DNA from: a virus | DNA: 61,847 nt | IMG/VR virus record: IMGVR_UViG_3300048587_000332 | Coordinates: 1 to 61,847 of that record | Reading direction: 5' to 3' (one strand) | Notes under the pieces: generated by a model | Told to the model about the DNA's origin: nothing | The model's database searches: none | What the model saw: only the letters and a program-made list of their open reading frames with translations | Shown here: positions 1-61,847 of the stretch, in pieces | Position numbering within the stretch: position 1 is the first letter of the stretch | How the letters are laid out: every line of letters begins with the position of its first letter | Program-made: the position numbers and the translations under genes

Positions 1-216
1 CTGAGTGAGGCCGATCTGAGATGGGCCAACCTGAGTTGGGCCAACCTAAGCGGGGCCGACCTGTGGGGGGCCACCCTAAGCGGGGCCAACCTGCGTGAGG
101 CCAACCTGCGTGGGGCCAACCTGAGCGAGGCCGACCTGAGTGAGGCCAACCTGCGTGAGGCCAACCTGCGTGGAGCTGACCTGGGCTGGGTGCACTGGAA
201 CAATGCAGTACTAGCC
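1..216. repeat. Terminal direct repeat, left copy
   Basis: These bases match 61632-61847 with a single difference (A at 89, C at 61720). The repeat lies inside the pentapeptide-repeat coding region, and the reading frame continues correctly when the two ends are joined. I infer overlap of a circular or terminally redundant assembly rather than two real gene copies. The mismatch may be population variation or a collapsed near-identical repeat. Confidence 0.9.
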
Positions 217-447
217 AACGCCATGGAAGCCCCCTGGCATTTCGGGGTGGGGCGGCACGTCGCCATCGTCCACGAGGGGAAGATCAGCATCGGCTGCTTG
301 ACGGAGACGATAGGCTGGTGGTTGGACCACTACGAGGCAGCGGGTAAGGAGCAGGGTTACTCCGAAGCGGAGATCGCTGAGTACGGTGCCTGGATTCAGT
401 TCGTCGCTGGGAGGCTTGCCCCGAACGGAGGAACATCGGAATCATGA
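1..447 (+). CDS. Pentapeptide-repeat protein, 3' part (gene cut by window edge)
   Basis: This is the C-terminal part of a 214-residue protein whose 5' part is at 61434-61847; the new sequence begins at base 217. Codons 1-63 encode tandem A(N/D)LxX pentapeptides such as [10 protein letters not shown] and SGADL, which form a right-handed quadrilateral beta-helix in this family. After the array (HWNNAVLAN) comes a non-repeat C-terminal domain of about 80 residues, rich in Trp, His and Gly, of unknown function. Phage pentapeptide proteins can be DNA mimics or scaffolds, but nothing here decides between these. The stop at 445-447 overlaps the next gene's ATG (ATGA). Confidence 0.85.
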
Positions 448-629
448 CCACACTCGACATCCGCGCCATCGCCCGCTCTATTGAGCGTCTTACGGCTCTC
501 TGCGATGCTTTGGAGGTCCTGACGGACCTCCAATCTCATCCCGACATGTCATCCTACGGATGGCGCGTCCTGCAACGTGTAGCCGAACGGCTACGCAGAG
601 AAATTAGATTCGAAAGTGAGATTGATTAA
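444..629 (+). CDS. Small hypothetical protein (61 aa)
   Basis: This 61-residue protein starts at an ATG overlapping the stop codon of the pentapeptide gene (ATGA), so translation is probably coupled. It is predicted largely helical, with Arg and Leu spaced as in an amphipathic helix ([15 protein letters not shown]), and ends in a basic-then-acidic tail. No family is recognised. It sits in a run of very short same-strand genes ending at the terminator at 1151, typical of phage accessory genes. Confidence 0.6.
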
Positions 630-630
630 C

Positions 631-906
631 ATGACAAAACAACGAATGACACTCGAACGAGTCCGCGAGTACACTCTACTTGCATACCTAGCTGAGTCAC
701 GGCGATTAGATCGCTGTGACGATCTGCTAGCTGATACGGCCACGCTAGACCATTACCGGCGAGCGCTCGCGCTCCTAGACCGTCTGGAACGGGTGCCGGC
801 ATCTCCAATGCCCGGAACACGCCGAAACACGATACAGCGGCTCTGCGACGCGATAGCGTCCTACCGCACGCGACGCGCCTTACGCGCCTATGTCGAATCG
901 CTTTAG
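631..906 (+). CDS. Small helical hypothetical protein (91 aa)
   Basis: The frame is open from 616, but the ATG at 631, immediately after the previous stop, gives the likely start. The product is Arg/Leu-rich and helical (LERVREYTLLAYLAE, RRALALLDRLERV) and ends in another basic helix. It could be a small nucleic-acid- or protein-binding helical bundle, but no known family is recognised. Its neighbours are short genes on the same strand with minimal spacing. Confidence 0.6.
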   Translation: MTKQRMTLERVREYTLLAYLAESRRLDRCDDLLADTATLDHYRRALALLDRLERVPASPMPGTRRNTIQRLCDAIASYRTRRALRAYVESL

Positions 907-916
907 GAGTCTCGCC

Positions 917-1132
917 ATGCTAGGAGTCACAATCAAATTTCGCCCCGTCTATACTTGCTCCCAGTGCGGATCTATCGCAGAAGGCGATCTTCGCACTATC
1001 CAAAGTATCGTTTATTCATTGGACGCCATTAAACCTAGATTGAAGGAAACTCCATCTGGTTGGCTACCAATCGGTTGGGCATCCTATTATTCGCCCAAGG
1101 GACATGATTTTCGATGCCCCGGTTGTCAATAG
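917..1132 (+). CDS. Small zinc-ribbon-like protein (71 aa)
   Basis: The start is the ATG at 917, preceded by TAGGAG at 905-910; an upstream ATG at 890 lacks a ribosome-binding site. Two CxxC pairs, one near residue 14 (TCSQCGS) and one at the extreme C-terminus (FRCPGCQ), could together bind one zinc ion as a split zinc ribbon. The role is unknown. It is the last gene of the short (+) unit and is followed 20 bp later by a strong terminator. Confidence 0.65.
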   Translation: MLGVTIKFRPVYTCSQCGSIAEGDLRTIQSIVYSLDAIKPRLKETPSGWLPIGWASYYSPKGHDFRCPGCQ

Positions 1133-1150
1133 CGATAAAGCGCAAAAGTA

Positions 1151-1182
1151 AAAGCCCAGCTAATTAGCTGGGCTTTTTTTTT
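1151..1182. terminator. Strong bidirectional intrinsic terminator
   Basis: AAAGCCCAGC, TAAT, then AGCTGGGCTTT forms a near-perfect stem with a 9-T run on the + strand and an A-run on the other side. It ends the (+) unit from the pentapeptide gene and could also stop leftward transcription. Bases 1183-1302 hold only a second hairpin (CTGGCAGC...GCTGCCAG, about 1256-1278) beyond the 3' end of the next gene. Confidence 0.85.
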
Positions 1183-1302
1183 GTTAGTTGGTGGGCTTAT
1201 TTGCTAGTCGGAGTAGACGTAGGCTATCCGACGGCTAGCCGATAGATTACATACGCTGGCAGCGCAAGTGCTGCCAGCAACTCGAGAGCGAGCCAAAGGC
1301 CG

Positions 1303-2304
1303 TCATTCCGCACCGGGAGTAACTCCTAGTGTGGACGCAATGTATTCCACTTCCGACCGCGGGATCCGGTGACATCCAGCATGGACAGTCCCATCGGCGT
1401 CAATCCGATCTAGGTGATAGTGCCCTAAGCGGATTGTGTGACCGTTCCATTGCCACTGCTGGCCGGTAGCGATCAAGCGAAGGACGAACGGAAGCGCGCG
1501 TCGAACGTGTTCGACCGGAACCCGCGCTCCCATCGTAGTTTCAACAGAGTCGCCACTCACTCGCAAATACGCGTACGATAGTGCGGACCATTGCATAGCT
1601 ATATTGTCGGGATACGGCAGCCGATTGCGCCAGCAGTCTTTTAGCGTCGACTCCCACCAGGCGCAAAACTGCTCTCGCTCCAAGCGATGTCTCGCCCACT
1701 CTTGCGTCCTGCGTTCCCGTTCGGCTTCCCATCGCGCGTTCCGGGCAATCCTTCGCGTTTCGCGTGTTTCGTCCAATTTCGCGGTGTATTCGGCTTGCAC
1801 AGCTAACGCGGTATCGATATCCGCTTGCGCCAAAGGTTCGAACGGGGCGAAGCCGAAAAATTCCGCCGCATGGTTCGCCTCTGCGATCAAAGATCGCAGA
1901 TCAAGCAACCTTTGCGCCTTAGTTGTCTTGCGCGTCTTAGGTGCATCTAGCGATGCGCGTTTTTCTTCGATGCGGATCCCGTAATCACGGCGGATCACTT
2001 CCGGCCGTGTATCCGTAGGGTCCTGGACGCGGAAACACTTCGTCTCGGGGAACGGAAGCGCACGTCGGACCATGGAAATATGGCCAGCAGTGGTAACCGA
2101 ATAGCGTCTCTCTGTGAGCAAGTACGCCGATTCGCCACGCGCGTTTTCCATGCGCGTCGCAATCGGGAAGTGATGGCCGTACGAATAGATCGTAGGCCCC
2201 CAGAAGTAAAAGTTCCGCTGCGAATTGTACGCAGCGGGGACTGCCTGATGCGCCCACAAGTGAGCAATTTCGTCTGTCGGATAGATCGTTTTCTGTCTTG
2301 CCAT
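1303..2304 (-). CDS. Conserved phage hypothetical protein (333 aa)
   Basis: The first 90 residues contain NFYFWGPTIYSYGHHFPIAT, the 'SYG.HFPIA' signature seen in a family of uncharacterised proteins widespread in phages of unrelated hosts. The middle (about 130-230) is a strongly charged coiled coil rich in Arg and Glu; the C-terminal third is globular. I chose the ATG at 2304, 4 bp beyond the stop of the gene at 2309-2671. An in-frame TTG at 2316 would overlap that stop and sits too close to the Shine-Dalgarno. The function of the family is not known to me; the gene lies in an early-type (-) block of accessory genes. Confidence 0.75.
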   Translation of the reverse strand: MARQKTIYPTDEIAHLWAHQAVPAAYNSQRNFYFWGPTIYSYGHHFPIATRMENARGESAYLLTERRYSVTTAGHISMVRRALPFPETKCFRVQDPTDTRPEVIRRDYGIRIEEKRASLDAPKTRKTTKAQRLLDLRSLIAEANHAAEFFGFAPFEPLAQADIDTALAVQAEYTAKLDETRETRRIARNARWEAERERRTQEWARHRLEREQFCAWWESTLKDCWRNRLPYPDNIAMQWSALSYAYLRVSGDSVETTMGARVPVEHVRRALPFVLRLIATGQQWQWNGHTIRLGHYHLDRIDADGTVHAGCHRIPRSEVEYIASTLGVTPGAE

Positions 2305-2308
2305 GTTG

Positions 2309-2671
2309 TTATCCAATCTCCTGTTCCAGTGAATCGTCCTCTTCGTCGCCGTAGTACTCCTCTAGATACTCTTCGGCTTCGGCTTCGGTACCAAACACAG
2401 ACCATTCCGTGCAGTCCATGTAACCTGGAGCGCTCATCCGTGCGCCGAATCCTGTCGTGATCGTGACAGAGTGAATGGTTGAGGATTCGTAGTAGTCTCG
2501 AACCTCTTCGAGGATGTCGTCCGTAACCTCTTCAGATTGCCGAACAGTCTCAAGAAAATCCGACATGAAGATATCGCCCGGTACGTATGTAATCCCGGAG
2601 TCTCCATCGATCTCGACCCAGTCACCGTACTCAATGAATGGCCGCATGAAAGAATCTTGCGAAAAAGGCAT
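2309..2671 (-). CDS. Acidic hypothetical protein (120 aa)
   Basis: A very acidic protein with a C-terminal run rich in Glu and Asp (EAEEYLEEYYGDEEDD). Such composition occurs in DNA-mimic inhibitors, but it is not diagnostic. The start at 2671 has AGGAGGG 8 nt upstream. It probably shares a transcript with the 333-residue gene downstream, through a 4-bp gap. No family is recognised. Confidence 0.65.
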   Translation of the reverse strand: MPFSQDSFMRPFIEYGDWVEIDGDSGITYVPGDIFMSDFLETVRQSEEVTDDILEEVRDYYESSTIHSVTITTGFGARMSAPGYMDCTEWSVFGTEAEAEEYLEEYYGDEEDDSLEQEIG

Positions 2672-2804
2672 TTTGGGGTCCCTCCTGTGGGAAGTCCCAG
2701 ACTATCACGCTATCACGCTGGCACGCAAGCTATTTTCGCGGAATAATGCTTGATCCGTCAACCACGGCAGCTACGCTGCCACTGAAGGTGGCCCATAAGG
2801 GCCA

Positions 2805-2831
2805 TAAAAAGAGGCGGCTTTTGCCGCCTCT
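2805..2831 (-). terminator. Terminator of the 3638-2890 leftward genes
   Basis: GAGGCGGC, TTTT, then GCCGCCTC is a perfect 8-bp stem, followed on the minus strand by five Ts (A-run at 2806-2810). It lies 60 bp beyond the stop of the gene at 2890-3135. The rest of 2672-2889 holds several short palindromes built on CCGAAGG or CAGCCC and the leader of the gene at 2671; I see no confident promoter. Confidence 0.75.
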
Positions 2832-2889
2832 ATATAGAGCGTTTTCGGGCTTCAGCCCGAAGGGCCAAATTTCGCAGAATTTGTATCCG

Positions 2890-3135
2890 CTACGCGGATA
2901 CCCCCTTTGCGTGCGCTGCCTGTAGCGTAGCTACCGAAGGTGAGAACTCAGGGCGCGAGGCGCAGATGTGTTTCAACACCACCTTCGGTGTAGCCGAAGC
3001 CCGAAGGGCTTCCTCCAGCTTAATGGTCATATAGAAATGCGGGTCGTCTACGGCGACGCCGTAGGCATCGAGCATTTCCAAATCGCGCAGAGTGCGCAGG
3101 ATCGCATCAATCTTCGCTCGTTCGATGTAGTTCAT
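2890..3135 (-). CDS. Hypothetical protein (81 aa)
   Basis: The start codon at 3135 overlaps the stop of the upstream gene (ATGA), so the two are translationally coupled. The first 30 residues are predicted helical (RAKIDAILRTLRDLEMLDAY); the rest is mixed. No motif or family is recognised. The coding sequence contains several short stem-forming GAAGG/CTTCGG elements, as do the surrounding intergenic regions. Confidence 0.6.
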   Translation of the reverse strand: MNYIERAKIDAILRTLRDLEMLDAYGVAVDDPHFYMTIKLEEALRASATPKVVLKHICASRPEFSPSVATLQAAHAKGVSA

Positions 3136-3638
3136 TTGCAGTCTCCCGACTGCGAAGCATCCTCTATTTCGCGTATAATCTCGTTTATTACTCGACAGTC
3201 CTTGTAGGGTATCGGCTTATCTCCCACGTAGCTTTTTGGGTCCCAAAGCCATTTCAAACATTCCCACAACTTTGGCACGCGCAGCGCCAGCTTGAACACC
3301 TTGAGGGCGTCGTCGATGTGAACCCCGTGGGCGTTGAGGCTGGTGTCAACGCGGAAGACGTTGCCAAAAGCAAATCGCTGCGCGTCTCCAAGGCAAGTAT
3401 CCCAAAAATGCAGATCGCAAACCTCCCCCGTAGCCGTGATGACGCGGCAAGGTTCTCCGTTCCGAATAAACCGCTCCTCCACCGGCTCAAAGAGCCGCCT
3501 GTCGGACGCTTGCCCGTAGTTGACACTAGCGAAGCCTTCAGCAATGAAAAGGCCAATGGAATCTTCTTCCCAGATAGTGCCGGGGTCTACGACAACCCCG
3601 TCTGCGGGAATCGGCACGATGTTTCGAATCTTCTTCAT
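3132..3638 (-). CDS. Hypothetical protein (168 aa)
   Basis: A mixed alpha/beta protein with no motif I recognise. It begins MKKIRNIVPIPADGVVV and has a Trp-rich segment (KLWECLKWLWDP) near residue 130. No Shine-Dalgarno lies next to the ATG. An AGGAGGAG lies about 20 nt upstream, separated from the start by a small hairpin (GCGG/CCGC) that could bring it closer. The leader is fed by the minus-strand promoter-hairpin cassette at 3720-3775. Confidence 0.6.
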   Translation of the reverse strand: MKKIRNIVPIPADGVVVDPGTIWEEDSIGLFIAEGFASVNYGQASDRRLFEPVEERFIRNGEPCRVITATGEVCDLHFWDTCLGDAQRFAFGNVFRVDTSLNAHGVHIDDALKVFKLALRVPKLWECLKWLWDPKSYVGDKPIPYKDCRVINEIIREIEDASQSGDCK

Positions 3639-3719
3639 AGTGTTAAATGCGGCTAGACCGCTCCTCCTTCTTCGGCCCCGAAGGGGCCTTCTACGAAGCC
3701 CGCGAAGCGGGCCTAAACC

Positions 3720-3775
3720 GCAGGACAGGGGACCTGGCGGTCCCGCTGTCGCTGTGGTGGTCTACAACAAGTTTG
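3720..3775 (-). promoter_or_regulatory. Promoter-hairpin cassette C1 (divergent member)
   Basis: Read on the minus strand, CAAACT (3770-3775) is followed by TGTTGTAGACC, the conserved initiation block of this cassette family, then CACCACAGCGACAG and a very strong stem, GACAG.GGGACC paired with GGTCCC.TGTC (3724-3750). Unlike the other copies it has no clear T-tract after the hairpin and no TG extension of the -10. It precedes the gene starting at 3638. The adjoining sequence down to 3660 has two more perfect hairpins (GGCCCCGAAGGGGCC and GCCCGCGAAGCGGGC). Confidence 0.6.
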
Positions 3776-3857
3776 CCGCACTTCGCGCACAAATGCAAGG
3801 GCTTTTGAATCAAAAGTTCGTTAAAACTTTTTAATGCAAGCCGAAGGCACTTTACCC

Positions 3858-3884
3858 TTGAACAGGGCGCAAAGCGCCTATAAT
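3858..3884 (+). promoter_or_regulatory. Strong sigma70-type promoter for the rightward early genes
   Basis: A perfect TATAAT lies at 3879-3884, with TTGAAC at 3858-3863. The spacer is 15 bp as read, or 17 bp if CCTTGA is taken as the -35. The spacer is itself an inverted repeat (GGCGC AAA GCGCC), a possible operator or supercoiling-sensitive element. It lies 65 bp upstream of the first gene (3949) of the rightward early arm. Confidence 0.7.
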
Positions 3885-3948
3885 ATACCTATAGAAGCTG
3901 CCGGCGCAGCGGCCTTACGGTCAATCCCTGAAGAGAAGGAGGTTCTGG

Positions 3949-4137
3949 ATGAAGCATGTAGATTGGTTACAAATTCCCCATCCAACAACCGGGCAATTGT
4001 GTGCCGTTGAAATTCTAGGTGATTCTGACGGCTACTATTCCCGGACGGAATACCCGTTCGAAGAGGAAATAATGGGGCCATTTACGTCCCCACGGGAGGT
4101 ACAGGAGTATCTGTGGGCGCTGTACGGCAGATCGTAG
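3949..4137 (+). CDS. Small acidic early protein (62 aa)
   Basis: The first gene after the TATAAT promoter, with a strong GAAGGAGG 7 nt before its ATG. The 62-residue acidic product has several aromatic residues (DGYYSRTEYPFEEEI) and no recognised family. Small acidic proteins made first in infection are often host-takeover factors; here that is only inferred from position. Confidence 0.6.
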   Translation: MKHVDWLQIPHPTTGQLCAVEILGDSDGYYSRTEYPFEEEIMGPFTSPREVQEYLWALYGRS

Positions 4138-4432
4138 CCGCAAAGTGCGCTTGAGGGGGAGCACTAACGCTCCGAAGTAACGTTAACTTAACGTTAACGC
4201 CGGAGTTAACATGCCATTTAACGCGAAGAAAAGGAGAACACCTTCGGTGTTTCGTGGCGCAGCCACGAAATTGTAGCCGTATGACTACTACCTCCGGGGC
4301 CGAGCGTAAGCGGAAGGCCCCGGTCAGTATACAGTATAGGTATACTTTCATATTTGTACTGTCCTATACTCCCTTACGGGAGTATAGGTATAACTATAGT
4401 AGTATATAGTATATAGCAAGTTGAGTGCCAAG
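4138..4432. promoter_or_regulatory. Non-coding repeat-rich region with TATAC/GTATA elements
   Basis: No gene is visible in these 295 bp. It holds: three GTTAAC sites arranged as overlapping inverted repeats (about 4183-4210); a hairpin TTTCGTGGC/GCCACGAAA (about 4250-4270); six or more TATAC/GTATA elements between 4325 and 4420; and a perfect 11-bp inverted repeat CCTATACTCCC/GGGAGTATAGG (4363-4388). The AT-rich, iteron-like arrangement before the early genes could hold promoters with operators or an origin of replication. The sequence alone does not decide. Confidence 0.5.
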
Positions 4433-4466
4433 CTGCTCCGAAGGAGCAGAGAAAGAGAAGGAAAAA

Positions 4467-4769
4467 ATGCTTTCAGTTGGAAACGTGAGACACACCCGTC
4501 TCAAAAACGGAGAAGAGTGCCTCTACTTCGATGTGACTTTTAAGTTTGCTTCAGGCAAAACTTTGCTTGTGAAGGGCTTTCAGTTGTTTCGCGCAGCGGT
4601 GCACCCGCCTAAGTCGCGGGACAAGATAGGTGCCTATTGGCCTGTTTTTTCTCTGCCTGACTGGGCAGAAGCGGAAATCTGTGCTAACCTACGTTCAATG
4701 GGCTTGGAGGCGAAGCATCCGAACGTAGCATTTCCGCCTTCGGCGGAAGAGGAGGTCCAATGGACCTAA
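4467..4769 (+). CDS. SpoVG-like small protein A (100 aa)
   Basis: The frame is open from 4425, but the ATG at 4467 has a GAGAAGGA ribosome-binding site and is preceded by a perfect hairpin (4433-4449). Strand-loop-strand segments (ECLYFDVTFKFASGKTLLVK) are followed by a PPKSRDKIGAYWPVF segment and a helix. The order resembles the protein at 6570 and the SpoVG fold, in which a beta-sheet is followed by a P-S-R/K loop and a C-terminal helix. SpoVG proteins bind nucleic acid. This assignment is pattern-based and tentative. The gene overlaps the next one by 10 nt. Confidence 0.5.
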   Translation: MLSVGNVRHTRLKNGEECLYFDVTFKFASGKTLLVKGFQLFRAAVHPPKSRDKIGAYWPVFSLPDWAEAEICANLRSMGLEAKHPNVAFPPSAEEEVQWT

Positions 4770-5476
4770 CAACGATTGACCTCTCGAAAGGCGCTTACAC
4801 AGTGCGCGTTCCGCGCAAAGAGCGCAGCTTCTCAGCTTCGCTAGACGACTGGACCTTCGAACTAGGCGCTTTCATGTGGCTTGAGGGGCTTTTCGACGAA
4901 GATGCGGCCCTACAAGGCCGCTCCACGATGAAGCACAACCTCATTCTGACGGCTCCTAGCGGAGCGCAGGCGCTCTTTGAACACATCTGCCTGTCGGCAG
5001 AAGGGCTGTACTTTGACTACATCCCCCATTCGTGGCAATCGGCCCTGGCCGATTGGGAAAAGCGCATAGGGGAGGTTTACCTCCATTTGGTCGAAGACCA
5101 AGGCATGTTCGAGGAAAGCTACACCGCTGCGCGGTGGGCTTCTTCCGTACAACAGATCGCTAGTAGAGGGTTGCCTCGCAAGAAAACGAACTTCGTTGAA
5201 GGTGCCCCCGTCCAACGACTTCATCGGTTCTTTCAACGCTGCTTCCTAGCGGACGACAAAGGGAAGCCGCTTTCAGGGCATCTTCGCTGGTTTACTAAAG
5301 TACTGGCGGAGGACAACTCGGCGGACTACGGAGACCTCATCTGTCTACACGACGAAGGGGCTAAAGAGTTTCGGCTCTTGTCCCATTCTCAAACGCTTCT
5401 ATCAAAGGAAGCGGTCGAGCAGTTCAAACTTTCGGTGGATGAGGTGCGGTTTTTCTTAGAAGAGTTGGAGGATTGA
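4760..5476 (+). CDS. Hypothetical early protein (238 aa)
   Basis: A 238-residue mixed alpha/beta protein beginning MDLTTIDLSKGAYTVRV and ending in an acidic helix (DEVRFFLEELED). No catalytic motif or family is recognised. Its start lies within the last codons of the preceding gene. Its Shine-Dalgarno GAGGAGG (4749-4755) abuts a perfect hairpin, TTCCGCC TTC GGCGGAA. It is probably co-transcribed with 4467-4769. Confidence 0.55.
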   Translation: MDLTTIDLSKGAYTVRVPRKERSFSASLDDWTFELGAFMWLEGLFDEDAALQGRSTMKHNLILTAPSGAQALFEHICLSAEGLYFDYIPHSWQSALADWEKRIGEVYLHLVEDQGMFEESYTAARWASSVQQIASRGLPRKKTNFVEGAPVQRLHRFFQRCFLADDKGKPLSGHLRWFTKVLAEDNSADYGDLICLHDEGAKEFRLLSHSQTLLSKEAVEQFKLSVDEVRFFLEELED

Positions 5477-5503
5477 CTCGTAGCTAAACTAGTTATTAAC
5501 GAA

Positions 5504-5512
5504 TGGTACAAT
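5504..5512 (+). promoter_or_regulatory. Extended -10 promoter before the HNH gene
   Basis: TGG TACAAT, followed four bases later by GTAG (GGAAGTAGGAG), matches the genome-wide consensus of this phage. Initiation would fall near or within the Shine-Dalgarno of the gene at 5533, giving a very short leader. No good -35 is seen, as expected for an extended -10 promoter. Confidence 0.6.
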
Positions 5513-5532
5513 GGAAGTAGGAGATATCTTTC

Positions 5533-6201
5533 ATGTCCATTCACAAAGCTAGGTATGGCTCGGTCGAGATGCTTCGGGAGCACTGTCCCGACTGCGGGAG
5601 GATTTCCTTGATCCAAGATGGCAAGTTTCTCTGTTGTGACTTGCCGGTAGGGACTTCTGCTGCCGAGGTCAAAGCTGTGAAACAGATGATTGCTTTGCCT
5701 CGCAGACGTAAATTACCGCCTGCTTCGGCTCTCCAGCGTAGACTGGAAGCACAGAAGCATCAATGCTTCTACTGTGGGCAGCCTTTCGGCACGCCCTACT
5801 GGAGTCGAGATCGGCTGTGCTTTACCCGAGTAGAATGGGATCACATGGTTCCGTTCATCTACTCACACAACAATCAACTTGAGAATTTCGTCGCTTGTTG
5901 CCAAGTATGTAACCATAGTAAGGGCAGCAAGATGTTCGACACACTCACGGAGGTACGTCGTTATGTCGCAAGAAAATGGGCCAAACTCGAATACGAGTGT
6001 CCTTCCCCCGAAGAAATGCAAACACTGTCAGACCTCTTTTCAGCCGAACAGATACTGGCAGGACTTTTGCTCGACCAACTGCCGGGTGAAACACTGGCAC
6101 CTGCTGAAACGGCCTTTACTCCTTACGCCGACGGAACTATCGAAATTGCTCCAGAATCCAGCGAATCGTTCTATTCTGACGAGACTACACCAGCAGGCTA
6201 A
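5533..6201 (+). CDS. HNH endonuclease with N-terminal zinc ribbon (222 aa)
   Basis: Residues 19-36 hold a CPDCG...CC zinc-ribbon-like motif. The HNH core follows: CFYCGQPF (about 79-86), EWDHMVPF with the catalytic His (about 100-107), and VCNHSKGSKMF, where a further CxxC and Asn/His complete the metal-binding site. Family members are metal-dependent DNA nucleases; free-standing copies in phages act as homing enzymes or in DNA processing. The last 80 residues after the HNH core overlap, in another frame, the zinc-finger gene starting at 5963, so the functional protein may need only the first 150 residues. TAGGAG precedes the start. Confidence 0.8.
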   Translation: MSIHKARYGSVEMLREHCPDCGRISLIQDGKFLCCDLPVGTSAAEVKAVKQMIALPRRRKLPPASALQRRLEAQKHQCFYCGQPFGTPYWSRDRLCFTRVEWDHMVPFIYSHNNQLENFVACCQVCNHSKGSKMFDTLTEVRRYVARKWAKLEYECPSPEEMQTLSDLFSAEQILAGLLLDQLPGETLAPAETAFTPYADGTIEIAPESSESFYSDETTPAG

Positions 6202-6319
6202 AAATGCGTTAGGAGAGCATTTGCTCAATGAGGCCCAAACCGCTGACCCCCTGGCGGAAACACCCCTAACGCCGCAGGCGGCAGACCACCGAGACTTTAT
6301 CGAATCACTGGAGGATTGA
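5963..6319 (+). CDS. Small zinc-finger protein overlapping the HNH gene (118 aa)
   Basis: It starts at the ATG at 5963 with GGAGG 10 nt upstream, inside the 3' half of the HNH gene and in a different frame; the overlap is 239 bp. Residues 19-40 contain CKHCQTSF...FCSTNCRVKHW, a treble-clef-like zinc finger (CxxC...CxxxC) well known in small phage proteins and predicted to bind nucleic acid. The remainder is helical, then Pro/Ala-rich and acidic. The motif and the good ribosome-binding site make this frame convincing despite the overlap. Confidence 0.75.
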   Translation: MSQENGPNSNTSVLPPKKCKHCQTSFQPNRYWQDFCSTNCRVKHWHLLKRPLLLTPTELSKLLQNPANRSILTRLHQQAKNALGEHLLNEAQTADPLAETPLTPQAADHRDFIESLED

Positions 6320-6320
6320 C

Positions 6321-6569
6321 ATGGAATACCTGAGACCCATCAAAACCGCCCCTAAAGACGGAACCTATATCCTCATCTTTGGGAGTAGCGGCTACCTTAA
6401 CACGCCCCTTCGTTGCGAGGTGGCTCGTTGGGAGTATTTGAACGAAGACAGCTTACTTCCAGAAGGCTTCTGGGCCAATCATGCCGGGGACTGGTTTACC
6501 GATGGTGGCCCCGAACCCCTGTACTGGTGCCCTATCCCATCATCCACTTTCAAAATCGAAGAGGCTTAG
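6321..6569 (+). CDS. DUF551-like small protein (82 aa)
   Basis: The pattern PIKTAPKDGTYILIF, a central Trp region and a C-terminal LYWCPIP match the short DUF551-type proteins common in phages and prophages ('IsTAPkDGt.ILl...W.p.P'). The biochemical function of that family is unknown. It begins 1 bp after the previous stop, with GGAGG nearby, and abuts the next gene (stop 6569, ATG 6570), so all are in one operon. Confidence 0.75.
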   Translation: MEYLRPIKTAPKDGTYILIFGSSGYLNTPLRCEVARWEYLNEDSLLPEGFWANHAGDWFTDGGPEPLYWCPIPSSTFKIEEA

Positions 6570-6953
6570 ATGGCCACCGAACCGCACCTACGCGACGTTG
6601 ACTACGTAGATTTGAAGACCGGCAAAGGTCTTCGCTTCACATTAGTCATCCCTCTCCCTTCGGGAGAAGTCTTCTTAGTCCCTGGCTATCTAGCGCGGAG
6701 GTCCGCTAAGGGGAAACTGGAAGTACTCCCTCCGTCGCGCAAAGCGGGGCACCGTTACTTCCCGGTGGTAGACACCCCTACAGGGCTTCTGCTGGAGATG
6801 ACGGACCTACTCGAAATGCAGTACGGCAAGAAGCTCTACTACAAGCCGCCTAAAGGGCGCAAAGCACCCGGCAGAAAGCGTGTACCGCGCTACGCACCGT
6901 CGGCTACGCCGGAAGAAATTGCAATGGTGGAAACCCCACCGTGGGAGGAATAA
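6570..6953 (+). CDS. SpoVG-like small protein B (127 aa)
   Basis: Residues 18-40 form strands (LRFTLVIPLPSGEVFLVPGY). Next comes VLPPSRKAGHRYFPVVDTP, close to the Pro-Ser-Arg/Lys loop of SpoVG-type DNA-binding proteins, and then an amphipathic helix (LLLEMTDLLEMQYGKK). The C-terminal 40 residues are a basic Lys/Arg/Pro tail. It resembles the product of 4467-4769 in the same order of elements, so the two may be paralogues. The stop overlaps the next start (TAATG). Confidence 0.5.
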   Translation: MATEPHLRDVDYVDLKTGKGLRFTLVIPLPSGEVFLVPGYLARRSAKGKLEVLPPSRKAGHRYFPVVDTPTGLLLEMTDLLEMQYGKKLYYKPPKGRKAPGRKRVPRYAPSATPEEIAMVETPPWEE

Positions 6954-7162
6954 TGGAACCGAAAAAGGGCCAAGTTTGGGCGGATTCATCCGAACTGAGA
7001 GAGATACTCAAAACTGACGCTTCCAGCGTTACCTATGTCTCCAGTATTAGCGCCTGGAACAATAAAATGCGCACTGGCGAACACAAAGACCTATTGCGAG
7101 ACTGGCGCAGCTTTGCTGCAAAAGCCCACTGCCTGTTCGACCCGGAGGTACTTGGCAAATGA
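6953..7162 (+). CDS. Small hypothetical protein (69 aa)
   Basis: The ATG at 6953 overlaps the previous stop, and GGAGG lies 4 nt upstream; the earlier in-frame start at 6941 has no such site. The 69 residues have an N-terminal polar half and a C-terminal amphipathic helix (LLRDWRSFAAKAHCLF). No family is recognised. The next gene overlaps by 4 nt. Confidence 0.55.
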   Translation: MEPKKGQVWADSSELREILKTDASSVTYVSSISAWNNKMRTGEHKDLLRDWRSFAAKAHCLFDPEVLGK

Positions 7163-7407
7163 TGGAAGAAGCCTATAAAGACTACACCTTCAACATCAAC
7201 GTCTACCGGGGTGAGTATGTCACCCTCAAAATGAGACCGCGAGGTCTCGCCCTCACAGTGGCTACGCAACCGGAGCTTCGCTCTATCCGGGAGATTCTAA
7301 AGGCCGTAGGCGAACTGGTCGAGTGCATTAGTATAATCGAAAGAGGGGGCCTATTCTATGCGGATCAAGAAGGACAAGAGCCTGAGCCAAATACGGACGG
7401 AGAGTAA
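7159..7407 (+). CDS. Small hypothetical protein (82 aa)
   Basis: It starts at ATGATGG overlapping the previous stop. The N-terminal half is predicted beta (YTFNINVYRGEYVTLKM), followed by a helix and an acidic tail. No family is recognised. Its last 50 bp overlap the candidate small terminase gene in another frame. Confidence 0.5.
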   Translation: MMEEAYKDYTFNINVYRGEYVTLKMRPRGLALTVATQPELRSIREILKAVGELVECISIIERGGLFYADQEGQEPEPNTDGE

Positions 7408-7840
7408 AGCAATCGCAAAGCAATTCGTTGACTTGACTGTAGGCCAGGGCCTCTCACAAAGCGAAGCCGCTGTTGCCCTAGGCAATCCAGCTTCGCTGGA
7501 AAGCACGCCTGTACAGGCTGAAATTCAGCGCCTGCTAAGGCAGCAAGACCTCTCCAACGAACAGATCAATCGCCTTCTGACCGCTAAAGCGGTCGAGACA
7601 ATGCTAACTGCTGACCGCGCTAGCGACCAGTTGAAAGCTGCCGAACTACTAGCGAAGAAAAAGGAAGTCGGCTGGGCACCTGCGGAGAAGATCAACATTA
7701 ACATTGCGCTTCTCAAGGAACGCGAAGCACTCCTGGCGGATGTACTCGACTTCACGGGTTACGAGCAAAAAGGAGAAATCATTACAGCCGATTTCGAAGT
7801 TCCTTCGGAGGCTCTCGATTCAAAAAAGGAGGATCAGTGA
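7358..7840 (+). CDS. Candidate terminase small subunit / HTH DNA-binding protein (160 aa)
   Basis: Residues 15-45 (LTVGQGLSQSEAAVALGNP) read like the helix-turn-helix start of small terminase subunits, and the middle (LLTAKAVETMLTADRASDQLKAAELLAKK) like their oligomerisation helices. The C-terminus is acidic, as is often seen where the small subunit contacts the large one. Small terminases recognise the packaging site and regulate the motor. No other TerS candidate lies beside TerL (46067-47863), so the two subunits would be about 38 kb apart. A generic HTH regulator is a real alternative. Confidence 0.45.
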   Translation: MRIKKDKSLSQIRTESKAIAKQFVDLTVGQGLSQSEAAVALGNPASLESTPVQAEIQRLLRQQDLSNEQINRLLTAKAVETMLTADRASDQLKAAELLAKKKEVGWAPAEKININIALLKEREALLADVLDFTGYEQKGEIITADFEVPSEALDSKKEDQ

Positions 7841-8394
7841 AGGTTTTAATAGCTTGTGAATTTTCAGGCATCGTTCGAGATGCCTTCCTCCGCAAAGGAC
7901 ATATTGCTTTATCTTGTGATCTACTCCCAACTGAACAAGAAGGTCCCCACTTTCAAGGAAACGTTCTAAATATTCTACATGATGGATGGGATCTTATGAT
8001 AGCTCACCCTCCCTGCACGCATTTAGCGGTAAGTGGCGCTCGCTGGTGGAAGAGCAAACAGGCGGAGCAAGCAGAGGCTCTCGATTTTATCCGAGAGCTA
8101 CTCAACGCGCCAATTTCCAGAATTGCATTAGAAAATCCTATTTCACGCATCTCTACAGCAATCCGTAAACCGGATCAAATCGTTCAACCTTGGATGTTTG
8201 GTCATGGGGAGACTAAAGCCACTTGTTTATGGCTGAAAAATCTGCCGCCGCTGAAGCCGACCAACATTGTCACAGGACGAGAGGCTCGCATTCATCGTAT
8301 GGCTCCCTCAGTAACTCGATGGAAGGATCGTAGTCGTACCTATTATGGCATCGCGGAAGCAATGGCAGAACAGTGGGGAGAACGAAGTTCATGA
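7837..8394 (+). CDS. Small DNA cytosine methyltransferase-like protein (185 aa)
   Basis: The product begins MKVLIACEFSGIVRDAF (a Rossmann-type SAM-binding strand), and residues 53-66 contain LMIAHPPCTHLAVSG, the PPC motif of cytosine-C5 methyltransferases. A later NPISRIS and conserved Trp residues match the short phage family usually annotated as DNA cytosine methyltransferase. It is half the length of typical enzymes and lacks an obvious target-recognition domain. The start is GTG at 7837, overlapping the previous stop, with AAGGAGG upstream. It may protect phage DNA from host restriction. Confidence 0.7.
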   Translation: MKVLIACEFSGIVRDAFLRKGHIALSCDLLPTEQEGPHFQGNVLNILHDGWDLMIAHPPCTHLAVSGARWWKSKQAEQAEALDFIRELLNAPISRIALENPISRISTAIRKPDQIVQPWMFGHGETKATCLWLKNLPPLKPTNIVTGREARIHRMAPSVTRWKDRSRTYYGIAEAMAEQWGERSS

Positions 8395-8585
8395 GTGATT
8401 CCCCTTCATTCCAGGAAGTCTCTCACGATCCGGCCCTTGCAGGCCGCAAGCGGCCTAATGTCGGAGGGGCTATTGCCCCTCATTTCGGAGACAAGTCTGT
8501 CACTTGGGCTTTCACTCAGATCCTCGAAAAGACCTTCGTTCCTACCCTTCGGGTTGCCTTCGGCAGCGAAGCTGTGGTAGACTAG
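8391..8585 (+). CDS. Possible small protein (64 aa)
   Basis: The ATG at 8391 overlaps the methyltransferase stop (ATGA), and GGGGAG lies about 10 nt upstream. The 64-residue product (MSDSPSFQEVSHDPALAG...) has no recognised motif. Its last codons are occupied by the -35/-10 region of cassette C2 and by short hairpins, so the 3' end may be constrained by regulation rather than protein sequence. It could be spurious. Confidence 0.4.
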   Translation: MSDSPSFQEVSHDPALAGRKRPNVGGAIAPHFGDKSVTWAFTQILEKTFVPTLRVAFGSEAVVD

Positions 8586-8640
8586 TAGTGCAACCACCCG
8601 GAGAGCGGCGGATTCCGTGCGGGCGGTTCCGTCGTTTTCC
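8554..8640 (+). promoter_or_regulatory. Promoter-hairpin cassette C2
   Basis: TTGCCT (8554-8559), 18 bp, then TGG TAGACT (-10 at 8578-8583), then AGTAGTGCAACCACCCGGAGAG leading into a stem CGGCGGA/TCCGTCG (8606-8634) followed by TTTT. The order of promoter, CAC/AGAG leader, hairpin and T-run is that of the nine-copy family. A second promoter (8657-8665) lies between this terminator and the gene at 8672. Confidence 0.65.
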
Positions 8641-8656
8641 TTTTACGTTTGGTTTC

Positions 8657-8665
8657 TGTTATACT
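8657..8665 (+). promoter_or_regulatory. Extended -10 promoter giving a leaderless mRNA
   Basis: TGT TATACT ends 6 bp before the ATG at 8672. With initiation 6-7 nt downstream of the -10 box, the transcript would begin at or beside the start codon. There is no Shine-Dalgarno upstream of this gene. Confidence 0.6.
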
Positions 8666-8671
8666 GCGTTT

Positions 8672-9169
8672 ATGGATTTCATTACTTCCGACACCCATTT
8701 TGGCCACGCCAATATCATTCAGTATTGTCAACGCCCCTTTTCTTCCGTTGAAGAAATGGACGAAACCCTCATCGCCAACTGGAACTCTGTGGTAAAGCCG
8801 GAAGATTGGGTCTACCATCTTGGCGATTTTGCGCTCGGCAAAGCCGAAAATGTGGCGAAGTACCGTAATCGCCTTAATGGGCGTATCTTCCTGGTGCGCG
8901 GCAATCATGACCGACCCGAGGACTTCATGCTCAAGGCAGGTTTTACATCTGTAGTAGATCGTTACGTGTTTTCTACCCGTAAGCGCCCGGTAGTGGCCCA
9001 ACATCGGCCCAACATTCCTCGCATCAACCCCAACTTTGGGCTGTTTTATGGGCATGTTCACAATACTCCCCACGAACCCTTCACCGAGCATTCTCTTTGC
9101 GTTTGCGTGGAACTTCATGACTACAAACCACTTCCGTTAGATGAGGCATTCGCTCGACTGAATTTGTAG
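8672..9169 (+). CDS. Calcineurin-like metallophosphoesterase (165 aa)
   Basis: All the metal-site motifs of the family are visible: SDTHFGH (residues 6-12), GDFAL (about 50), GNHD (about 78) and a C-terminal GHVH (about 130). Such enzymes hydrolyse phosphomono- or diesters at a two-metal centre; small phage members may act on nucleotides or nucleic acids. The frame is open from 8504, but the ATG at 8672 directly precedes the conserved first strand. That ATG sits 6 nt after a -10 box, so the mRNA is probably leaderless. A second, unrelated-length enzyme of this fold is encoded at 20009. Confidence 0.85.
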   Translation: MDFITSDTHFGHANIIQYCQRPFSSVEEMDETLIANWNSVVKPEDWVYHLGDFALGKAENVAKYRNRLNGRIFLVRGNHDRPEDFMLKAGFTSVVDRYVFSTRKRPVVAQHRPNIPRINPNFGLFYGHVHNTPHEPFTEHSLCVCVELHDYKPLPLDEAFARLNL

Positions 9170-9198
9170 TATTTTTTCAGGGTACCCTTAGATTTTTC

Positions 9199-9227
9199 TT
9201 GCATTTTGGCCACAGAACCGCTATAGT
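9199..9227 (+). promoter_or_regulatory. Promoter giving a leaderless mRNA
   Basis: TTGCAT (9199-9204), 17 bp, then TATAGT (9222-9227), ending 6 bp before the ATG at 9234. Both boxes and the spacing fit sigma70. The geometry predicts a transcript starting at the start codon, and no ribosome-binding site is present. Confidence 0.65.
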
Positions 9228-9233
9228 TGGGGT

Positions 9234-9689
9234 ATGACACACACACCAACAATCCCAAACCCTCAAATTTTCAAAGCACCAAAGATCCAACATCAATCCG
9301 AACTCTCGGAATGCCGCTGCGGCCTAGACTATGACGTAGTGACTGGGAGACATTTCCCCCGAGTGTTAGGAAGTTCTTACGCAGCGGCCCAGACCCCCGA
9401 CGATTATTATGGGTCTCCGGAGTGTTTCGAAGTCACTATCCAGATTCGAGGCTACTGTCCTTTGAATTTTCCCTATGAAGATAGAGCAGATTTCGTTAAA
9501 TTCTGGGCGCTGCCTGAAAAAGATCGGGCAATTCTCTCAGCGAAATGCGTTTTCCTGGAAATTGCCCCTATCGAAGAACTCTGCGACTTGGAACACTTCG
9601 ACGTTTCCGGGCCACACCACTTTGCCTACCACTGCAAGGGGGACAAGCTGTTCTTCTCTTGCACTTACGAGGGTTATGAGATTTGCTAG
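9234..9689 (+). CDS. Hypothetical protein, leaderless (151 aa)
   Basis: The N-terminus is Pro/Thr-rich (MTHTPTIPNPQIFKAP); the rest is a mixed fold with eight Cys residues, including CRCG near residue 27 and ECFEV/CPLNF, so metal binding is possible but no standard motif is clear. No family is recognised. The gene has its own well-formed promoter and no Shine-Dalgarno. It is followed by two small hairpins and the secreted-protein gene at 9720. Confidence 0.55.
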   Translation: MTHTPTIPNPQIFKAPKIQHQSELSECRCGLDYDVVTGRHFPRVLGSSYAAAQTPDDYYGSPECFEVTIQIRGYCPLNFPYEDRADFVKFWALPEKDRAILSAKCVFLEIAPIEELCDLEHFDVSGPHHFAYHCKGDKLFFSCTYEGYEIC

Positions 9690-9719
9690 GGGCCGGAGGC
9701 CTTTCCAAAGGAAAACACA

Positions 9720-10346
9720 ATGAAACTCACATTCACACTTTTGACACTCTGCTTTGCGCTTAGCGCCCAGGTGCTGCCCGTCATCGACGCCACACCTGGT
9801 ACGCAACTCTGTATCCTCAACGACTCCGACGAAACGGTCGGCTACAACATTCAGTTCAGGGAGCCACTTGGCTCCCCCGCACAACCTTCTTTCGAAGCCT
9901 TTGGACCGCAAGCGGCCCTTCTAGGAGGGCTTGCTCCGCAAGCACTAGCTTGCTACACGTTCGCTGAACCCGGCACCTACTGGGCTGCCAACGTATCGCC
10001 CTTCGGCGCTCCGCGCATCTTTGTCCTGACGGACACTGGCGTGCTACGCACGCAAAAACCCGGCGTGAAACGCACGCTTCCATGGTTTGAACTGAACGCG
10101 GATACGGAACTCGTGCTCGTGAACACGGGAGAAACGCCGGTCAGCGTGGCGGCTATCTACCGCGAACGCAACGGCGTTGAAGTGTTTCGCTCAGAAACCG
10201 TCGTTGGCCCCTACCAACAGGCGAGGCTCCGCCTTGATTTCGAGCGCCTTCGCGACCTAAACGGCTCCGTGACCTTGATTGACACACTCAATCTCGGTAC
10301 ACTGGTAACGGCGGCGCACTTCGCGCCCAAGGGCATTGTTTACTAG
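9720..10346 (+). CDS. Secreted hypothetical protein with Sec signal peptide (208 aa)
   Basis: The N-terminus MKLTFTLLTLCFALSAQ is a typical Sec signal peptide with a likely cut after Ser-Ala. The mature 190 residues are predicted all-beta (strand-rich, many Gly/Pro/Thr, few charges), in keeping with one or two beta-sandwich domains. No enzyme motif is seen. A secreted phage protein expressed with early/replication genes could alter the host envelope, for example superinfection exclusion, or act outside the cell. AAAGGA in the arm of a small hairpin (9702-9714) is the ribosome-binding site. Confidence 0.65.
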   Translation: MKLTFTLLTLCFALSAQVLPVIDATPGTQLCILNDSDETVGYNIQFREPLGSPAQPSFEAFGPQAALLGGLAPQALACYTFAEPGTYWAANVSPFGAPRIFVLTDTGVLRTQKPGVKRTLPWFELNADTELVLVNTGETPVSVAAIYRERNGVEVFRSETVVGPYQQARLRLDFERLRDLNGSVTLIDTLNLGTLVTAAHFAPKGIVY

Positions 10347-10355
10347 GAGGGTACT

Positions 10356-10451
10356 GTGCCCAAGACGTTTCGGCTACCGAGGGTAAGCGGATCAACTGGC
10401 TGGTGTCCTGCTCGCGGCGGCAAGGGAATGGAGGAGGGAAGCGATGATTGA
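10356..10451 (+). CDS. Small basic peptide gene (31 aa)
   Basis: A GTG-initiated frame of 31 codons with a strong AGGAGG at 10345-10350, 5 nt before the start. The product (MPKTFRLPRVSGSTGW...) is basic and Gly-rich, with no recognised motif. Its stop overlaps the start of the HNH gene at 10444, so it may be a coupling leader peptide rather than a functional protein. Confidence 0.45.
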   Translation: MPKTFRLPRVSGSTGWCPARGGKGMEEGSDD

Positions 10452-11013
10452 CCTGAACGAACTGGAGCGGCTGCTGGCGGAAGCATACCCGATGGCTCCG
10501 ATTCCTGGAATAACGGGTTACATGGCCGGGAGCGATGGACACATTTGGTCCTTCACTAATTGGCGAGGGAGGGGGATTAGTAAGTTGGCCGAGTCAATTA
10601 ACCGAGATGGGTATCCGGTCGTGTGTACAAGGGTCAGCGGACGGGGGTTAAGGCGTCAGGTACACAGGCTGATATGCACTGCATTTCACGGCGCAAAGAA
10701 GAACCGCCAACATCAGGTACGACACCTAAACGGGATCAAGACCGACAATCGCCCCTGCAATCTAGCGTGGGGAACTGCAAAAGAAAACGCAGAAGATCGG
10801 GATAGACACGAGACGACCGCCCGTGGTGAATCTAACGGCTTCTCGAAACTCACCAGCGCCGACGTCTTAGCTGCTCGTCGCTTTCATGAGAGGGGAATGC
10901 CGATGAGCATTATGGCGAGTTTCCTTGGTGTATCTACTGACGGGCTATCTTTGGCTGTCCACAAGAAATCTTGGAAACACGTGCCGAGTCAAGGAGGTTA
11001 TTGTGGGGATTGA
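10444..11013 (+). CDS. HNH homing endonuclease with NUMOD4-type domain (189 aa)
   Basis: Residues 18-40 (IPGITGYMAGSDGHIWSF) match the NUMOD4 module of intron/free-standing homing nucleases. The HNH_3 core follows: VHRLICTAFHG, HLNGIKTDNRPCNLAWGT and TAKENAEDRDRH. The C-terminal 60 residues (SKLTSADVLAARRFHERGM...) read as a helix-turn-helix DNA-binding tail. The enzyme would make a site-specific DNA cut promoting spread of its own gene. It is free-standing; I see no intron in its neighbours. GGAGGAGGG precedes the start. Confidence 0.9.
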   Translation: MIDLNELERLLAEAYPMAPIPGITGYMAGSDGHIWSFTNWRGRGISKLAESINRDGYPVVCTRVSGRGLRRQVHRLICTAFHGAKKNRQHQVRHLNGIKTDNRPCNLAWGTAKENAEDRDRHETTARGESNGFSKLTSADVLAARRFHERGMPMSIMASFLGVSTDGLSLAVHKKSWKHVPSQGGYCGD

Positions 11014-11329
11014 TCTAGATGCGCTGGAAGCGGCTATGCGAGAAGCTACGCCGGGACCGTGGGCTTTTGATTCGTACAGCACCGTGCAATCAGCGCCCCG
11101 CATTCAAGAATATGAGTTTGACGAGAGCGTCGAGCCGGATGTGTGCAAGGTGCCGCGAACAGGGCACGGTGATTTGGGCACAGTCCAGGGAGTGAAAGAC
11201 GCGGAGTTGATCGTCGCTGCCGTGAACGCCCTTCCCGGCCTCATCCGCGAACTGCGCGAACTCCGCGCGGATCGCGAGCGGCCGGACTGGTTGAATGCCG
11301 CCTTTGGCGGCGGAAAGGAAAACCAATGA
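11003..11329 (+). CDS. Ead/Ea22-like phage protein (108 aa)
   Basis: The start is GTG at 11003 with AGGAGG 6 nt upstream, inside the end of the HNH gene. The opening LEAAMREATPGPWAFD and the later KDAELIVAAVNALPGLIREL are the two signatures of the Ead/Ea22-like family found in accessory regions of many phages. The function of the family is not established. The C-terminus is a basic helix. Confidence 0.7.
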   Translation: MGIDLDALEAAMREATPGPWAFDSYSTVQSAPRIQEYEFDESVEPDVCKVPRTGHGDLGTVQGVKDAELIVAAVNALPGLIRELRELRADRERPDWLNAAFGGGKENQ

Positions 11330-11700
11330 ATCTAAACGAAGCTCGCGAACTCGCGCGTTCGCGCCCTGTTTTCGGATCAGTCGCTTGGCTCGAAGCGCGA
11401 GAGCTTTTGGCTCTAGCGCTGTTAGCCGAACAGAATTTCCGTTTAGCAACTTCGTTGCTAAAACAGGTTGACGATGCCGCTGCCTTGGATGAAGAGAGTG
11501 AAGCACTTGCCCTAGCGTTAAAAGACAACAGCAAACTAACGGATTTTGCGGATCAAGAAGTTGCTGGAATTGAGGAAGATTACGGAGTCTCTGAGAAAGA
11601 GCTTCGCGCTTTTGTCTCTAAGCCGCCAGGTCTGCTGAACTTAAAGGGGCTTCGCGAACTGGCGGAAGCTTTTGAAGAGGAGGAAGACGAAGATGTCTAG
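11326..11700 (+). CDS. Helical hypothetical protein (124 aa)
   Basis: A nearly all-helical, Leu/Ala/Glu-rich protein (ARELLALALLAEQNF) with an acidic C-terminus (EAFEEEEDEDV). It overlaps the previous gene by 4 nt and the methyltransferase by 8 nt. No family is recognised. Its 3' end also encodes the GAGGAGG that serves the methyltransferase start. Confidence 0.55.
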   Translation: MNLNEARELARSRPVFGSVAWLEARELLALALLAEQNFRLATSLLKQVDDAAALDEESEALALALKDNSKLTDFADQEVAGIEEDYGVSEKELRAFVSKPPGLLNLKGLRELAEAFEEEEDEDV

Positions 11701-12598
11701 CGATTCTGCACAGATGGACAAGATTTCAGGCGAAATGAGCAAGCGGCCCTTAGCTATCGATCTGTTTTGCGGCTTAGGCGGATGGACGGAAGGGCTGCTT
11801 GCTACTGGTTGGCGGGTGATCGGCTTCGATATTGAGCAGCACGTCTACGGCGATAAGCGGTACCCGGCGGAAATGGTCGTGCAGGATGTTCTCACGTTGC
11901 ACGGATCGCAATTTAAAAATGCCGACCTGATCGTCGCCTCGCCCCCGTGCCAGAAGTATTCCTACATGGCGATGCCGTGGTCCAAGGCGAAGGCTCTCGC
12001 AGAGTATTACCGGGGGAGTGCTGAGCGACTAGCGGACCTGAACGCGCTCTTCGATGCCTGTTTCCGTATCCAGCGGGAGGCGTCGGAAGCTGCGGGCCGT
12101 CACATTCCGATGGTCGTCGAGAACGTGAGGGGTGCACAGCGTTGGGTTGGCCGAGCGAAGGGGCACTACGGCAGCTACTATCTCTGGGGCGACGTGCCCT
12201 CACTGATGCCGATGCCAACATCACTCAAGAACACCGGAGGGTCATGGTTTGGTGAGCGAGACGGGAAGCCCATCGATCGTAATGACCCGCGCGAGGGGTA
12301 TAAGAGTGCTGGCTTAAATTGGTCCGACCGCTCGAAGCGAGGTCAGGACTTTACACGGATTGCGGGGCGGCAGGCTGGCATCAAGCAGGGAGGGTTACCC
12401 GGCACTGCTCGGTGTGATCGAGGCGCGGCGTCTGTATCTTCCCGCTCGAACGCGCGCAAGCAGGCATCGGCGGAAATCGCGAAGATTCCGTTCGCCTTGG
12501 CTCGGCATATAGGAGAAGTCTATGGCGATCAATGGCGACGCCAATGGCCGGGGTCTCTAGTGGGTGGCAATGGCACCGTTGAAGAGAAGGAGACCTAA
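11693..12598 (+). CDS. DNA (cytosine-5) methyltransferase (301 aa)
   Basis: Motif I DLFCGLGGWTEGL (about residues 22-34), motif IV with the catalytic Cys in VASPPCQKYS (about 80-89), and motif VI MVVENV (about 142-147) identify a C5 methyltransferase. It transfers a methyl group from SAM to cytosine C5 in a specific sequence. The region between motifs VIII and X (about 190-260) would be the target-recognition domain. No restriction partner is nearby, so it is probably an orphan enzyme protecting phage DNA. The ATG at 11693 follows GAGGAGG. It is one of three DNA methyltransferase genes in the genome. Confidence 0.9.
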   Translation: MSSDSAQMDKISGEMSKRPLAIDLFCGLGGWTEGLLATGWRVIGFDIEQHVYGDKRYPAEMVVQDVLTLHGSQFKNADLIVASPPCQKYSYMAMPWSKAKALAEYYRGSAERLADLNALFDACFRIQREASEAAGRHIPMVVENVRGAQRWVGRAKGHYGSYYLWGDVPSLMPMPTSLKNTGGSWFGERDGKPIDRNDPREGYKSAGLNWSDRSKRGQDFTRIAGRQAGIKQGGLPGTARCDRGAASVSSRSNARKQASAEIAKIPFALARHIGEVYGDQWRRQWPGSLVGGNGTVEEKET

Positions 12599-12602
12599 GG
12601 AA

Positions 12603-13001
12603 ATGACATACACAACAGATGAATTGCGGAAGCTCCAGAATTACTACGGCGAGCGGGCGGTGGACCTGCTACTTAAGTGGGGCGGTGCGGTAGCGAGTAT
12701 TGGGCGCCCGGTCGGGAATGGACCGTGGGTTAATCGTGAGGGCACAGTCTGCTCAGCAGCGCACACGTTCACGATATGGGATTCAAACGAGGCTGCGCTG
12801 ATCCTGCGCCCGGAGCGCCGGAAGGTCAAGGCGACGCAATTTGTTTTCACGCCTCTAGCGTCAACGCCGCGATTCCTTACAGCGGGGGAATGGTATCTTA
12901 TGGGAATGTTTGTCTGCGACGTGTATGGGGGTGTTGAGGCCATACCCTACAAACGTACTGAGGTCGAGATTGAAATTGAGGAGGACGAAGATGAAGCTTG
13001 A
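12603..13001 (+). CDS. Hypothetical protein (132 aa)
   Basis: The frame is open from 12564, but the ATG at 12603 follows GAAGGAGACCTAAGG and lies just after the methyltransferase stop. The product has a mixed fold and an acidic C-terminus (EVEIEIEEDEDEA). No motif or family is recognised. It overlaps the next gene by 11 nt. Confidence 0.55.
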   Translation: MTYTTDELRKLQNYYGERAVDLLLKWGGAVASIGRPVGNGPWVNREGTVCSAAHTFTIWDSNEAALILRPERRKVKATQFVFTPLASTPRFLTAGEWYLMGMFVCDVYGGVEAIPYKRTEVEIEIEEDEDEA

Positions 13002-13284
13002 TAAAGAACGGAAGCGGTATTACGCTAACGAACGTAAATTCATACCCAAGGGTCAGAAATCGTTAGCTGAGAAATTGGATGAGCATTTCGCAATGCGTGG
13101 ATGGGAGGATCGCTATTCCGGGACTATCCAGGCGGAGGAGCGCTCAGTCATTCAGAGCGTTTTAGCAGAAGTGGAACGTTTCGAGCGCGGAGGCTTCGGG
13201 CTATCGCCCGGAGGCCGCTCGCTCGGTCAAGCGAGATCCTTTGGATCTCCCCACAATGACCACTTCGAAGAAGGGGAGGCTTAA
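12991..13284 (+). CDS. Hypothetical protein (97 aa)
   Basis: It starts at the ATG at 12991, inside the acidic tail of the previous gene, with GAGGAGG upstream; the longer frame from 12910 is out of context. The N-terminal 30 residues are strongly basic (MKLDKERKRYYANERK); the C-terminus is Gly/Ser-rich and acidic. Its stop overlaps the ATG of the nuclease gene. No family is recognised. Confidence 0.55.
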   Translation: MKLDKERKRYYANERKFIPKGQKSLAEKLDEHFAMRGWEDRYSGTIQAEERSVIQSVLAEVERFERGGFGLSPGGRSLGQARSFGSPHNDHFEEGEA

Positions 13285-14123
13285 TGGCTAAGTTTCGTCT
13301 TAACGACCTTAATTCAGATCCCATCAACCAAGCGATCCTCGACTGCGACCTTCCCGACTACTACACTGACAGCGCGGCGGCTTCCGCCATGTGCGCCTTA
13401 GAGGCTTACGCCTCGGCGGATGCAGACGGGTTTCGCATTGTAGGCGTCGAGCAGGAGTTCGAAGAGACGCTCGACTACTGGCCTTTCAAGTTCAAATGGG
13501 TCGCCGATCTGATCGCGTACAACCCCTCCCAGATCGTCATCGTTGATTGGAAAATCACAACCAATCCCGATAAACGCTGGGAATCAAAGATTGTCGATAG
13601 CTGGCAGTGGCGGCTCTACAGTTACTTCATCCAGCAGCGTTTTCCCAAACTGAATGTCAAGTTCCTCTATCGCGGTATTCCCCGCGCTGGAAGTGGCAAA
13701 CCTCGCCAAGTCGCTCTTACGTCAACATCCTCTTACTGGAACTACCAACTAGGTAAGGTACCTCTTTACCTGCGGCAGAGTGCCTCCCAGTTAGAGTCCC
13801 TCCGCGAAGCAGAACGCTGGCCGGAATACCGCCCTTCCGGCTGTGGCGCTTTCGGGCGTGACTGCCCCTTTATGACAGGGTGCCTCTCAACCGGCACCCC
13901 CGCAGGTGTGCTAAAATTAGAGCACCTGTCGCATTCGACCCTCGATAAATTCGCTCTCTGCCCCGAGAGGCTGCGCCTATCGAAACTGACGGGAACTGAA
14001 GAAGATGGGATGGCGCTTCAGGTCGGCAAAGCGGCTCATGCCGCCATCGCCGCCGCCTATATGCAAATTCGCGACTGGCAAATCGCCACTGGGTTCAACA
14101 CCGGAAAGGAACTTACTCTATGA
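13284..14123 (+). CDS. PD-(D/E)XK nuclease, RecB/Cas4-like, with apparently permuted motifs (279 aa)
   Basis: Residues 50-95 hold VEQEFEETLDYWPFK, then FKWVADLIAYNP and IVIVDWKIT: the acidic, D and D/E-x-K elements of a PD-(D/E)XK active site. They are followed by WQWRLYSYFIQQ, the Q/W-x-x-x-Y motif, and a Cys cluster (CGAFGRDCPFMTGC) like the Fe-S site of RecB/Cas4 nucleases. The element normally at the N-terminus, LSHSTLDKFALCPERL plus a G-x-x-x-H helix (QVGKAAHAAIA), is at the C-terminus instead (about 210-260). The adjacent Sak4-like gene suggests a recombination role. See findings. Confidence 0.75.
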   Translation: MAKFRLNDLNSDPINQAILDCDLPDYYTDSAAASAMCALEAYASADADGFRIVGVEQEFEETLDYWPFKFKWVADLIAYNPSQIVIVDWKITTNPDKRWESKIVDSWQWRLYSYFIQQRFPKLNVKFLYRGIPRAGSGKPRQVALTSTSSYWNYQLGKVPLYLRQSASQLESLREAERWPEYRPSGCGAFGRDCPFMTGCLSTGTPAGVLKLEHLSHSTLDKFALCPERLRLSKLTGTEEDGMALQVGKAAHAAIAAAYMQIRDWQIATGFNTGKELTL

Positions 14124-14986
14124 ACCTTCTTAGTTTTAAGCCGAAAGACGCGCCCGTCTTGCGGCCTCGTAAGCTGACGGACGAAGAACCTCAGCAACAG
14201 AAAATCTTCATGTACGGTGCCTCGGGCACCGGAAAGACGAAAGCCCTTACGGGTTTCCTCAAAGCAGGCCTAAAGGTGGCGGTCCTCTCGACCGAAGCCG
14301 GAGGCCACGGGCTTCGTACCGTTCGCGCTGACCTGCTGGCCGAAGGTAAGCCCGAACTTCTCGACAATCTTGTCTTTTTCGACCTTGCCACCTACCAGGA
14401 AGTAAAAGCCTTCATCGAAAACTTTGCGGAGCTCCCCCTTGGCGACGGCAAAACGATGGTCGATTTCAACCCCGACCTCCTCGCCTGGGACGGACTCTCC
14501 AACTTCCAGACCAACTACATTGACGAGTACGTTCTCTCCAAAGACTACGCAGGCAAGGTAGACAAGGCGGGAGGCCAGATGCGCGAAGAGGGTCTCGTTG
14601 CCGGGGAGAAAGACTGGGACGCCATCGGGCGTGTTTCCAAGCGCGTCCTGGACGACTTCCTGCACTTACAGGCGGTTTCTTCGAAACCCCTACATTACTA
14701 CATCAACGCTTGGGAGTACGAGCCTGCCGCGCCGCAGCCGGGGCGCGAAGTCAAACAGGCGGATACGATCTACCGCCCCGCACTGGTGGGCGCTACCCGT
14801 ACCCAGGTGGCGGGATACTTCGACTTCGTTTTCCGCTCGGTGCGAAAGTACCCCATCGGGAAGAAAGAACTCACCTACGAATACGTTATCGCTTCGCCTG
14901 AATGTGTCAGCAAGCAGCGCGGCAATGACTTACAGCCAACCGAACCCGCCGACATGGAGGCCCTGTGGAAGAAAATCAACAAGTAA
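14120..14986 (+). CDS. Sak4-like RecA-fold ATPase (AAA_24) (288 aa)
   Basis: The Walker A motif GASGTGKT is at about residues 33-40. A hydrophobic strand and acidic residue (DLLAWDGLSNFQ, about 118-130) fit the Walker B position of the AAA_24/Sak4 family. These phage proteins are single-strand-annealing recombinases related to the RecA core and are usually encoded next to an exonuclease and an ssDNA-binding protein. Here the upstream PD-(D/E)XK gene and the gene at 15363 would be those partners. It overlaps the nuclease gene by 4 nt. Confidence 0.8.
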   Translation: MNLLSFKPKDAPVLRPRKLTDEEPQQQKIFMYGASGTGKTKALTGFLKAGLKVAVLSTEAGGHGLRTVRADLLAEGKPELLDNLVFFDLATYQEVKAFIENFAELPLGDGKTMVDFNPDLLAWDGLSNFQTNYIDEYVLSKDYAGKVDKAGGQMREEGLVAGEKDWDAIGRVSKRVLDDFLHLQAVSSKPLHYYINAWEYEPAAPQPGREVKQADTIYRPALVGATRTQVAGYFDFVFRSVRKYPIGKKELTYEYVIASPECVSKQRGNDLQPTEPADMEALWKKINK

Positions 14987-15351
14987 ACTTCGCCGATTTG
15001 AGTGAAGCTCAAAAGGTCGAACTCATCCTTCTGAAGCTGCACGAAGCGGTCAACATCATGCTGTGCCCCTACCCGCCAGCCGCGGTGTCCGCTATCGTCT
15101 CTTCACTCCGTGCATCTCTCCTCGTCCAATTTGGCGAGGAAGTTGTTGACAAAAACTATCAACTTGCGGTAGACTCATATAGGGCAGCTTTGCCCGAGAT
15201 GCGAAAGCAAGCTGGCTACGAAGAGGCGCTCGTGGACAACCACACACCGTTAGCTCTACCGGGCACTTCATTTGCGGCTGCGCCGCAGTTCGTGTACCCC
15301 ATTCGGGGTACGTCCGAAGAGGCTCCGCCTCCAACAAAATTGATCCACTAA
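14965..15351 (+). CDS. Hypothetical protein of the recombination operon (128 aa)
   Basis: GTG start at 14965 with GGAGG upstream, inside the end of the ATPase gene. The first 80 residues are helical (LSEAQKVELILLKLHEAVNI); the C-terminal 40 are Pro/Ala-rich and probably disordered. No family is recognised. Its position between the ATPase and the putative ssDNA-binding gene suggests a role in replication or recombination. Confidence 0.55.
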   Translation: MEENQQVNFADLSEAQKVELILLKLHEAVNIMLCPYPPAAVSAIVSSLRASLLVQFGEEVVDKNYQLAVDSYRAALPEMRKQAGYEEALVDNHTPLALPGTSFAAAPQFVYPIRGTSEEAPPPTKLIH

Positions 15352-15362
15352 GGAGAAACAGA

Positions 15363-16052
15363 ATGGCAAAACCATTGGCAGCGCGGCCTATGCCGCAACA
15401 GTATAACTTGGGCATTCTCGCCGGATTTGAAGTGGGGAAGGTGCGCAGCACCGACGGCGCTCTCGGCGTCAAGGTCAAGATCAAGGGCCTCGCCGGTTCG
15501 CCCGACTTCAATACCTACGTCACCATTCAGCCTGAATGGTGCCCCAACACCTTCAACTGCAATACGCTCGAAAAGCGGGACAAGTACGAGTATCAGCGCA
15601 ACCTCGGTTCGATTGACCGCCCCGGCCTTCTGATGGGTGTTGCTGGCTCGTTCGAACGCGCCGATGACTACCTTGCGGCCCTCGGCGAAATGGCGGAGTA
15701 CACTCCCGAAGAACTGGTCGCTGTTCTCCGCTCGGTCTTCAACCAAGGCGAAGACGACGAATCGAAGAAGCCGATCCCCTTTCTCTACATCACTGCACAG
15801 CAGCGCAAGAACGAGCGCGATGGGGACGGCGAATGGTTCAAGGTTCGCGGTCAGTACCGCGAAATCTCAAACTTCGTGTTCATCCCCTTCGGCGACGAAA
15901 CGAAGATGACGAAGACCTTCGAATCCTTCCTGAAACGCGCCGAGAAGCAGGCCACACGCTTTGCGGCGGGTGAAATCAACAGCTATGACAAGCTGGATGA
16001 AGACGACGCCGAAGTGACCTTCTCCCTCGACCGCGTGGGGGAAGTGTTGTAA
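15363..16052 (+). CDS. Putative ssDNA-binding protein (229 aa)
   Basis: The order of genes (nuclease, Sak4-like ATPase, small protein, this gene) is that of many phage recombination modules, in which the last gene encodes a single-strand DNA-binding protein. The sequence fits loosely: an N-terminal beta-rich half with many basic and aromatic residues (LGVKVKIKGLAGSPDFNTYV) and an acidic C-terminal segment (DEDDAEVTFSLD). No standard SSB motif is clear, so this is inferred from context. AAGGAG precedes the ATG; a strong terminator follows the stop. Confidence 0.5.
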   Translation: MAKPLAARPMPQQYNLGILAGFEVGKVRSTDGALGVKVKIKGLAGSPDFNTYVTIQPEWCPNTFNCNTLEKRDKYEYQRNLGSIDRPGLLMGVAGSFERADDYLAALGEMAEYTPEELVAVLRSVFNQGEDDESKKPIPFLYITAQQRKNERDGDGEWFKVRGQYREISNFVFIPFGDETKMTKTFESFLKRAEKQATRFAAGEINSYDKLDEDDAEVTFSLDRVGEVL

Positions 16053-16084
16053 ACCTAGCCATGCAATAGGTAACCTCCCAACTA

Positions 16085-16116
16085 AGGGGTGGGCTTCGGT
16101 CCACCCCTCTTTTTTG
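16085..16116 (+). terminator. Intrinsic terminator of the recombination operon
   Basis: AGGGGTGG, GCTTCGGT, then CCACCCCT forms an 8-bp stem followed by CTTTTTT. It lies 33 bp beyond the stop at 16052 and directly before the next promoter. Confidence 0.85.
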
Positions 16117-16145
16117 TTGACTCGCTGCGCGAGTCGCGCTATACT
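16117..16145 (+). promoter_or_regulatory. Strong sigma70 promoter with an inverted repeat in the spacer
   Basis: TTGACT (16117-16122), 17 bp, then TATACT (16140-16145). The -35 end and spacer form an inverted repeat (GACTCG...CGAGTC), a candidate repressor site. It drives the DNA polymerase cluster beginning at 16164, whose GGAGGAG follows. Confidence 0.8.
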
Positions 16146-16163
16146 GAGTTGGAGGAGATTCAC

Positions 16164-16370
16164 ATGACAATACTCGAACTCATTGAAAGACTGAACGCCC
16201 TCTATGCTCGCGAAGGCAACCTTGACGTGGTAGTAACCGACGAAGCCCTTTCCCCTTTGGCGGGTTTCTGTGCACCGATGCCCTCTTGCCTCTACGTAGA
16301 TATGCAAGGAAGGCTTATCGACGAGACCAATCCTGCAACAGAAGAATGCCAAAAGGTGGTCTGGCTCTAA
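16164..16370 (+). CDS. Small phage protein (68 aa)
   Basis: The opening TILELIERLNALYAREGNLDVVV resembles a short protein found beside replication genes in many phages ('L.eli..L...yG.l.V.v'), of unknown function. The ATG follows GGAGGAG. The stop overlaps the next start (TAATG). Confidence 0.6.
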   Translation: MTILELIERLNALYAREGNLDVVVTDEALSPLAGFCAPMPSCLYVDMQGRLIDETNPATEECQKVVWL

Positions 16371-16936
16371 TGAACCGCAAGCCGGACACTTGCTCTAGCT
16401 GCCGTCTCTACCACCTGCCCACGGTGGGCTTCTGCGCCGATTCGGCCCCCAAAGGGGCCAAGGTGGGAGTATTGTTGTATCGCCCTGGACGCGAAAGCGC
16501 CGTCACGGGCGACCCTTGGGACGCTGATTCTATGTACTCGGTCCTACGGACCTATAACAAACTTGGCTTTACCAAAGACGACATTCTAGTGGCATACCTC
16601 ATTCGTTGCTACTTTGCTCATAGTTCCAAAGGCACGCTTCCAAAGACGAACGCACAGCACGCGCTCGCCCTATGCCGCCAGTATGATCAGGCGCTACGCG
16701 CCTGGAGGCCGAATGCAGTCGTCTACACCTACGACCTGGAGGGAGCTTTCGGCTCCCCTCCAATGCAGTGCATCAACGAATTGGCGGCGAGCAAAGCCCG
16801 CCAACTGGCTGACCGGGGCTATCGCCCCCTAGTCGCTTACGGCAAAGAAGTTCTGGAGTTCTTGGATCCGCAACTCAAAGGTGGGTTGGGATCTTGGAAA
16901 CTGCACATTGACACCAAATTCCACTGGAGGCCCTAG
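16370..16936 (+). CDS. Uracil-DNA glycosylase superfamily-like protein (188 aa)
   Basis: The layout resembles the Fe-S family 4/5 glycosylases: an N-terminal CSSCRLY, a strand and loop where GEAPG would stand (VGVLLYRPGRESAVTGDPWDAD), a helix then ILVAYLIRCYF, a Cys before the next helix (ALCRQYDQALRAW), and RPNAVVYTY. The catalytic loop is degenerate, so it may bind rather than cleave DNA. Family enzymes remove uracil in base-excision repair. The gene lies two genes before DNA polymerase, fitting replication fidelity or uracil sensing. Confidence 0.55.
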   Translation: MNRKPDTCSSCRLYHLPTVGFCADSAPKGAKVGVLLYRPGRESAVTGDPWDADSMYSVLRTYNKLGFTKDDILVAYLIRCYFAHSSKGTLPKTNAQHALALCRQYDQALRAWRPNAVVYTYDLEGAFGSPPMQCINELAASKARQLADRGYRPLVAYGKEVLEFLDPQLKGGLGSWKLHIDTKFHWRP

Positions 16937-17067
16937 TGATCCCCAAACCACCGGAAGATCGTGATTGGCACTTTTGGCAAGACCTGCTGTCAATAGCGGT
17001 CATCGTCGCCGCTGTTGTCATTATCAGCACCATTGCAATTTACCTCACGGAGCACTATGGCAAGTAG
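16936..17067 (+). CDS. Single-span membrane peptide (43 aa)
   Basis: GTG start overlapping the previous stop, with GGAGG 5 nt upstream (16926-16930). The 43-residue product has a charged N-terminus with several Trp residues, then one hydrophobic span (LLSIAVIVAAVVIISTIAIY), then a short tail. It overlaps the polymerase start by 11 nt. A membrane peptide inside a replication operon could tether the replication machinery, inhibit a host membrane function or help lysis; this is inference. Confidence 0.55.
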   Translation: MIPKPPEDRDWHFWQDLLSIAVIVAAVVIISTIAIYLTEHYGK

Positions 17068-19051
17068 AAAAGCAAAAGGCGAACTCTTCGCGGACCTATT
17101 GGGCTCACGGCCCACACAGCTTACACTTCTCGGCGACGACGGTCCCCCTTTAGGGGAGGGCTTCTTTCCGCCCATCTATCGCGATTATGCGGGCTTTAGT
17201 CGCACCTTGCGGGAAGCGCAAGAGGAAGGCGCTCTCGGCTACGACTTGGAATTCACCGGGCTTCGCCCGACGATTGTAGGCATCGCCTCCAAGAGAAGCG
17301 CCGCTTCGCTCCCGCACGCCCCAAAACTCGTGGAGGAGATCTGGGACAGCGGACTACCGCTCGTAGGGCACGCCATAGTGTCCGCTGACAAGCCCGTAAC
17401 TGAAGCCGTTCTCGGCTCCAGTACAGACCTCCACCGCTGGGAGGATACTCTTCTCTACTTTTATATCCTACATCAACACTACGCCAAAACTGAAGATCGC
17501 TCGGAAAGTGGCGAGTCCACTGGTGAGAGCGGTTCCATCGGACTCTTCGATCTGTTTTCATGTTCTGCGCACTATCTACTAGTGCCCTCATGGAAGCAGT
17601 GTCGCGGCAAGTTCTGTACTGGTCCCTGCCCAAATTGTTCTCCGTTTGAGTACAACGCCATCGATAGTTGGGCACCCTTGATAGCTTGGTACGAAATGAA
17701 GCGCCAGTACGAGAAGCAGTTCCCGTCTAAACTGGCGTACTGGCATAAAGCGGAGATGGCCGAGATTGCCGAGAAGATGCAAGACCGGGGCATCCAACTC
17801 AACATGGACACTGCGGCGGAGATTGCCGCCGAGATCAAAGAGAAGCGCGACCGTACCGCAGCCGACCTCCCTTTCAACCCGGCATCACCAAAGCAAGTGA
17901 CTGTCTTCTTCTCCGCTTCCGGCATCGAAATGGAGAGTACCTCCAAGGACAACGTACTTTCTATACTCCGAAGCGTATCTGAGGAGTACGGCTACGAGAT
18001 TGAAAACGTAGACGAGGCGGCTCCCGAACTTCTGCGGCACCTCAAAAATTTGTACGACTGGAAGCAGGCAGGTAAGGGTATCAAGTCCTGGGTCGATGAA
18101 AAATATCTCGACCGCTCCAATAAGGTCCACCCGCGCTTCATCGTCGCAAGTACCTCTACGGGCCGTCTCAGTTCGTCTTCGCCCAACTATCAGAACGTCC
18201 CAAAGCGCGGAGGCATGTCGGCTGTGCGCCGCGTAGTCGTCCCTTCCAGGGATGATTATGTACTACTTGGTGCAGACTTTTCGCAGATGGAGCTTCGCGT
18301 TGTTCTGAAAGAGGCGGGCTACCTAGAGGCCCTCTCAGGAGACGCTTACAACCTCGTCACGGACGCCGCTGGCGAACTCTTCGCAGGCCCAGCACGAGAC
18401 ACTAACCGCAAGCCCCGCGACATCGCTAAGATTGTCGTTCTGGGCACTAACTACCTTCTCGGCTACCACGCTTACCGCCCAGGAGATCTGCGCACCGGCT
18501 TCAACCGTCAACTCCTCGACCAAGGCGCTATCCACATTTTCCCCGACTGGATGTACTGCGGGATGCACATGTGCATGAATGGAAAAAAGCTCGCCTTCCT
18601 CCTCTTTGGAGATGACACTATCGAACATCGTCGCAAGGCCATCGAAATTCAACTCGGGTATCTCGAACGCTTTCCGCGTGTTCTATCCTGGCAAGAGCGC
18701 ATCGCCAAAGAGATCGAAACCACTAACCGCATTACTCGCGCCAATGGCTATTTCCTCGACCTTTACAAAGACCCCAACGATAATCTGAAGAAAGCCGCCG
18801 CCTTCATCGGCCAAGGCTACGGTGGCGACCACTGCCAAGGTATCATGCGCAAATACTACGGCACCTACGGTGCTGTGCCTCTAATGCAGATTCACGACGA
18901 ACTTATCTTCGAAGTACCGCACGAGTGGTCTTCTGAGGAGTGTTCTAACTTCATGCAATTGATGACCACCGAAACAGACATCTACCCCGGCTTCTCCTGT
19001 CCCATCGAAGTTAAGCGTGGCGATAGTTGGGGTACTATGCAACAGATTTAA
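17057..19051 (+). CDS. Family A DNA polymerase with 3'-5' exonuclease domain (664 aa)
   Basis: The N-terminal 220 residues form a DnaQ-like proofreading domain (GYDLEFTG; LVGHAIVSADK; a later YNAIDSW). The polymerase motifs are clear: NYQNVPKR, motif A LLGADFSQMELR, motif B RDIAKIVVLGTNYLLGY and motif C QIHDELIFEVP. In motif B the position equal to Phe762 of E. coli Pol I is Leu, and the Tyr-Gly of YG is Tyr-Leu. There is no 5'-3' exonuclease domain. This is the replicative enzyme of the phage. The ATG at 17057, within the membrane-peptide gene, has CGGAG upstream; the frame from 17015 starts too early. Confidence 0.93.
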   Translation: MASRKAKGELFADLLGSRPTQLTLLGDDGPPLGEGFFPPIYRDYAGFSRTLREAQEEGALGYDLEFTGLRPTIVGIASKRSAASLPHAPKLVEEIWDSGLPLVGHAIVSADKPVTEAVLGSSTDLHRWEDTLLYFYILHQHYAKTEDRSESGESTGESGSIGLFDLFSCSAHYLLVPSWKQCRGKFCTGPCPNCSPFEYNAIDSWAPLIAWYEMKRQYEKQFPSKLAYWHKAEMAEIAEKMQDRGIQLNMDTAAEIAAEIKEKRDRTAADLPFNPASPKQVTVFFSASGIEMESTSKDNVLSILRSVSEEYGYEIENVDEAAPELLRHLKNLYDWKQAGKGIKSWVDEKYLDRSNKVHPRFIVASTSTGRLSSSSPNYQNVPKRGGMSAVRRVVVPSRDDYVLLGADFSQMELRVVLKEAGYLEALSGDAYNLVTDAAGELFAGPARDTNRKPRDIAKIVVLGTNYLLGYHAYRPGDLRTGFNRQLLDQGAIHIFPDWMYCGMHMCMNGKKLAFLLFGDDTIEHRRKAIEIQLGYLERFPRVLSWQERIAKEIETTNRITRANGYFLDLYKDPNDNLKKAAAFIGQGYGGDHCQGIMRKYYGTYGAVPLMQIHDELIFEVPHEWSSEECSNFMQLMTTETDIYPGFSCPIEVKRGDSWGTMQQI

Positions 19052-19061
19052 GGAGGTTCCC

Positions 19062-19700
19062 ATGATTCAAGAAACCCGACTCGGTAATTGTTTTGACCTG
19101 CTTTCGCAGTATCCAGACAAACACTTTTCTTTGTGTTTGACCGATATTCCCTATGGAGTGGTGTCTCGGGATAGTGGAGGTTTGAGAAATCTCGACAAAG
19201 GCCACGCCGACATCGTAGACTTTTCTTTGGAAACTTTAGTTAGTACTTTAGTTCGTGTGGTATCTGGGTCTCTTTATATATTTTGCGCCAAAGAACAAGT
19301 TAGCGATCTATACACATTAGTACAAGTTCAAGGCATGACCCCTCGTTTGGGTATCTGGCAAAAAACAAATCCTTCGCCCATGAATGGGCAGCACTTCTGG
19401 CTCTCCGGGGTTGAGTGTTGTGTTTTTGGACGCTTCAAGGGTGCGCCTTTTAACGAGTTTTGTAAAAACTCGGTGTGGCAGTTCCCTAGCGGACGTTCCA
19501 AAAGACACCCGACAGAAAAGCCTCTTAAGCTTTGGGAATATTTGATTTCTGCTAGTTCTCGACCCGGAGACTTAGTTCTTGACCCTTTCTGTGGTTCGGG
19601 CACTACAGGAGAAGCGTGCCAAAATTTAGGCCGTCAATTTGTTCAAATTGACCGAGAAGCCGACTACATCGAAATAGCAAAAAGGCGCTTGAAACCTTGA
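19062..19700 (+). CDS. DNA N4-cytosine/N6-adenine methyltransferase (212 aa)
   Basis: The catalytic motif IV comes first (LCLTDIPYG, about residues 24-32), and the SAM-binding motif I is near the C-terminus (LVLDPFCGSGTTGEAC, about 172-187). This is the order of beta-class amino-methyltransferases. HPTEKPLKLWEYLI matches the conserved motif before the SAM site. The (D/N)PP(Y/W) motif here is DIPYG, a known variation of the fold. A perfect AAGGAGG precedes the ATG at 19062. Base use is AT-richer than in neighbouring genes, suggesting recent acquisition. It probably blocks host restriction. Confidence 0.85.
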   Translation: MIQETRLGNCFDLLSQYPDKHFSLCLTDIPYGVVSRDSGGLRNLDKGHADIVDFSLETLVSTLVRVVSGSLYIFCAKEQVSDLYTLVQVQGMTPRLGIWQKTNPSPMNGQHFWLSGVECCVFGRFKGAPFNEFCKNSVWQFPSGRSKRHPTEKPLKLWEYLISASSRPGDLVLDPFCGSGTTGEACQNLGRQFVQIDREADYIEIAKRRLKP

Positions 19701-19726
19701 CGCCATCCTCTTGAAACTGTTACAAT
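19697..19726 (+). promoter_or_regulatory. Promoter with extended -10
   Basis: TTGACG (19697-19702), 18 bp, then TGT TACAAT (-10 at 19721-19726), directly upstream of an AGGAGG site. It drives the group from 19747 to 22528. The -35 lies over the stop codon of the methyltransferase gene. Confidence 0.65.
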
Positions 19727-19746
19727 AATTATAGGAGGATAGATGT

Positions 19747-20016
19747 TTGGCGAGAAAACCAAAGGTTGAAGAGCGCACCACAGCCAAAGACGTAGCCAAT
19801 GCGCTTCGCACGGCTTCTGTCGTAATGCTTCGGGAGGATTCACAAGACATAGATCCTTCTAAACTCGAAACAAAATACTTACCCGCCGTCGAAGCCCTGC
19901 TCGACAGCTTCCACCAATTCACCAAACAAGAACACCTAACTCTCGCCGAAGCCGCCTGGATTTGTTTAGCAACCGCCAACCGCCTCTATCAAGCGAGGGT
20001 CGAGTTCAATGCCTAA
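19747..20016 (+). CDS. Hypothetical protein (89 aa)
   Basis: The likely start is TTG at 19747, 9 nt after AGGAGG. An ATG 4 bp upstream is in another frame and gives only 8 codons (MFGEKTKG), perhaps acting as a coupling mini-ORF. The product is helical (KDVANALRTASVVMLRE; LAEAAWICLATANRLYQARVE). No family is recognised. It overlaps the phosphoesterase gene by 8 nt. Confidence 0.55.
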   Translation: MARKPKVEERTTAKDVANALRTASVVMLREDSQDIDPSKLETKYLPAVEALLDSFHQFTKQEHLTLAEAAWICLATANRLYQARVEFNA

Positions 20017-20809
20017 ACACGTCGAAATCGCCAAACGCTTCCTCTTCTGGACAGACACTCACATCGGCACCTGGGTCGAACACAAAGCGGGCAAATACAT
20101 CAGCAAAAAGACCCACAACGAACGGGCTATCCGCTGCGTCCGCAACTTCGCCGAAGACTTCAAACCTGACGTATGGGTCCACGGTGGCGACCTCCTCGAC
20201 TGGGCACCTATTAGCCACTGGAATAAAGACCGCGCCGCAGAAGTGTCCCGCACGTCCCTGCGAGACGATCTGAACAAAGCCCAAGAGCAGGTCATCGCGC
20301 CTATGGCGGCTATCGCCACCGAGCGCGTATTCATCATCGGCAACCACGAAAACTGGCTCCAGCAGTTTCTCGACAAATACCCTTGCTTGGATGACATCCT
20401 ATCCTTAGATGGTTTGCTCCGCTTGTCGGAACAATCCTTCAAAATAGTTGAACAAGGGTACTTCCACCAACTCGGCAAGCTCTTCTTCGGACATGGCGAT
20501 ACTATCGCCAACGGCCAATACCACGCGGCTGCCGCAACCCGCGACTATATGCGCAACATCGTATATGGTCATCGCCACACCTTCCAAGCGCATTCGCGCA
20601 AAAAGCCCCTCGACAAGAACGAAACACTCATCGGCTGGTCTATCCCTGGTTTGTGTGATCTGAACCCCCACTACTCAAAACGTCAAAACAACGAGTGGTC
20701 CCACGGCTTTGCCTACGGCTACCTATTGACCGACGGCACCTTCTCAATCTACCCTGTAATCATGCACGCCGAACGCTTCGCGCTCAACGGCAAGTTGTAT
20801 ACGCCATGA
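20009..20809 (+). CDS. Calcineurin-like metallophosphoesterase (266 aa)
   Basis: The full motif set is present: FWTDTHIG (13-20), HGGDLLDW (about 58-65), FIIGNHENW (about 107-115), LFFGHGD (about 160-166) and YGHRH (about 188-192). This is the two-metal phosphoesterase core. The nearest resemblance is to phage DNA-repair/phosphatase enzymes of the Mre11/SbcD superfamily, but without extra domains. A role in replication or end processing is inferred from the flanking polymerase, methyltransferase and helicase genes. Confidence 0.85.
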   Translation: MPKHVEIAKRFLFWTDTHIGTWVEHKAGKYISKKTHNERAIRCVRNFAEDFKPDVWVHGGDLLDWAPISHWNKDRAAEVSRTSLRDDLNKAQEQVIAPMAAIATERVFIIGNHENWLQQFLDKYPCLDDILSLDGLLRLSEQSFKIVEQGYFHQLGKLFFGHGDTIANGQYHAAAATRDYMRNIVYGHRHTFQAHSRKKPLDKNETLIGWSIPGLCDLNPHYSKRQNNEWSHGFAYGYLLTDGTFSIYPVIMHAERFALNGKLYTP

Positions 20810-21159
20810 AAACCATCATCGCCGGAAGCCGTAGCCTCGAACCTAAACGTCGGGAGATTTGGAGCATTCTCGAAACTACCGAAGGTATCACTGAAGTTGT
20901 TTCGGGGCTTGCCAAAGGCCCCGACCTTATAGGAAAATGGTGGGGGCTTTCCCGCAGACTCCCTGTGGCGGAGTTTCCCGCAGATTGGGCAACTCTGGGG
21001 AAGCGGGCCGGGTTTACGCGCAACTTGCAAATGGCTGACTATGCCGAACAGTTATTGGCTTTTTGGGACGGCAAATCAAGAGGCACGGAACACATGATTA
21101 ACTCATTCCGCTCCAAATATCCCGAGAAGCCTATCCACATCTTCACAATCACACCGTAG
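20806..21159 (+). CDS. SLOG / DUF2493-like protein (117 aa)
   Basis: The first strand and loop are KTIIAGSRSL; VVSGLAKGPDLIGKWW carries the glycine-rich nucleotide-binding signature. FPADW...GKRAGFTRNLQMADYA and LLAFWDGKSRGTEHMI follow in the order of the DUF2493/YspA branch of the SLOG (DprA/LOG-like Rossmann) superfamily. SLOG proteins bind nucleotide-derived ligands, and several act as sensors in anti-phage systems. Here it could sense or degrade a nucleotide signal; the function is unproven. The ATG overlaps the previous stop. Confidence 0.75.
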   Translation: MKTIIAGSRSLEPKRREIWSILETTEGITEVVSGLAKGPDLIGKWWGLSRRLPVAEFPADWATLGKRAGFTRNLQMADYAEQLLAFWDGKSRGTEHMINSFRSKYPEKPIHIFTITP

Positions 21160-21187
21160 CCCGAAGGGCTACAGAAGGAGACAACCA

Positions 21188-21685
21188 ATGTCAGGCAACC
21201 GCGATAAGACCCCCTATCGCTTCGATCTTCTCATCCCAGATTTCCTAGAGCACATGGGAGACGCCATGGGAGAGGGCCACGAGAAATACGATGACGCCCG
21301 TTCCTATCCCAACTGGCAATACGGTTTGGCGGAAGACAAGTCGCCAATTAACCACGCCTATGCCCACCTGCTGGCATATCATCGACTGAAGAACAGTCTT
21401 CCCGACGAGTCAAGACTGCTCCAGGAACTTAGGGTAGAGCATCTTGCCCATCTCGCCTGCAATGCCATGATGGAATACTGGCTGCTCGTAAACGGCCCCC
21501 GTGCGGCAGACGGCCCCGAGCCGGAAGACTTCCTGGGCTTTGCCAAGCACGACCTGCCGTCGGCTGCGGAGCTCGAAGAGGAACCGTCGGTTCCAACTGC
21601 GTCCACCTTCGCGCCTCCGCCGCCTTCTCTGCTCGCCCGCCTCTTGGAGAAGTTTCCTTCCACAGAAGGGAAGGTGTCCAGCTAA
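21188..21685 (+). CDS. dATP/dGTP pyrophosphohydrolase-like (MazG-related, DUF5664) (165 aa)
   Basis: Residues 7-110 match the all-helical MazG-like fold of the dATP/dGTP diphosphohydrolase family: RFDLLIPDFLEHMGDAMGEG, EKYD...NWQYGL, HAYAHLLAY and VEHLAHLACNAMMEYWL. Such enzymes hydrolyse purine dNTPs to dNMP and PPi and adjust nucleotide pools. The C-terminal 50 residues are Pro/Ser-rich and probably flexible. The AAGGAG site abuts a perfect hairpin (GTAGCCC GAA GGGCTAC, 21156-21172). Confidence 0.7.
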   Translation: MSGNRDKTPYRFDLLIPDFLEHMGDAMGEGHEKYDDARSYPNWQYGLAEDKSPINHAYAHLLAYHRLKNSLPDESRLLQELRVEHLAHLACNAMMEYWLLVNGPRAADGPEPEDFLGFAKHDLPSAAELEEEPSVPTASTFAPPPPSLLARLLEKFPSTEGKVSS

Positions 21686-22528
21686 ATGTCTCCGCAAGTC
21701 AAGTCGCTTGCACAACTCGTAGCGGCGGACCTACCCACAAACGCAACGTGGGCGGGTCCGTCGTACCTCCCCAAAGGCGGAACCCTGTTACTAGGAGCCG
21801 GGGCCAAGGTAGGTAAGTCCTTTTGCATTCTCGAAAACATTAGAGACTTCGCCCTTGGGAATCCTATCTACGGCCACCCCGACTTTTTGCCCGAGGCAAA
21901 ACCGCGCATTCTCTACTTCGAACAGGAACTTGGCGAATGGGGGCTTCAAAAACGCTTGAAGCGCCTCTTGCGTGGGCTAACGCCCGAACAACTGGAGGGC
22001 TTCACCTACGTCTCAAAGATACCGGAATTCAAGTTGGACACCTACGAAGGGTACAAGTTACTCCTCCAACTGATGGGCGAAGCGCAGCCGGATATCGTAA
22101 TCCTCGACCCCGTGGGTCGCATGTTAGAGGGCGACGATTCTTCAAACCAAGTAGTACGCCAGTTCTACGCCCACTTGGACGAAGCCCTTCTGAAGCACCC
22201 CGGCGCTTCCGCCATCATCGCCCACCACTTCCGCAAACCGGGCACTGACGAAACTTCCCGCAACGCAGACACCCTGGACATCCACAACTTCCGAGGGGCC
22301 TCTCAATGGGTGGGCAACCCGGACACGCTTGTTAGCGCCTCCAAACGGCACCACTCCTCCCGCTGTAGCTGGTATCTTGAAATGCGCGTCCAGACCCGCC
22401 AGGGCGAATCCCCGGAAGACTTCTATCTCGAAGTGAATGCCTACAACCTCTCCCGCGTCCTCTACGTGCAGAACTCCTATAAAGCCCCCCTTTACGACCT
22501 CTGCGAATCTTTTCCGTTTGACATTTAG
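21686..22528 (+). CDS. RecA-fold replicative helicase/ATPase (AAA_25, RepA-like) (280 aa)
   Basis: Walker A GAGAKVGKS (about residues 37-45); ILYFEQELGEW (about 74-84) carries the acidic residue after the second strand typical of the RepA/DnaB-like AAA_25 family; IVILDPVGRML (about 137-147) is Walker B; SAIIAHHFRKP (about 177-187) matches the helicase H3-type motif with His. Such proteins are hexameric 5'-3' helicases at phage forks. It follows the pyrophosphohydrolase with no gap and ends the rightward replication arm. Confidence 0.8.
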   Translation: MSPQVKSLAQLVAADLPTNATWAGPSYLPKGGTLLLGAGAKVGKSFCILENIRDFALGNPIYGHPDFLPEAKPRILYFEQELGEWGLQKRLKRLLRGLTPEQLEGFTYVSKIPEFKLDTYEGYKLLLQLMGEAQPDIVILDPVGRMLEGDDSSNQVVRQFYAHLDEALLKHPGASAIIAHHFRKPGTDETSRNADTLDIHNFRGASQWVGNPDTLVSASKRHHSSRCSWYLEMRVQTRQGESPEDFYLEVNAYNLSRVLYVQNSYKAPLYDLCESFPFDI

Positions 22529-22655
22529 CGCCGTAGGCGCTAAGCTGAAGGTGTGCTAAGGCACTAATTCAAATGAGCCGCAGGCTCGGAAAGGAAGTCC
22601 TTATAGCCTGTTACTTTGTCACATATCGAGCGAATTGAGAATTTTGCCTGCGTTT

Positions 22656-22693
22656 GGCCCTCCGCTTGATACCCGGAGGGCCTTTCGCTTTTT
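22656..22693 (+). terminator. Terminator at the end of the replication arm
   Basis: GGCCCTCCG, then CTTGATACC, then CGGAGGGCC and a T-rich tail (TTTCGCTTTTT). It sits 128 bp after the helicase stop and only a few bases before the -10 of cassette C3. Bases 22529-22655 hold two or three short hairpins (CGCCGTAGGCG, GAGCCGCAGGCTC) and no convincing gene. Confidence 0.85.
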
Positions 22694-22694
22694 A

Positions 22695-22756
22695 TGCTAT
22701 ACTAGTTGTAGACCAACCCCGGAAGAGGCAGTGCCGCGAAAGTGGCCTGCCTTTTT
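22695..22756 (+). promoter_or_regulatory. Promoter-hairpin cassette C3
   Basis: TGC TATACT (-10 at 22698-22703), then AGTTGTAGACCAACCCCGGAAG, then the stem AGGCAG.GCC/GGC.CTGCCT (22726-22752) with TTTTT. The predicted transcript is about 45 nt unless the terminator is bypassed into the gene at 22798. Confidence 0.75.
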
Positions 22757-22797
22757 CGTTTGCATTTTTCGCTTTTCTGTGCGAAACTGGTTTTGTG

Positions 22798-23040
22798 ATG
22801 ACGAAAGCGGAACTCATAAAGTCTTTGGAGGGAGTGCCCGATTTGGCAAGGGTCTATTATGTGGACCGCCGCGAGCTAGGCGCTCAAACGAGAATTCGTT
22901 ATCATGACGGAGAACTTTGTGAACTACGGCGCGTGAAAGTGCAGAGCACTTCGTTCGGAGCCGTCAATGTTGTCGTTTTCGGCGAAACGGTACGCGAAGT
23001 ACTCGTAGACGTCAAAGAACTAAAAGTCATTCTCACATAG
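22798..23040 (+). CDS. Hypothetical protein downstream of cassette C3 (80 aa)
   Basis: The ATG at 22798 begins MTKAELIKSLEGVPDLARVY; the frame is open further upstream, but only through the terminator. There is no good Shine-Dalgarno (GGTTTTGTG). The product is predicted alpha then beta (a helix followed by four or five strands ending LKVILT). No family is recognised. It would be expressed only by read-through of the cassette terminator or from an unseen promoter. Confidence 0.55.
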   Translation: MTKAELIKSLEGVPDLARVYYVDRRELGAQTRIRYHDGELCELRRVKVQSTSFGAVNVVVFGETVREVLVDVKELKVILT

Positions 23041-23049
23041 GAGGATTTT

Positions 23050-23739
23050 GTGGTGGGATATTCACTTTGCATGATCTCTTTCGGCGAGGTATACGAGGAC
23101 CTCTGTCAAGCGGTCAAATTGGAGGCCGCCGACGTTGCGAGGACTCTGGGCTATAAGCCCCTCGACAATCTCGACGACTTCCGTCTTCCGAAGGAAGGCG
23201 AGACTTACCTGACTCCCGACGGCAAGATTGCCACGAAGGAGAAGGGCGACAAAGGACCTTACGGCCCTCGGCTCATTGTGGTCGAAGACCTGTCGGAGAG
23301 CGAACGCACTTACGGCAAGGGCATCAAGACCGGCGCAGATGCGTTGGCGAAGGTGTTGCGAGTAAGTGGCGCGGCTAACGACTGCGCGGACGGAACCGAT
23401 ATCAACCAAGAGACTTTCTCTACGGAGGGTTGGGAAGTTGTAGAACTGCGGAAGCTGCGAGAAGGCGAGAGGACTACCTATATTGAACCAAAGCTCTTTA
23501 GGGGTGGTTTTGAAATTTGGGCACATCTCGGTTCATCATGCTTCGAAGAACCCGTCTACATCGTGCGCAAAAAGCAGCCGCGCAAAAAGCGCGTCCTGGT
23601 TTTCGACTATGATGAGGTCGCGGGACTCTCGGTAAGGGTAAGCCTCCCCGACCTATCCCTAGGACTGCTCGTTAAGTGTCTCCGAGGGGGGGGGGGATCG
23701 GTCGTAATCTGGGGCACCATCGAAGAGCGCGAGGAGTAG
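23050..23739 (+). CDS. Hypothetical protein with 11-G run near the 3' end (229 aa)
   Basis: GTG start at 23050, 4 nt after AGGAGG. It is a mixed alpha/beta protein without a recognised motif; the middle (DGTDINQETFSTEGWEVVEL) and the basic VRKKQPRKKRV segment look globular and coding. Bases 23686-23696 are eleven consecutive Gs encoding Gly residues just before the C-terminus. A slip there would truncate the protein or extend it by about 110 residues into non-coding sequence. The gene ends the (+) early block; the next genes are on the other strand. Confidence 0.6.
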   Translation: MVGYSLCMISFGEVYEDLCQAVKLEAADVARTLGYKPLDNLDDFRLPKEGETYLTPDGKIATKEKGDKGPYGPRLIVVEDLSESERTYGKGIKTGADALAKVLRVSGAANDCADGTDINQETFSTEGWEVVELRKLREGERTTYIEPKLFRGGFEIWAHLGSSCFEEPVYIVRKKQPRKKRVLVFDYDEVAGLSVRVSLPDLSLGLLVKCLRGGGGSVVIWGTIEEREE

Positions 23740-23741
23740 CC

Positions 23742-23885
23742 TCAGCGTCTCCAGCGTTCGGCTTCTTTGGAGGCTTCTTTGGCGCGGATCTCGGCAAGGG
23801 CCGCTTTGCGGTTGAACTTGTGGGGACCCGCGCCGCTTCTATTTTTGGCGGCTTTCACATAGGGGTTTCTGGGCACTCGTCTCAT
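23742..23885 (-). CDS. Small basic phage protein (47 aa)
   Basis: A 47-residue minus-strand protein (MRRVPRNPYVKAAKNRSGAG...). It shows the pattern R-x-x-R-N-P-x-V-x-x-A-x-x-R-x-(A/G)-G-x-H seen in short basic proteins of many podoviruses and siphoviruses; their function is unknown, perhaps nucleic-acid binding. It lies between the stop of the preceding (+) gene, 2 bp away, and the terminator of cassette C4, whose minus-strand promoter would transcribe it on read-through. The ribosome-binding site is weak. Confidence 0.6.
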   Translation of the reverse strand: MRRVPRNPYVKAAKNRSGAGPHKFNRKAALAEIRAKEASKEAERWRR

Positions 23886-23915
23886 TCGCTATGCCCAAAT
23901 CGCGAACAACAGAAA

Positions 23916-24008
23916 ACACAAAAGGACAGAGCCGATGGGTGTCGGCGTCTGTCCTCTCGTGGGTTTGGGGTCTACAACAAGCATAGCACAATTAAGGCAA
24001 CCGATCAA
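23916..24008 (-). promoter_or_regulatory. Promoter-hairpin cassette C4
   Basis: On the minus strand: TTGATC (24003-24008), 17 bp, TGC TATGCT (-10 at 23980-23985), TGTTGTAGACC, CCACGAGAG, then the stem GGACAGA...TCTGTCC (23924-23954) and TTTTGTGTTTT. This is the copy with the best -35. The -35 lies within the last codons of the 805-residue ejection-protein gene. Downstream is the 47-residue gene. Confidence 0.75.
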
Positions 24009-26409
24009 CAATCTTCTGCCGATTTTTCACACCCTTGAACTTCTCGGCCATTGCGTCCAATAAGGTTTCTCGTTGGCCTTCTCCTTCCAGGCTTCGAGCA
24101 GTTTCTCCGGCACCAACCCGCGCCCCCGAACGGAGCATAGGGATTATAGTATTCATACGAGTGCCTATTGCCCGAGTTTCTTCGGGAGAAGCCTGCATGT
24201 ATCGCTTCACTGCGCCGGAGGGGTCGGCTTTCAACAGTTCCCGGAAACGCGCTCCGATGCCGGCCAAACGTCCGGAGAGCCAGATAGTGGTCTTATTCTT
24301 CTCTGCAATGGTGTTCAGCAACTCCTCATTGCGCAAGAGCACAGAAAGTCCCAAAGCCGCATCTGCTTGGTCGTCCGGTACTTGGGTTTCTCCCGTTAGA
24401 GTCTTCAGGTATTCCCAAGCGCGGCCTGCTGTCTTGGCGTCCTTGCCTTTGGGAGCCGCCAATCGTTCCACGATTTCCGGCGTCAACTTCTTGTCGCGAA
24501 CCTTGGACAGCAACTCTTGAATCATCAACTGACGGGTGCGGGGCAGATCTTTAGGAGCCACTTCTTCAATCGTCTTGAACAGTTCGTCCAAAGACGTAGT
24601 AATCTCCTGGACTTTCGTTCCGCCCAGTAACGGCTGTGTCAGTTCGTCAGCATCCGGCAGTGTGCCGGGAAGTCCTCGGAGTTCGCGGGTTTTACGCAAC
24701 GCATCAAACTTGCCAAGTTTCTGCTTGAACAGTGCAACATTTCGTGCGTTTGCTACCTGTGCTTGTTCTTGCCTGAAAGCATTCTCTGCTGCGATTTTGG
24801 CATTAGCTTCTTCCGTGCGCCGAACAGCCTGCTGCCGCATAGGGGCTACGCGCTGTTCATACGCGGTATTGTCCGCAAGGTCGAACTTAGGAGCTTGTCC
24901 CGGAATAACAGTTTCGACTGTCTCCCCCGGCACTTTAGTCTCGTCAATAAGAGCGCGGATACCTGGGTCGGCTTCCTTGCCGACTTTATCCACTAGCTTT
25001 TGGAGGGTACCCTCCCCTCGTCCGTACTTAACAGCGTGTTCAAGTACGGCAACGGCTGAAGTCTTGTCAAAGTTAGAGGCTTCGGCCAACTCTTCCGCAG
25101 CGGCATCAATAGATGCTCGGGAAGGGAAGTTCTTAGTATTGCTGAAGAGCTTATGCTTATCGGCGACTTTCAGGACAGCATCGACACCTTTGGCGGTGCC
25201 GAACTTGGCATCGTTCATGAAGTCGAATGCCTGGAAAGCGGTCAGTGCTTCGGCGCTGTACTTCTTGTTTTCCACCACCTGCTTGCGCAGGTTGGTATAC
25301 ATCTTATCGGCGTCAAAGCCAACCCCCAAGGCGGCGCGAGATGTAGAGGCAGTGCCCGGTGCGATGGTGGTACGACCCCCACCGATAAACCCTTCCACCA
25401 CTTCGTCGGGAGTTCCTGGCTTGATAGGGCTAAAGCCTCGCTCGAAGGTAGGTGTTTCCTTGAGGGGTTTGATAGTGGGCCGCTTCGGCAAAGGCGCAAC
25501 TTGTACGCTGCCCTTAGCGGTTTCGTCCAAACCTCGGATATACTGAAGCACGTCATCTGTAACGATACTTCGCGGCGCTGCGGTAGCTGCGGCAAGTCCC
25601 GGTTGTCCCAAGGTCTGGTCAATCTTGGCGAGCAACTCGGGGCGGTCCTGTAACATCTGAACAACTTCTTCGTTGGGGATAGGGTCTCGGCCCTCAGGAC
25701 GAAACTTCTTCCGGGCCTGGAAAAGCATATCCTCGGAGATTTCTTTTCCGGGTCCTGGCAACATCCGAGTCAACCAGGGCAAAGCACTATGCAACAGTCC
25801 CGCAGTACCACCAAGCACTCCTTGTAGGGCGGGGTTGGCGTCCTCATCGCCAGCCGCTTTACGCGCAACTCCCTCCGCTCCGCCCAGAAGCATATTTTTG
25901 AGAGTTTGCTTAATAAGGCCGCCGCGCCCCACTGGGACAGCATTGACAGCAGCACTTGCTAAATCGGCAGGAAACGATTCCGTGGAAGTGAAGGGAGCAG
26001 ATGCGAGCATAGACAGACCAGATCCTTTGAAGGGTCCGGGCAGCAAGGCGGTCGCCGCCGCGCCTCCTATGCCCATCGCTGTCTGAACCGCTGCGTCTTT
26101 TGGAGGAGCCGAACCAGTTAGGCCGAAGATTGAGAACGGTTTGGCAATGTGATTCTGTGTCAACTCCGCCATAAATCCTACGTTCTTGTCGTAGTATTCT
26201 TTGAAGATCTTCTCTACCGTAGCTTCGTCGGCCTCTGCGATATCAGAACGCCCCACATCTCGTACTAAGAATTGTTTCTTGGCCTGAGTAGGCATGAGGC
26301 TGTACTTCTTCAACTCTTGCCGGAACTCCTGCAAAGGCCGATTTGCTTCCTCGGCTTCCTTTTGGGAAACGAGCAAAGATCCGCCGAAAGCGCCGAGAGG
26401 TAGAGGCAT
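23992..26409 (-). CDS. Large internal virion / ejection protein (805 aa)
   Basis: An 805-residue protein, last gene of the leftward structural operon and downstream of two other very large Ala/Gln/Gly-rich proteins. The N-terminal 200 residues contain hydrophobic Gly/Ala-rich segments (AMGIGGAAATALLPG; AVPVGRGGLIKQTLKNMLLGG) that could insert in membranes. The rest is helical and charged. In short-tailed phages such proteins lie inside the capsid and form the channel for DNA ejection. No transglycosylase motif is seen. The assignment rests on size, composition and position. Confidence 0.6.
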   Translation of the reverse strand: MPLPLGAFGGSLLVSQKEAEEANRPLQEFRQELKKYSLMPTQAKKQFLVRDVGRSDIAEADEATVEKIFKEYYDKNVGFMAELTQNHIAKPFSIFGLTGSAPPKDAAVQTAMGIGGAAATALLPGPFKGSGLSMLASAPFTSTESFPADLASAAVNAVPVGRGGLIKQTLKNMLLGGAEGVARKAAGDEDANPALQGVLGGTAGLLHSALPWLTRMLPGPGKEISEDMLFQARKKFRPEGRDPIPNEEVVQMLQDRPELLAKIDQTLGQPGLAAATAAPRSIVTDDVLQYIRGLDETAKGSVQVAPLPKRPTIKPLKETPTFERGFSPIKPGTPDEVVEGFIGGGRTTIAPGTASTSRAALGVGFDADKMYTNLRKQVVENKKYSAEALTAFQAFDFMNDAKFGTAKGVDAVLKVADKHKLFSNTKNFPSRASIDAAAEELAEASNFDKTSAVAVLEHAVKYGRGEGTLQKLVDKVGKEADPGIRALIDETKVPGETVETVIPGQAPKFDLADNTAYEQRVAPMRQQAVRRTEEANAKIAAENAFRQEQAQVANARNVALFKQKLGKFDALRKTRELRGLPGTLPDADELTQPLLGGTKVQEITTSLDELFKTIEEVAPKDLPRTRQLMIQELLSKVRDKKLTPEIVERLAAPKGKDAKTAGRAWEYLKTLTGETQVPDDQADAALGLSVLLRNEELLNTIAEKNKTTIWLSGRLAGIGARFRELLKADPSGAVKRYMQASPEETRAIGTRMNTIIPMLRSGARVGAGETARSLEGEGQRETLLDAMAEKFKGVKNRQKIVDRLP

Positions 26410-26418
26410 TACAATCTC

Positions 26419-28281
26419 CTATCTGAACTGACCGAACTTAGGCGCGGCTGGAGGATTCTTTTCCTTCACTGCGTCTAGGATCGACTTCTTGCTCTTGACA
26501 GCTTCAATGCCGCGCTCCATATTCGCCAACACTTGATCGGCGTATTGAGGTCCGCGTTCTTTAGCTTGACTGTAGATGAGCGCACCTTCAATCAAGGTTT
26601 CGGGCTTAACAGCCTCTTCCAATTCGGCCCCCGAGAGATTCCCGGACAGCAGAGAGGCTGCTAGTTTTTCGGAAATGGCTTCGTGATAAGCACGAAACGA
26701 TTCGAGTTGTCTGTCAGAGAGTTTGCCTTTGCCGGTTGTGTACACGTCCATGAAAGCCAGATTTAGCGAAGAGGCAACCTGATTTTTCATGAATTTGCGC
26801 GATAGTTCGTAGAGACTATCGCCGTCGGCAGGCTGCGTCAAACTGATACGTTTGTATTCCTGGAACGAACCAGCAGCACCCGTTTGTTGTTTGATGGCAT
26901 TGTTGAGATTAGCTCTCAAGTCAATAATCAGATCTCGCACTTGAGGAGGCAGAGAGTTTTTACCTCCCGGTTCGGGAGACATGCTAGACTGCCAAACGCT
27001 ACGAACTTGGTCGTACCAAGATGCCGGTACTCCCGGTTCGGAGACAGGAGCCGCCAATAGGTCAATGATGTTGCGTGGATTGGCGGGCGAGAAATACTCC
27101 GCCCCGCCCTTCTCGATGATCCGGCTAACCGCCGACAACATGGAATGGTTAATCGCCACCTGAGACTGGTACAGTTCTTTCTCTTTGAACTGGGAACCAG
27201 ATTCGCTGGCGTACTGTTTGCCCGAGTTGTAGCGCACTTGCGGAGCGCCGTCCACAATGTTTTTGCGCACCCACCAACTCTTGGTATTGGTATTGGGAAC
27301 CTCGGCCGTACTCTGAAGGGTCCGTTGGGCCACCAGAGGTTTGGGCGAGGCATTTGCCGGAGGTGCCGGTGCTGGAATAGAAGGTCGAGATTGGCCTCCC
27401 AGTTGTTTCGTAGGAGCCGCCATATCCTTCGATTGCTGCGTAGGTGTAATCGAAATGGACGCCGTGGGCTTTTGCAACATCTGGGTAGCCGGGTTACCTC
27501 CAGCATCCACCACATTCCGAGTAAGCCATTGGGGACCTCGGCGTGTATGCGCAATAGCTTTGTACTCTTCAGCGTGGCGAGCAATATATTCAGCAGACCC
27601 CTTCTTCAAATGAGGGTACTTTTGCTGAACGAGAATATCGGCTTGATTGCCGATATCATCTTCAGCGCGACCTTCCATGATGCCGGTACGCTTCTGAGTA
27701 TCTTCCAATCTCGCTTGCGAGATGTCCAAACCTCTATCGCGCTGCTGTGCGGCTCTCGCAGCCCTCTCCATGTCTTGGCGAGCTTTCCACAGCTTTGCAG
27801 CGGCATCCATCTCGGCCTTCGTGCGGTCGTCAAACGACTGGGCAATGCGGTCCTCTGCCTTTGACTTGCCTTCCATCATCAAGCGCATTTGCGCCAGCGC
27901 ATTCATTTCCTGCTGTTGGCGGGTTCCGGCTTCTGCCTGCCGGCGTTCGTAAGGGGTCTTCAGCCGTTCTTTGAACTTAGCAGTATAGAAGGCATTCGCA
28001 ATGATTTCGCCAAGATCGCCAAGACGACTTCCCTGCGGAACCGGCTGCGTAGCCGTTTCGACATTACCGCGCATCCGTTCGATAATAGGATCAAACTGCT
28101 GGCTGGTTTCAGCCAACTGTGCCTGGCGCTGAGCTTCCTGGTGTTCGCGAATCTTCGCCAACATCTGCTGGAATTCCAGTTCTGCCGCCGCCTGTTGTGC
28201 CGCCGCCTGCTGAGCCATCGGCGCAGGCTGAGGAGCTTGTGGGTTCATCATTTCTGCGAGTTGTGTAAAGTTGAACGCCAT
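26419..28281 (-). CDS. Large coiled-coil internal virion protein (620 aa)
   Basis: The first 60 residues are Ala/Gln/Pro-rich. Residues 40-220 form long heptad-like charged helices (EMDAAAKLWKARQDMERAAR), and the C-terminal third is helical again. The middle (about 230-330) is Pro/Thr/Ser-rich linker. Position between two other large proteins of the operon indicates an ejection or internal core protein. GTAGGAGCTAC before the start embeds the Shine-Dalgarno in a short palindrome. Confidence 0.6.
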   Translation of the reverse strand: MAFNFTQLAEMMNPQAPQPAPMAQQAAAQQAAAELEFQQMLAKIREHQEAQRQAQLAETSQQFDPIIERMRGNVETATQPVPQGSRLGDLGEIIANAFYTAKFKERLKTPYERRQAEAGTRQQQEMNALAQMRLMMEGKSKAEDRIAQSFDDRTKAEMDAAAKLWKARQDMERAARAAQQRDRGLDISQARLEDTQKRTGIMEGRAEDDIGNQADILVQQKYPHLKKGSAEYIARHAEEYKAIAHTRRGPQWLTRNVVDAGGNPATQMLQKPTASISITPTQQSKDMAAPTKQLGGQSRPSIPAPAPPANASPKPLVAQRTLQSTAEVPNTNTKSWWVRKNIVDGAPQVRYNSGKQYASESGSQFKEKELYQSQVAINHSMLSAVSRIIEKGGAEYFSPANPRNIIDLLAAPVSEPGVPASWYDQVRSVWQSSMSPEPGGKNSLPPQVRDLIIDLRANLNNAIKQQTGAAGSFQEYKRISLTQPADGDSLYELSRKFMKNQVASSLNLAFMDVYTTGKGKLSDRQLESFRAYHEAISEKLAASLLSGNLSGAELEEAVKPETLIEGALIYSQAKERGPQYADQVLANMERGIEAVKSKKSILDAVKEKNPPAAPKFGQFR

Positions 28282-28289
28282 AGTAGCTC

Positions 28290-30692
28290 CTACGAAATGG
28301 GACTAAACCCCGGAAGTTTAGGCAACGATGTCACATAGGGCGCTACCGTTGCATTGGGAGTGGGCACAATTCCTGGCGTGCTTACATTAGGAATAGACAT
28401 CCGATTCCCAAACCACTGAGCCAGTCCAGGGCCGAGAGCCGTCAGCGCATCACTAATGGGCGACTTGCGCTGCCCGGCCGATAACGGGCTTTGCAGTCCA
28501 GTAGACCCTGAATACAGTCCACTTGCCGTGCTCAAATTCTGCCCACTCATTTGCGTCAGCAACGACAACAGTGAATTGATATTGGACATGCGGCCAATCT
28601 CGTTTCGAGACAGAAGCTCCTGGTTTGTGTTGAGCAAATTGCCCAAAGCTGTCCCCTGCTGGATGCCCAACTGAGACCCTTGGAGCAGATTTTTCACAAT
28701 CGAATCGAGGCCACTCTGCTGCAACTGGCCCATACCTTGGACGATATTACCGCCTGCGTTAATGCGCCCAGTCTGCTGGCCTACGCCAGAGGCTCCCAAC
28801 TGCCCGCCGCCAAGGGCGATTTGCATGATGGTGTTGAGGAAGTCTCCACCCATGCCCGTCCGCTGATTGGCCTGTTGCTGGCCTGCGGCTCCCAACTGGC
28901 CGAGAGTGCTTTCGCGTCCAGCAGCGGTGCTTAGCAGGTTGGAAACGCCACTCTGGCCGAGGCCCAGAAGCTGCGCCATCAGCGAAGCCCCCTGGCCTGC
29001 GGCTCCCGCGCCAGTGGCTTGCTGCTGCAACTGCAACCCCTGCTGGCCCATCATCGCATCCTGCTGTGCTTTCGCAATAGCTGCCGCGGCTCGGTCACCG
29101 AACTCCGCTCGCGCATCGTTGGCACTTCCCGAGCCGACCACGGCTCCGGGACCACCGCCACGCTGCTGTGCTTCGCGCCGCGCCTGCTCATACTGGTCTA
29201 GGACCGCTCGCCCTGCTTGGTCACCAGCGATGCCAATAACCTTCGACATGGGAAGCAGGGCTTCCCGATTGAAAAGGTCCATGCCACGATTGAACAGCGC
29301 GGTATTTTCCGCATTCTTACCGCCGCTCTGCAAAAGCGACATAAACGGCCCAAGCGCCTGCTGGATTTCCGGCGTCATCCCTCTAGTGCCAAGGGCATTA
29401 GCCCCTGCGCCCATAAGTGTTTGAAGGAAGGGCGTAGTACCGCCATTTTGGGTTAGTTCGTTCGCCAACGACTGAAGCTGCATCTGTTGGCCGGAACTGC
29501 CGGTCTGGAACGCTTGCGCCGTCTGGAACAACTGCGCCAGTTCGGGGGTCATTCCGCCAGAGGCGACCATGTTAGCCCCCTGCGTCATGGCGCTTTGTGC
29601 CCGAGGGTCGGCGATGCTCTGAAGCAGCATATTGATGGCTTGCGGGTCGGCGAGGTTCTGGCCGAACAGCGCGGGCATCGAACTGCCGGTTCGGGCAACG
29701 TCGCCCTGCAACGCGGAGAATTGAGGCGTAGCGCCTCCCGCTCCGAGCATCTGCTGAATGGCTTGTACTACCTGGGCCTGTTGTTCGGCGGACAAGTTGG
29801 CGAACTCATCACCGCGACCGAGGAGGTCTGCAATTGCGCCCTGAAGGGTTTCATTGGCTGCGTCGTTCGAAGACCGCTGCCCCAGGCCGCCAAGGATGCC
29901 GGTAATTGCGGGCGCTAGAGCACCCATTGCTTGCTGGAAACCCTGGTTTCCGAAGAGATTTCCGAGCCACGAACCAATACCGCTGAACATCGTCGCACCT
30001 CCCGCCGCTGCTGGTAAAGCCCAATTAGCGGCAGAGCCGCCTCCCAGATTCAAAGGGCCGGAGGCCCCCGTTCCCGAAGCCCCTCCGGGGCTTCCCATTA
30101 CACGCTGAGCGAGGTTGAGACCTCCTCCGCCTACGGCGGACCCTGCGCCGCTAATTTGCGGCATCTGCAACCCATTCGCCTGCGCGAAATCTGTGGCCCG
30201 CCCGCCGCCCGTAATAGGAGTCACATAGTATTTGTAGAAGTCATGCTTACCGCCCGCCTGCCGTTCGGCAACACTACGCGCCCCGATATCCCCCAACTGA
30301 TCCTTGTATTTCTCGAATTTCGAGAACATATCCTGAATAATAGCTTCTTGTTCCGCCGCGAATCGTAACTTCTGTTCCGGCGTAGCATTCGCGCCATTCT
30401 TCAGGAAGTCATCCCTGCGCTGCGTAAGCAACCTATCGTAAGGTTCGACCAAATTGGTCGCCCCTACCATCTTCGGCCCGTCGGACCCAGGCCCGAACAT
30501 CTTTGCTGCTAACGGCAGTAAGGCTGCACCCACAGCCGTAAACGGGTTGCTCAGCAACCCCGCCATCGTTGCACCCATCAGCCCTGAGGCCGCAGCACTC
30601 CCCATAGCGGTTGTGGCCATCGTTCCAAGCCCGACGCCAGTGCCCACACCACCTAGAATTTTATCTAAAGTCGGAGCTTGGTATTCAGCCAT
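28290..30692 (-). CDS. Gly/Gln-rich internal virion protein (800 aa)
   Basis: Residues 15-70 are a glycine-rich hydrophobic stretch (GVGTGVGLGTMATTAMG; GLLSNPFTAVGAALLPLAAK) resembling a membrane-inserting segment. From 200 on, the protein is extremely rich in Gly, Gln, Ala and Leu with amphipathic helices, as in the ejection proteins of other podoviruses. It is the first of three large genes of the sub-operon and has its own extended -10 promoter at 30702-30710. That box ends only 9 nt before the ATG, so the mRNA would have almost no leader. Confidence 0.6.
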   Translation of the reverse strand: MAEYQAPTLDKILGGVGTGVGLGTMATTAMGSAAASGLMGATMAGLLSNPFTAVGAALLPLAAKMFGPGSDGPKMVGATNLVEPYDRLLTQRRDDFLKNGANATPEQKLRFAAEQEAIIQDMFSKFEKYKDQLGDIGARSVAERQAGGKHDFYKYYVTPITGGGRATDFAQANGLQMPQISGAGSAVGGGGLNLAQRVMGSPGGASGTGASGPLNLGGGSAANWALPAAAGGATMFSGIGSWLGNLFGNQGFQQAMGALAPAITGILGGLGQRSSNDAANETLQGAIADLLGRGDEFANLSAEQQAQVVQAIQQMLGAGGATPQFSALQGDVARTGSSMPALFGQNLADPQAINMLLQSIADPRAQSAMTQGANMVASGGMTPELAQLFQTAQAFQTGSSGQQMQLQSLANELTQNGGTTPFLQTLMGAGANALGTRGMTPEIQQALGPFMSLLQSGGKNAENTALFNRGMDLFNREALLPMSKVIGIAGDQAGRAVLDQYEQARREAQQRGGGPGAVVGSGSANDARAEFGDRAAAAIAKAQQDAMMGQQGLQLQQQATGAGAAGQGASLMAQLLGLGQSGVSNLLSTAAGRESTLGQLGAAGQQQANQRTGMGGDFLNTIMQIALGGGQLGASGVGQQTGRINAGGNIVQGMGQLQQSGLDSIVKNLLQGSQLGIQQGTALGNLLNTNQELLSRNEIGRMSNINSLLSLLTQMSGQNLSTASGLYSGSTGLQSPLSAGQRKSPISDALTALGPGLAQWFGNRMSIPNVSTPGIVPTPNATVAPYVTSLPKLPGFSPIS

Positions 30693-30701
30693 CCTACTAC
30701 T

Positions 30702-30710
30702 ATTTTACCA
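30702..30710 (-). promoter_or_regulatory. Late extended -10 promoter (minus)
   Basis: On the minus strand TGG TAAAAT followed by AGTAGTAGG, then the ATG at 30692 after 9 nt. It is one of a set of near-identical promoters before minus-strand structural genes. Confidence 0.65.
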
Positions 30711-30730
30711 TTGCGGTCCGGGCGGGCCCG

Positions 30731-30739
30731 TGCTATCCT
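30731..30739 (+). promoter_or_regulatory. Extended -10 promoter for the (+) gene at 30783
   Basis: TGC TATCCT, 43 bp before the ATG at 30783. The leader contains the hairpin GGCGCAGTGCGCC (30757-30769) directly next to GAGGAGG. It is divergent from the promoter at 30702-30710, only 20 bp away. Confidence 0.6.
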
Positions 30740-30782
30740 GTCTATGTAAGTCAATCGGCGCAGTGCGCCAGAGGAGGATTTT

Positions 30783-31559
30783 ATGTTTGAACCTTGGAGA
30801 TTGCAAGTTGAGAAAACGATTACGGTGGAAGAACTCTATGGAACTGTGAATCCGCCGATTTCGACGGGGTTTCGAGGAATTGCGTTTCGGCCCGCAAAGA
30901 GAGGGGAAAAGTGGTTAGGGAAGTTCAGCGGTCAGGTAGTTACCGCATACAGCGACTACTCCGAAGATTGCCCTGTCATCATCCTCGCCCCGGCGTTGAC
31001 CGAGATCGAGGAAAAGTACGGCGAGGGTGAGACGGTGGAGTCCGTCTGGGCGAAGCACTGCCCTTGCCCGGAGAAGTATGGGGAGCCGAGAGCGGATGGG
31101 CCGCCTTACGGGAATAAAAGTGTGTTTGCGTGGATTTCTATCAATGGGCGATTTATCGAAGAAATCTACGGGAGTTGGAATATGCCAGGACTGGTTTACG
31201 CCTATCGCCTCAACGACTGGCAGATCCTGTACGGCGAGGCCATCCCCGACGCGGCGGCGCTGGAAGCAAAGCTGCGAGCGGAGGGGGAGCTTGGGGAGAA
31301 CCAGTTCATTGAGGCAGAGTTGATGCCCGTTGACCGGGATCTCTGGTTTGTCAGCAAAGCCCCTGACTGCGGTATCTTGCGATCTCACGTCCCCTTTATC
31401 GAACGTCCGTTCCGCGCCATCGTCGGAACACGCAAGCGGCGGTATCTGCGGGTGCCTGTCTGCCGCGGCGATGTAGTGCAGATATCCATACCGGAAAAGC
31501 GTTCGGTTTCCTACGTGGGAATCTCCGAGTTTCCCGGAGCACAAATCGTCGAAGAATAG
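30783..31559 (+). CDS. Hypothetical protein on the opposite strand within the late region (258 aa)
   Basis: A 258-residue mixed alpha/beta protein without recognised motif; a Cys-Pro-Cys-Pro segment (KHCPCPEKYG) and a C-terminal beta-rich half are visible. It is a single (+) gene between two minus-strand structural units, with its own promoter, ribosome-binding site and following cassette C5. This autonomous layout is typical of 'moron' genes added to phage genomes. Confidence 0.6.
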   Translation: MFEPWRLQVEKTITVEELYGTVNPPISTGFRGIAFRPAKRGEKWLGKFSGQVVTAYSDYSEDCPVIILAPALTEIEEKYGEGETVESVWAKHCPCPEKYGEPRADGPPYGNKSVFAWISINGRFIEEIYGSWNMPGLVYAYRLNDWQILYGEAIPDAAALEAKLRAEGELGENQFIEAELMPVDRDLWFVSKAPDCGILRSHVPFIERPFRAIVGTRKRRYLRVPVCRGDVVQISIPEKRSVSYVGISEFPGAQIVEE

Positions 31560-31569
31560 CTCGCGTCTA

Positions 31570-31628
31570 TGCTACACTAGTTGTAGACCCCCAAAAACAC
31601 AGAGAGGCGGCTACCGTGCCGCCCTTTG
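31570..31628 (+). promoter_or_regulatory. Promoter-hairpin cassette C5 (orphan)
   Basis: TGC TACACT (-10 at 31573-31578), AGTTGTAGACCCCC, CACAGAGA, then the stem GGCGGC/GCCGCC (31606-31623) and CTTTGTGCATTTT. It lies between two converging genes and leads to no gene on its own strand. A small-RNA gene or an insulating terminator is possible. On the minus strand the same hairpin is followed by a T-run and could end the gene at 31648. Confidence 0.7.
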
Positions 31629-31647
31629 TGCATTTTGTAGGTGCTTT

Positions 31648-31917
31648 TTACTTGCGCGTGAATGTGAAGGTCTGCGCGTCGTAGTCCCAGTTGCCTTTGA
31701 GGTCGAGTTCGGCCATTAGCCCTGCCAAATAGCCGCGCATTCGTTCCTGGAATGGGTGAGCCGCCTGCTGGATAGCCTCGCTCGTCTGGGCGTCAATTGC
31801 CTTTAGATTTTCCCGATGCCTCGGGCTTAACGTCACTGTTTGTGGCTGCTCCGAGGCTGGCTCGGAGTTCGAAGTGGGGGCAGTTTTTGCCGGGGTCGTT
31901 ATTGATGTCTCTGACAT
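31648..31917 (-). CDS. Small late protein overlapping a zinc-binding gene (89 aa)
   Basis: The ATG at 31917 has AAAGGA upstream; the frame from 31950 starts earlier without one. The N-terminal 30 residues are Thr/Ser/Pro-rich and disordered (TPAKTAPTSNSEPASEQP). The C-terminal 50 (HPFQERMRGYLAGLMAELDL) look like a helical domain with an aromatic tail, as in small tail-fibre-associated phage proteins. The first 125 bp overlap, in another frame, the gene at 31793-32104. Confidence 0.6.
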   Translation of the reverse strand: MSETSITTPAKTAPTSNSEPASEQPQTVTLSPRHRENLKAIDAQTSEAIQQAAHPFQERMRGYLAGLMAELDLKGNWDYDAQTFTFTRK

Positions 31918-32104
31918 TGGCGTATCCTTTCCATACCTCCATCGTACCATTTACCGGGTCCCAGATTTGGTACAGCGTACTTACCGCGCGGCACTTGAGA
32001 GGCGCGAACCACTCGGCTTCCTCGCGAGTTTCGATCTTAGGCACCGTGTCGTTCTCGAAGGTGCCGTTTCCCGAAAAGTTGGCGCAATCCCTGCAAGCTG
32101 TCAT
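31793..32104 (-). CDS. Small Cys-rich protein (103 aa)
   Basis: It begins MTACRDCANFSGNG at an ATG overlapping the stop of the tail-fibre gene (TAATG). The CxxC pair at residues 4-7, a Cys in APLKCRAV and a C-terminal NCPHF give four Cys for one metal site. Both this and the overlapping 89-residue frame look coding, so I annotate both. The function is unknown; the position next to the fibre suggests a virion or assembly factor. Confidence 0.6.
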   Translation of the reverse strand: MTACRDCANFSGNGTFENDTVPKIETREEAEWFAPLKCRAVSTLYQIWDPVNGTMEVWKGYANVRDINNDPGKNCPHFELRASLGAATNSDVKPEASGKSKGN

Positions 32105-33498
32105 TAGGTTGTCCACCCTGTAATGATGCCGCCGCTAATAGTCACCGTGCGGCTGACGCCTCCACTATCAAGTGCCGTTCTCGTCCCTGTAATACCTGCG
32201 TTTCCATTGTGGCGGTAAACTGTCCCTGAGTTGACCACTTCGAAATCTACGAAACAATCGAAGCCAGAACTGGAGGATTGCCACACGCGGGAGAAGGCTC
32301 CGTCCCCGTGCTCGATAGTATCCGTAGGGCCGAACTGTACGTCGTCCGAGAATTGCATATCGCCGCCGGAGTTGACGCGGAATTTGGTAACCCCGGCCAA
32401 TTGGATAATGATGGGGTCGGTTCCGGCAGTCCCATTTAGTACAATTTGGCCGCCGTTGAGAATTTGCTGCGTGGAGGTAATCCGATTGTAATTGGTTCCG
32501 TCCGAAATTTGGACATAAGATGCCGTCAAGTCTAGGACAAAAGTGCCTCTTGAGAATCTAGCAAAACTTCCTGTCATTACTAAGGAGCCGGTGCCGTCTG
32601 AGATAGCTACTTGAGTTCCGTCAATTTGGAGGAAGCGGCCTCCTGAATAACTTAATGCGACGGCAGTTGAAGAGATGCTCAGACTTTGAGCGCCGTTGCT
32701 CATGATAATGGCAGTCCCGGAGATGGTAGTGAGATAAGCGCCTCGGCTTAACACAATGTTGTTGGAGGCGTTAATTGTGATTGAAGCTGTGCCGTCGGAT
32801 AAACTTATCGAAGTTGTGGAAAGGTCTAGAGAGCGCGTCCCTTTTGTTAATACGATATTTCCGCTAGAGTTAATCACTACGGAGGCGGTTCCATCCCCAA
32901 TAGCAATGGCGCTACCGCTAATACTCACATTGCGGATTCCGTCTGACATTCGGATACCCGTGGAAGCGATTTCAAGCAAATAGCTTCCGTTTTGGAAGGT
33001 AGCAGTGCCCGTAAACAGCGCGGTCCCTGCAAGTAGCTTGCCGATCGACACAGAAGCGATGTCGTCGTCCTCGATCTGAGATTGAGTGGAGATGCCGGTC
33101 ACTGTCGAGCTAAGCTCACGCGGAGAAGCGAAACCGTTCTTCAGTTGGGTTTGCACCCAGAATGTAACGGGTGAAGTGGAGTCACCTCCAACACGGATGC
33201 GGCACGGGGCTTTGCCCACGGAAGCGACGATCTTAGGCTCCTCCAAGTCGTTCGCTCGCTTGGCATACACATTGTACCTATCTACGTTCAGGAAGCGCGG
33301 GAGATCTTCCCAAGTAAGTAGGAACTCGCTTCCTAGAAAGGAGTCAGACAGGGGCGTTACACGAAGAGCTTCGACTGTCGGAACCTGAGTACTGCCGGTC
33401 AGACGTGGAGCAAATGCGCTGCCTTGGCCTGCGGACGCAGTTCCGATGAGGGAGCGCATAGCGTCGGCTACGCGCTTCAACTCATTCTGCGTGACCAT
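32104..33498 (-). CDS. Tail fibre/spike with beta-repeat shaft (464 aa)
   Basis: The N-terminal 40 residues are helical (attachment). Residues 40-130 resemble a fibronectin III domain (VEALRVTPLSDS...FLLTWEDLPRFLNVDRYNVYAKR). From about 150 to 370 there are repeats of some 20 residues with ISDGTASITI-like strands and ISLSDG turns, a predicted beta-helical or triple-beta shaft. The C-terminal domain is distinct and probably the tip. It follows the nozzle-like gene, as expected for a receptor-binding protein. An in-frame GTG at 33522 inside the previous gene is an alternative start. Confidence 0.7.
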   Translation of the reverse strand: MVTQNELKRVADAMRSLIGTASAGQGSAFAPRLTGSTQVPTVEALRVTPLSDSFLGSEFLLTWEDLPRFLNVDRYNVYAKRANDLEEPKIVASVGKAPCRIRVGGDSTSPVTFWVQTQLKNGFASPRELSSTVTGISTQSQIEDDDIASVSIGKLLAGTALFTGTATFQNGSYLLEIASTGIRMSDGIRNVSISGSAIAIGDGTASVVINSSGNIVLTKGTRSLDLSTTSISLSDGTASITINASNNIVLSRGAYLTTISGTAIIMSNGAQSLSISSTAVALSYSGGRFLQIDGTQVAISDGTGSLVMTGSFARFSRGTFVLDLTASYVQISDGTNYNRITSTQQILNGGQIVLNGTAGTDPIIIQLAGVTKFRVNSGGDMQFSDDVQFGPTDTIEHGDGAFSRVWQSSSSGFDCFVDFEVVNSGTVYRHNGNAGITGTRTALDSGGVSRTVTISGGIITGWTT

Positions 33499-33505
33499 CG
33501 TGGAG

Positions 33506-35845
33506 TTAGTATCCAATGCCACCAGTGTACTCCCAAATAATTCTCATGCCGTGACATTCGAACTTCTCGTTGACTGCCGATTTTGCTACGTTGATCCCGA
33601 TTCGCTCGCCCACCTTGTAAATGTTGTCGCAATACTTGTAGGCGAGATAATCGGTACTCTGCGATCTACGCGGCGGCGGATACGCAGTGCCGGAAGCAAC
33701 CGATGTGCTCATGCTGTCAATAAAGAATGTGAGCGTCGGTTCCGTATCCCCCGTAAACTTCTTTCGTTCGAACACAACTGCATAGATGCATGGCACAAAT
33801 GTCGGTTTCTTGTATGTGTTCACGTTATTTCCCGAGGGAATGCCGAACAGGTTCGTCTTATAAGAGTAGGTATAATTCTGCGCAGCGGCGGGTACGTAGT
33901 CCTGTGTTCCGTCATCCTGGTAGTAGTTTAGCGAAACAGTATTAGTGCTCCTATTCCAACCGCTGCCGATTAGATAGTCTTTTGTGTCTGTCTCATAAAT
34001 CTGACCGCTTGCGATGCAAGACACAGGCAAATCCCAAGGAGTATACCAGAAGATACCCTCTTGTTGCAAGTCAAATACAAAGGTTCGCGTAAGCGAAGCA
34101 TCGGAAATGTTCGTTGCCTGCAACACAACCCAGTCAAGCTGGTCTACTTGGTAGGAAGTAAGATAGAGGCGCAGGTTTGAAACGCCATTCGACGGCGCTA
34201 GGCGCGTAGCCAGTTCTGCCCCCAGCGGGTCGCCAATAGGTTCCTTCTGGTTGTCGCGGGCGCGGAAAATGCGGTTGTTGTTGGACACCCAGTAGACCAC
34301 ATCGCCCTTGGCGCACATGCCCCACCCGTCCTTCGCCCCTACGTCAGTGAATAGCGGTTGGATGGAGAACGAGGGCTTGTCGAAGCCCTTCAGCCAGTAA
34401 GTGCGTCTCGTTGTGAAGATATAGAGCGATTCCGCCGTGGACACCATACCAACAAGCGGTTCCTGGAGGCGGAAGAAGTTCCCTAGTGTACCCGACGGCC
34501 AAGCCTCTTCGGGCTTCCCTTGGTCCAATTCTTCAAGGGCGCTGTAAAACAGCACGTTGCCAATTCCGTACCACAGACGGCCCGCGAACTTAACGATAGG
34601 CGTCGAGGGATGGGGCGTAGTGGTTCCGACGATCCCGCCGTCTTCCGCCAACACCGTAGGGGGCGGAGAATTGGAAGTGAGGGTAGGAGCTACGCTCGCC
34701 TTATCCAACTGCGAGTCTGGCACTGGGTCCAAACCATAATAAGTAATAGTCGCCCCGTTCGAATGGGAAGCTGCGGTCGTTCCGGCGAAGCCGCGCTCGA
34801 CGGTGAACGTAGTGCCGCTTACAGCAGTCACTTTAATGTATTCACTGCCAATGAGAATGGCGAAGTCGCCATACCCAGGGAAGTTGGTGGCGGAAGCCAC
34901 CACTAGCGAAAGTACACTCGAACTAATTCCGCCATTTAGTGTGGTTGTGACCGTCCCACCAGTCAAACCGCTCACAAAGCTATTGTCGGTGTAGGTCTGA
35001 GACGAACTGGGCGTCATTGCCGACACGTCAATGGTGTCTAGTTCGTACCAAGTACCGCCACCGTCAGTTGTGCGAAATACTACAACTGTAGGAAAATTGG
35101 TAGGGTCGGCGGGAACAACGTATGTCAATTTCGGCAAAAGGTTACTGAAAGCGCCCGTGTTGCTGGCCGGGAAGTCGTAGTTCGTTTCGAGCGGCGAACG
35201 GTTGGTAATGTGCCCCGTAAGACTCTTGTAGGCGTAGGTGTACTGCCACCCTTGCGAAACCGTGAAGGGGTGGGCGGAGGAAGTCCAAGCACTGTAGAGC
35301 GCATCGCCGGTCTTGTATTGGTTGGTCATCCGCGCGGCAGTAGACGGCCCCAAAGCGCCCCACGGTTTCACCGTCAAATCGTCTCCGTTGAAGACGACGG
35401 TACCGAGCTTTTCGCTGCTTGCGTTTGCGGGATATCCCTTGACATAGAGGAGGCCCCGAGACTCACACATCTCATGAGGGCGCGTGGAAGCGTTAATATC
35501 TCGGTACGAAGTGATTTGCGTCCACACGGTAGGCGCAGAAGGACGTGTATAATAGACGCTCCAAGTGGTGGATGCCGTGTCGTAGACAGACGCCATCACA
35601 AAGGACTTGGGCGAAGCGCCCATGGTCGTATAGCAATAGAGACGGTCGATTCGCTTATTCGCCCCGATGGTACTGGCGGCAGCTACCTGAGACATTGATC
35701 CGCGCTTCTTGAGGAACCCTCCTGTAGCGGTCTGGTTATTCAAGCCAGAGACAATACGCGGAGCTGGATCAAGGTCCGACAGGATAGCGTCGAACGGAAG
35801 CCGAAGGGGAATAGATATGCCGTCAAGCTGATTCTCTTGTGCCAT
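33506..35845 (-). CDS. Tail nozzle / tail tubular protein B-like (779 aa)
   Basis: A 779-residue beta-rich protein of propeller-like sequence (repeated aromatic strands: RLWYGIGNVLFYSALEE; ESLYIFTTRRTYWLKGF; VVYWVSNNNRIFRARDN). This resembles the gp12-type nozzles that cap the short tails of T7-like phages. The N-terminus IPLRLPFDAILSD matches the opening of that family loosely. Its place between the adaptor genes and the fibre supports the call. SD and start are ordinary; GTG/ATG options of the fibre gene overlap its end. Confidence 0.7.
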   Translation of the reverse strand: MAQENQLDGISIPLRLPFDAILSDLDPAPRIVSGLNNQTATGGFLKKRGSMSQVAAASTIGANKRIDRLYCYTTMGASPKSFVMASVYDTASTTWSVYYTRPSAPTVWTQITSYRDINASTRPHEMCESRGLLYVKGYPANASSEKLGTVVFNGDDLTVKPWGALGPSTAARMTNQYKTGDALYSAWTSSAHPFTVSQGWQYTYAYKSLTGHITNRSPLETNYDFPASNTGAFSNLLPKLTYVVPADPTNFPTVVVFRTTDGGGTWYELDTIDVSAMTPSSSQTYTDNSFVSGLTGGTVTTTLNGGISSSVLSLVVASATNFPGYGDFAILIGSEYIKVTAVSGTTFTVERGFAGTTAASHSNGATITYYGLDPVPDSQLDKASVAPTLTSNSPPPTVLAEDGGIVGTTTPHPSTPIVKFAGRLWYGIGNVLFYSALEELDQGKPEEAWPSGTLGNFFRLQEPLVGMVSTAESLYIFTTRRTYWLKGFDKPSFSIQPLFTDVGAKDGWGMCAKGDVVYWVSNNNRIFRARDNQKEPIGDPLGAELATRLAPSNGVSNLRLYLTSYQVDQLDWVVLQATNISDASLTRTFVFDLQQEGIFWYTPWDLPVSCIASGQIYETDTKDYLIGSGWNRSTNTVSLNYYQDDGTQDYVPAAAQNYTYSYKTNLFGIPSGNNVNTYKKPTFVPCIYAVVFERKKFTGDTEPTLTFFIDSMSTSVASGTAYPPPRRSQSTDYLAYKYCDNIYKVGERIGINVAKSAVNEKFECHGMRIIWEYTGGIGY

Positions 35846-35853
35846 TGATCCCC

Positions 35854-37158
35854 TTACATATAGAATTCAGGATAAAGTGCTCGTTGCAGATACGCCGCTG
35901 GGCCGAAGTTGGCGTACATCCCCGTAGGAGATACGTCGAACAAATCCTTTGGTGTGAGCAAGCTAGTGATCTGATCGCCGAGGTTGGCGAAGTTGCTGAT
36001 TACCTTCAGCCCATCCAGATAGTCTTGCCCGAAGGGTGCTCCCGGTGTGCCGAGATTGCCCGTTGCGTTGAAGTTCTGGATTGTGAACGGGTTGCTCCCT
36101 TGGTAGATGCCTTGCAGCAGTTGGATGAAAGAATCAATCGCCGAACGATTACCCGCAGGGCTATTGCCCGTTCCGCTACCGCTGCCAGTACCGCCCGAGC
36201 CGCCCGTACCGGGCGTCGTTGGTGCGGTGGGCGTCGATTGCGAAAAGATGCCCTGCGCCGCAGGCGAGGACGCCGCGCTCTGGAGAGCCGCTTGCAGGTC
36301 CGACACGTTGGTGAACTGCTGCGGGATGATGTACTGGAGCCCCGCATTTACCGTCGGATTGTTTCGGTTTTCAAAGAGAAACTTACCAATGTCATCCTGC
36401 CCGGAAATGAAGTAAGGCGCATACGCGCTCAAGTCTACCAACTGGCCCGTCAGCGGGTCCGCATAGCGATACATGCCCACCCCACCAGGGCCGCTTACGG
36501 TACCCGAGCCGGGACCGAAGACGTTGCCCATCTTCTGGGACCAGTCGCGAATATCGCCACTCTCGTTCAGAATCGGCGCATTTAGGCCAAGAAGCTCCAT
36601 CAGCTTCCGCGCCCCTTGATCGTTCAAGAAGCGATCCCCCACCGTCCACGCTTGGCCTGTATCAGAATTGATACCTTTCCAGTCTGCGAACGGATTGAAT
36701 CCGAAAGCGCCCCAGCTATCGGGCGTACCCGTGGACACGCTGCCGTCCGGGTTCAGCACAGGCCCGCCGAAGTTCGGCGTCTGCACATTCTGGCCCATAC
36801 TCTCCACAAAATACGGAGACATGAAATTCGTCGCAGGTGCATACGGATTTGGTGCGGCGCTTGCGTCCCCGGAAGGGGCCTGCGTAGGCGCTGCCGGGGG
36901 CACCGAAAACATCGGATTTGCCGGGGCCGTAGGCGCAGCCTGCGGAGTCGGAGACGGCGTATTCCTCACGCTATAGCCAGAAGTGCGCGAGGTGGCTCCG
37001 TAACTGGAGGTGGGAGCGTAGGGCTGCGAGGTGCGGCCACCGAAGGTCTCTTCGAAAGTAGCTGTTCGCCCAGTGGTAGGGACGGGTTCGTTGGGGCCGT
37101 AGTTGACGCGAGGCGTTGGAGTCGCCGTTCTTGAAAGTCGAATCGCATTAGTAGCCAT
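35854..37158 (-). CDS. Pro/Gly/Thr-rich structural protein (434 aa)
   Basis: The first 120 residues are low-complexity Pro/Thr/Ser/Ala (SVPPAAPTQAPSGDASAAP) and probably disordered. Residues 130-290 look globular. A Gly/Ser/Thr linker follows, then a C-terminal helical domain (AIDSFIQLLQGIYQGSNPF). The ATG at 37158 overlaps the stop of the adaptor gene (TAATG). The layout fits a minor virion protein of tail or connector; there is no specific family match. Confidence 0.55.
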   Translation of the reverse strand: MATNAIRLSRTATPTPRVNYGPNEPVPTTGRTATFEETFGGRTSQPYAPTSSYGATSRTSGYSVRNTPSPTPQAAPTAPANPMFSVPPAAPTQAPSGDASAAPNPYAPATNFMSPYFVESMGQNVQTPNFGGPVLNPDGSVSTGTPDSWGAFGFNPFADWKGINSDTGQAWTVGDRFLNDQGARKLMELLGLNAPILNESGDIRDWSQKMGNVFGPGSGTVSGPGGVGMYRYADPLTGQLVDLSAYAPYFISGQDDIGKFLFENRNNPTVNAGLQYIIPQQFTNVSDLQAALQSAASSPAAQGIFSQSTPTAPTTPGTGGSGGTGSGSGTGNSPAGNRSAIDSFIQLLQGIYQGSNPFTIQNFNATGNLGTPGAPFGQDYLDGLKVISNFANLGDQITSLLTPKDLFDVSPTGMYANFGPAAYLQRALYPEFYM

Positions 37159-37850
37159 TATCGGTACCACCCTCCCTTAAATGAGTCGAGCGGGAAGTTC
37201 GGCGCAATCGGCTGGTCCCCCAGATTGATGCCCTCTTCCGCCGCCTTCCGCTCTAGCGAATACTCCGCCTGCGCTCGCAATGCTTCGTATTCACGAATAC
37301 GACGCGGGTCTGTCTTCGCCAAACAATAGTGGCCTACATCCACCAGCGTTTGAAAATAGTGGTCATCAAATGGAATGACCGAATTGATGGTTGCGCCCGT
37401 CACCTTCGTTGGGTTCTTTTTGTAGGTACACTGAATGACCCAATCGGTGGGGTCGAGACCCTCGGGAAACCTCGGGAACAGCCGAAAGCACTGCCGCGCC
37501 GTATCATACGAGATATCGTCAGGAAGCGCCATGTACCATGTTTCCTTCAGATCCTTCGTAACTAACAGCGTCTTCTCAAACGGCGGATCGCTCGCAATCC
37601 CGAGTATCTGCGCTTTGCGCAAGCCCCGGAAGTCCGAGGGGGCACAAACCAGCGGCGAATAGTGGTCCTGTTCGCCCGTAATCGGATGCCACGGCGGCAT
37701 ATCCGCCATTGTTTCGCGCCAGTCGCACTTGTCCCACATCATGTTAAGAATCTGGTTGCACACCAGCGGCCCCACCTGCGACTCGCTTACGCGAGGCACA
37801 TTCTGGCACAGGTAGGCCAAAACATCTTCCCATGTGTAGGTTCTGGACAT
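37158..37850 (-). CDS. Head-to-tail adaptor-like protein B (230 aa)
   Basis: An N-terminal helix (YTWEDVLAYLCQNVPRV), a Trp-rich beta core (PPWHPITGEQDHYSPL; ETWYMALPDDISYD; PTDWVIQCTYKKNP), then VIPFDDHYFQTLVDVGHYCL and a C-terminal charged helix. It resembles the next upstream gene in architecture and size, so the pair may be adaptor (gp11-like tail tubular A) paralogues joining portal to nozzle. Its stop and start overlap its neighbours by 1 nt. Confidence 0.6.
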   Translation of the reverse strand: MSRTYTWEDVLAYLCQNVPRVSESQVGPLVCNQILNMMWDKCDWRETMADMPPWHPITGEQDHYSPLVCAPSDFRGLRKAQILGIASDPPFEKTLLVTKDLKETWYMALPDDISYDTARQCFRLFPRFPEGLDPTDWVIQCTYKKNPTKVTGATINSVIPFDDHYFQTLVDVGHYCLAKTDPRRIREYEALRAQAEYSLERKAAEEGINLGDQPIAPNFPLDSFKGGWYR

Positions 37851-38521
37851 TACCGCTGCTCCTTACTCTGCATCGATCCCGGCCACGTAAATAGCAAGTC
37901 TTCGCGTCCCTTCATTGCTTCAAGCATCGAAATCACTTTGCCCCACTGGCCCGAATGCTGCGTTTGGCCGTTGGCCATAATAGTCGAAGTACCCGCCCGC
38001 TGGTCGTCCGCAAACTTGTAGGCGTAGTAGAGTACAATTTCTTGATAGACCGGAAACCACTCCTCGGGGAAGACTGGAGCATCTGACGTAGCCGTGATTT
38101 CCGTGTGCTTTATTTTGTAGATCGCCAACAGCCACTTATCGCCGCCAGCCGGAGGTTGGGGAAACAGCCGGTACTTGTCAGTGGCCCCCTGCACGAACAT
38201 TACCTTAGAGGGCTTGCCCGTCTGTTTGGGGTCCGCTGGCAACATCGGCACAATATCCAAGGGAGTGAACTTGTCCCCCTCGGGGAGCCACGCTTGCTGC
38301 AAATACAAGAAATCAGCAGGCTCGGTAACCGTGTAATCTACGGCATTGCCCGTAATCTGCACCGCAGGCATATTCCCGATTGTCCAGCGCCAAGGCGCAT
38401 ACATCCAGAAGAACTTAGACGCCAAATCGAGGGTCTGGACACCTACGTCCGTTCCATCGATAGGCTGATCCTTGATGAACTTCTTTGCGTATGTAAGCGC
38501 CTTGCCGACTGTATAAGCCAT
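37850..38521 (-). CDS. Head-to-tail adaptor-like protein A (223 aa)
   Basis: N-terminal helices (VGKALTYAKKFIKD), then WMYAPWRWTIGNM, a beta core (FLYLQQAWLPEGDKFTPLDI), and FPEEWFPVYQEIVLYYAYKFADD, which is the family's most typical segment of phage gp11-like/tail tubular A proteins. Together with the gene at 37158 it would form the ring between portal and nozzle. AGGAG precedes the start. Confidence 0.6.
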   Translation of the reverse strand: MAYTVGKALTYAKKFIKDQPIDGTDVGVQTLDLASKFFWMYAPWRWTIGNMPAVQITGNAVDYTVTEPADFLYLQQAWLPEGDKFTPLDIVPMLPADPKQTGKPSKVMFVQGATDKYRLFPQPPAGGDKWLLAIYKIKHTEITATSDAPVFPEEWFPVYQEIVLYYAYKFADDQRAGTSTIMANGQTQHSGQWGKVISMLEAMKGREDLLFTWPGSMQSKEQR

Positions 38522-38532
38522 TCAGATCTCCT

Positions 38533-38937
38533 TTAGATGGTCATGTTAAAGGTCATCGAACCCCCGAAACGGCTCATGTTCGCCATTACAAGCGGCTTTT
38601 CGTGAGGAGCCAACTCCTCCGCCGTACAGTTCTTGCCGCAAATGCCGCACACCACATGCAGCTTTCCGTCGGAGCACCACTGGCCGCCAAAAGCGGAAGT
38701 TCCGTCGGGCATCTTGTGCGTACACATGCTCTCAACGATGCGGCGGTTTTCTTCGGTGCGCGCCGCGTCCTGGGCCTGTCTGCGAGCCTGAGCAACACGC
38801 CGCTCCTGCTGAGCACGAAGCTCCGCTTCCTCGCGTTCAAGCCGCGCGAGTTGCAATTCTTTGAGACGTTCATCAACACTGGTTTGCGCCTGAGCAGGCG
38901 CATCGGTTCCCTTCAGCGGGGGACTAATAGAAGGCAT
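38533..38937 (-). CDS. Coiled-coil protein with C-terminal zinc ribbon (134 aa)
   Basis: The start is the ATG at 38937, 5 nt after GAGAGGA. Residues 30-75 are a charged coiled coil (LQLARLEREEAELRAQQERR). Residues 78-115 carry CTHK...WCSDGK...CGICGKNC, enough Cys/His for one or two zinc ions. It is expressed with structural genes from the late promoter at 38983-38991. It may be a minor virion or assembly protein. Confidence 0.55.
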   Translation of the reverse strand: MPSISPPLKGTDAPAQAQTSVDERLKELQLARLEREEAELRAQQERRVAQARRQAQDAARTEENRRIVESMCTHKMPDGTSAFGGQWCSDGKLHVVCGICGKNCTAEELAPHEKPLVMANMSRFGGSMTFNMTI

Positions 38938-38982
38938 GGTCTTTCCTCTCGGCATAGAATAAGCAGCATAGCTGCTACTTCT

Positions 38983-38991
38983 ATTTTACCA
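38983..38991 (-). promoter_or_regulatory. Late extended -10 promoter (minus)
   Basis: On the minus strand TGG TAAAAT AGAAGTAGC, identical over 18 bases to the promoter before the portal gene. The leader to 38937 contains the palindrome GCAGCTATGCTGC. Confidence 0.7.
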
Positions 38992-39021
38992 TTGGCCTTC
39001 GGCATCTAAATGGAAGGATAT

Positions 39022-39609
39022 CTAAGCTCTACCCATATCCTGGGCAAAGCGTTGATCGTCACGAGACGATCCAAACTTACCGCCGACCCGCTCGCACTGC
39101 TCCTGGGTAATCCACCCGAGCTTGAAAAGCTCAGTAAACACCCGCTTCCATCCCTTACGCACGATTGGCCCCGGCACCCGGCGCTCCACGAAAAGCTGCT
39201 TGTCCGGGTCGTCCTTACAATCAATATGGTTGTTGTATGGGTGCGGCACCTTCACCGTTTGGAACGAGTGGAGTGTGTTTTCCGGCATAATCCCACGATG
39301 ATACAGCACCGTGCTGTACTCGCTCTTCTCGTGCCAATTGCTTCTCGAAATGAACTTCAGCGTCGGATTGCGCGGATGGTCATAAAAGTGCAAATGTGGC
39401 GCATAAACACGTACCAGCCTCTCCAACTGCGTATGGGCCATCGGCCTCCCGGCATTATACTCAGGATCAATGATTGACCCGTCTTCGTTCTCGATTACGG
39501 CGGAGGTTTGCTCCTTCTCCGCCCTGTCAATGAACTCGCCGGTACGGTCGATCTTGTCTCCGAGGCGCTGTCTCTCCAACGAAGCTGAATCAAATACGGC
39601 GTGTGCCAT
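39022..39609 (-). CDS. Hypothetical late protein (195 aa)
   Basis: A 195-residue, charged and aromatic-rich protein (HLHFYDHPRNPTLKFI; RSNWHEKSEYSTVLYHR) without recognised motif. It follows GGAGA. The 3' end is 28 bp from the late promoter at 38983. Small conserved head-assembly proteins occur at this place in related gene orders, but nothing here proves such a role. Confidence 0.5.
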   Translation of the reverse strand: MAHAVFDSASLERQRLGDKIDRTGEFIDRAEKEQTSAVIENEDGSIIDPEYNAGRPMAHTQLERLVRVYAPHLHFYDHPRNPTLKFISRSNWHEKSEYSTVLYHRGIMPENTLHSFQTVKVPHPYNNHIDCKDDPDKQLFVERRVPGPIVRKGWKRVFTELFKLGWITQEQCERVGGKFGSSRDDQRFAQDMGRA

Positions 39610-39869
39610 TAATGGGATCTCCGATCCAGAGCAAGCTCTGTCTTTACTTCGATCAGGGCCTCGCGCATCTTGGCAAGTTCCTTGTTTGTCTCTTTGAGTT
39701 CCATAGTCAGTGCTTGATTCTGCGTAAGTGCATTGTTCACGTCTCTCGAAAGTGCATCCAATTTCGATTGCATGGTAAAAAACATAGCCATGCCTAAGAC
39801 CACGACACTCAACAGCTTAAACACAGAGACCCCAAAGGTTTTTTCCAGAAACTCATTAACTGTGTCCAT
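39609..39869 (-). CDS. Membrane-anchored coiled-coil protein, spanin/XhlA-like (86 aa)
   Basis: The start is the ATG at 39869 with GGGGAGA upstream. One hydrophobic span (VFKLLSVVVLGMAMFF, about 16-31) is followed by an extended charged coiled coil (ETNKELAKMREALIEVKTEL). This is the topology of inner-membrane spanins or XhlA-type lysis proteins: short N-in, helical periplasmic domain. It lies far from the endolysin, so a virion-linked or membrane-anchor role is also possible. Confidence 0.5.
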   Translation of the reverse strand: MDTVNEFLEKTFGVSVFKLLSVVVLGMAMFFTMQSKLDALSRDVNNALTQNQALTMELKETNKELAKMREALIEVKTELALDRRSH

Positions 39870-39882
39870 GGCGGTCTCCCCT

Positions 39883-40509
39883 CTAAAAAATGATCGCTTC
39901 GAGGGTACTGCCGCTGCTCGGGATATAAGCAGCCTCAAAGACAATCGTATTCCCGGAAATCGTGTAGGAAACTCCCTCGTCCTGAATGGTACCGTTCAAG
40001 ATGACAATGACAAAGGAAGGAGGGATAACGGAGAGGGTGAACGTGTCATTTACCCCGTCAATGGTGCCGGAAGGCGTCTCGCGGATAGGTGTGGAAAGTG
40101 CGCTCACGGAAACCCCCTGGCATGGTGTCGGGGCAGTGGTGCCCGCAGTCGGAAGCGAAAACGAGGGTTCTACAATCGCGTGCGGCGTAGCCGTCACCGT
40201 GAACAGGCTCCCGGTCGCCAGCGTATTCCCCTCATAGTCAACGAAAAACGAAACGTACTTTGTGTTCGGCGGCGAAATCGAAGTGTTGAAACGGAGCTTC
40301 GCGGGCGACTGAAACTCGCCATCTTTGATCTGGAAACTAACCCACTGAGGCAGCTTCGTGCGCTGCTGTGCATACACTTTGTAGAAACTTGTATAAGCGG
40401 TCGAGCCACGCAGCGGAGGGACCAAACCGACTAGCATCCATCCATTGAACTTCGTCCCGTCCGAGTAGCTGATAGTACCAGTCAGTTCCGCTTTTTGTTC
40501 ACTCGCCAT
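39883..40509 (-). CDS. Beta-rich virion protein, leaderless (208 aa)
   Basis: Two beta domains: residues 8-110 resemble an immunoglobulin-like fold (ELTGTISYSDGTKFNGWMLV). Residues 150-208 carry DGVNDTFTLSVIPPSFVIVILNGTIQ and VSYTISGNTIVFEAA, a motif repeated in many phage baseplate and fibre-associated proteins. It is probably a capsid or tail decoration. The -10 TAAAAT ends 6 nt before the ATG and no Shine-Dalgarno exists, so the mRNA should be leaderless. Confidence 0.6.
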   Translation of the reverse strand: MASEQKAELTGTISYSDGTKFNGWMLVGLVPPLRGSTAYTSFYKVYAQQRTKLPQWVSFQIKDGEFQSPAKLRFNTSISPPNTKYVSFFVDYEGNTLATGSLFTVTATPHAIVEPSFSLPTAGTTAPTPCQGVSVSALSTPIRETPSGTIDGVNDTFTLSVIPPSFVIVILNGTIQDEGVSYTISGNTIVFEAAYIPSSGSTLEAIIF

Positions 40510-40515
40510 ACTTTT

Positions 40516-40524
40516 ATTTTACCA
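40516..40524 (-). promoter_or_regulatory. Late promoter giving a leaderless mRNA (minus)
   Basis: TGG TAAAAT, then six bases (AAAAGT), then the ATG at 40509. Upstream is the perfect palindrome TGCCGAAGGCA. Confidence 0.7.
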
Positions 40525-40556
40525 TGCCTTCGGCAAGTGATTATCCGCACTAATAA

Positions 40557-40588
40557 ACAAAAAGGGAGGCGTTTTTACACGCCTCCCT
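40557..40588 (-). terminator. Terminator of the capsid gene (minus)
   Basis: On the minus strand GGGAGGCG...CGCCTCCC with an 8-nt loop, followed by TTTTTG. It lies 38 bp after the capsid stop and upstream of the promoter at 40516, so the capsid transcript is closed before the next unit. Confidence 0.85.
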
Positions 40589-40625
40589 ATCGAGGAGAAA
40601 CCAGCCTACGCCCGTCGCCAAAAGA

Positions 40626-41666
40626 CTAGGAAACCTGGGTCGGAGTATCGTAGTAGATAAACCGATTAAAGGTCGATCCGCCCGTCAAAGTGTCGGTCAA
40701 CACCTTCGCCACATAGAAGAAGTTGTACGACACAAAGCCGCCAATAGAACCAGTGGGGTTCGCAATCGAGGGTTCCAGATTGCCCACGACGTTCAGCCGG
40801 AAACGCTGAGTCTTGGGATCGGTAACCTTCGTCGGACCCTTGGCCGCAAGCTGCGAACCGCCGATACCGCCATCGCCGAAGATGTAGGTACGGTAGTTGC
40901 TCGAATTGATGTATACGTTGGTAGACACCTTAAACATCACACCATTAAAGGTGAAGGCCTGACCACGGTCTTCGACCTTCTCAAATGGGTTGCCTTCAGT
41001 GTACTTGCGAACGTCCACAACGCCATTAGCCGCAGGATCGTTCACCACGTCAAACACAATGTAGGGGTGGATGATGCCGCAGAAGTAGCCCTTCGCGGAG
41101 CCGCTCTGCATGGGGCGTACATCATTGCCCTGCAAATACGCATGAGATAGGCGAATGTCGCCAGAACTCAGGTAGGTGCCCAGCAGCGCCGAACTGCGAT
41201 CCGCAGCGGAAATGCTGTCGATCTCGTTCCGGGTGATGGTATCCACCGTGTACGCAGCCCGGTAGGACATACGCTCGGTTGCGTTCTGGACAATCCCGCC
41301 GTCGTCAATCGAGGTCAGAATGACCCGATCAGACAGGGTAACGAAGTCCATGTACTGAGACAGCGTGGCCGTAATCACGTCGCTGTTCAGCGCCAACCCG
41401 GTGCCGACCGCACCTTCAGCAGCAGCGCCGACTGCCGTGGTGTTGGTGCCCAGTTCGCGGAAACGGTACCACTGAACGGTATTACCCGACTGCTTCGGCA
41501 TGTCGTCCATCTTCAGAACGTCCATAAAGACGAACTTCTTCTGGAGAGTATCCAACGCCTTAGTCTGGTAGTGGTAAATATACAGGCCGGTCGAAGACCC
41601 ACCCGTATAATTGTGCTGCAACGAAGTGTTGCCTTGAAGAATTACAGAAGCCGGGGTATAAGCCAT
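40626..41666 (-). CDS. Major capsid protein, N4-gp56-like (346 aa)
   Basis: The opening TGLYIYHYQTKALDTLQKKFVF and the following GNTVQWYRFRELGTNTTAVGAAAEG match the start of the N4-gp56 family of HK97-fold capsid proteins. ITATLSQYMDFVTLSDRV is the conserved P-domain strand, and TVDTITRNEIDSI the spine helix. Length is typical. Scaffold and portal genes lie directly upstream. The promoter at 41690-41698 and a strong TAGGAGG give it its own strong transcript, ended at 40557-40588. Confidence 0.85.
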   Translation of the reverse strand: MAYTPASVILQGNTSLQHNYTGGSSTGLYIYHYQTKALDTLQKKFVFMDVLKMDDMPKQSGNTVQWYRFRELGTNTTAVGAAAEGAVGTGLALNSDVITATLSQYMDFVTLSDRVILTSIDDGGIVQNATERMSYRAAYTVDTITRNEIDSISAADRSSALLGTYLSSGDIRLSHAYLQGNDVRPMQSGSAKGYFCGIIHPYIVFDVVNDPAANGVVDVRKYTEGNPFEKVEDRGQAFTFNGVMFKVSTNVYINSSNYRTYIFGDGGIGGSQLAAKGPTKVTDPKTQRFRLNVVGNLEPSIANPTGSIGGFVSYNFFYVAKVLTDTLTGGSTFNRFIYYDTPTQVS

Positions 41667-41689
41667 AGAAAGGGTTCCTCCTACTTATT

Positions 41690-41698
41690 ATTGTAACA
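41690..41698 (-). promoter_or_regulatory. Late promoter of the capsid gene (minus)
   Basis: On the minus strand TGT TACAAT AATAAGTAGGAGG: an extended -10 box with the Shine-Dalgarno 10 nt downstream. Between it and the scaffold gene is a long hairpin, AATAGAGAGGGG...CCCCTCTCTATT (about 41724-41754), which could end scaffold transcription or reduce it. Confidence 0.7.
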
Positions 41699-41749
41699 TA
41701 CGCAATTTAGCATTAAGGATAAATAGAGAGGGGCTTGTACCCCTCTCTA

Positions 41750-42535
41750 TTAACCAAGCTGCGCACGTTCAATCTGCCGCAAAATCTGAGCCTGTTTCTC
41801 AGGATCAGTCGTTGAATAGAACGCATCCATCAGATCCGACGCCGGATTTGCTCCACCTGTCGGAACCATCGGCAGCGGTGCCGTCGGTCTCGCAATCGGC
41901 TCTGCCTGTTTCACCTTTGCAACCTGCTGGCGCTTCGCTTCCGCCCAAGCCCATTCCAGCCCCTGCAACGACGGCTGCAATCCGTTCTGCTGCATGATGC
42001 CCTGAAGGGCCTGCAAATTAACCGGATCTTCCACAAAGTCCGGGTTACGCTCGAAGAACGCATTCTTGGTCTTCTGCAAATTGTCCTGCACAATCTGCTG
42101 GACCGCCGCCCGCTGAACCTCGGCCCAGTTCGGCATTCCGAACTTCTCGGCCATGTAGGTCTCTACCTTAGAGCGGATCTCCTGCTCCATCACATCAACC
42201 GGGTCCTCAGTGAACTTGTTCACCCACTCCTCGGTCGTCTTCTTGGTCTTAGCCTTCGGCTCGGGCGGCGTTGCCGCCTGCTGCCGAGTCGCTTCCTGGA
42301 TCTGCCGCGCATGCTGCTCGTTCGCCAGTGCTCGTGTATATACATCGATCTGGCGCTGCACTTCTTCGGCACTATTGCCGACGAAATCAACCCCATTAAA
42401 GGTGATCTTAATGGGCTGGGGTTGCGCCGGAGACTGCTGTGCGTTGTTGTTATCCTCTCGCTGAAGCTGTTCGAGAATCTCGGCCAACTTCTCCGAAGGA
42501 ATGGAATTGATGTCAAAAGCGGGCGTGGTAGCCAT
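41750..42535 (-). CDS. Capsid scaffolding protein (261 aa)
   Basis: A highly helical, Gln/Glu/Ala-rich protein without Cys, with charged helices (VDVMEQEIRSKVETYMAEKF; VQRAAVQQIVQDNLQKTKNAFFE) and a C-terminal helix (EKQAQILRQIERAQLG). This is the composition and position, between portal and capsid, expected of scaffolds. It would guide procapsid assembly and leave before or during packaging. AGGAGAGAC precedes the start. Confidence 0.7.
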   Translation of the reverse strand: MATTPAFDINSIPSEKLAEILEQLQREDNNNAQQSPAQPQPIKITFNGVDFVGNSAEEVQRQIDVYTRALANEQHARQIQEATRQQAATPPEPKAKTKKTTEEWVNKFTEDPVDVMEQEIRSKVETYMAEKFGMPNWAEVQRAAVQQIVQDNLQKTKNAFFERNPDFVEDPVNLQALQGIMQQNGLQPSLQGLEWAWAEAKRQQVAKVKQAEPIARPTAPLPMVPTGGANPASDLMDAFYSTTDPEKQAQILRQIERAQLG

Positions 42536-42568
42536 TGTCTCTCCTATATGGGAATCGTCCCTAAGACC

Positions 42569-42577
42569 ATGATAACA
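42569..42577 (-). promoter_or_regulatory. Late promoter of the scaffold gene (minus)
   Basis: On the minus strand TGT TATCAT, 33 nt before the scaffold ATG at 42535. It fits the extended -10 consensus; it lacks the downstream GTAG. Confidence 0.5.
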
Positions 42578-42578
42578 T

Positions 42579-42923
42579 TTACACTAAAGGTAACTGATCC
42601 GATCCATACGGGACTTTGTTGAAAAAGGCGCTCACCTTCAAATCCGCATCATCGATGCCTTCGGCATCCTGAATGTCCTGAACATTGATACGCGCATTCT
42701 CGGGAGCACTAGTAATGAACTGCACAACATGGCGAAAGATACTCCAGTGGTCTTTCGCTCTCACGATTTCCCTCGGATCGTCCAACACAGCCAAGTGTTC
42801 AAGCATCTGCTTTTCTTTGTCGGCTAACGCGGACAAAAGAACACTCCAACCGGGGTGGGAAGAGAGATCCGACAAATCGCGAGCCTTACTCGCCTGCTCA
42901 AAATCGCCAGGGCTAAGAGCCAT
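42579..42923 (-). CDS. Small helical late protein (114 aa)
   Basis: The ATG at 42923 lies within the last codons of the portal gene in another frame. The product is predicted fully helical (SVLLSALADKEKQMLEHLAV; DDPREIVRAKDHWSIFRHVV), with no recognised motif. Small helical proteins in this place may be connector, scaffold-helper or packaging proteins. Confidence 0.55.
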   Translation of the reverse strand: MALSPGDFEQASKARDLSDLSSHPGWSVLLSALADKEKQMLEHLAVLDDPREIVRAKDHWSIFRHVVQFITSAPENARINVQDIQDAEGIDDADLKVSAFFNKVPYGSDQLPLV

Positions 42924-44847
42924 TTTCACCGCCTGCGGCGGCACCGCCACCCATCACACGCTGCATAACAGCCATCAGCATTTCCTTCTTCATGTCGGCG
43001 TCAGTCTTCTTGTCAACCTCTTGCAACTTACCTTGCACCTTCAACTGCTCAGCCTGCGCCTTCTTATCGGCCATCGCGAGACGAACCTCATTCGATGCCT
43101 TCGTTTTCTGCTGGTCCTGCACCATTTCAGGAGTCGGCTGCATAAGCGCCTGCTGTTCCTGCTGGTTGAGAGGCCGCACCAACTGATACACCTGCTTCGT
43201 GCCGCTGGCATCCTGCAACATGCGAACCCATTCCGCCATATCGACGGCCATTCCGATCCGCTGCAAATGCCCCATCAAATCAGGATTGAGCAAATACTGC
43301 GTCAGGAACGGGAACACCTGCAACAACTTCTCTCGCGACATCATCCGTGTCGCGGACAGCATCATAAACTTGACTTCACGTTGAAGACTTTCGTTCGCAA
43401 CCGGGACCTGTCCTTCCGCAGTTATACCGCGCAACTGAAGATCCCCTTGATTGTGAAGCTGGTGCATCTTCAGCATCTTATACAACATGGGCGTCAGCAG
43501 GTAGTTTTCCAACGAAAGAACCACCATCAGAAGTCGCATGGAGGGCGCTTCTCGCTGTGCTCCCACCGAAGTCGCACTAGCCGAGGCATTGCCCCGCATC
43601 GGCATACCCTGGAGGACCATGGAGTTCACTCCGGTCATCTCCTGAGCCTGCTGCTGCATCCAGCTTTCTTCCTGATAGGAGTTTTGCGTAATGTTGGACG
43701 GCACCTGGATGGCAATATCATCCTTGCCATTCTCGGTCGCCAACTGAGCGCCCGGTCGCCAAATACGCTGCGAAAACGTCATGCGCTGGTCGTGCGAAGC
43801 GCGGGTAACACGTGGCGGATTCAACGCAAGCGAAAGCTCATCCAGTCGCGAATTACGAATCGACTGCATGTACTTCTGCAAATCAGCCAGCACATCGGAA
43901 TAGCCATTCCCATAGAACCGATCCGGGTCAAAGAAGCAAGTCGCCGCCGTAAACGGATAAAACCCATACGGATTCTCGCCATTGTAAATCACATACTCTC
44001 TATTAAGCACCCAGACAACTCGTGTCTTGGTGTAATAGATAAGCACCTCTAGATTGCTCTCCGCGCCGAATACACCCTGTCCGTCCGAAATCGGACTATA
44101 GGCCACCCCTCGGGACGCCTCTTCCATCTGCCGCGAATGGTCGGCTACCGCCGAAGGCGTACTCTGCGCACACGCCAGCAGCGTCATCCGATCTGGAATG
44201 TCGAAGCCTTCGGCCCCTCGGAGGGCCTCCACCTGATCCAGCGTAAGGGTGCGCCGCCAAATGACCGACTTCGCCTGTTCAATATCTGGTCCACAAGCGG
44301 GATCAACATAGAAGTCTAGCGGCGAAATACGATTGGCTACAGGTTCGAGCGTAAGCGGGTCCACTTGCAAAGCGAGGATGGCGATTCCCTTAACAAGCAA
44401 ATCGTTGAGTGTAAGCGTAACTTGGTTACGCACATTATTGCCGAATCGATCCGTCGGATGCTCGCACAGATACAGAAGCCGCGCCTGCACTTCTGCCGCT
44501 TCCTGGGGCGTTGTATCACCAATCGCCGCTACCTTGAACCACTCAACGTCCGTACCGAAAAGCGCCTGATGCAGCAACGGAAGAACACTCTGCACCTGTG
44601 AGTGGATAAGCCGAACAGAAAGCGAAGCTCGCTCGGTCGTGGTACCTTCCCAGAACCGTCTGGGCACAACGCCGTTGTAAAGCTCCTGGAGATGCCGCCA
44701 CTTGTTATCGTAGTTGCGCTGCCGCCAACTCTCGTACTTAAAGAAAGTCTGGACGACGCGGGACATCGCCATCTGCTTTGAGATGTCTGCGTACCCCGGA
44801 GTTGGGTCGTTGGAAAGCGGCAGATTACCAGTAAGTTCTTCAGCCAT
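42913..44847 (-). CDS. Portal protein (644 aa)
   Basis: The frame opens at 44928, but the ATG at 44847 lies 10 nt after the late -10 box, so the longer N-terminus would not be transcribed. Long helices with Gln/Met, WRHLQELYNGVVPRRFWEG, a Trp/Arg-rich stem (YESWRQRNYDNKWRHLQ), and DFYVDPACGPDIEQAKSV match podovirus-type portals (head-tail connector, about 60-75 kDa). The C-terminus is Gln-rich coiled coil. It forms the dodecameric DNA channel and docks the terminase. The next gene leftward overlaps by 11 nt. Confidence 0.8.
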   Translation of the reverse strand: MAEELTGNLPLSNDPTPGYADISKQMAMSRVVQTFFKYESWRQRNYDNKWRHLQELYNGVVPRRFWEGTTTERASLSVRLIHSQVQSVLPLLHQALFGTDVEWFKVAAIGDTTPQEAAEVQARLLYLCEHPTDRFGNNVRNQVTLTLNDLLVKGIAILALQVDPLTLEPVANRISPLDFYVDPACGPDIEQAKSVIWRRTLTLDQVEALRGAEGFDIPDRMTLLACAQSTPSAVADHSRQMEEASRGVAYSPISDGQGVFGAESNLEVLIYYTKTRVVWVLNREYVIYNGENPYGFYPFTAATCFFDPDRFYGNGYSDVLADLQKYMQSIRNSRLDELSLALNPPRVTRASHDQRMTFSQRIWRPGAQLATENGKDDIAIQVPSNITQNSYQEESWMQQQAQEMTGVNSMVLQGMPMRGNASASATSVGAQREAPSMRLLMVVLSLENYLLTPMLYKMLKMHQLHNQGDLQLRGITAEGQVPVANESLQREVKFMMLSATRMMSREKLLQVFPFLTQYLLNPDLMGHLQRIGMAVDMAEWVRMLQDASGTKQVYQLVRPLNQQEQQALMQPTPEMVQDQQKTKASNEVRLAMADKKAQAEQLKVQGKLQEVDKKTDADMKKEMLMAVMQRVMGGGAAAGGENGS

Positions 44848-44857
44848 CGCTACTTCT

Positions 44858-44866
44858 ATTTTACCA
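44858..44866 (-). promoter_or_regulatory. Late promoter of the portal gene (minus)
   Basis: TGG TAAAAT AGAAGTAGCG, then the ATG at 44847. Distance from -10 to start codon is 10 nt, leaving a leader of only about 3-4 nt. It is divergent from cassette C6, whose -10 lies 25 bp away. Confidence 0.7.
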
Positions 44867-44886
44867 TTGGCGCTACGCGCCATTAG

Positions 44887-44966
44887 TGGTACACTAGTTG
44901 TAGACCCCCGTGGCGCTTCGCGCCACACAAACGGACGAGAGGGCGGACGCCAATCTGCCCTCTTTT
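44887..44966 (+). promoter_or_regulatory. Promoter-hairpin cassette C6
   Basis: TGG TACACT (-10 at 44890-44895), AGTTGTAGACCCCC, an additional hairpin GTGGCGC TTC GCGCCAC (44910-44926), ACGAGAG, then the stem AGAGGGC/GCCCTCT (44938-44963) and TTTT. The only member with two hairpins. Downstream on the same strand is the AAA+ gene at 45039. Confidence 0.75.
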
Positions 44967-45038
44967 CTGTAGGTGGCCGAAAAAAGGAGTTGATTTGGAA
45001 TGCCTTTGCGAGTAAGCTCCAAGAGAGGAGAACCTAAA

Positions 45039-46070
45039 ATGCCTGTAAACGGAACTCGGAGGTGCATCTCAATGGCCGCCTCCCGGCGAGCGCGAGAAGC
45101 CGAACTCCCGTACCTAGTACGACTTCGCGAGCGCATCATCGGTCAGGAGTGCATTTCCAAAATCACTCCCTACCTGGATATGATCGACGCCAACCTCAAC
45201 CCGCCAGGAAGACCCGCTGGCGTTTTCATGCTTCTCGGCCCCACGGGTACAGGTAAGACTAGAACCGTCGAAGCCGTAACTGAGATACTGCACCACTCCG
45301 ACCGTCATTTGCTCCGCATCGATTGCGGAGAATTTCAAATGGAACACGAAGTAGCAAAATTGATCGGAGCGCCTCCAGGCTACCTGGGGCACAAAGAGAC
45401 TTCGCCCCTACTTAACAAGCAAAGGCTAGAAGCCGTTACCTCCAAATACAGCCGCATTTCCGTTGTTCTCTTCGATGAGGTGGAAAAGGCCGCGCCTTCT
45501 ATGCAGCGCCTCCTCCTGGGCATTCTCGACAAAGGCATTTTGCGAATTGGCGACAACAACTCCGTTGACTTCGAAAACTCGCTCATCTTCTTTACATCCA
45601 ATGTTGGCTATGCCGAAATCGGCCAGATGGGGAAAGCTCCCGGCTTCGCCAATACCACTTCGCCCGCGTCCCTCTCTCGCATGGTTGAACAGCGCCTCAA
45701 GCGCAAGTTCTCCCCGGAATTCGTCAACCGCATTGATGAGTTTCTCTATTTCGAGGAATTGACCAAAGAGAATCTCCGCCAGATCGTAGACCTTGAACTG
45801 ACCAAAGCCGAGGACTGGCTCACCACTCGCTGGGGTTTCGATTCATGCGCTTTGCGCTTCGACGACTCCGCGAAGGATCTCTTTGTCAAGGTCGGCTTCG
45901 AAGCCAAATACGGGGCGCGTCCGCTCAAGCGAGCCATCACCCATCTGTTGTGGCAACCACTGGCGGTCCTCAAGACCAGCGGAAAGATTACGGCGGGCCT
46001 TACCATCCACATCACCGCCGACGGCGATAAGCTCGCCTTCTCCCAGGAAAAGCGGCAGGCGGCTACCTAA
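45039..46070 (+). CDS. ClpB/ClpA D2-like AAA+ ATPase (343 aa)
   Basis: One AAA+ module: Walker A MLLGPTGTGKT (about 63-73), VAKLIGAPPGYLGHKE (the pore-loop region typical of ClpA/ClpB D2), Walker B VVLFDEVEKAAP (about 146-157), sensor 1 FFTSNVG, FSPEFVNRIDEFLYF (arginine-finger region), and sensor 2 YGARPLKRAI. It lacks the N-domain, D1 and middle domain of ClpB and the ClpP-binding loop is not evident. It probably unfolds or remodels protein complexes. It lies alone on the (+) strand between portal and terminase genes, so a role in assembly or host control is possible. GAGAGGAG precedes the ATG. Confidence 0.8.
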   Translation: MPVNGTRRCISMAASRRAREAELPYLVRLRERIIGQECISKITPYLDMIDANLNPPGRPAGVFMLLGPTGTGKTRTVEAVTEILHHSDRHLLRIDCGEFQMEHEVAKLIGAPPGYLGHKETSPLLNKQRLEAVTSKYSRISVVLFDEVEKAAPSMQRLLLGILDKGILRIGDNNSVDFENSLIFFTSNVGYAEIGQMGKAPGFANTTSPASLSRMVEQRLKRKFSPEFVNRIDEFLYFEELTKENLRQIVDLELTKAEDWLTTRWGFDSCALRFDDSAKDLFVKVGFEAKYGARPLKRAITHLLWQPLAVLKTSGKITAGLTIHITADGDKLAFSQEKRQAAT

Positions 46071-47863
46071 AGCCCGCCTGTCCGCGAATAGTAGCTCTCT
46101 TCAGGCAAAGCCGGGTTCGCATAGGGATTCTCCAGCCCCTGTACGAGAGCATTAAATGCTTTCTGTGCCATGGTTTCGAAAGTCTCTCTCTCACGAATCC
46201 TCCCATAGAACGACTTATTCTGAAACTGGTCCGCGAGTGTATCCAAGATGTCGTCCGACACACCCTTCGGGAATTGCGTGAACTCCTGGTAAATGGCTTC
46301 CTTCACATCAGAGGGCAAGCCCTCCGAAAACCGTAGATCGCCTCGCCGCAACACTGGCTGCAACGTCAGCCGAATACGCTCCAGCTTACTCTTCTGGTTA
46401 TCCGGCTTGACGAAATCAAGCGGAATGGAGAAACGCTTCAGGTGCATCTCTCGCTCAAGGCCGAAGCGAAATCCGCGTGAGTAACTTGTCTCCTCAATGC
46501 GCACCACAATAGGTCGCCACTTAGCATATACCTCGAAGATCGCCGAAGCCAGTTCGTCCGGCTTCATCTTGTCTCGGCGCACATCCACCACATAACAGCG
46601 ATTGTTGGAGTCCCACCCGCACGTCGTCACTACCGAATAGTTACTATTCTCGTTCGTGGTTTCGGCTGTGTCCACCGTCGTCGCATAATATTCCATCGGA
46701 ATTTTGCGCACAATATCAGCGGGCACATACTGGACAACAGAAGCCGGAAAGTCGCTTGCCTCCGTATCTCCAACGGGATGATTGCGGTACTGTGAGTTGA
46801 ACTCGAACTTCGATTGCGCCGGGTCGTTCTCCATCTCCAGCAACGTATCTACCGGAACTCGCGCAGGCCACCAACTAATCGGCTTTCCGTCCGCATCCTT
46901 CAGGTCCGGCAGTTCCAACTCTTCGGGCAGAAAAGCATAGTCCTTAACGCCAGGGGGCAGCTTTTTCTTATAACACCCTCTAACATAGATACTCCAACTG
47001 CGCCGCTCGACCGGAAGCTGTTTCTGTCCGTCAATGATACGCCCGTATAAATCGTCGAAGTGGTACCGGGTTCCCTCCACGTCAATCCAGTATTGCGGCG
47101 ATACGAGAATAGGTCGAAACATACCGAACTTGTAGGCAATAGTATCACGGCGATCCTTGTTGGCGCTATTCTCCGACTCCACACAGTCCGTAAACTTGAG
47201 AATATCGAAGTGCATACCAGCAATCGTACTCTCAATAGACGACGTTCCCACCGAAGGTTCGCGCCGCGTCTTATTCGGACGGCTGGGCAAATAAAACTCC
47301 GAAGCATTCCCGAAGTGCTTCAACTCCTCTTCCGTAGGACATACGTCGGGAAACAACATCCGCAATTGTTCGTTCGTGGCGAAATGACTCTTAATGGTCA
47401 TCAGCACTTTCTGCGCGTGCCCCTCTTTCGCGTGAATGACCAGTATTCGCGCATCTGGATAATTAAGCAACCATTGGATGGTATGCGCTTCGACATTAGT
47501 GGACGTTTTAAGGCTGCCGCGAAAATCGAGTATTAGGCGTCTTCGAGGTCCTGGCAGATCAAGCATATTAGGAATCACCGGCTTATATGCCCACGACACA
47601 GAACCATCGGGCTTAACTACGGGCTTGTCATAATTGAACCACTCATTTTCTGCGGGCAGCGGAAACGTCTGCAAAGTGCGCACCAATCCGTAATGCACAT
47701 CAGGACGCACGTCTTTGTACCCAAGCACCTTATTACACAGGTAATACATATTGGTCCGCGCCAACCACCGTGCTTTGGCGATCTTCATAATCGCCTCGCG
47801 CTCCTCGGTGACCTGTTTGGTGCGTGCCTCACGCGGGTCTTTAACGTACAAATTCAGTGACAT
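46067..47863 (-). CDS. terL: Terminase large subunit (598 aa)
   Basis: Residues 105-120 hold LILDFRGSLKTS, a Walker A-like motif of the terminase type with Arg/Ser before Lys. A hydrophobic strand with Asp/Cys follows (FDILKFTDCVESEN). The C-terminal nuclease acids are in TTVDTAETTNENSNYSVV (about 395-412) and GVSDDILDTLADQF. The protein pumps DNA into the procapsid and cuts it. Its 3' end overlaps the converging AAA+ gene by 4 bp and its start overlaps the JAMM gene by 23 bp. The only small-subunit candidate is at 7358. Confidence 0.88.
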   Translation of the reverse strand: MSLNLYVKDPREARTKQVTEEREAIMKIAKARWLARTNMYYLCNKVLGYKDVRPDVHYGLVRTLQTFPLPAENEWFNYDKPVVKPDGSVSWAYKPVIPNMLDLPGPRRRLILDFRGSLKTSTNVEAHTIQWLLNYPDARILVIHAKEGHAQKVLMTIKSHFATNEQLRMLFPDVCPTEEELKHFGNASEFYLPSRPNKTRREPSVGTSSIESTIAGMHFDILKFTDCVESENSANKDRRDTIAYKFGMFRPILVSPQYWIDVEGTRYHFDDLYGRIIDGQKQLPVERRSWSIYVRGCYKKKLPPGVKDYAFLPEELELPDLKDADGKPISWWPARVPVDTLLEMENDPAQSKFEFNSQYRNHPVGDTEASDFPASVVQYVPADIVRKIPMEYYATTVDTAETTNENSNYSVVTTCGWDSNNRCYVVDVRRDKMKPDELASAIFEVYAKWRPIVVRIEETSYSRGFRFGLEREMHLKRFSIPLDFVKPDNQKSKLERIRLTLQPVLRRGDLRFSEGLPSDVKEAIYQEFTQFPKGVSDDILDTLADQFQNKSFYGRIRERETFETMAQKAFNALVQGLENPYANPALPEESYYSRTGGL

Positions 47864-48281
47864 ACAGCCCTTTCGGATCGTAAAATCTCAGATCATATTG
47901 CCACCGCTTGCCCTTCCGGCAAACGTGCAATATGCCCATTAGATGCTCCTCCCATCCGTACTCGTAATCAAATAAAGAAGGAACGGCTTCGCAACTATAT
48001 AATTCCGGCTCCGCTTCGGGATGAGTATGAACAGATCCTAAAAGCTTTAACCCCAAAACATTGGAAATATATTCTGCGGCGCATTGAGATTCAGCGCTTA
48101 CCGCTATAGTTTCTGGAGTTGCTTTTACTACATCAGAGCCTTCGGCTATATACATAGTTTGTACGTGGATAACTTCATTTTCTACAGTACCAAATAAATA
48201 GCCTAACATCTCATTCGGAAACGCTTCTCTCGCCTTCTTGCGCAAGTGCTTCCAAACAATCTCCGCCACTTTGACCGTCAC
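47841..48281 (-). CDS. JAMM/Mov34 metallopeptidase-like protein (146 aa)
   Basis: GTG start at 48281 with TAGGAG 6 nt upstream; the longer frame to 48401 is inside the previous gene. The JAMM signature is present: catalytic Glu in FPNEMLGYLFG, then GSVHTHPEAEP and VPSLFD, that is H-x-H ... P-S-x-x-D, coordinating zinc. Phage members include the peptidase half of tail proteins of the lambda gpK type, which act in tail assembly; bacterial ones remove ubiquitin-like tags. Here it is a separate protein between terminase and fibre genes, unusual for a short-tailed phage. Confidence 0.75.
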   Translation of the reverse strand: MTVKVAEIVWKHLRKKAREAFPNEMLGYLFGTVENEVIHVQTMYIAEGSDVVKATPETIAVSAESQCAAEYISNVLGLKLLGSVHTHPEAEPELYSCEAVPSLFDYEYGWEEHLMGILHVCRKGKRWQYDLRFYDPKGLYVTEFVR

Positions 48282-48289
48282 AAAGTCTC

Positions 48290-51200
48290 CTAATTGACAA
48301 TTACATTCTGCGTCGCTCTCGCCAGCACAGCCGACGAAGCATTCAAATACTCGATCAGCACCGTTTGCCCGCCTGCGCGAAAGTCGCTGGTCACGCTGCA
48401 CGCCACCGCCTGGCAGGTATTCGTCACCGCCACGCCGCTCGCGTTGGTCGCCGTGATGCGGATGCGGTCGCCATACGCCAGCGGAGATCCCACCTGCACG
48501 GTCAGCGTGCGATTCTCCGCGGGTGCAGGGCCTCCTAGTCGCGCCGCTGGCCAGGTTGAGCCGCCACCCATGCCGTAGGCTTGCCCGAGCGCCTTTTGCC
48601 GGGCATCGTCGCCGGTTGCGCCGCCATCCTCCGGCTGGGCCATATAGGCGACATATTTGCCATCACCGGCCAGAGGCGCGGCATATCCGGGCCGGGAATA
48701 AATCAACCGATAGTATTCGTCGCCGCGGGTTTTATCGGCTGGATTGAGCGTGTGCAGATAGTAGGCCGTGAAGGCGTCAACGCCCTCCATGGAGTAATCG
48801 CGCTCCACGTTGTATGGTCCTGCAAGATCGAAGTCGCAGATCGTCTTTACCGTTGGGTCTCGGGGGCCGCAAGTAGGCATCGAGTCGAAATACGGCTGTC
48901 CCAAACTTAGAGGATCCAAATTGTCGAAGTTCAACGTGAGCAGACTCCCCACCAGTGTCCAATAGTTCGCCGCCATGGTTGGTTCGTCGGCTTCGAGGGC
49001 TTTCGCCGCCGCCACGTAAGCATTGGCGCGAAGTTCGTCCATGAACGGCTGCCGCGCCCACGGCGAATATATGCTGTATTTGTTAGCAGCAAGCAATCGC
49101 CGATAGACGTTCCCGCCGCTGGTATCGCCCGCGAACGGCTTGTGTAGGCGAATCTGGGTACCGCTCTCCACCGTGCAGGCGTAGGCGTCGTTCAGTTCGA
49201 ATGCGCGTGGCGATTTCACCGCGCCCGCGCTGGTCACTCCCTCGAAGTGCTGGATCGGATACCCCACGTCGCCCTCGACGTAGAATCGCGTAATCGCCCC
49301 GGCATCGCCTCGCCACGGGAATTCGAGCGTGGCGCTTGTGGCGGTTGGGGTTGGCGTTCCCGCGATCCGGTCAATCTCCATGTGCGGTTGCCCACCGCGC
49401 AAGCCAACCAGCATGATGTTTTTCCCGCCCGTCCCCACCCAGTTCGTGCCCGTGCCTGTGAGCACGGTCCCACCCACGTTCACCGTAGCCGAGCCGCCCG
49501 GCTGGAACGGAGTGCCGCAATAATCGCTCCCGATGTTTGGGCCGGAATAGAGCGTCATCAGATCCGAGCCGTTGGTAGCTTGCCAAACTCGGGCGGTGTC
49601 TTGAAAATTCGGATAGAACGAATAATATCCGCCATTCGGGTAGCGGTTCGGAATGGCCTGGAGATTATAGTGCGTAATCAGCTTCGCACGGAAGTCCGAC
49701 CGAGTAGTTGGATTCGGGTGATATTTAGCGATGATAGCCGCCGCCCAAACACAATAGGCATCTTCGCGTTGGTCGTTTGGCTGGTCTCTCGTGACATCCG
49801 TGAGACACCCAAGGATGCGATTCGTAATCATGGGCCAGGGGTCCTTCCCCTCCCAGATTTCCGGCATCAGTGTGGCCGCGAGTGTGACGCTTACGGTTGG
49901 CTCGGAGCGTCCCACCCACTGAGCGAAATAGGGATTACGAAATTGAACCTTGGCCATATACTGAGCCGCCCGCAGCATGGCGATGTCTCCGCTTCGATAC
50001 CAAGCTCGAAAATAAGCAAGACCAGTATCGTAGTAACCAATCGACATAGCATTGGATGCCGTCCAGTTCCCCATGTTACCTTGCTGTCCGAAAAACAGAC
50101 CCCATCGAATCCCTGGAGCGGCTACGGTGATATCTCTCTCGGATTCCAAGTATGGTTCGGCGGTGATTTCCGTATCGCTGACGCAGCTTCGCACTCGCTG
50201 AGCTAAAGGTCTCGGAATTCCGCCAACTCCCCCATAGGCCGGAGAAACGACATCGGGCACGAGCCAAAACACGGCATCCACCGGAGACAACGCTCCGGGG
50301 GTTCCGCCGCAAAACAGGCTCAGCCATTGAGTGCCAACGCCATGCAGCGTGCGCGTATATGGCCACGTGGGATTCACTTCGTCCCACCAGATTGTCCCGG
50401 CAATCGGAACGCCCAGTATGTCGTCGCGCAGGTTCGGCAACTGCACGTATCCGCCATTGACCTTATAGTCCATCGCCAAGTCATGCGTGAGCGTGTACTG
50501 CGTTTGATCCGCGTAGGCCCAGGGATTTTGCCCACGCACATGCTGAGGCCCTAGGAGATCGTCCAGCCGGGCGTCCGGGTAAATCACGATGCCGTTGTCG
50601 TCGTAGGCGACCGCCCCAATGTCGGTGTCAAGCGAAGCCTTTTGTCCGGTTGAGTCCGTCACGGCCAGACGGAACTTATATGAACCGAAAACCAGGCCCG
50701 TGAGCGTGGGCGTGCAACTGTTGCGGTTGTCGAATACGGCTTGCGACGGGCCATCCAGTTGCTGCCAGAGACACGCAACATCGGCGGAAGCATCCACCAT
50801 CGAGTAGCTATTGGACACAAGTTGCCCAGGATGACCGGCGCGCAGCGGGATGAAGTTCGCCCAATAGGGCGTGTTCGCGGAAGTGGGCTTCGAGTAGGCA
50901 AGTTGCGCCGGGCTCGACTCGAACGTCAATCCGGTGATGCTATTGAGGTTGCGCCCGTTGCCGCTACTATCGTTGCCGTTGCCGTCAAACTTCAACTCCA
51001 GGCCATCGCCCGAATCCGCCGTGACGGGAGGGCGGGAGCGCAGCGGAACCAGAGTCGAAAAGACGCGCAGGAAGCCCAGCTTCGCGCCCCCGTCGGGGAT
51101 CGGCCAGAGTTCTCCGCCCGCGTTGCCCCAGGCGTTCGCGCTGGTAATCGCGAGCCGGTCGATGAAGTAGTTGCTGCCATCGACTTCCCATATCTCGCAA

Positions 51201-51553
51201 CTGTAGGTCATCGCGGCGTAGTCGCGCTGAATCCGCACCAGGGAATTCGTTCGCCCTTCCATCGCGATGATGCAGGGCTCGGCGGGGGAAACGGAATCTC
51301 GCGAAGTCTGAATCCAAAGCCCCTGCCCACCGTAGGGCGTAGCGGTGATTTTCAGGCCGACGCCAAGTAGCTTGACCAGATCGCTCGTGGCGGTTGGAGC
51401 GGAGAAGCCGTGAAGTTGAAACTCCACGCGCCAGCTTGCGGTCGTGGCGAGGTTAGGATCGGCGAACGTGCGCGTCGAGGGAATCGGCCAAGAGAGCGAT
51501 TGCCCACCGAAGAGCGAAGCAGCGAGCAAGCAAGTCAAGAATAGTACACGCAT
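48290..51553 (-). CDS. Very large exported protein, tailspike/depolymerase candidate (1087 aa)
   Basis: It begins with a Sec signal peptide (MRVLFLTCLLAASLFGGQS). Residues 40-210 look like a LamG/concanavalin-like lectin fold (WRVEFQLHGFSAPTATSDL; GDGLELKFDGNGNDSSGNG). Residues 230-310 suggest an Ig/PKD-type domain. Residues 480-930 have helix pairs (YYDTGLAYFRAWYRSGD; AMLRAAQYMAKVQF) resembling alpha/alpha-toroid glycosidases or lyases. The C-terminal 100 residues are an Ig-like beta domain (LTVQVGSPLAYGDRIRITATN). It is probably a polysaccharide-degrading protein. Its export signal is odd for a virion part. Confidence 0.6.
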   Translation of the reverse strand: MRVLFLTCLLAASLFGGQSLSWPIPSTRTFADPNLATTASWRVEFQLHGFSAPTATSDLVKLLGVGLKITATPYGGQGLWIQTSRDSVSPAEPCIIAMEGRTNSLVRIQRDYAAMTYSCEIWEVDGSNYFIDRLAITSANAWGNAGGELWPIPDGGAKLGFLRVFSTLVPLRSRPPVTADSGDGLELKFDGNGNDSSGNGRNLNSITGLTFESSPAQLAYSKPTSANTPYWANFIPLRAGHPGQLVSNSYSMVDASADVACLWQQLDGPSQAVFDNRNSCTPTLTGLVFGSYKFRLAVTDSTGQKASLDTDIGAVAYDDNGIVIYPDARLDDLLGPQHVRGQNPWAYADQTQYTLTHDLAMDYKVNGGYVQLPNLRDDILGVPIAGTIWWDEVNPTWPYTRTLHGVGTQWLSLFCGGTPGALSPVDAVFWLVPDVVSPAYGGVGGIPRPLAQRVRSCVSDTEITAEPYLESERDITVAAPGIRWGLFFGQQGNMGNWTASNAMSIGYYDTGLAYFRAWYRSGDIAMLRAAQYMAKVQFRNPYFAQWVGRSEPTVSVTLAATLMPEIWEGKDPWPMITNRILGCLTDVTRDQPNDQREDAYCVWAAAIIAKYHPNPTTRSDFRAKLITHYNLQAIPNRYPNGGYYSFYPNFQDTARVWQATNGSDLMTLYSGPNIGSDYCGTPFQPGGSATVNVGGTVLTGTGTNWVGTGGKNIMLVGLRGGQPHMEIDRIAGTPTPTATSATLEFPWRGDAGAITRFYVEGDVGYPIQHFEGVTSAGAVKSPRAFELNDAYACTVESGTQIRLHKPFAGDTSGGNVYRRLLAANKYSIYSPWARQPFMDELRANAYVAAAKALEADEPTMAANYWTLVGSLLTLNFDNLDPLSLGQPYFDSMPTCGPRDPTVKTICDFDLAGPYNVERDYSMEGVDAFTAYYLHTLNPADKTRGDEYYRLIYSRPGYAAPLAGDGKYVAYMAQPEDGGATGDDARQKALGQAYGMGGGSTWPAARLGGPAPAENRTLTVQVGSPLAYGDRIRITATNASGVAVTNTCQAVACSVTSDFRAGGQTVLIEYLNASSAVLARATQNVIVN

Positions 51554-51567
51554 CGCGTTAATCCCCT

Positions 51568-53757
51568 TTATCGTGTGAGCGTGCTCATGCCTGCATAGAA
51601 GTCGATATCAATCGACCGCGCCGCCGCTGAGTTGGTCTTCACGTAGATGCCCGGCGAAATAGCGGTATCGGGCAGCGTCGAGTTGATGTTCGAGGATGTG
51701 GTGGAATTGACGCGGATCTTCACATAGCCGGACGTGTCGCTGATGATCCGCACCTTCACCCACGCATTTGCCACAAACGCCACGCCAGAGTCCGTACGCG
51801 TAGGAGTCGATCCATACGATGTGCAGAACATCCAGTTCGTATCGATGGCGGAATCGTAGGCGAGGTAGATGCCTTCGTCAGAATCGAAGTCGCCTTTGAG
51901 AAAGCCAATCGCGTACTTGCCGCCCGCGTCCACGGGGCGTACAACGAACAAGTGATCTTGAGCACCATTGGCCGCGTCCGTATAAGTGAACCCGCCGGAG
52001 GTCCCTCCGTTACCTTCCAGCCCCAGGAATTGCCAGTTGCCGCTGGTAGCCGTCGTGGTGATACGAAAAATCCCCGGATGATTAGACTCAGAGGCCACCA
52101 CTCCATAAGTGCCTGTGGCTGACCCAGTGGATCGCCACTGCAACTCGCTCCAAAATCCTGGGTTCGCGCCGGTGCCGCCGCCGAAGAAGTCGTCGCGCAG
52201 GAACACCTTCGTTTGATCCATCCAGTCGGTAGACATGCCACCACCGCTATCACCTTGAGCCGTCCAGGTGTTCGTGGCTGTGCAAACAAGCCACTGCGAA
52301 CTAGCTGTTGCGTCGGTGTCAATGAACGTCTCTCCCACGGCGCACGTGGCGGGAGGCGTGGTCCCGGTTTTCGAGGGCTTGGTCGATGTCTTCCCGGAAA
52401 GATCGAGTGTAGAGCTTAATGCAAACGTCGGATTGCCGCTCACCCCGTCCCCATTCGTCACGCCGATTTCATTGGATGTGCCCGTGAGGGTTCGGGCTGT
52501 GGATGTGTTGAGCGCCGTGCGTGCCATCATCCCATTCGCACCAGGATCGCCCATGCCGCCGCCTCCAGAACCAACCACTCCCATACGCCACACGGAGCCG
52601 TCGTAACGCAACGGTACCTGTCTGCCAGCCACAAGCGCAGACGCGCCAGGGTCCGTTGTGCCATCCGATTGCTTCACGTTTCTGCTACCGAGGGCATCCA
52701 CGTTGAGCGTGATCGCGCCCGCGCTCGAAGACACGTCCGGCTCAAACTCAATCACCGCGCCATCGGTATACGCCGTGAGCGTGGGCGACATCGCGCACGT
52801 GTAATTCGCGCCGCTTGCGCTGGCTGGCACACAACGCAAATCGCTTCCGGCTTGCGCTTGCGCCCGGCCAAGCATCACGGCTGTGTCCGCAGCAAAAGTC
52901 GGATTGCCACCGACACCGCTGCCATTCGTGACTACGACGCCTGTCCCCGCTGTAAGCGTCCGTGCCGTGGTGGTATTGAGCGCCGTGCGCACAACCACGC
53001 CGTTCGCGCCGGGATCGCCCAGGCCGCCGCCACCACCCGAACCCCCGAGCGCCACATAAGCGCTCCCGTTGTAGCGGCAGAGAGCCGCCGCCGATCCGCC
53101 GCCCGTGGTGCAATCCGAGGCGTTCGCCGCGTCGGTAAACACTACAACCAGCCCCGTATAGGGCGATGCCGGAGGACTCGCGATGGTATGGGACGGAATC
53201 GGCAGCACCCATGCGGAGTTGGTTCCGTCCGTGCCGAGCACGTACCGAGTCTTGCCGCTCTGACTAGGGACGAGGGCATCAATCGCCCCTTGCGCCGTCG
53301 TCTGGCCCGTGCCGCCCTGGGCAATTGCCAGTTGCCCGCTGGTGATATCTCCCGCCGCGTGCGTATGCGACGCCGCGGCCTTGCCGTCGATCTGGCCCTG
53401 AATGCCGGACGTAACTCCCGACAAATACCCCAACTCCGTGGAGGTCACACTTGACACCGCTACATTCCCGCTACCGTCGCTCTGCAAAGCGCGGCTAGCG
53501 GTAAGCCCACTAATAGCGCCGCTTGAAAGAGTCCACGTATTCGTCGCCGTACACACATAAACATTCTGCCCAGCAGTCGCGTCCGAATCGAAAAACGCAT
53601 CCCCCACGCTACAGGTAGCAGGCAAAGACGTGCCAATCACCCAAGGTTTGATAAATGCGTGAGTCGAAAAATCCGCGTTCCGGGACTGTGATTTGAGATC
53701 CAATTGCTGACCGAGCGCCAGCGAAACGGCAAAAAGGAGGGCAAAAATGTAGCGCAT
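51568..53757 (-). CDS. Tail fibre protein with signal peptide and internal duplication (729 aa)
   Basis: A signal peptide (MRYIFALLFAVSLALGQQ) precedes a typical fibre shaft: LGYLSGVTSGIQGQIDGKAA, SHTHAAGDITSGQLAIAQGG and TGQTTAQGAIDAL match the collar/shaft repeats of many phage fibres. Two blocks are duplicated: GTSLPATCSVGDAFFDSD / GTTPPATCAVGETFIDTD, and GDPGANGVVVRTALNTTT / GDPGANGMMARTALNTST. The C-terminal 200 residues (from VFLRDDFFGGG) are a beta-sandwich, possibly carbohydrate-binding. Host recognition is the likely role. The late promoter at 53781 precedes it. Confidence 0.7.
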   Translation of the reverse strand: MRYIFALLFAVSLALGQQLDLKSQSRNADFSTHAFIKPWVIGTSLPATCSVGDAFFDSDATAGQNVYVCTATNTWTLSSGAISGLTASRALQSDGSGNVAVSSVTSTELGYLSGVTSGIQGQIDGKAAASHTHAAGDITSGQLAIAQGGTGQTTAQGAIDALVPSQSGKTRYVLGTDGTNSAWVLPIPSHTIASPPASPYTGLVVVFTDAANASDCTTGGGSAAALCRYNGSAYVALGGSGGGGGLGDPGANGVVVRTALNTTTARTLTAGTGVVVTNGSGVGGNPTFAADTAVMLGRAQAQAGSDLRCVPASASGANYTCAMSPTLTAYTDGAVIEFEPDVSSSAGAITLNVDALGSRNVKQSDGTTDPGASALVAGRQVPLRYDGSVWRMGVVGSGGGGMGDPGANGMMARTALNTSTARTLTGTSNEIGVTNGDGVSGNPTFALSSTLDLSGKTSTKPSKTGTTPPATCAVGETFIDTDATASSQWLVCTATNTWTAQGDSGGGMSTDWMDQTKVFLRDDFFGGGTGANPGFWSELQWRSTGSATGTYGVVASESNHPGIFRITTTATSGNWQFLGLEGNGGTSGGFTYTDAANGAQDHLFVVRPVDAGGKYAIGFLKGDFDSDEGIYLAYDSAIDTNWMFCTSYGSTPTRTDSGVAFVANAWVKVRIISDTSGYVKIRVNSTTSSNINSTLPDTAISPGIYVKTNSAAARSIDIDFYAGMSTLTR

Positions 53758-53780
53758 AGTGGGGATGTGCCTCTCCCTCT

Positions 53781-53789
53781 ATTTTACCA
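53781..53789 (-). promoter_or_regulatory. Late extended -10 promoter of the fibre operon (minus)
   Basis: TGG TAAAAT AGAGGGAGAGG, 23 nt before the ATG at 53757. It lies next to the terminator at 53795-53818, so each transcription unit is closed before the next begins. Confidence 0.65.
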
Positions 53790-53794
53790 AATGC

Positions 53795-53818
53795 AAAGGG
53801 AGGGCTAACGCCCTCCCT
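53795..53818 (-). terminator. Terminator after the 53844 gene (minus)
   Basis: On the minus strand GGGAGGGC, GTTA, then GCCCTCCC followed by TTTGCATTT. A perfect 8-bp GC stem 26 bp after the stop codon. Confidence 0.75.
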
Positions 53819-53843
53819 TATTTAGAATTCTAAGCTACTCTTT

Positions 53844-54212
53844 CTAAATCAAGCGACTACCAAACCGGACCTTTATTGTCTTCGCACTCACCTGATTGAC
53901 CGCAACTTCGCTGGCCGTATTAAAGCTGGTCAGCTTAATCGACTTTGAAGTACCTGTAAGTTCCTTCTCCGGCACCGCATACCAACCTGCGGCTGACGTG
54001 CTAATCCCGGCTACGCCCACCAATGCCCCTGCGGAGGTTCGGAGGGGTGCATAAGTACTTCCCGTCACCCATCCATCAAACCCCAACCTAGCGGCTGTCC
54101 ATCCGCTCGGGATATAGACTGCCACAATCGGCCCGGACACATTCTTAGCCGCCGAGATCGCCGCACCTGCCGGAATCGTCAGTTCAACTTCTTGATAATC
54201 TTCTACCGGCAT
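53844..54212 (-). CDS. Putative virion decoration protein (122 aa)
   Basis: A beta-rich, low-charge protein (EVELTIPAGAAISAAKNVSG; VAVYIPSGWTAARLGFDG). This resembles small capsid or fibre-associated beta proteins adjoining an AG-rich start. AAGGAGG precedes the ATG. It shares a transcript with 54222-54503. A specific family is not recognised. Confidence 0.55.
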   Translation of the reverse strand: MPVEDYQEVELTIPAGAAISAAKNVSGPIVAVYIPSGWTAARLGFDGWVTGSTYAPLRTSAGALVGVAGISTSAAGWYAVPEKELTGTSKSIKLTSFNTASEVAVNQVSAKTIKVRFGSRLI

Positions 54213-54221
54213 AGCGCCTCC

Positions 54222-54503
54222 TTACGGAATGTAGACAAAGATGTCCTGAGCGGCATCATTGATCGGCGTGCCGGTCAAATTCCCGAAAACCACCGAAAGC
54301 GTGTTGTTGGCGCTCACCCAAGCGTGAGAAATCACCAAACCAGCCGCCAAACTCGGAGCGGTCACAATCGGGAACATATTCGTCCGCAGCCCGTCAATCG
54401 TAAACGTCTGAGCCGCCGACGTATTCGCCGCCACCTCAGCCGGGTTGACGTTCGCCGTCAGCATCTTCGTAAACGGAACAGATCCAATCTTCGGTTGAGC
54501 CAT
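54222..54503 (-). CDS. Small beta-rich virion protein (93 aa)
   Basis: A 93-residue beta protein (TFTIDGLRTNMFPIVTAPSL; HAWVSANNTLSVVFGNLTG) with few charges. Its pattern is common among virion-associated proteins of unknown structure encoded beside decoration proteins. Its promoter (54527-54535) is back-to-back with cassette C7. GGGAGG precedes the ATG. Confidence 0.55.
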   Translation of the reverse strand: MAQPKIGSVPFTKMLTANVNPAEVAANTSAAQTFTIDGLRTNMFPIVTAPSLAAGLVISHAWVSANNTLSVVFGNLTGTPINDAAQDIFVYIP

Positions 54504-54526
54504 AGTGCAGGTTCCTCCCTCTTTCT

Positions 54527-54535
54527 ATTGTAACA
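54527..54535 (-). promoter_or_regulatory. Late extended -10 promoter (minus), overlapping cassette C7
   Basis: On the minus strand TGT TACAAT AGAAAGAGGGAGG. The complement of these bases provides the -35 (TTGTAA, 54528-54533) of the (+) cassette C7. The two promoters overlap physically and probably interfere with each other. Confidence 0.65.
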
Positions 54536-54617
54536 TTCAAAATCTATGCTAAACTAGTTGTAGACACCCCCGACAGCCGCGAGCGTCCGCGCTCCGGTTG
54601 TCTGGGGTTTTTGAGCA
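54528..54617 (+). promoter_or_regulatory. Promoter-hairpin cassette C7 (orphan)
   Basis: TTGTAA (54528-54533), 16 bp, TGC TAAACT (-10 at 54550-54555), AGTTGTAGACACCCC, then a long hairpin CCCCGACAGCCG...CGGTTGTCTGGGG (54567-54606) and TTTTTG. There is no (+) gene downstream: the next feature is the 3' end of the minus-strand holin-like gene. Confidence 0.7.
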
Positions 54618-54643
54618 TTTGGGGCTTTGTCTGCGTGGTTCAC

Positions 54644-54850
54644 TTATTTGGCGGGGGTCGGAGGCCGAAGAATGGCCAGCAGAGCGCCGCCGAAACCCGC
54701 GGCAATCGAGCCGACCTGGCCCTGAAGCTGCTCGCTCTCCGGCACCCAAACCTTGATCGCCACTTCCGCCGCGAAAAACACCAGACAAAGGGCGCTCATC
54801 GTAAAAATCTTAGCGCCTTCGCCTTCCAACCACTCGGTAAATTTACTCAC
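54644..54850 (-). CDS. Holin-like membrane protein (68 aa)
   Basis: Two hydrophobic segments: IFTMSALCLVFFAAEVAIKV (about 15-34) and VGSIAAGFGGALLAIL (about 46-61), with a short charged N-terminus and a Pro-rich, basic C-terminus. This topology and the nearby peptidoglycan-degrading gene fit a class II-like holin that opens the inner membrane. It overlaps the Acb2-like gene by 8 nt. Confidence 0.6.
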   Translation of the reverse strand: MSKFTEWLEGEGAKIFTMSALCLVFFAAEVAIKVWVPESEQLQGQVGSIAAGFGGALLAILRPPTPAK

Positions 54851-55082
54851 GAGCTTCGCTCCCTTTCGGCGGCTCCTCGTTGATGGCGATGCTGGCGTTG
54901 GCCCACATCACTGCCTGTTGAATGTGTGTCAGAGCAGTTGACTTCTCCCGCGATTCGGGACACGCATCCTGCACTAAGTGCGCGAACTCTTTGGCGGCTT
55001 GCCTAATCTTGACGTACCTTTCCGGCTGGTCCCCAAAGGGGGCGCGGTAGGTAAAAATTCGATTGATCTGTTCGTTAGTCAC
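54843..55082 (-). CDS. acb2: Acb2/Tad1-like cyclic-nucleotide sponge (anti-CBASS) (79 aa)
   Basis: The 79-residue helical protein has the family signature: an N-terminal FTYRAPFGDQ, ERYVKIRQAAKEFAHLV, CPESREKSTALTHIQQA and the C-terminal VMWANASIAINE. Acb2 proteins form hexamers that bind cyclic di- and trinucleotides and so block CBASS (and, in some, Thoeris-type) signalling. The gene lies inside the lysis cassette, overlapping genes on both sides by 8 nt. Recognition is by sequence pattern only. Confidence 0.8.
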   Translation of the reverse strand: MTNEQINRIFTYRAPFGDQPERYVKIRQAAKEFAHLVQDACPESREKSTALTHIQQAVMWANASIAINEEPPKGSEARE

Positions 55083-55620
55083 TGATTAGCTCCTTCAAAG
55101 GTGTTTCCATGATCGTCTTGCGGTCGAGACCGCAGCGCTCGCCCACGAACTGCGCGTAAGTGTACGGCTCGTTGCCGTCCGAAGACGGCGCGTACACCTG
55201 GAACATGCCGAGCATCGAAGGCGACTTCCCATTCGTGTACTTCCCGTCAATGTACTGGCCGATCAGTGCCTCCAACACCCTGCGCCCCTCGGCGCAAGCC
55301 GAACGGACGCGCTCTGCGGGGCGTTTTGCCATTTCGCTTAGAATTTTATCTAAGGTTTGGCGGCGGACCGCTTTGGACGCCGACCGGGTGGGACGGCGCG
55401 GCATGAGAGGCTCTGTAGCTCCCGTGCGGTTCAACTCCCATTGATAGAAGTCGATGTAGCCGTAAGCGGTCGGGTGCTTGGCGCTCCAGCGGCGAACGTT
55501 GCCGGGGTTGCAAAGCTGCTGCGGGACGGTCGGAAAGTCGGGGTGCCCCGGCTTGGCGTGGTACCCCTCCTTAATTTCGATGGCATCCGCCATCAGCGAA
55601 ATAAGATCTTGTCGGGTCAT
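55075..55620 (-). CDS. Peptidoglycan hydrolase / lysozyme-like endolysin (181 aa)
   Basis: Residues 10-45 contain the helix and loop AIEIKEGYHAKPG...QLCNPGNVRRW, like the 'E-G...NNPGNLR' signature of phage muramidase/transglycosylase proteins, with a catalytic Glu in the first helix. The C-terminus has MFQVYAPSSDGNEPYTYAQFV and a helix. I take the ATG at 55620, just after the stop of the upstream membrane-protein gene; no clear Shine-Dalgarno exists, so translation may be coupled. Upstream in-frame starts at 55677 (ATG) and 55716 (TTG) add a hydrophobic, signal-like N-terminus but overlap that gene. Confidence 0.65.
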   Translation of the reverse strand: MTRQDLISLMADAIEIKEGYHAKPGHPDFPTVPQQLCNPGNVRRWSAKHPTAYGYIDFYQWELNRTGATEPLMPRRPTRSASKAVRRQTLDKILSEMAKRPAERVRSACAEGRRVLEALIGQYIDGKYTNGKSPSMLGMFQVYAPSSDGNEPYTYAQFVGERCGLDRKTIMETPLKELISD

Positions 55621-55639
55621 TGGCGTGCTCGTCGCGCCG

Positions 55640-55915
55640 TTAAGCGGCGCTCTTTTTGCGAAAGGTGCCGATGGCATTGAAAACGCCAACAACAATGTCA
55701 ATGATAGGGGTAGCAAGGTTGACCACGAAATCGGCAGAGAACTTGCCCTTCACGCCAGGGATAGACCCAACTACTTCAACGAGGGATTTGAGCGCGTCGA
55801 GCGCAAGCTGCTTCTTCTCAGACCCAGGAAGCTCCTCGGTTTCGACGGTCTTAACAATGCGCTCCAGGAGTTCCCAGAGAACGGGGATCAAAGCGAAAAT
55901 CTGCAAAAAGGCCAT
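55640..55915 (-). CDS. Membrane-associated protein, possible holin (91 aa)
   Basis: Two apolar segments (MAFLQIFALIPVLWELLERI and NLATPIIDIVVGVFNAI) surround a charged helix (ELPGSEKKQLALDALKSLVE). It resembles phage proteins annotated as holins upstream of endolysins. TAGGAG follows the promoter at 55936-55944 and precedes the ATG. With the 54644 gene there would be two holin-type proteins, perhaps holin and antiholin. Confidence 0.55.
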   Translation of the reverse strand: MAFLQIFALIPVLWELLERIVKTVETEELPGSEKKQLALDALKSLVEVVGSIPGVKGKFSADFVVNLATPIIDIVVGVFNAIGTFRKKSAA

Positions 55916-55935
55916 AGGTTCAGTCTCCTACAACC

Positions 55936-55944
55936 ATTTTAGCA
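55936..55944 (-). promoter_or_regulatory. Promoter of the lysis cassette (minus)
   Basis: On the minus strand TGC TAAAAT GGTTGTAGGAG: the box and downstream GTAG exactly as in the phage consensus, with the Shine-Dalgarno included in the initial transcribed region. Confidence 0.65.
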
Positions 55945-55950
55945 TTTCGG

Positions 55951-56310
55951 CTATCCGCCTTCGGCGGGGTCGTAGTATTCAACTCGAATGGTATCGCCTT
56001 CTGATAGTTCTTTATTGATACGGGCCTCGATCTCTTCGGGCGTCTCTACGAGGGGCTGCCCCATGCGGCGAGCACATTCCACCTTATGCCACTTCTTGAA
56101 CGCCTCGGAGTTGACCAGCCGCAGGAAAGCGTTACGTTCATTGGTCTTCTGGTCGCGTGAGTCGCGGGCTTCGCCGCGGGCACCCGAGGCTTCGTGGATA
56201 AACCGAACCCCGGACTCCACCTTGTTCTGGTTCTGCCCACCTTTGCCGCCCGAACGGAAGGTTTGGCGCACTAAATCCTTTTTGGTCACCGAGAAAAGCA
56301 AACGCTTCAT
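55951..56310 (-). CDS. GGQ-domain release-factor-like protein (119 aa)
   Basis: Residues 12-32 (DLVRQTFRSGGKGGQNQNK) carry the universally conserved GGQ loop of class I release factors and of ArfB/PrfH-type rescue factors, followed by VESGVRFIHEASG. It is only the catalytic domain; the codon-recognition domain is absent. Unlike ArfB, the C-terminus (RINKELSEGDTIRVEYYDP) is acidic rather than a basic tail for the mRNA channel, so it may need another partner or act differently. Cassette C8 lies directly upstream. Confidence 0.8.
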   Translation of the reverse strand: MKRLLFSVTKKDLVRQTFRSGGKGGQNQNKVESGVRFIHEASGARGEARDSRDQKTNERNAFLRLVNSEAFKKWHKVECARRMGQPLVETPEEIEARINKELSEGDTIRVEYYDPAEGG

Positions 56311-56329
56311 ATTATCCTTTCACCTAAAC

Positions 56330-56412
56330 GAAAAACGCCGGATGCGTACATCGCGGCGTCTCTCGTGAGGAGGGTCCACTACTAGTGTGCCACTTCGTGG
56401 TACGAATGTCAA
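56330..56412 (-). promoter_or_regulatory. Promoter-hairpin cassette C8
   Basis: On the minus strand: perfect TTGACA (56407-56412), 17 bp, TGG CACACT (-10 at 56384-56389), AGTAGTGGACCC, TCACGAGAG, then the stem ACGCCG.GATG/CATC.CGGCGT (56335-56359) and TTTTTCG. It is the copy with the strongest -35. The terminator ends 20 nt before the release-factor-like gene. Confidence 0.75.
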
Positions 56413-56481
56413 GCTATTTCTTCGGCTTCGCCGAAGGAACTAACACGGCCAGGATAGGTAACGCGGCCATGGTACGTCGGG

Positions 56482-56604
56482 TCATTCGTCTACCTGGATT
56501 TCGCGGGGACGGGCTTGCCGATGTGTTCTGGTCCCCCTCCACCCGTCGTATTCTGCCATCGTGCCGTCCAGGTCCACACCGAGCCACCCGTTGAAGTCGC
56601 TCAT
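56482..56604 (-). pseudogene. HAD-family phosphatase remnant, frameshifted and truncated
   Basis: From the ATG at 56604 (GAGGAG upstream) the frame reads MSDFNGWLGVDLDGTMAEYD, with the DxDGT nucleophile motif of HAD phosphatases, and ends 40 codons on. After GGGTGGAGGGGG the sequence resumes the expected pattern (GPEHIGKPVPA) only in another frame, and then soon stops as well. A homopolymer slip plus loss of the remaining 100 or more residues is inferred. Bases 56413-56481 hold no recognisable remainder. Confidence 0.55.
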
Positions 56605-56843
56605 CTCGCCCACTCCTCTCTGCCGCACTTGCGGCACTTGCGAACGTAAATTCGGTAGCTGCGCTCTCGGTTGTTCAACGCTGCCTCTTGGGGTGTAACC
56701 GATCTCGCCTCTGCGTACAGCATCGGCGCTGACCAGTCATGCTCCACGCCCACCTTGCCCTTGCACCAGCGGCGGGTATCTTTCTTGCCGGGGATGGGCT
56801 TCGGCGTTTCCGGTGCCGGGGTGTTTCGAAGATCTGACCTCAT
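56601..56843 (-). CDS. Small Cys-containing hypothetical protein (80 aa)
   Basis: The basic N-terminal half contains RRWCKGKVGVEHDW, a segment recurrent in small phage zinc-binding proteins. The C-terminus has RKCRKCGREEW, a CxxC knuckle. Together they may form one zinc site. Its start overlaps the stop of the 33-residue gene and its stop overlaps the HAD remnant's ATG, so the three are one operon. Confidence 0.55.
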   Translation of the reverse strand: MRSDLRNTPAPETPKPIPGKKDTRRWCKGKVGVEHDWSAPMLYAEARSVTPQEAALNNRERSYRIYVRKCRKCGREEWAR

Positions 56844-56941
56844 CCCCTGTCCTCATGAATGCACACAGGGTCAATGCGAGCCGTGCCTCGGGTGCGTAGG
56901 TTCGGGTCTTCATTATAAACGTCGTAGGTTAGATAGACCAT
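56840..56941 (-). CDS. Small peptide gene (33 aa)
   Basis: An ATG at 56941 with a strong GAGGAGG 6 nt upstream, directly after an attenuator-like terminator. The product (MVYLTYDVYNEDPNLRTRG...) is too short for a family call; the frame is supported by the ribosome-binding site and by its stop overlapping the next ATG. Confidence 0.5.
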   Translation of the reverse strand: MVYLTYDVYNEDPNLRTRGTARIDPVCIHEDRG

Positions 56942-56955
56942 AGAAGACCTCCTCG

Positions 56956-56989
56956 AAAAATGCCCCGATTCGTCGCTACCTTCGGGGCA
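56956..56989 (-). terminator. Terminator/attenuator between tRNA-Thr and the small-gene operon (minus)
   Basis: On the minus strand TGCCCCGA, 13 nt, TCGGGGCA, then TTTTTCG and directly the GAGGAGG of the gene at 56941. The tRNA transcript would end here, with some read-through into the operon. Between it and the tRNA is a perfect 14-bp palindrome (GGTTGTGCACAACC, 57011-57024). Confidence 0.7.
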
Positions 56990-57074
56990 ACAGATATCTC
57001 ACATGGGAGCGGTTGTGCACAACCCCGACTATCGCCAACCTTGCAAGCGTTAAGCCGAGGCTATTGGCGAATCT

Positions 57075-57149
57075 TGGAGCCACCCGCAGGATTCGAACCC
57101 GCATCTGGTCGCTTACAAAGCGTCCGCTCTACCGTTGAGCTAGAGTGGC
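57075..57149 (-). tRNA. tRNA-Thr (anticodon UGU)
   Basis: A complete cloverleaf on the minus strand: acceptor GCCACTC/GGGTGGC (one U-G pair), D-arm GCTC/GAGC, anticodon stem GACGC/GCGAC (one A-A mismatch) with loop TTTGTAA, five-base variable loop, T-arm GCGGG/CCTGC with TTCGAAT, and an encoded CCA end. Anticodon UGU reads ACA (ACN). The discriminator base is U, unusual for Thr. It is the only tRNA I find. Its promoter is at 57183-57211. Confidence 0.85.
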
Positions 57150-57182
57150 GAAACTCTGTCGGGTACGTCGCCCCGCACTTTC

Positions 57183-57211
57183 AGCATAACGCGTCGAAGG
57201 CTCGCTGTCAA
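57183..57211 (-). promoter_or_regulatory. Strong sigma70 promoter for tRNA-Thr (minus)
   Basis: On the minus strand TTGACA, 17 bp, TATGCT; the -10 is about 34 bp before the 5' end of the tRNA. It overlaps no gene and diverges from the promoter at 57249. Confidence 0.8.
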
Positions 57212-57248
57212 TACCTTTCCACTATGGAACTATTGCGCCGAAGGCGCA

Positions 57249-57257
57249 TGGTAGAAT
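57249..57257 (+). promoter_or_regulatory. Extended -10 promoter for the gene at 57305
   Basis: TGG TAGAAT AATAGTAGG, with GTAG 4 nt after the -10 as in the late promoters, here on the (+) strand. Upstream is the hairpin GCGCC GAA GGCGC. Confidence 0.65.
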
Positions 57258-57304
57258 AATAGTAGGATTGCGCATCCTTATACTTCTAGCTAGGAGGCCA
57301 AACT

Positions 57305-57841
57305 ATGGCTAATAATGTGTTGCTTCTCTCTAACGCAGCCGCGCCTGGAACCGCGCTGCTTTTTCCTCTGGTAGTTGCCAAGCAGGGCAATGTTACGGCG
57401 GACTCTGCCGACAATCCAGCGGGAGTATTCCCTTTTGACGTGGAGATTGTCAAATTTGTCGGTGGAGTGCTCACCAATGGCGTTGATGGCACTGACCCAC
57501 TCTCTATGCAGTTCGATGTGAAAAAGAGGGCGGCTGCGGCTACCTCCGGTACCTCGGTCCTGACGACCAAGGCATCCATCGGAGGTCAGACTGGGGGTAC
57601 AGGCATTTCCGCGGCGGCAGGTACGGGTTATCGGCACACCAATGCAGATGCCACTGGCGTTGTAGCTGCTGTCCTAGACAGCACTAAAACGGTTGTGGCG
57701 GCGGGATCTATGATTTCTGTGGATTTCGATATTACTCGGACTACGCCGGAAACGGAAATTGTAGGGCCGTTCGCTATCGTGTGGGTGGCACCTCTGGGCG
57801 GGGCCGACACGCGTGCTAATGGCGATTTCGTGGGCCTTTAG
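57305..57841 (+). CDS. Putative virion-type beta protein on the (+) strand (178 aa)
   Basis: A beta-rich, Gly/Ala/Thr-rich protein (GVFPFDVEIVKFVGGVLTNG; ISVDFDITRTTPETEIVGPF) of low charge. It resembles phage decoration or fibre-tip domains. It has its own promoter, TAGGAGG site and terminator. It is an isolated (+) gene at the edge of the late region. A surface protein added as a separate transcription unit is likely but unproved. Confidence 0.55.
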   Translation: MANNVLLLSNAAAPGTALLFPLVVAKQGNVTADSADNPAGVFPFDVEIVKFVGGVLTNGVDGTDPLSMQFDVKKRAAAATSGTSVLTTKASIGGQTGGTGISAAAGTGYRHTNADATGVVAAVLDSTKTVVAAGSMISVDFDITRTTPETEIVGPFAIVWVAPLGGADTRANGDFVGL

Positions 57842-57866
57842 TGCCTTCGGCACTAACTAACTGAAA

Positions 57867-57892
57867 GGGGAGCCGGGAGGCTCCCCTTTTTT
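57867..57892 (+). terminator. Intrinsic terminator directly before cassette C9
   Basis: GGGGAGCC, GGGA, then GGCTCCCC followed by six Ts: a perfect 8-bp stem. As at C3, a terminator closes the upstream gene a few bases before the -10 of a cassette. Confidence 0.9.
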
Positions 57893-57893
57893 A

Positions 57894-57963
57894 TGTTACA
57901 CTGGTTGTAGACCAACCACGCAGAGGGCGGGGCCAAGGCCGAGAGGCTTTGGTTCCGCCTTTT
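57894..57963 (+). promoter_or_regulatory. Promoter-hairpin cassette C9 (orphan)
   Basis: TGT TACACT (-10 at 57897-57902), GGTTGTAGACC, CACGCAGAG, then a long stem GGCGG.GCCAA.GCC / GGC.TTGG.CCGCC (57926-57959) and TTTTGTGCG. It lies between converging genes and leads to no gene on its own strand. Confidence 0.75.
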
Positions 57964-57969
57964 GTGCGT

Positions 57970-58317
57970 TTAGAAGTGCGCTTTTAGCGCGTTGTAGATG
58001 TGCTCCGCTTGGCGGCGCGTGTAGTAGCGGCCGTCGAGGCGGAGGAAGGCCGCTTCGTCGGTTGCGAGGCAGTCGATGTCGAGGTCGGTTTTGTGGAGAA
58101 GGTCTTCGTAGAATGTCGGGAACTTTTCACGCTCCGTCATTTCGTTGGTGAAAGGGACCTTCATTTCGAGGAGGATCGCTTCGAGACCGTCATTGCCAAT
58201 GCAGTAGAGGTAGTTGTCAACGTAGATGGCGAAGTCGCGCCCCGGGTCGGCGTGGGCCGAGGAGACGAGCCGCCATCGGCGCGGCTCGTTCGGTAGTTCG
58301 GTTCGGGCGATTAGCAT
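57970..58317 (-). CDS. Hypothetical protein (115 aa)
   Basis: The ATG at 58317 has GAAGGAGG 4 nt upstream; the much longer open frame extending to 58878 runs antisense through neighbouring genes. It contains FAIYVDNYLYCIGNDGLEAI and a C-terminal TRRQAEHIYNALKAHF helix. No family is recognised. It overlaps no gene and shares a leader with 58346-58612. Confidence 0.6.
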   Translation of the reverse strand: MLIARTELPNEPRRWRLVSSAHADPGRDFAIYVDNYLYCIGNDGLEAILLEMKVPFTNEMTEREKFPTFYEDLLHKTDLDIDCLATDEAAFLRLDGRYYTRRQAEHIYNALKAHF

Positions 58318-58345
58318 TTGCCTCCTTCGGAGCCGCGAAGCGGCG

Positions 58346-58612
58346 CTATTTGAAGTTAGATGGGTCGGCGAGGAAACCCTCAGCCCATTCTTTGGCTGCG
58401 TGGGCCGTCGAGAAGGGCAGTTCGGGGACTTTCGCGCCGGGAACAAAGACGAAGTAGTTGGGTCCGTCCTGGGCAATCTCGGCCAGGAAGTAGCCTTCGC
58501 AAAGGGTGTGCAACTCCCAGTTGGGGTTGTGTGCGAATTTGCCGGGGGCGTACCAGCGGCACGGTAGGGGCACGAGTGTTGTGCGAGGGCGTTCGATTGG
58601 TTTGCGAGCCAT
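58346..58612 (-). CDS. Hypothetical protein (88 aa)
   Basis: The ATG at 58612 follows GGAGGTCCA. The basic N-terminus (MARKPIERPRTTLVPLP) is followed by a compact mixed fold (LAEIAQDGPNYFVFVPG; HAAKEWAEGFLADP). No family is recognised. It has its own promoter (58628-58656). Confidence 0.6.
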   Translation of the reverse strand: MARKPIERPRTTLVPLPCRWYAPGKFAHNPNWELHTLCEGYFLAEIAQDGPNYFVFVPGAKVPELPFSTAHAAKEWAEGFLADPSNFK

Positions 58613-58627
58613 TGGACCTCCGCACTT

Positions 58628-58681
58628 AGGATAACACGGGCGCAGAGCGCTTGCAAGAAAAAGTAGTAGTTTTTCTTGCAA
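58628..58681. promoter_or_regulatory. Minus-strand promoter and a 12-bp inverted repeat
   Basis: On the minus strand TTGCAA (58651-58656), 17 bp, TGT TATCCT (-10 at 58628-58633), serving the 58612 gene. Its -35 is the outer end of a perfect inverted repeat TTGCAAGAAAAA / TTTTTCTTGCAA (58651-58681) with a 7-bp centre. This is a likely operator or bidirectional structure controlling both this gene and the divergent HD gene at 58729. Confidence 0.65.
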
Positions 58682-58728
58682 TAAAGAGTTAAGATGGGAG
58701 TGGAGCCAAAGGCTCGGAAGGGAGGGTT

Positions 58729-59322
58729 ATGAGCTACTGCATTCAAATGGGTAGTGGGAAAGTCGTCGATCCGTTCGCGCTTCGCGAAGAGGATGTTGTG
58801 TTGAGCGATATTGTCAATAACTTGGCGCATGAGGTGCGCTTTGGCGGGAACGCGGGTGGGTGGACGGTCGCGCAGCATACGCTGGTGGTCGCGGAGTTGG
58901 TTCGGAAGTTTGGCACAGGCACGGACGAAGAGTACAAGAGTGCGTTGTTACATGACGCAGGCGAAGCCTATTTGAAGGATATGCCGAAGCCGATTAAGCA
59001 CAGACCGGACATGAGGGCATACCGGCAAGCGGAGGAACGCGCGATGCGTGTTATTTGTGAGAAGTTTGGAGTGCCGTGCGATTTGCCAATTGTTAAGGAG
59101 ATGGACAACGTGGCGACGTACCTGGAGGCGGAAATGTTTCTGGGGAAGTTGGCCGAGTGTTGGACACAATGGGAACCGGAGGTATCGAAGGACGTAGTTT
59201 GGTATGGAGTGGAGCAGATTATGACAGTCTGCCGGTTCCCGGAAAAGGCTACCAAATTTTGGGCACTGACTATGTCTGATTGTTTCCGAGCGCCGAAGGC
59301 GCAGCCGCAAGAGGGCGAATGA
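58729..59322 (+). CDS. HD-domain phosphohydrolase (YfbR/DatZ-like) (197 aa)
   Basis: The metal ligands of the family are in order: WTVAQHTLVVAELV (first His), LLHDAGEAYLKDMPKPIKH (His-Asp plus the lysine-rich loop typical of YfbR-like 5'-nucleotidases and DatZ), and EMDNVATYLEAEMF (last Asp). Related enzymes dephosphorylate deoxynucleotides; phage DatZ degrades dATP. No PurZ is present here, so a 2-aminoadenine genome is unlikely. The AAGGGAGG site abuts a hairpin GAGCC AAA GGCTC (58703-58715). Confidence 0.8.
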   Translation: MSYCIQMGSGKVVDPFALREEDVVLSDIVNNLAHEVRFGGNAGGWTVAQHTLVVAELVRKFGTGTDEEYKSALLHDAGEAYLKDMPKPIKHRPDMRAYRQAEERAMRVICEKFGVPCDLPIVKEMDNVATYLEAEMFLGKLAECWTQWEPEVSKDVVWYGVEQIMTVCRFPEKATKFWALTMSDCFRAPKAQPQEGE

Positions 59323-59666
59323 AAGTTTGGGTCATTTTGGATCAGATCCCCTTTGAGGGTGAAACTTTCGGAGGGGTCTTTGCAACAAAGGAACTGGCGG
59401 AGACCGTGGCAAGAGAGTTGAAATATGATGAGAGCGTGGTGGTAGAAGTTCCAATTTTCTCGAAACGGGATGAGGTATATTGCTGGAGAGCCATCAAGAC
59501 CTGGGCAGGGAAAACCTTCGCCAGTGAGGTCAGTTGTGCTTTCGATGCGGAAAGGGCGGCGAAGTTGGAGTCCTCCTGCGCAGCGTATGGACGCACTCAG
59601 GAAGAGGCGCTGGCAAATTTGGAGAAACAACTAAAAAGCCGCGAAGCGGCAGAAGGGAGGCCGTAG
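59319..59666 (+). CDS. Hypothetical protein (115 aa)
   Basis: The ATG at 59319 overlaps the previous stop. The product begins with strands (KVWVILDQIPFEGETFGGVFA), then a helix, and ends in a charged helix (EEALANLEKQLKSREAAEG). No family is recognised. It is probably co-transcribed with the HD gene. Confidence 0.55.
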   Translation: MKVWVILDQIPFEGETFGGVFATKELAETVARELKYDESVVVEVPIFSKRDEVYCWRAIKTWAGKTFASEVSCAFDAERAAKLESSCAAYGRTQEEALANLEKQLKSREAAEGRP

Positions 59667-59673
59667 GCCGCCG

Positions 59674-59796
59674 ATCTCGCAGAGATCTGACTTAGGGGAT
59701 TCTTTTGAGGCGCAACTGGCTGAGGAGCTTGGACTTAGTGGAGAGCAGCGAGAGCGCCTGGGGCGGCGGTTAAAGGCAAGAAAAGAAATGAGTTAG
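59674..59796 (+). other. Coding-like stretch without a standard start codon
   Basis: One frame reads SFEAQLAEELGLSGEQRERL and then a basic tail before TAG at 59794. This is typical protein-like sequence, but no ATG, GTG or TTG lies between the upstream in-frame stop (59632) and it. AGGGAGG is present at 59654-59660, before a small hairpin. It may be a gene with a rare start (ATC at 59674), a remnant, or chance. Confidence 0.3.
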
Positions 59797-59966
59797 GTAA
59801 AGGAGCCGAAGGCTCCGTAGGCCGCGAAGCGGCAGGAGAATAAAGGGCGAAGAGAAGTTTTGGTATTGATAGGAAATTCTCAAATAAAAATGGCCCTTTG
59901 GATGTAACTTTTTCGCGCAGCGAAAAGTCAAATAATTAGGAACCTTCTTGGTTTGGGCGAGAGACA

Positions 59967-60118
59967 GTGGGGGCGCAGCCCCCACCCCTTACCCCGCCCC
60001 AACCCCTCCCCGCAAAAAAGGGACCCCACCCCATACCCCGCCAAGGAACCTTCTTTCCCTTTATTTTCAATGACATACGGCCCGGCCCCAGGCCGCACCC
60101 CACCCCATACCCCTCCCC
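59967..60118. other. Cluster of three potential G-quadruplex sites (minus strand) with a perfect hairpin
   Basis: The + strand has runs of four or five C with 1-3 nt between them: six runs at 59979-60011, three at 60024-60039 and five at 60086-60118. The minus strand can therefore form stacked G-quadruplexes and the + strand i-motifs. The three blocks share CCCCACCCCATACCCC-like sequence. GTGGGGGC GCA GCCCCCAC (59967-59985) is a perfect hairpin at the left edge. Nothing between 59797 and 60562 reads as a gene. Confidence 0.65.
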
Positions 60119-60562
60119 ACATTAAATATATTTAATTCGGATACGTGTGTCCGAATATAGGGGGGCACGTATAGTGTAAGGCTTTACAGCGAAAGAGGCG
60201 AAAGTTTACATACTGCATGTTATCGGCGCTCCCATGCGCGAGAATTATAAGGTACTAGTACCAGCGAAATGGGCTGAAACCCCATAAATTACGTTAATGG
60301 ACCCATAAATCCGATTTACTACACTTGTAGTTTGGCATGCAACGTGCAGTGTATCAAATCTGCCACAATAGCTGACCCAGTGCAGTCAATATGATACAGT
60401 GTGGCTAATCGCGCAACCCATAAATAAAATCTATCGATATTTCGCCCTTTGTTCGGCTTGTAAGCCCTGCGCAAATGGCGTCTACTGGACTTGTCAGCGT
60501 TTTGCTGGCAACGGGCCGAAACGCCGCGAGGCGCCGGCGGAAGCCAAATAAGGAGAATGGAA
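60119..60562. other. Non-coding palindrome-rich region, origin or packaging-site candidate
   Basis: Next to the G-quadruplex cluster are a 16-bp AT palindrome (ATTAAATATATTTAAT, 60121-60136), ATTCGGA...TCCGAAT (60134-60155), GGTACTAGTACC (60251-60262), three CCCATAAAT direct repeats (60282-60425), and a TACACT TGTAG element (60320-60330) like the cassettes' initiation block. The last 80 bp are the leader of 60563, with several GC hairpins. AT-rich palindromes beside G-rich tracts suggest a replication origin or terminase site. Confidence 0.5.
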
Positions 60563-60811
60563 ATGAGAATCGAATACGCAGAACAGCACGGCACGCGCTA
60601 TGAAGTGCGATTGATCGGCCAGGAGGCCCTAAACGGCAAGATCCAGCTTCACGCGGCACTCGCCAGCTTCGACGATGCTACCGAAGCAAAAGCGTTCGCC
60701 ACGGCGCACAGCGGGGACGGCTATTTCGGAACCGCCATCGTAGACATCGCAGCCCGAACCGTCGATCTTGGTGACCGCACGGAAGAACTGGGTGGCTTCA
60801 TTTTGGACTAG
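60563..60811 (+). CDS. Small hypothetical protein (82 aa)
   Basis: The ATG at 60563 is 7 nt after AGGAG; an ATG at 60557 is too close to it. The product is mixed alpha/beta: RIEYAEQHGTRYEVRLI, a helix FDDATEAKAFATAH, then strands and an acidic end. No family is recognised. It is the first of three (+) genes sharing structured leaders and leads into the pentapeptide gene. Confidence 0.6.
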   Translation: MRIEYAEQHGTRYEVRLIGQEALNGKIQLHAALASFDDATEAKAFATAHSGDGYFGTAIVDIAARTVDLGDRTEELGGFILD

Positions 60812-60820
60812 CTCAGCGCT

Positions 60821-60866
60821 CAGCTTTGTCCCGCCACTTGCGAGTGGCGGGAGGTGGCTTAGTGCC
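60821..60866 (+). promoter_or_regulatory. Structured leader element, copy 1
   Basis: CAGCTTTGTC, stem CCCGCCAC/GTGGCGGG, then GAGGTGGCTTAGTGCCA. It matches the element at 61373-61419 in order and sequence, with one base pair changed on both sides (C-G here, T-A there). The second part (TGGCYTAGYGCCA) is also palindromic. It lies 10 bp after the previous stop and before the gene at 60906. Confidence 0.55.
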
Positions 60867-60905
60867 ATGGAGCCCCTCGGTAAGGGGCAGAAAGTGAGAC
60901 TCGAT

Positions 60906-61364
60906 ATGTCTGACCAAATTATTGCTCAACTCAAAACCGCAGTAGACGCCCACAAGGGGGCTCTCGCGGAACTCCGTAATCGCATCGCAGCGCTACTGGA
61001 ACCGCTGCCCGTGGGTGTGAAGCTCAGCGACGATCAGGGGGAAATCCTGTGCGTCGTTCGCGTCTGCACTGGCGCAAGCCAGTGGGCTAACCGCACCTGG
61101 GACGTGACAATCAAGGGAGTCGGCTACATCCATGCCGGCAAGCTCGTGGCTGAAAATCTCGCTGATTGGTGTCACGATGGCAGCAACGGCCATAACCGCA
61201 GCACCGAACCGACATGCCTCTACGACGGGGATATCGGGGAGGCGTTGCGGTTTTTGTCTGGCGCGGATACTCGCGCGATTGCCGCACGGTTGCCTGAGGG
61301 CATCAAGCGCTACATGGCCAAATGTGAGGCAGAGACGACAGCAAACGAAGCTACGTTGAACTAA
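60906..61364 (+). CDS. Hypothetical protein (152 aa)
   Basis: I chose the ATG at 60906 because the structured leader and the GAAAG spacing match those of the next gene; an in-frame ATG at 60867 would lie at the end of that leader. The first 35 residues are helical (QLKTAVDAHKGALAELRNRI); the rest is mixed with several Trp and His. No family is recognised. Confidence 0.55.
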   Translation: MSDQIIAQLKTAVDAHKGALAELRNRIAALLEPLPVGVKLSDDQGEILCVVRVCTGASQWANRTWDVTIKGVGYIHAGKLVAENLADWCHDGSNGHNRSTEPTCLYDGDIGEALRFLSGADTRAIAARLPEGIKRYMAKCEAETTANEATLN

Positions 61365-61372
61365 CCAGCCGT

Positions 61373-61419
61373 TCGGCTTTGTCCTGCCGTCACGGCGGCA
61401 GGAGATGGCCTAGCGCCAG
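61373..61419 (+). promoter_or_regulatory. Structured leader element, copy 2
   Basis: CGGCTTTGTC, stem CCTGCC/GGCAGG (61383-61402), then GAGATGGCCTAGCGCCA, and 15 bp later the ATG of the pentapeptide gene. See copy 1 for the comparison. Confidence 0.55.
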
Positions 61420-61433
61420 AAAGAAAGGGAACA

Positions 61434-61847
61434 ATGAAAATCCTGCGAAAAGACGAAACAGTAATCGGCGACTATAAAAGTGTGTCCGCCGCGGTGCAAC
61501 AAGGCGTGGCCCTGCGTGAGGCCAACCTGCGTGGAGCTGACCTGCGTGAGGCCGACCTAAGCGGAGCCAACCTGAGCGAGGCCGACCTGAGTGAGGCCGA
61601 TCTGAGATGGGCCAACCTGAGCGAGGCCGACCTGAGTGAGGCCGATCTGAGATGGGCCAACCTGAGTTGGGCCAACCTAAGCGGGGCCGACCTGTGGGGG
61701 GCCACCCTAAGCGGGGCCACCCTGCGTGAGGCCAACCTGCGTGGGGCCAACCTGAGCGAGGCCGACCTGAGTGAGGCCAACCTGCGTGAGGCCAACCTGC
61801 GTGGAGCTGACCTGGGCTGGGTGCACTGGAACAATGCAGTACTAGCC
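61434..61847 (+). CDS. Pentapeptide-repeat protein, 5' part (continues at base 217)
   Basis: The ATG at 61434 follows AAAGGGA. A 25-residue N-terminal domain (MKILRKDETVIGDYKSVSAA) is followed by about 21 pentapeptides of the A(N/D)LxX type. The full protein, joined across the ends (61434-61847 plus 217-447), has 214 residues. A 45-bp unit (61572-61616) is repeated directly at 61617-61661, showing recent unequal exchange within the array. Confidence 0.85.
   Translation, partial: MKILRKDETVIGDYKSVSAAVQQGVALREANLRGADLREADLSGANLSEADLSEADLRWANLSEADLSEADLRWANLSWANLSGADLWGATLSGATLREANLRGANLSEADLSEANLREANLRGADLGWVHWNNAVLA
61632..61847. repeat. Terminal direct repeat, right copy
   Basis: Same 216 bases as 1-216 apart from position 61720 (C; A at 89). 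See the left copy. Confidence 0.9.

Follow-up and report, generated by a model that had tools for sequence, protein, structure and literature searches.

The window analysed here is the whole of viral record IMGVR_UViG_3300048587_000332, a stretch of 61,847 nt. This 62 kb phage genome holds eight near-copies of a tiny promoter-hairpin unit, designated C1 to C7 and C9, a numbering taken over from an earlier note on this DNA as far as it could be reconstructed (Table 1). All of the cassettes are located at the ends or borders of transcription units. Within C5, C7 and C9 an extended -10 promoter (TATGNTANACT-N-GTTGTAGACC) is followed by a short A/C-rich linker, a strong hairpin and a U-run. Over 216 nt the two ends of the record (1-216 and 61632-61847) are the same but for 1 mismatch; they lie inside a gene of 15-nt tandem repeats, and the genome appears to be circular or terminally redundant, possibly with a collapsed repeat.

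Table 1. Positions of the cassettes, nearby signals and landmark genes in the window
Feature	Position	Strand	Details
Cassette C1	3715..3780; motif 3780-3759	-	-10 without TG, -35 TTGCAT at 17 bp; hairpin without U-run
Cassette C2	8575..8645	+	variant TGGTAGACTAGTAGTGCAACC; promoter overlaps upstream ORF stop codon 8583-8585
DNA polymerase	17015-19051	+	
Cassette C3	22693..22757	+	next gene with own leaderless-type -10 TGCGAAACT, 6 nt before GTG
Cassette C4	23922..23990; motif 23990-23969	-	upstream of conserved 47-aa ORF 23885-23742, minus
Orphan cassette C5	31568..31637	+	promoter 31568-31578, inferred start 31585, A/C linker, hairpin ~31597-31630, weak T-run to 31636
Major head protein	40626-41666	-	
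T7-like portal/adaptor	42913-44928	-	
Promoter AATGGTAAAAT of portal gene	44858..44868	-	back to back with C6
Cassette C6	44885..44972	+	one extra small hairpin; upstream of AAA+ gene 45000-46070
Large terminase subunit	46067-47863	-	
Extended -10 promoter AATGTTACAAT of gene 54222-54503	54537-54527	-	back to back with C7; identical in relative
Orphan cassette C7	54545..54613	+	promoter 54545-54555, inferred start 54562, hairpin, T-run 54608-54612
Terminator of plus gene 57305-57841	57863..57890	+	directly before C9; A and T runs flank
Orphan cassette C9	57892..57963	+	promoter 57892-57902, inferred start 57909, 22-bp hairpin, T-run 57960-57963

When up to 3 mismatches are allowed, the 22-nt motif TATGNTANACTNGTTGTAGACC occurs at seven sites over both strands of the window, with 0 expected and 0 found across 100 dinucleotide shuffles. 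These sites correspond to C1, C3, C4, C5, C6, C7 and C9, each with a hairpin 3' of the motif, and the eighth, variant copy (C2) was recovered in a scan that looked for extended -10 sites with a very stable hairpin downstream. An intrinsic terminator, that is a GC-rich hairpin and then a U-run, is present in C2, C3, C4, C6, C7 and C9; that of C5 is weak and C1 has no U-run. Searches of bacteria and archaea (84,980 species, one genome each) gave 0 matches to the motif. Its other viral matches fall in unrelated contigs, mostly inside long open frames and with no strong hairpin, for which coding coincidence was accepted as the explanation while being dismissed for the cassettes. DNA similar to C6 or C9 was not found among 50,697 phage records. 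Rfam 15 yielded only a tRNA from the window at gathering score, and under relaxed thresholds the orphan cassettes gave weak, unrelated matches far below gathering scores. As judged by these searches, no copy of the cassette was found outside a small clade.

The earlier note described C5, C7 and C9 as orphans facing only the 3' ends of genes on the opposite strand, and this description is borne out. No plus-strand gene was found downstream of any of the three, either in the window or in a related phage (described below), and comparison with the relative supports the opposing minus-strand genes as real. C5 is located between a plus gene (30783-31559) and a minus gene with its stop codon at 31648, while C7 is flanked by two co-directional minus genes, 54222-54503 and 54644-54850, the latter with its opposing stop at 54644 and a protein 93% identical in the relative. 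C9 lies between a plus gene (57305-57841) and a minus gene ending at 57970. This last gene (57970-58317, 115 aa) has an SD, shows third-position substitutions with respect to the relative and is shorter than the 302-aa ORF. Distances from cassette to opposing gene end are ~11-18 bp (C5), 31 bp (C7) and 6 bp (C9), in agreement with the 7-30 bp reported at first. The position given initially for C7 (54528) belongs to the minus promoter AATGTTACAAT. Two genes beyond C7, a minus-strand gene (54843-55082) encodes a 79-aa protein in which an Acb2/Tad1 hairpin domain was recognised (PF24729, score 74.5 bits, cut-off 27); the protein is likely an anti-CBASS/anti-Thoeris signal sponge.

Each orphan had also been credited with a complete promoter and a terminator. 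The extended -10 is there, without a -35; among all the cassettes only C1 has a good -35, which accompanies a -10 without TG. Terminator hairpins with a T-run are found at C7 and C9; C5 has the hairpin, followed by a weak U-run (CCTTTGTGCATTTTG). The 60 nt downstream of C5, C7 and C9 rank at the stable extreme of the genome (top 0.67%, 0.2% and 0.02%, respectively), with z-scores against shuffles of -6.5, -5.7 and -6.6.

Conservation was assessed in one well-covered relative, IMGVR_UViG_3300048834_000258 (73.6 kb), which is about 84% identical and largely collinear, most aligned blocks being 76-93% identical; searches with the terminase, DNA polymerase and head protein returned the same few contigs only. 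All eight cassettes, orphans included, are found at syntenic places in this genome. C5 is nearly identical although the end of its upstream gene differs. In C9, 6 pairs are altered, all of them still pairing and 0 broken. C7 has been rebuilt through a 14-nt indel and a new stem, while ACTAGTTGTAGAC and a full hairpin with U-run are kept; of the pairs derived from the window, 4 are broken and 2 gapped on the alignment, and the relative's own hairpin is equally stable. C3 and C6 are invariant in the relative and thus uninformative on structure, the C6 promoter and RNA being identical in four related contigs (the relative and three further). Linkers drift between A and C. In this alignment, then, pairing survives sequence change, and the composition and shape of the cassettes are kept while linkers and hairpins vary freely. 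The tRNA detected in the window is a tRNA-Thr(TGT) gene (57075-57149, minus), and the stretch aligned to it in the relative does not resemble this gene.

Genes have been gained and lost between the two phages, as with insertions near C1 and C9, and the orphans could on that account be relics of leaders whose genes were lost or replaced. However, orphan status is common to both genomes, and the promoter core and hairpin have been kept while neighbouring sequence diverges, so that we regard relics as very improbable. The claim that these three are not simple gene leaders is supported; promoter and hairpin are intact in the relative, with no gene downstream in either phage.

Seven of the eight cassettes carry an extended -10, in which TGN directly precedes TANNNT and the -35 is dispensable. 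The exception, C1, has a -35 (TTGCAT in the window, TTGTAT in the relative) at 17 bp spacing. Such an arrangement agrees with the requirements of a sigma70-type polymerase, and compensation for a missing -35 by an extended -10 has been reviewed (PMC10911233). The form TGNTANN[AC]T-N4-GTAG is common to the cassettes and to phage mRNA promoters at 5504, 30710, 38991, 44866, 55944 and 57249; the window has 12 such sites, where shuffles average 0.1, and the relative has 11. Judged by its bases, the cassette promoter looks sigma70-like rather than phage-RNAP-like. A promoter for a phage RNA polymerase is not the leading idea, because C1 exchanges the TG for a -35 and the motif is that of a standard extended -10. 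A search with PF00940 gave no match, its positive control likewise being without a match, and the proteins that were scanned yielded no match to an RNA polymerase. At usual spacing, transcription would start at the A of GTAG and place a G at +2, a base contacted by core enzyme (PMC10911233). Phage Tunturi_3 contains no TGNTANN[AC]TN4GTAG site, and 1.18 Mb of acidobacterial DNA gave 0 matches, which indicates that GTAG is no common host signal in that sample.

The predicted cassette RNAs start with AGACC and continue through an almost pure A/C linker into a terminal hairpin. Over the copies in both phages the linkers comprise A39 C67 G4 T0. Within the window, U accounts for 4 of 225 positions in the 5' halves and A for 1 of 152 in the 3' arms (the extra small hairpin of C6 excluded). 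Naive binomial values are 1e-19 and 6e-16, respectively, for a pattern that was noticed afterwards and whose arms are interdependent. The pattern is absent from eleven hand-picked terminator-like hairpins elsewhere in this phage. C1, C4, C5, C7 and C9 have no T in their first 24 nt and C2, C3 and C6 have 1-3, while T-free 24-mers make up 0.5% of all 24-mers and the six mRNA promoters are followed by 4-9 T in the first 24 nt. With a U-free start there are no start codons and no -10-like pause element near the 5' end.

The genes after C2 and C3 carry their own leaderless-type promoters 6 nt before the start codon, which together with the three orphans means that five of the eight cassettes need not be leaders. 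C4, which precedes the 47-aa ORF, and C6, which precedes an AAA+ gene with SD, may be true leaders, and C1 is possibly one as well. C4 had been considered as a fourth orphan, a proposal withdrawn in view of the conserved ORF downstream. The product of this ORF (23742-23885, minus, right after C4) is a basic protein with 98% identity in the relative and no family match. At several genes of the window (40509, 8674 and 22795) the start codon is preceded by a -10 hexamer that ends 6 nt upstream of it, and leaderless mRNAs are likely in this phage. Leaderless genes with TANNNT at about 6 nt have been described in bacteria, Acidobacteria included (PMC3160421).

The genes after C4, C6 and perhaps C1, together with a promoter core that is conserved beyond the -10, bring to mind a promoter-attenuator under antitermination, as in lambda pR'-tR' with Q. 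In that case the short RNA would be a by-product, a late factor would let polymerase pass the hairpin, and read-through at the orphans would give RNA antisense to the opposing genes. The sRNA StxS of Shiga toxin phage originates at a late promoter. It is listed among phage sRNAs (PMC12197685) and serves as an example of a functional terminated late-promoter RNA. The genes after C2 and C3, however, have promoters of their own, and the three orphans would yield antisense RNA only. Lambda-type Q loading depends on a -10-like pause element early in the transcript, and the cassettes are without one because their initial transcribed region is nearly T-free. No antiterminator or Q-like protein was found among the phage proteins searched, which covered part of the ORFs, most of them without a family match. 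We consider antitermination control unlikely.

In our preferred reading, to which we assign a probability of about 0.5, C5, C7 and C9 are self-contained units that make terminated, untranslated RNAs of ~50-65 nt. A -35-independent promoter of the sigma70 type, the same kind as the phage mRNA promoters, would start the RNA at the A of GTAG, and after an unstructured A/C 5' end the strong hairpin would stop it at ~50-65 nt. These short RNAs would be independent of any downstream gene. The suggestion that the orphans encode independent small RNAs fits what was found, as they look like such units and the relative retains both promoter and hairpin at each of the three. Weakening it are the weak U-run of C5, the lack of one in C1 and the genes after C4, C6 and perhaps C1, where the cassettes could be leaders. 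We infer from sequence that RNA is produced, as well as its ends, stability and mode of action. The product may act via shape and abundance, for example by binding or titrating a protein, or terminated transcription may itself be what matters. One of these, rather than a base-pairing seed, is most likely the mode of action, since linkers and hairpins vary freely yet keep their composition and shape.

The earlier note had also proposed sponges. Base-pairing sponges of phage RNAs are disfavoured, as the RNA 5' ends show no more complementarity to other parts of the phage than shuffled sequences do; a trans-acting, base-pairing sRNA with a conserved seed is likewise disfavoured, the search within the phage having returned no seed above shuffle level. 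A more specific version of the small-RNA reading, in which a multi-copy family of phage micro-RNAs with U-free 5' half and A-free 3' arm would titrate a host or phage protein in trans during infection (e.g. an RNA-binding protein or RNA polymerase), is doubtful. Action as a 3'-end antisense regulator is a mixed case: the 3' trailer of the gene opposing C9 would be complementary to the predicted C9 RNA, but hairpin sequence varies freely and C7 sits between co-directional genes.

The cassettes had been suggested to act as roadblocks as well. As boundary elements they would separate neighbouring units by collision or occupancy, through polymerase at the cassette and the hairpin. Their placement at unit borders agrees with this, C5 and C9 being at convergent junctions, and for C5 the opposing strand of the hairpin bears a T-run as well. 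Work on a synthetic E. coli system showed that antisense promoters placed at the 3' end of a gene reduce its expression via collision and antisense RNA, although most polymerases from the forward promoter survive collisions (PMC4731013). The hairpins of C7 and C9 have no U-run on the opposing strand. C7 parts no converging units, the second of its co-directional minus genes having its own promoter, and just upstream of C9 the terminator at 57863-57890, which is possibly bidirectional, would serve the purpose. A roadblock is thus possible at C5 and C9 and leaves C7 unexplained; as a general function of the cassettes it is disfavoured, and we rate it slightly below antitermination control.

Type I 3'-UTR-derived sRNAs have their own promoter inside a gene's 3' end and share its terminator. 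By sequence, C2, C4 and C5 resemble them in lying directly after a same-strand stop codon (C2 overlapping it), with a hairpin that can serve both transcripts. Unlike them, the cassettes repeat one promoter-hairpin design eight times with divergent RNA bodies and no seed found, and C6 and C7 occupy divergent intergenic spots. With lambda pR'-tR' (6S RNA) and StxS-type late-promoter RNAs the cassettes have in common a promoter soon followed by an intrinsic terminator and a short untranslated RNA, predicted in our case. They differ in RNA length (~50 nt against nearly 200), in being present in several copies, some without a gene to control, and in the nearly T-free start with no -10-like pause element. 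Stoperators of cluster A mycobacteriophages are repeated intergenic regulatory sites, comparable in that many copies of one asymmetric site are spread genome-wide; the cassette site, in contrast, includes a -10 promoter, and a hairpin follows it in every case. Like the 3'-end antisense promoters (PMC4731013), the orphan promoters stand at the opposing gene's 3' end and fire toward the gene, but the cassette terminator would halt the RNA before reaching it.

The best matches of the AAA+ protein encoded after C6 (45000-46070, plus; phrog_4871) are ~50% identical and located on Terriglobia and Bryobacterales chromosomes; the gene was probably acquired from the host group. Among named phages the best terminase match is Tunturiibacter phage Tunturi_3, and the two sets of matches together indicate that the host of this phage clade probably belongs to the Acidobacteriota. 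Promoters and terminators go unmentioned in the article describing the Tunturi viruses (PMC11924767), and phages of Acidobacteriota have hardly been studied. The eight promoter-hairpin units at fixed positions, three of them serving no gene, suggest that RNA forms a further layer of infection, with rules (a U-free 5' half and no seed) that would differ from those of textbook small RNAs. The cassette reading makes simple, testable predictions for transcriptomes from infections of this kind.

Follow-up and report, generated by a model that had tools for sequence, protein, structure and literature searches.

A phage gene pair related to an exported Bryobacterales operon is predicted to encode secreted, exopolysaccharide-directed proteins

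Capsule and exopolysaccharide (EPS) depolymerases on phage tailspikes are a known system, and the review that covers them also mentions alginate lyases encoded by Azotobacter and Pseudomonas phages and a Sec-exported phage endolysin, Lys44 of phage fOg44 (PMC6116005). The two genes described here share features with each. Like tailspike depolymerases, they are phage-encoded, apparently glycan-directed, swapped among related phages, and located near tail and lysis genes. However, typical tailspikes begin with a virion anchor, whereas this pair begins with a Sec signal peptide and a host exported module. Like Lys44, the products are tailed-phage proteins with a cleavable signal peptide, predicted in the case of the pair, that would use the host Sec system before lysis. 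However, Lys44 targets peptidoglycan for lysis, whereas the pair encodes large lectin-like or fibrous proteins with a separate endolysin and holin nearby. The phage alginate lyases act against the host's own EPS, which is the role that we propose for the pair, but the likeness lies only in the C-terminal fold of the fiber protein, which resembles PL7 lyases. Literature searches on exported phage fibers, on EPS genes in phages of Acidobacteria, and on carbohydrate enzymes secreted by viruses returned nothing that matched.

The window, the whole 61,847-nucleotide stretch of soil phage DNA analyzed here, carries the pair on its minus strand. The first gene (51568 to 53757) encodes a 729-aa exported fiber-like protein (families A2/A4) that has homologous exported genes in host genomes. 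The second (48290 to 51553) encodes a 1087-aa exported protein with LamG, PKD, and helical-pair regions (families A1/A3/A5). Both are uninterrupted open reading frames that we regard as real genes. They are spaced by 14 bases, and a ribosome-binding-like AAAGGGG (51563 to 51569, minus strand) precedes the 1087-aa gene. A JAB-domain protein is next in the operon (47841 to 48290, minus strand; PF14464, E = 4e-9), in the same order as in the related phage L013. The terminase large subunit (46067 to 47863, minus strand; PHROG 38, E = 2.7e-55) is 70 to 73% identical in two related phages, and a holin-like gene lies upstream of the cassette (55640 to 55915, minus strand; weak PHROG 9407 match, E = 0.037). 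Such a locus, between tail/lysis genes and terminase, is the typical position of a receptor-binding protein in phages.

Both genes start with ATG. Both proteins begin with a Sec-type signal peptide, as the preliminary description had stated. The peptide of the 729-aa protein is MRYIFALLFAVSLALG, followed by QQLDL (53710 to 53757, minus strand), and that of the 1087-aa protein is MRVLFLTCLLAASLFG, followed by GQSLS (51506 to 51553, minus strand). The calls were made with a home-made heuristic. By these calls, the features of Sec/SPI-exported proteins (an n-region with positive charge, a hydrophobic core, and small residues ahead of a cleavage site) are present in both window proteins and in all readable relatives. 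When all genes of the window were scanned in this way, the only convincing signal peptides were those of the pair and of the gene at 9720 to 10346 on the plus strand. Among 3000 random N termini drawn from the gene's own codons, 21 (0.7%) passed. The nearby in-frame alternative starts are TTG or GTG only, and they fall either within the signal or at or beyond codon 19 (729 aa) and codon 43 (1087 aa). Translation from a later start, past the hydrophobic segment, which the preliminary description had raised against its own claim, is not favored in either gene, because the candidate starts beyond the signal include no ATG. The endolysin open reading frame (55075 to 55716) also opens with a hydrophobic stretch, but this part lies within the upstream holin-like gene, which is read in a different frame. 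The likely start of the endolysin is MTRQDL, and it was excluded as a signal peptide gene.

Relatives of the pair are present in five other viral contigs, with a signal peptide on every readable N terminus; additional viral scans found no new carriers. The 1087 family has the peptide in the window, L001, L004, L005, L011, and L013, and the fiber family has it in the window, L001, L004, L005, and L011. The GQS after the peptide is invariant in the 1087 family (7/7 rows of alignment A3). The signal peptide of the 729-aa protein is near-identical in L001, with a dN/dS of 0.03 across the first 18 codons. For one gene pair compared between the window and L004, the signal peptide region has 65% DNA identity, against a mean of 89% for the rest, and a signal peptide is still called. 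In a neutral simulation, the signal peptide survived in only 8 to 17% of trials. The dN/dS across the whole gene is 0.15, and the gene is therefore under purifying selection. In the alignment, cysteines appear together in paired columns (590/635, P = 1e-10; 491/494, P = 1e-7; 94/119, P = 1e-7; 1047/1052, P = 1.5e-5), cysteines are gained and lost pairwise, and their number is even in 6/6 mature phage proteins. This is the pattern expected for proteins that become oxidized beyond the cytoplasm. A DxRE motif at 594 to 597 is conserved.

Outside phages, members of the 1087-aa family are encoded in 47 of the 257 genomes from one order, Bryobacterales (Acidobacteriota). The window protein belongs with this exported LamG-PKD family by its full-length homology (L007 is 41% identical across 1079 aa), its signal peptide-GQS start, and its upstream fiber-family gene. 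A fiber-family gene lies directly upstream at 22 of 36 host loci and, in phages, in 5/6 by HMM, with L011 added by alignment. The host pair is often found within EPS clusters, where its neighbors include Bac_transf, GT4, Wzx, Wzy, Asn synthase, and UDP-GlcNAc epimerase genes. In the cluster-borne pairs of L083, L084, L088, L089, L091, and L103, the homology to the phage 1087-aa protein is near full length, and the Bryobacterales pair matches the phage pair in gene order and in having signal peptides on both genes. However, the phage copies are set among virion, lysis, and packaging genes. In the tree, the phage 1087 copies are nested within one host subclade, and well-supported branches force at least four switches between host and phage. 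This nesting indicates that the 1087-aa family is bacterial in origin, and alignment A7 of two phage and five host proteins indicates the same for the N-terminal module of the fiber.

That module (53518 to 53709, minus strand) carries a pattern in common with Bryobacterales exported proteins (DL..Q....DF...P...LP.TC...AG.N.Y.C....W). It is followed by phage-fiber-like shaft repeats (TELGYLSGVTS..., GGTGQTTA; 53263 to 53517, minus strand), which hit tail proteins in tblastn and match PHROG 16122 over residues 81 to 130 (E = 5.6e-8). The TELGYLSGVTS motif is present in the phage copies but was absent from the 42 host relatives searched, that is, from the Bryobacterales fiber-family genes. A second copy of the two-cysteine module lies at 52258 to 52395 (minus strand), so that PATC..C modules stand at residues 47 to 75 and 470 to 498, and GDPGANG..ARTALNT..TART also occurs twice. 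Both the repeats and this duplication had been noted in the preliminary description, which took the protein for a fiber. The C terminus (51571 to 52206, minus strand) is a concanavalin-A-like jelly roll of the PL7 lyase/lectin fold, SO2946-like, as judged from an AlphaFold model, VIA, and viral fiber-type matches; residues 518 to 729 match a PL7 alginate lyase fold with a VIA Z of 15.8 at 12% identity. Two tail fiber hallmarks, the shaft and a receptor-binding-type C terminus, are present. However, Pfam and PHROG searches found no tail-attachment domain family, and the N terminus is the host exported module; a tail anchor there, if any, would be of an undescribed type. Against 50,697 genomes of isolated phages, the protein matched only via short stretches, mostly in the shaft. 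It looks like a mosaic, with an N terminus from a bacterial exported family and a phage-fiber-like shaft and C-terminal jelly roll.

The 1087-aa protein was described earlier as a spike or depolymerase, which is only partly right. It consists of a LamG/concanavalin-A-like, lectin-like jelly-roll domain (50897 to 51505, minus strand; model residues 14 to 219, VIA Z 11 to 14), a PKD domain (50597 to 50794, minus strand), and a helical-pair region with a beta insert (48584 to 50572, minus strand). No beta-helix spike fold was found, and the protein had no match in the 50,697 phage genomes. Structure matches to lectins, pentraxins, and a neurotoxin complex were set aside as clues to function, since they reflect only the common jelly-roll fold of residues 14 to 219. 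The PKD domain matched PF22352 (E = 1e-7; found in 35/37 family members) and a PDB profile (E = 1.1e-13). The helical-pair region is probably an (alpha/alpha) toroid. It may be catalytic, as suggested by a poor model (7 sequences, pLDDT 52.8) and by weak Pfam matches to GH127 (2/37 members, best E = 0.0016) and GlcNAc 2-epimerase (1/37, E = 0.0013).

The signal peptides look functional. Because they are kept in all readable relatives, with selection against their loss and with paired cysteines, export ahead of lysis is the most likely reading, in agreement with one of the possibilities raised in the preliminary description. We consider it probable that the pair is a captured, Sec-exported, EPS-directed set of lectin- or enzyme-like proteins, with phage fiber modules spliced into the first. 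In this scenario, a phage-borne copy of the Bryobacterales two-gene exported operon would be made late, beside the lysis and packaging genes, and both proteins would exit the cytoplasm via Sec, have their signal peptides removed, and form disulfides on folding. The 1087-aa protein would be lectin-like and probably a sugar-active enzyme, the 729-aa protein would be its fibrous glycan-binding partner, and the target would be the EPS or surface glycan of the infected cell itself. Loosening or remodeling of the slime layer might then help progeny to exit or block adsorption of competitors. Against this scenario, the analysis revealed no way for the two proteins to cross the outer membrane. More tentatively, unrelated Acidobacteriota phages may repeatedly capture this host EPS operon and splice in fiber modules, giving exported, disulfide-bonded "free fibers" that act outside the virion on the slime coat or against competitors. 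If the export reading is right, phages acquire EPS-specificity determinants straight from host slime-making clusters, and these determinants stay exported rather than virion-bound. This would offer a testable case, from a soil phylum that is dominant yet poorly studied, for phages that remodel the sugar coat of their hosts ahead of lysis, and a warning that fiber-like phage genes do not necessarily encode virion proteins.

The proteins might instead be virion receptor-binding proteins, a tail fiber and a glycan-degrading spike, whose signal peptides came from host ancestors. After export, or while attached to the membrane, they would be added to the virion as the cell lyses or later; alternatively, the signal would simply be a tolerated N terminus. 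Cleavage of the signal might also serve assembly, as the preliminary description had suggested. The locus sits beside tail, lysis, and terminase genes in several phage types, and this position, the shaft, and the SO2946/PL7-like C-terminal domain all resemble those of phage receptor-binding proteins. Alleles are also swapped as in receptor-binding proteins: the portal is 92% identical among the window, L001, and L013 phages, their 1087 alleles are just 33 to 41% identical, and an unrelated phage carries a 1087-family allele that is 91% identical. However, the end of the fiber where a tail anchor is expected is a bacterial exported-protein module, the signal peptides are retained under selection, and the cysteines are paired, in contrast to the majority of structural genes in the window, in which cysteines are few or absent. 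Other fiber or spike candidates without a signal peptide exist in L004 and in the window, where a 779-aa tail protein (33506 to 35845, minus strand) matches tail families PHROG 1101 and 38058. On balance, we regard a virion role as somewhat unlikely.

Far less probable is that the signal peptides are nonfunctional relics of recent capture from a bacterium. The preliminary description had offered a host-derived relic, and host derivation holds for the 1087 family and the fiber N-terminal module. The relic part does not, since every readable phage copy retains a signal peptide at identities down to 33%, its sequence has changed greatly while remaining a signal peptide, and neutral retention is rare. 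A moron-like pair that alters the EPS of infected or lysogenized cells to exclude other phages would be consistent with the host homologues in EPS clusters and with the tyrosine integrase in the L005 record. However, the window and the remaining four records gave no integrase match, and the genes occupy a late position, so we hold this to be unlikely. It overlaps with the prelysis export that we favor, from which it differs in timing and purpose.

The 1087-aa gene (48290-51553) and the fibre-like 729-aa gene directly upstream of it (51568-53757) lie on the minus strand with 14 bases between them, and an AAAGGGG site precedes the 1087-aa gene. Both ORFs and their Sec-type N termini, as proposed in the preliminary description, were borne out. 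Each begins with ATG and a classic signal peptide, MRYIFALLFAVSLALG/QQ in the 729-aa protein and MRVLFLTCLLAASLFG/GQS in the 1087-aa protein (the slash marks the end of the signal). The same description had raised a start downstream of the signal, and this is not favored: the nearby in-frame alternatives are only TTG or GTG codons, inside the signal or no earlier than codon 19 (729 aa) or codon 43 (1087 aa). The window, a linear IMG/VR virus record of 61,847 bases, encodes an SU10-type portal, a terminase, a major head protein, and DNA polymerase A. The pair is flanked by lysis-type genes, including a holin-like gene (55640-55915), on one side and by a JAB gene (47841-48290) and the terminase (46067-47863) on the other. 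A 779-aa protein without a signal (33506-35845) matches tail-fibre PHROGs, giving the phage a further fibre candidate. A ClpB/ClpX-like AAA ATPase gene (45000-46070, plus strand) lies opposite, between terminase and portal; it also occurs in the related record L124 (IMGVR_UViG_3300048834_000258).

Signal peptides were called by a scripted heuristic requiring a charged n-region, an uncharged hydrophobic core, and small residues at -3 and -1, which passed 21 of 3,000 random N termini. By this heuristic, the only convincing signals in the window are those of the pair and of 9720-10346 (plus strand), a 208-aa early-region protein that begins with MKLTFTLLTLCFALSAQ and found no match in a family search. 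The 1087 family is present in five further viral contigs, L001 (73.6 kb), L004 (40 kb), L005 (30 kb), L011 (37 kb), and L013 (13.7 kb). Signals were called in all six phage proteins, including the window's, and in 5/5 fibre neighbors with a readable N terminus; the L013 fibre is truncated by the contig end. Over its first 60 bases, the 1087 gene of the window is 65% identical to that of L004, versus a mean of 89% over the rest, and both copies keep the signal. In simulations of random mutation with 18 to 20 changes, the heuristic still called a signal in 8 to 17% of trials for this one gene pair. The dN/dS was 0.15 across the whole gene, and the fibre signal, compared with that of L001, gave a dS of 0.95 and a dN of 0.025. 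These comparisons indicate that the signal peptides are under selection.

Residues 14 to 219 of the 1087-aa protein form a LamG/concanavalin-type jelly roll (Z 11 to 14), followed by a PKD domain and paired helices interrupted by a beta insert. Family members gave weak matches to GH127 (two) and GlcNAc 2-epimerase (one), both helical-toroid sugar enzymes. Because the structure model of the 1087-aa protein is poor, we can only infer that it may be an enzyme. The 729-aa protein is a mosaic. Its N terminus is an exported module of host type, in which DL, Q, DF, P, LP, C, C, and W are invariant. A shaft of phage type carries a TELGYLSGVTS motif that host relatives lack, and the C-terminal jelly roll most resembles PL7 lyases and fibre ends of the SO2946 type. 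Among 37 members of the 1087 family, cysteine columns co-occur at 590/635 (15/15 together, p 1e-10), 491/494 (p 1e-7), 94/119 (p 1e-7), and 1047/1052 (p 1.5e-5), p-values that overstate independence because the sequences are related. The mature protein has an even cysteine count in 6/6 phage members and 29/37 of all members. Such joint loss is the pattern that disulfides would be expected to give. Cysteines are few or absent in many of the window's structural genes.

In one Bryobacterales genome, a 1090-aa homologue (41% identity) with a signal peptide is encoded near genes for UDP-GlcNAc 2-epimerase, a glycosyltransferase, and a flippase. The 1087 family matched 47 of 257 genomes of this order, and some part of the fibre family matched 160. 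Of the 36 host loci examined, 22 have a same-strand fibre-family gene directly upstream of the 1087-family gene, and several of the negatives lie at contig ends. The heuristic called signals in 36/42 host fibre-family ORFs. Neighbors at three host loci (L083, L087, and L089) include a sugar transferase, GT4, Wzx, Wzy, DegT aminotransferase, and XrtA-type asparagine synthase; other loci have ordinary chromosomal surroundings. Outside the pair itself, no gene of the host neighborhoods gave a BLAST match to a phage-contig protein. In a 39-row tree, every phage copy falls within one host subclade, interspersed with host rows, and branches with SH-aLRT of at least 95 force at least four host/phage switches. 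This nesting, together with the greater diversity among host sequences, leads us to infer that transfer probably ran from host to phage.

With the L001 and L013 phages, the window shares 92% identity in the portal. Its 1087 protein is 91% identical to that of L004 but only 33 to 41% identical to the copies of these close relatives, and a search of the L004, L005, and L011 records found no terminase or portal match. The fibre breaks likewise: its first 120 residues are 93% identical to the L001 fibre, the remainder 39%. Therefore, the sequences indicate that the cassette moves between phages and switches allele inside one phage lineage.

Most likely, both proteins leave via Sec, form disulfides on folding, and act on the exopolysaccharide (EPS) or a surface glycan of the infected cell, much as a secreted depolymerase or surface modifier would. 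The chief alternative is that the two are receptor-binding proteins of the virion with retained signal peptides, a reading to which the locus, the shaft, and the C-terminal domain all point; the host-type N terminus, the selected signals, and the paired cysteines argue against it and for export. Export first and virion binding later would satisfy both readings. Precedents exist both for phage proteins exported by Sec (Lys44) and for phage lyases that act on EPS (PMC6116005). Our search of open-access papers found no case of a host EPS-cluster operon that different phages had captured repeatedly and joined to fibre modules.

L011 has four consecutive signal-bearing genes after the terminase, three of them (117, 117, and 340 aa; 6268-7998) preceding its 1081-aa gene. 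In L005, the signal of the fibre gene (3769-5997) ends VAAC/A, which could be a lipobox, and the gene after the 1074-aa ORF (about 9230-9880) resembles a lipoprotein (LLFASSACRKQ). The close relative L124 carries a terminase (2752-5757) interrupted in frame by an insert of roughly 400 aa that the window terminase lacks; the insert begins with Cys, ends HN/T, contains LAGLIDADG-like stretches, and is probably an intein. Just upstream, a contig-end 711-aa ORF (190-2325) resembles the beta insert and helical region of the 1087 family, of which the same record holds a full 1168-aa copy elsewhere.
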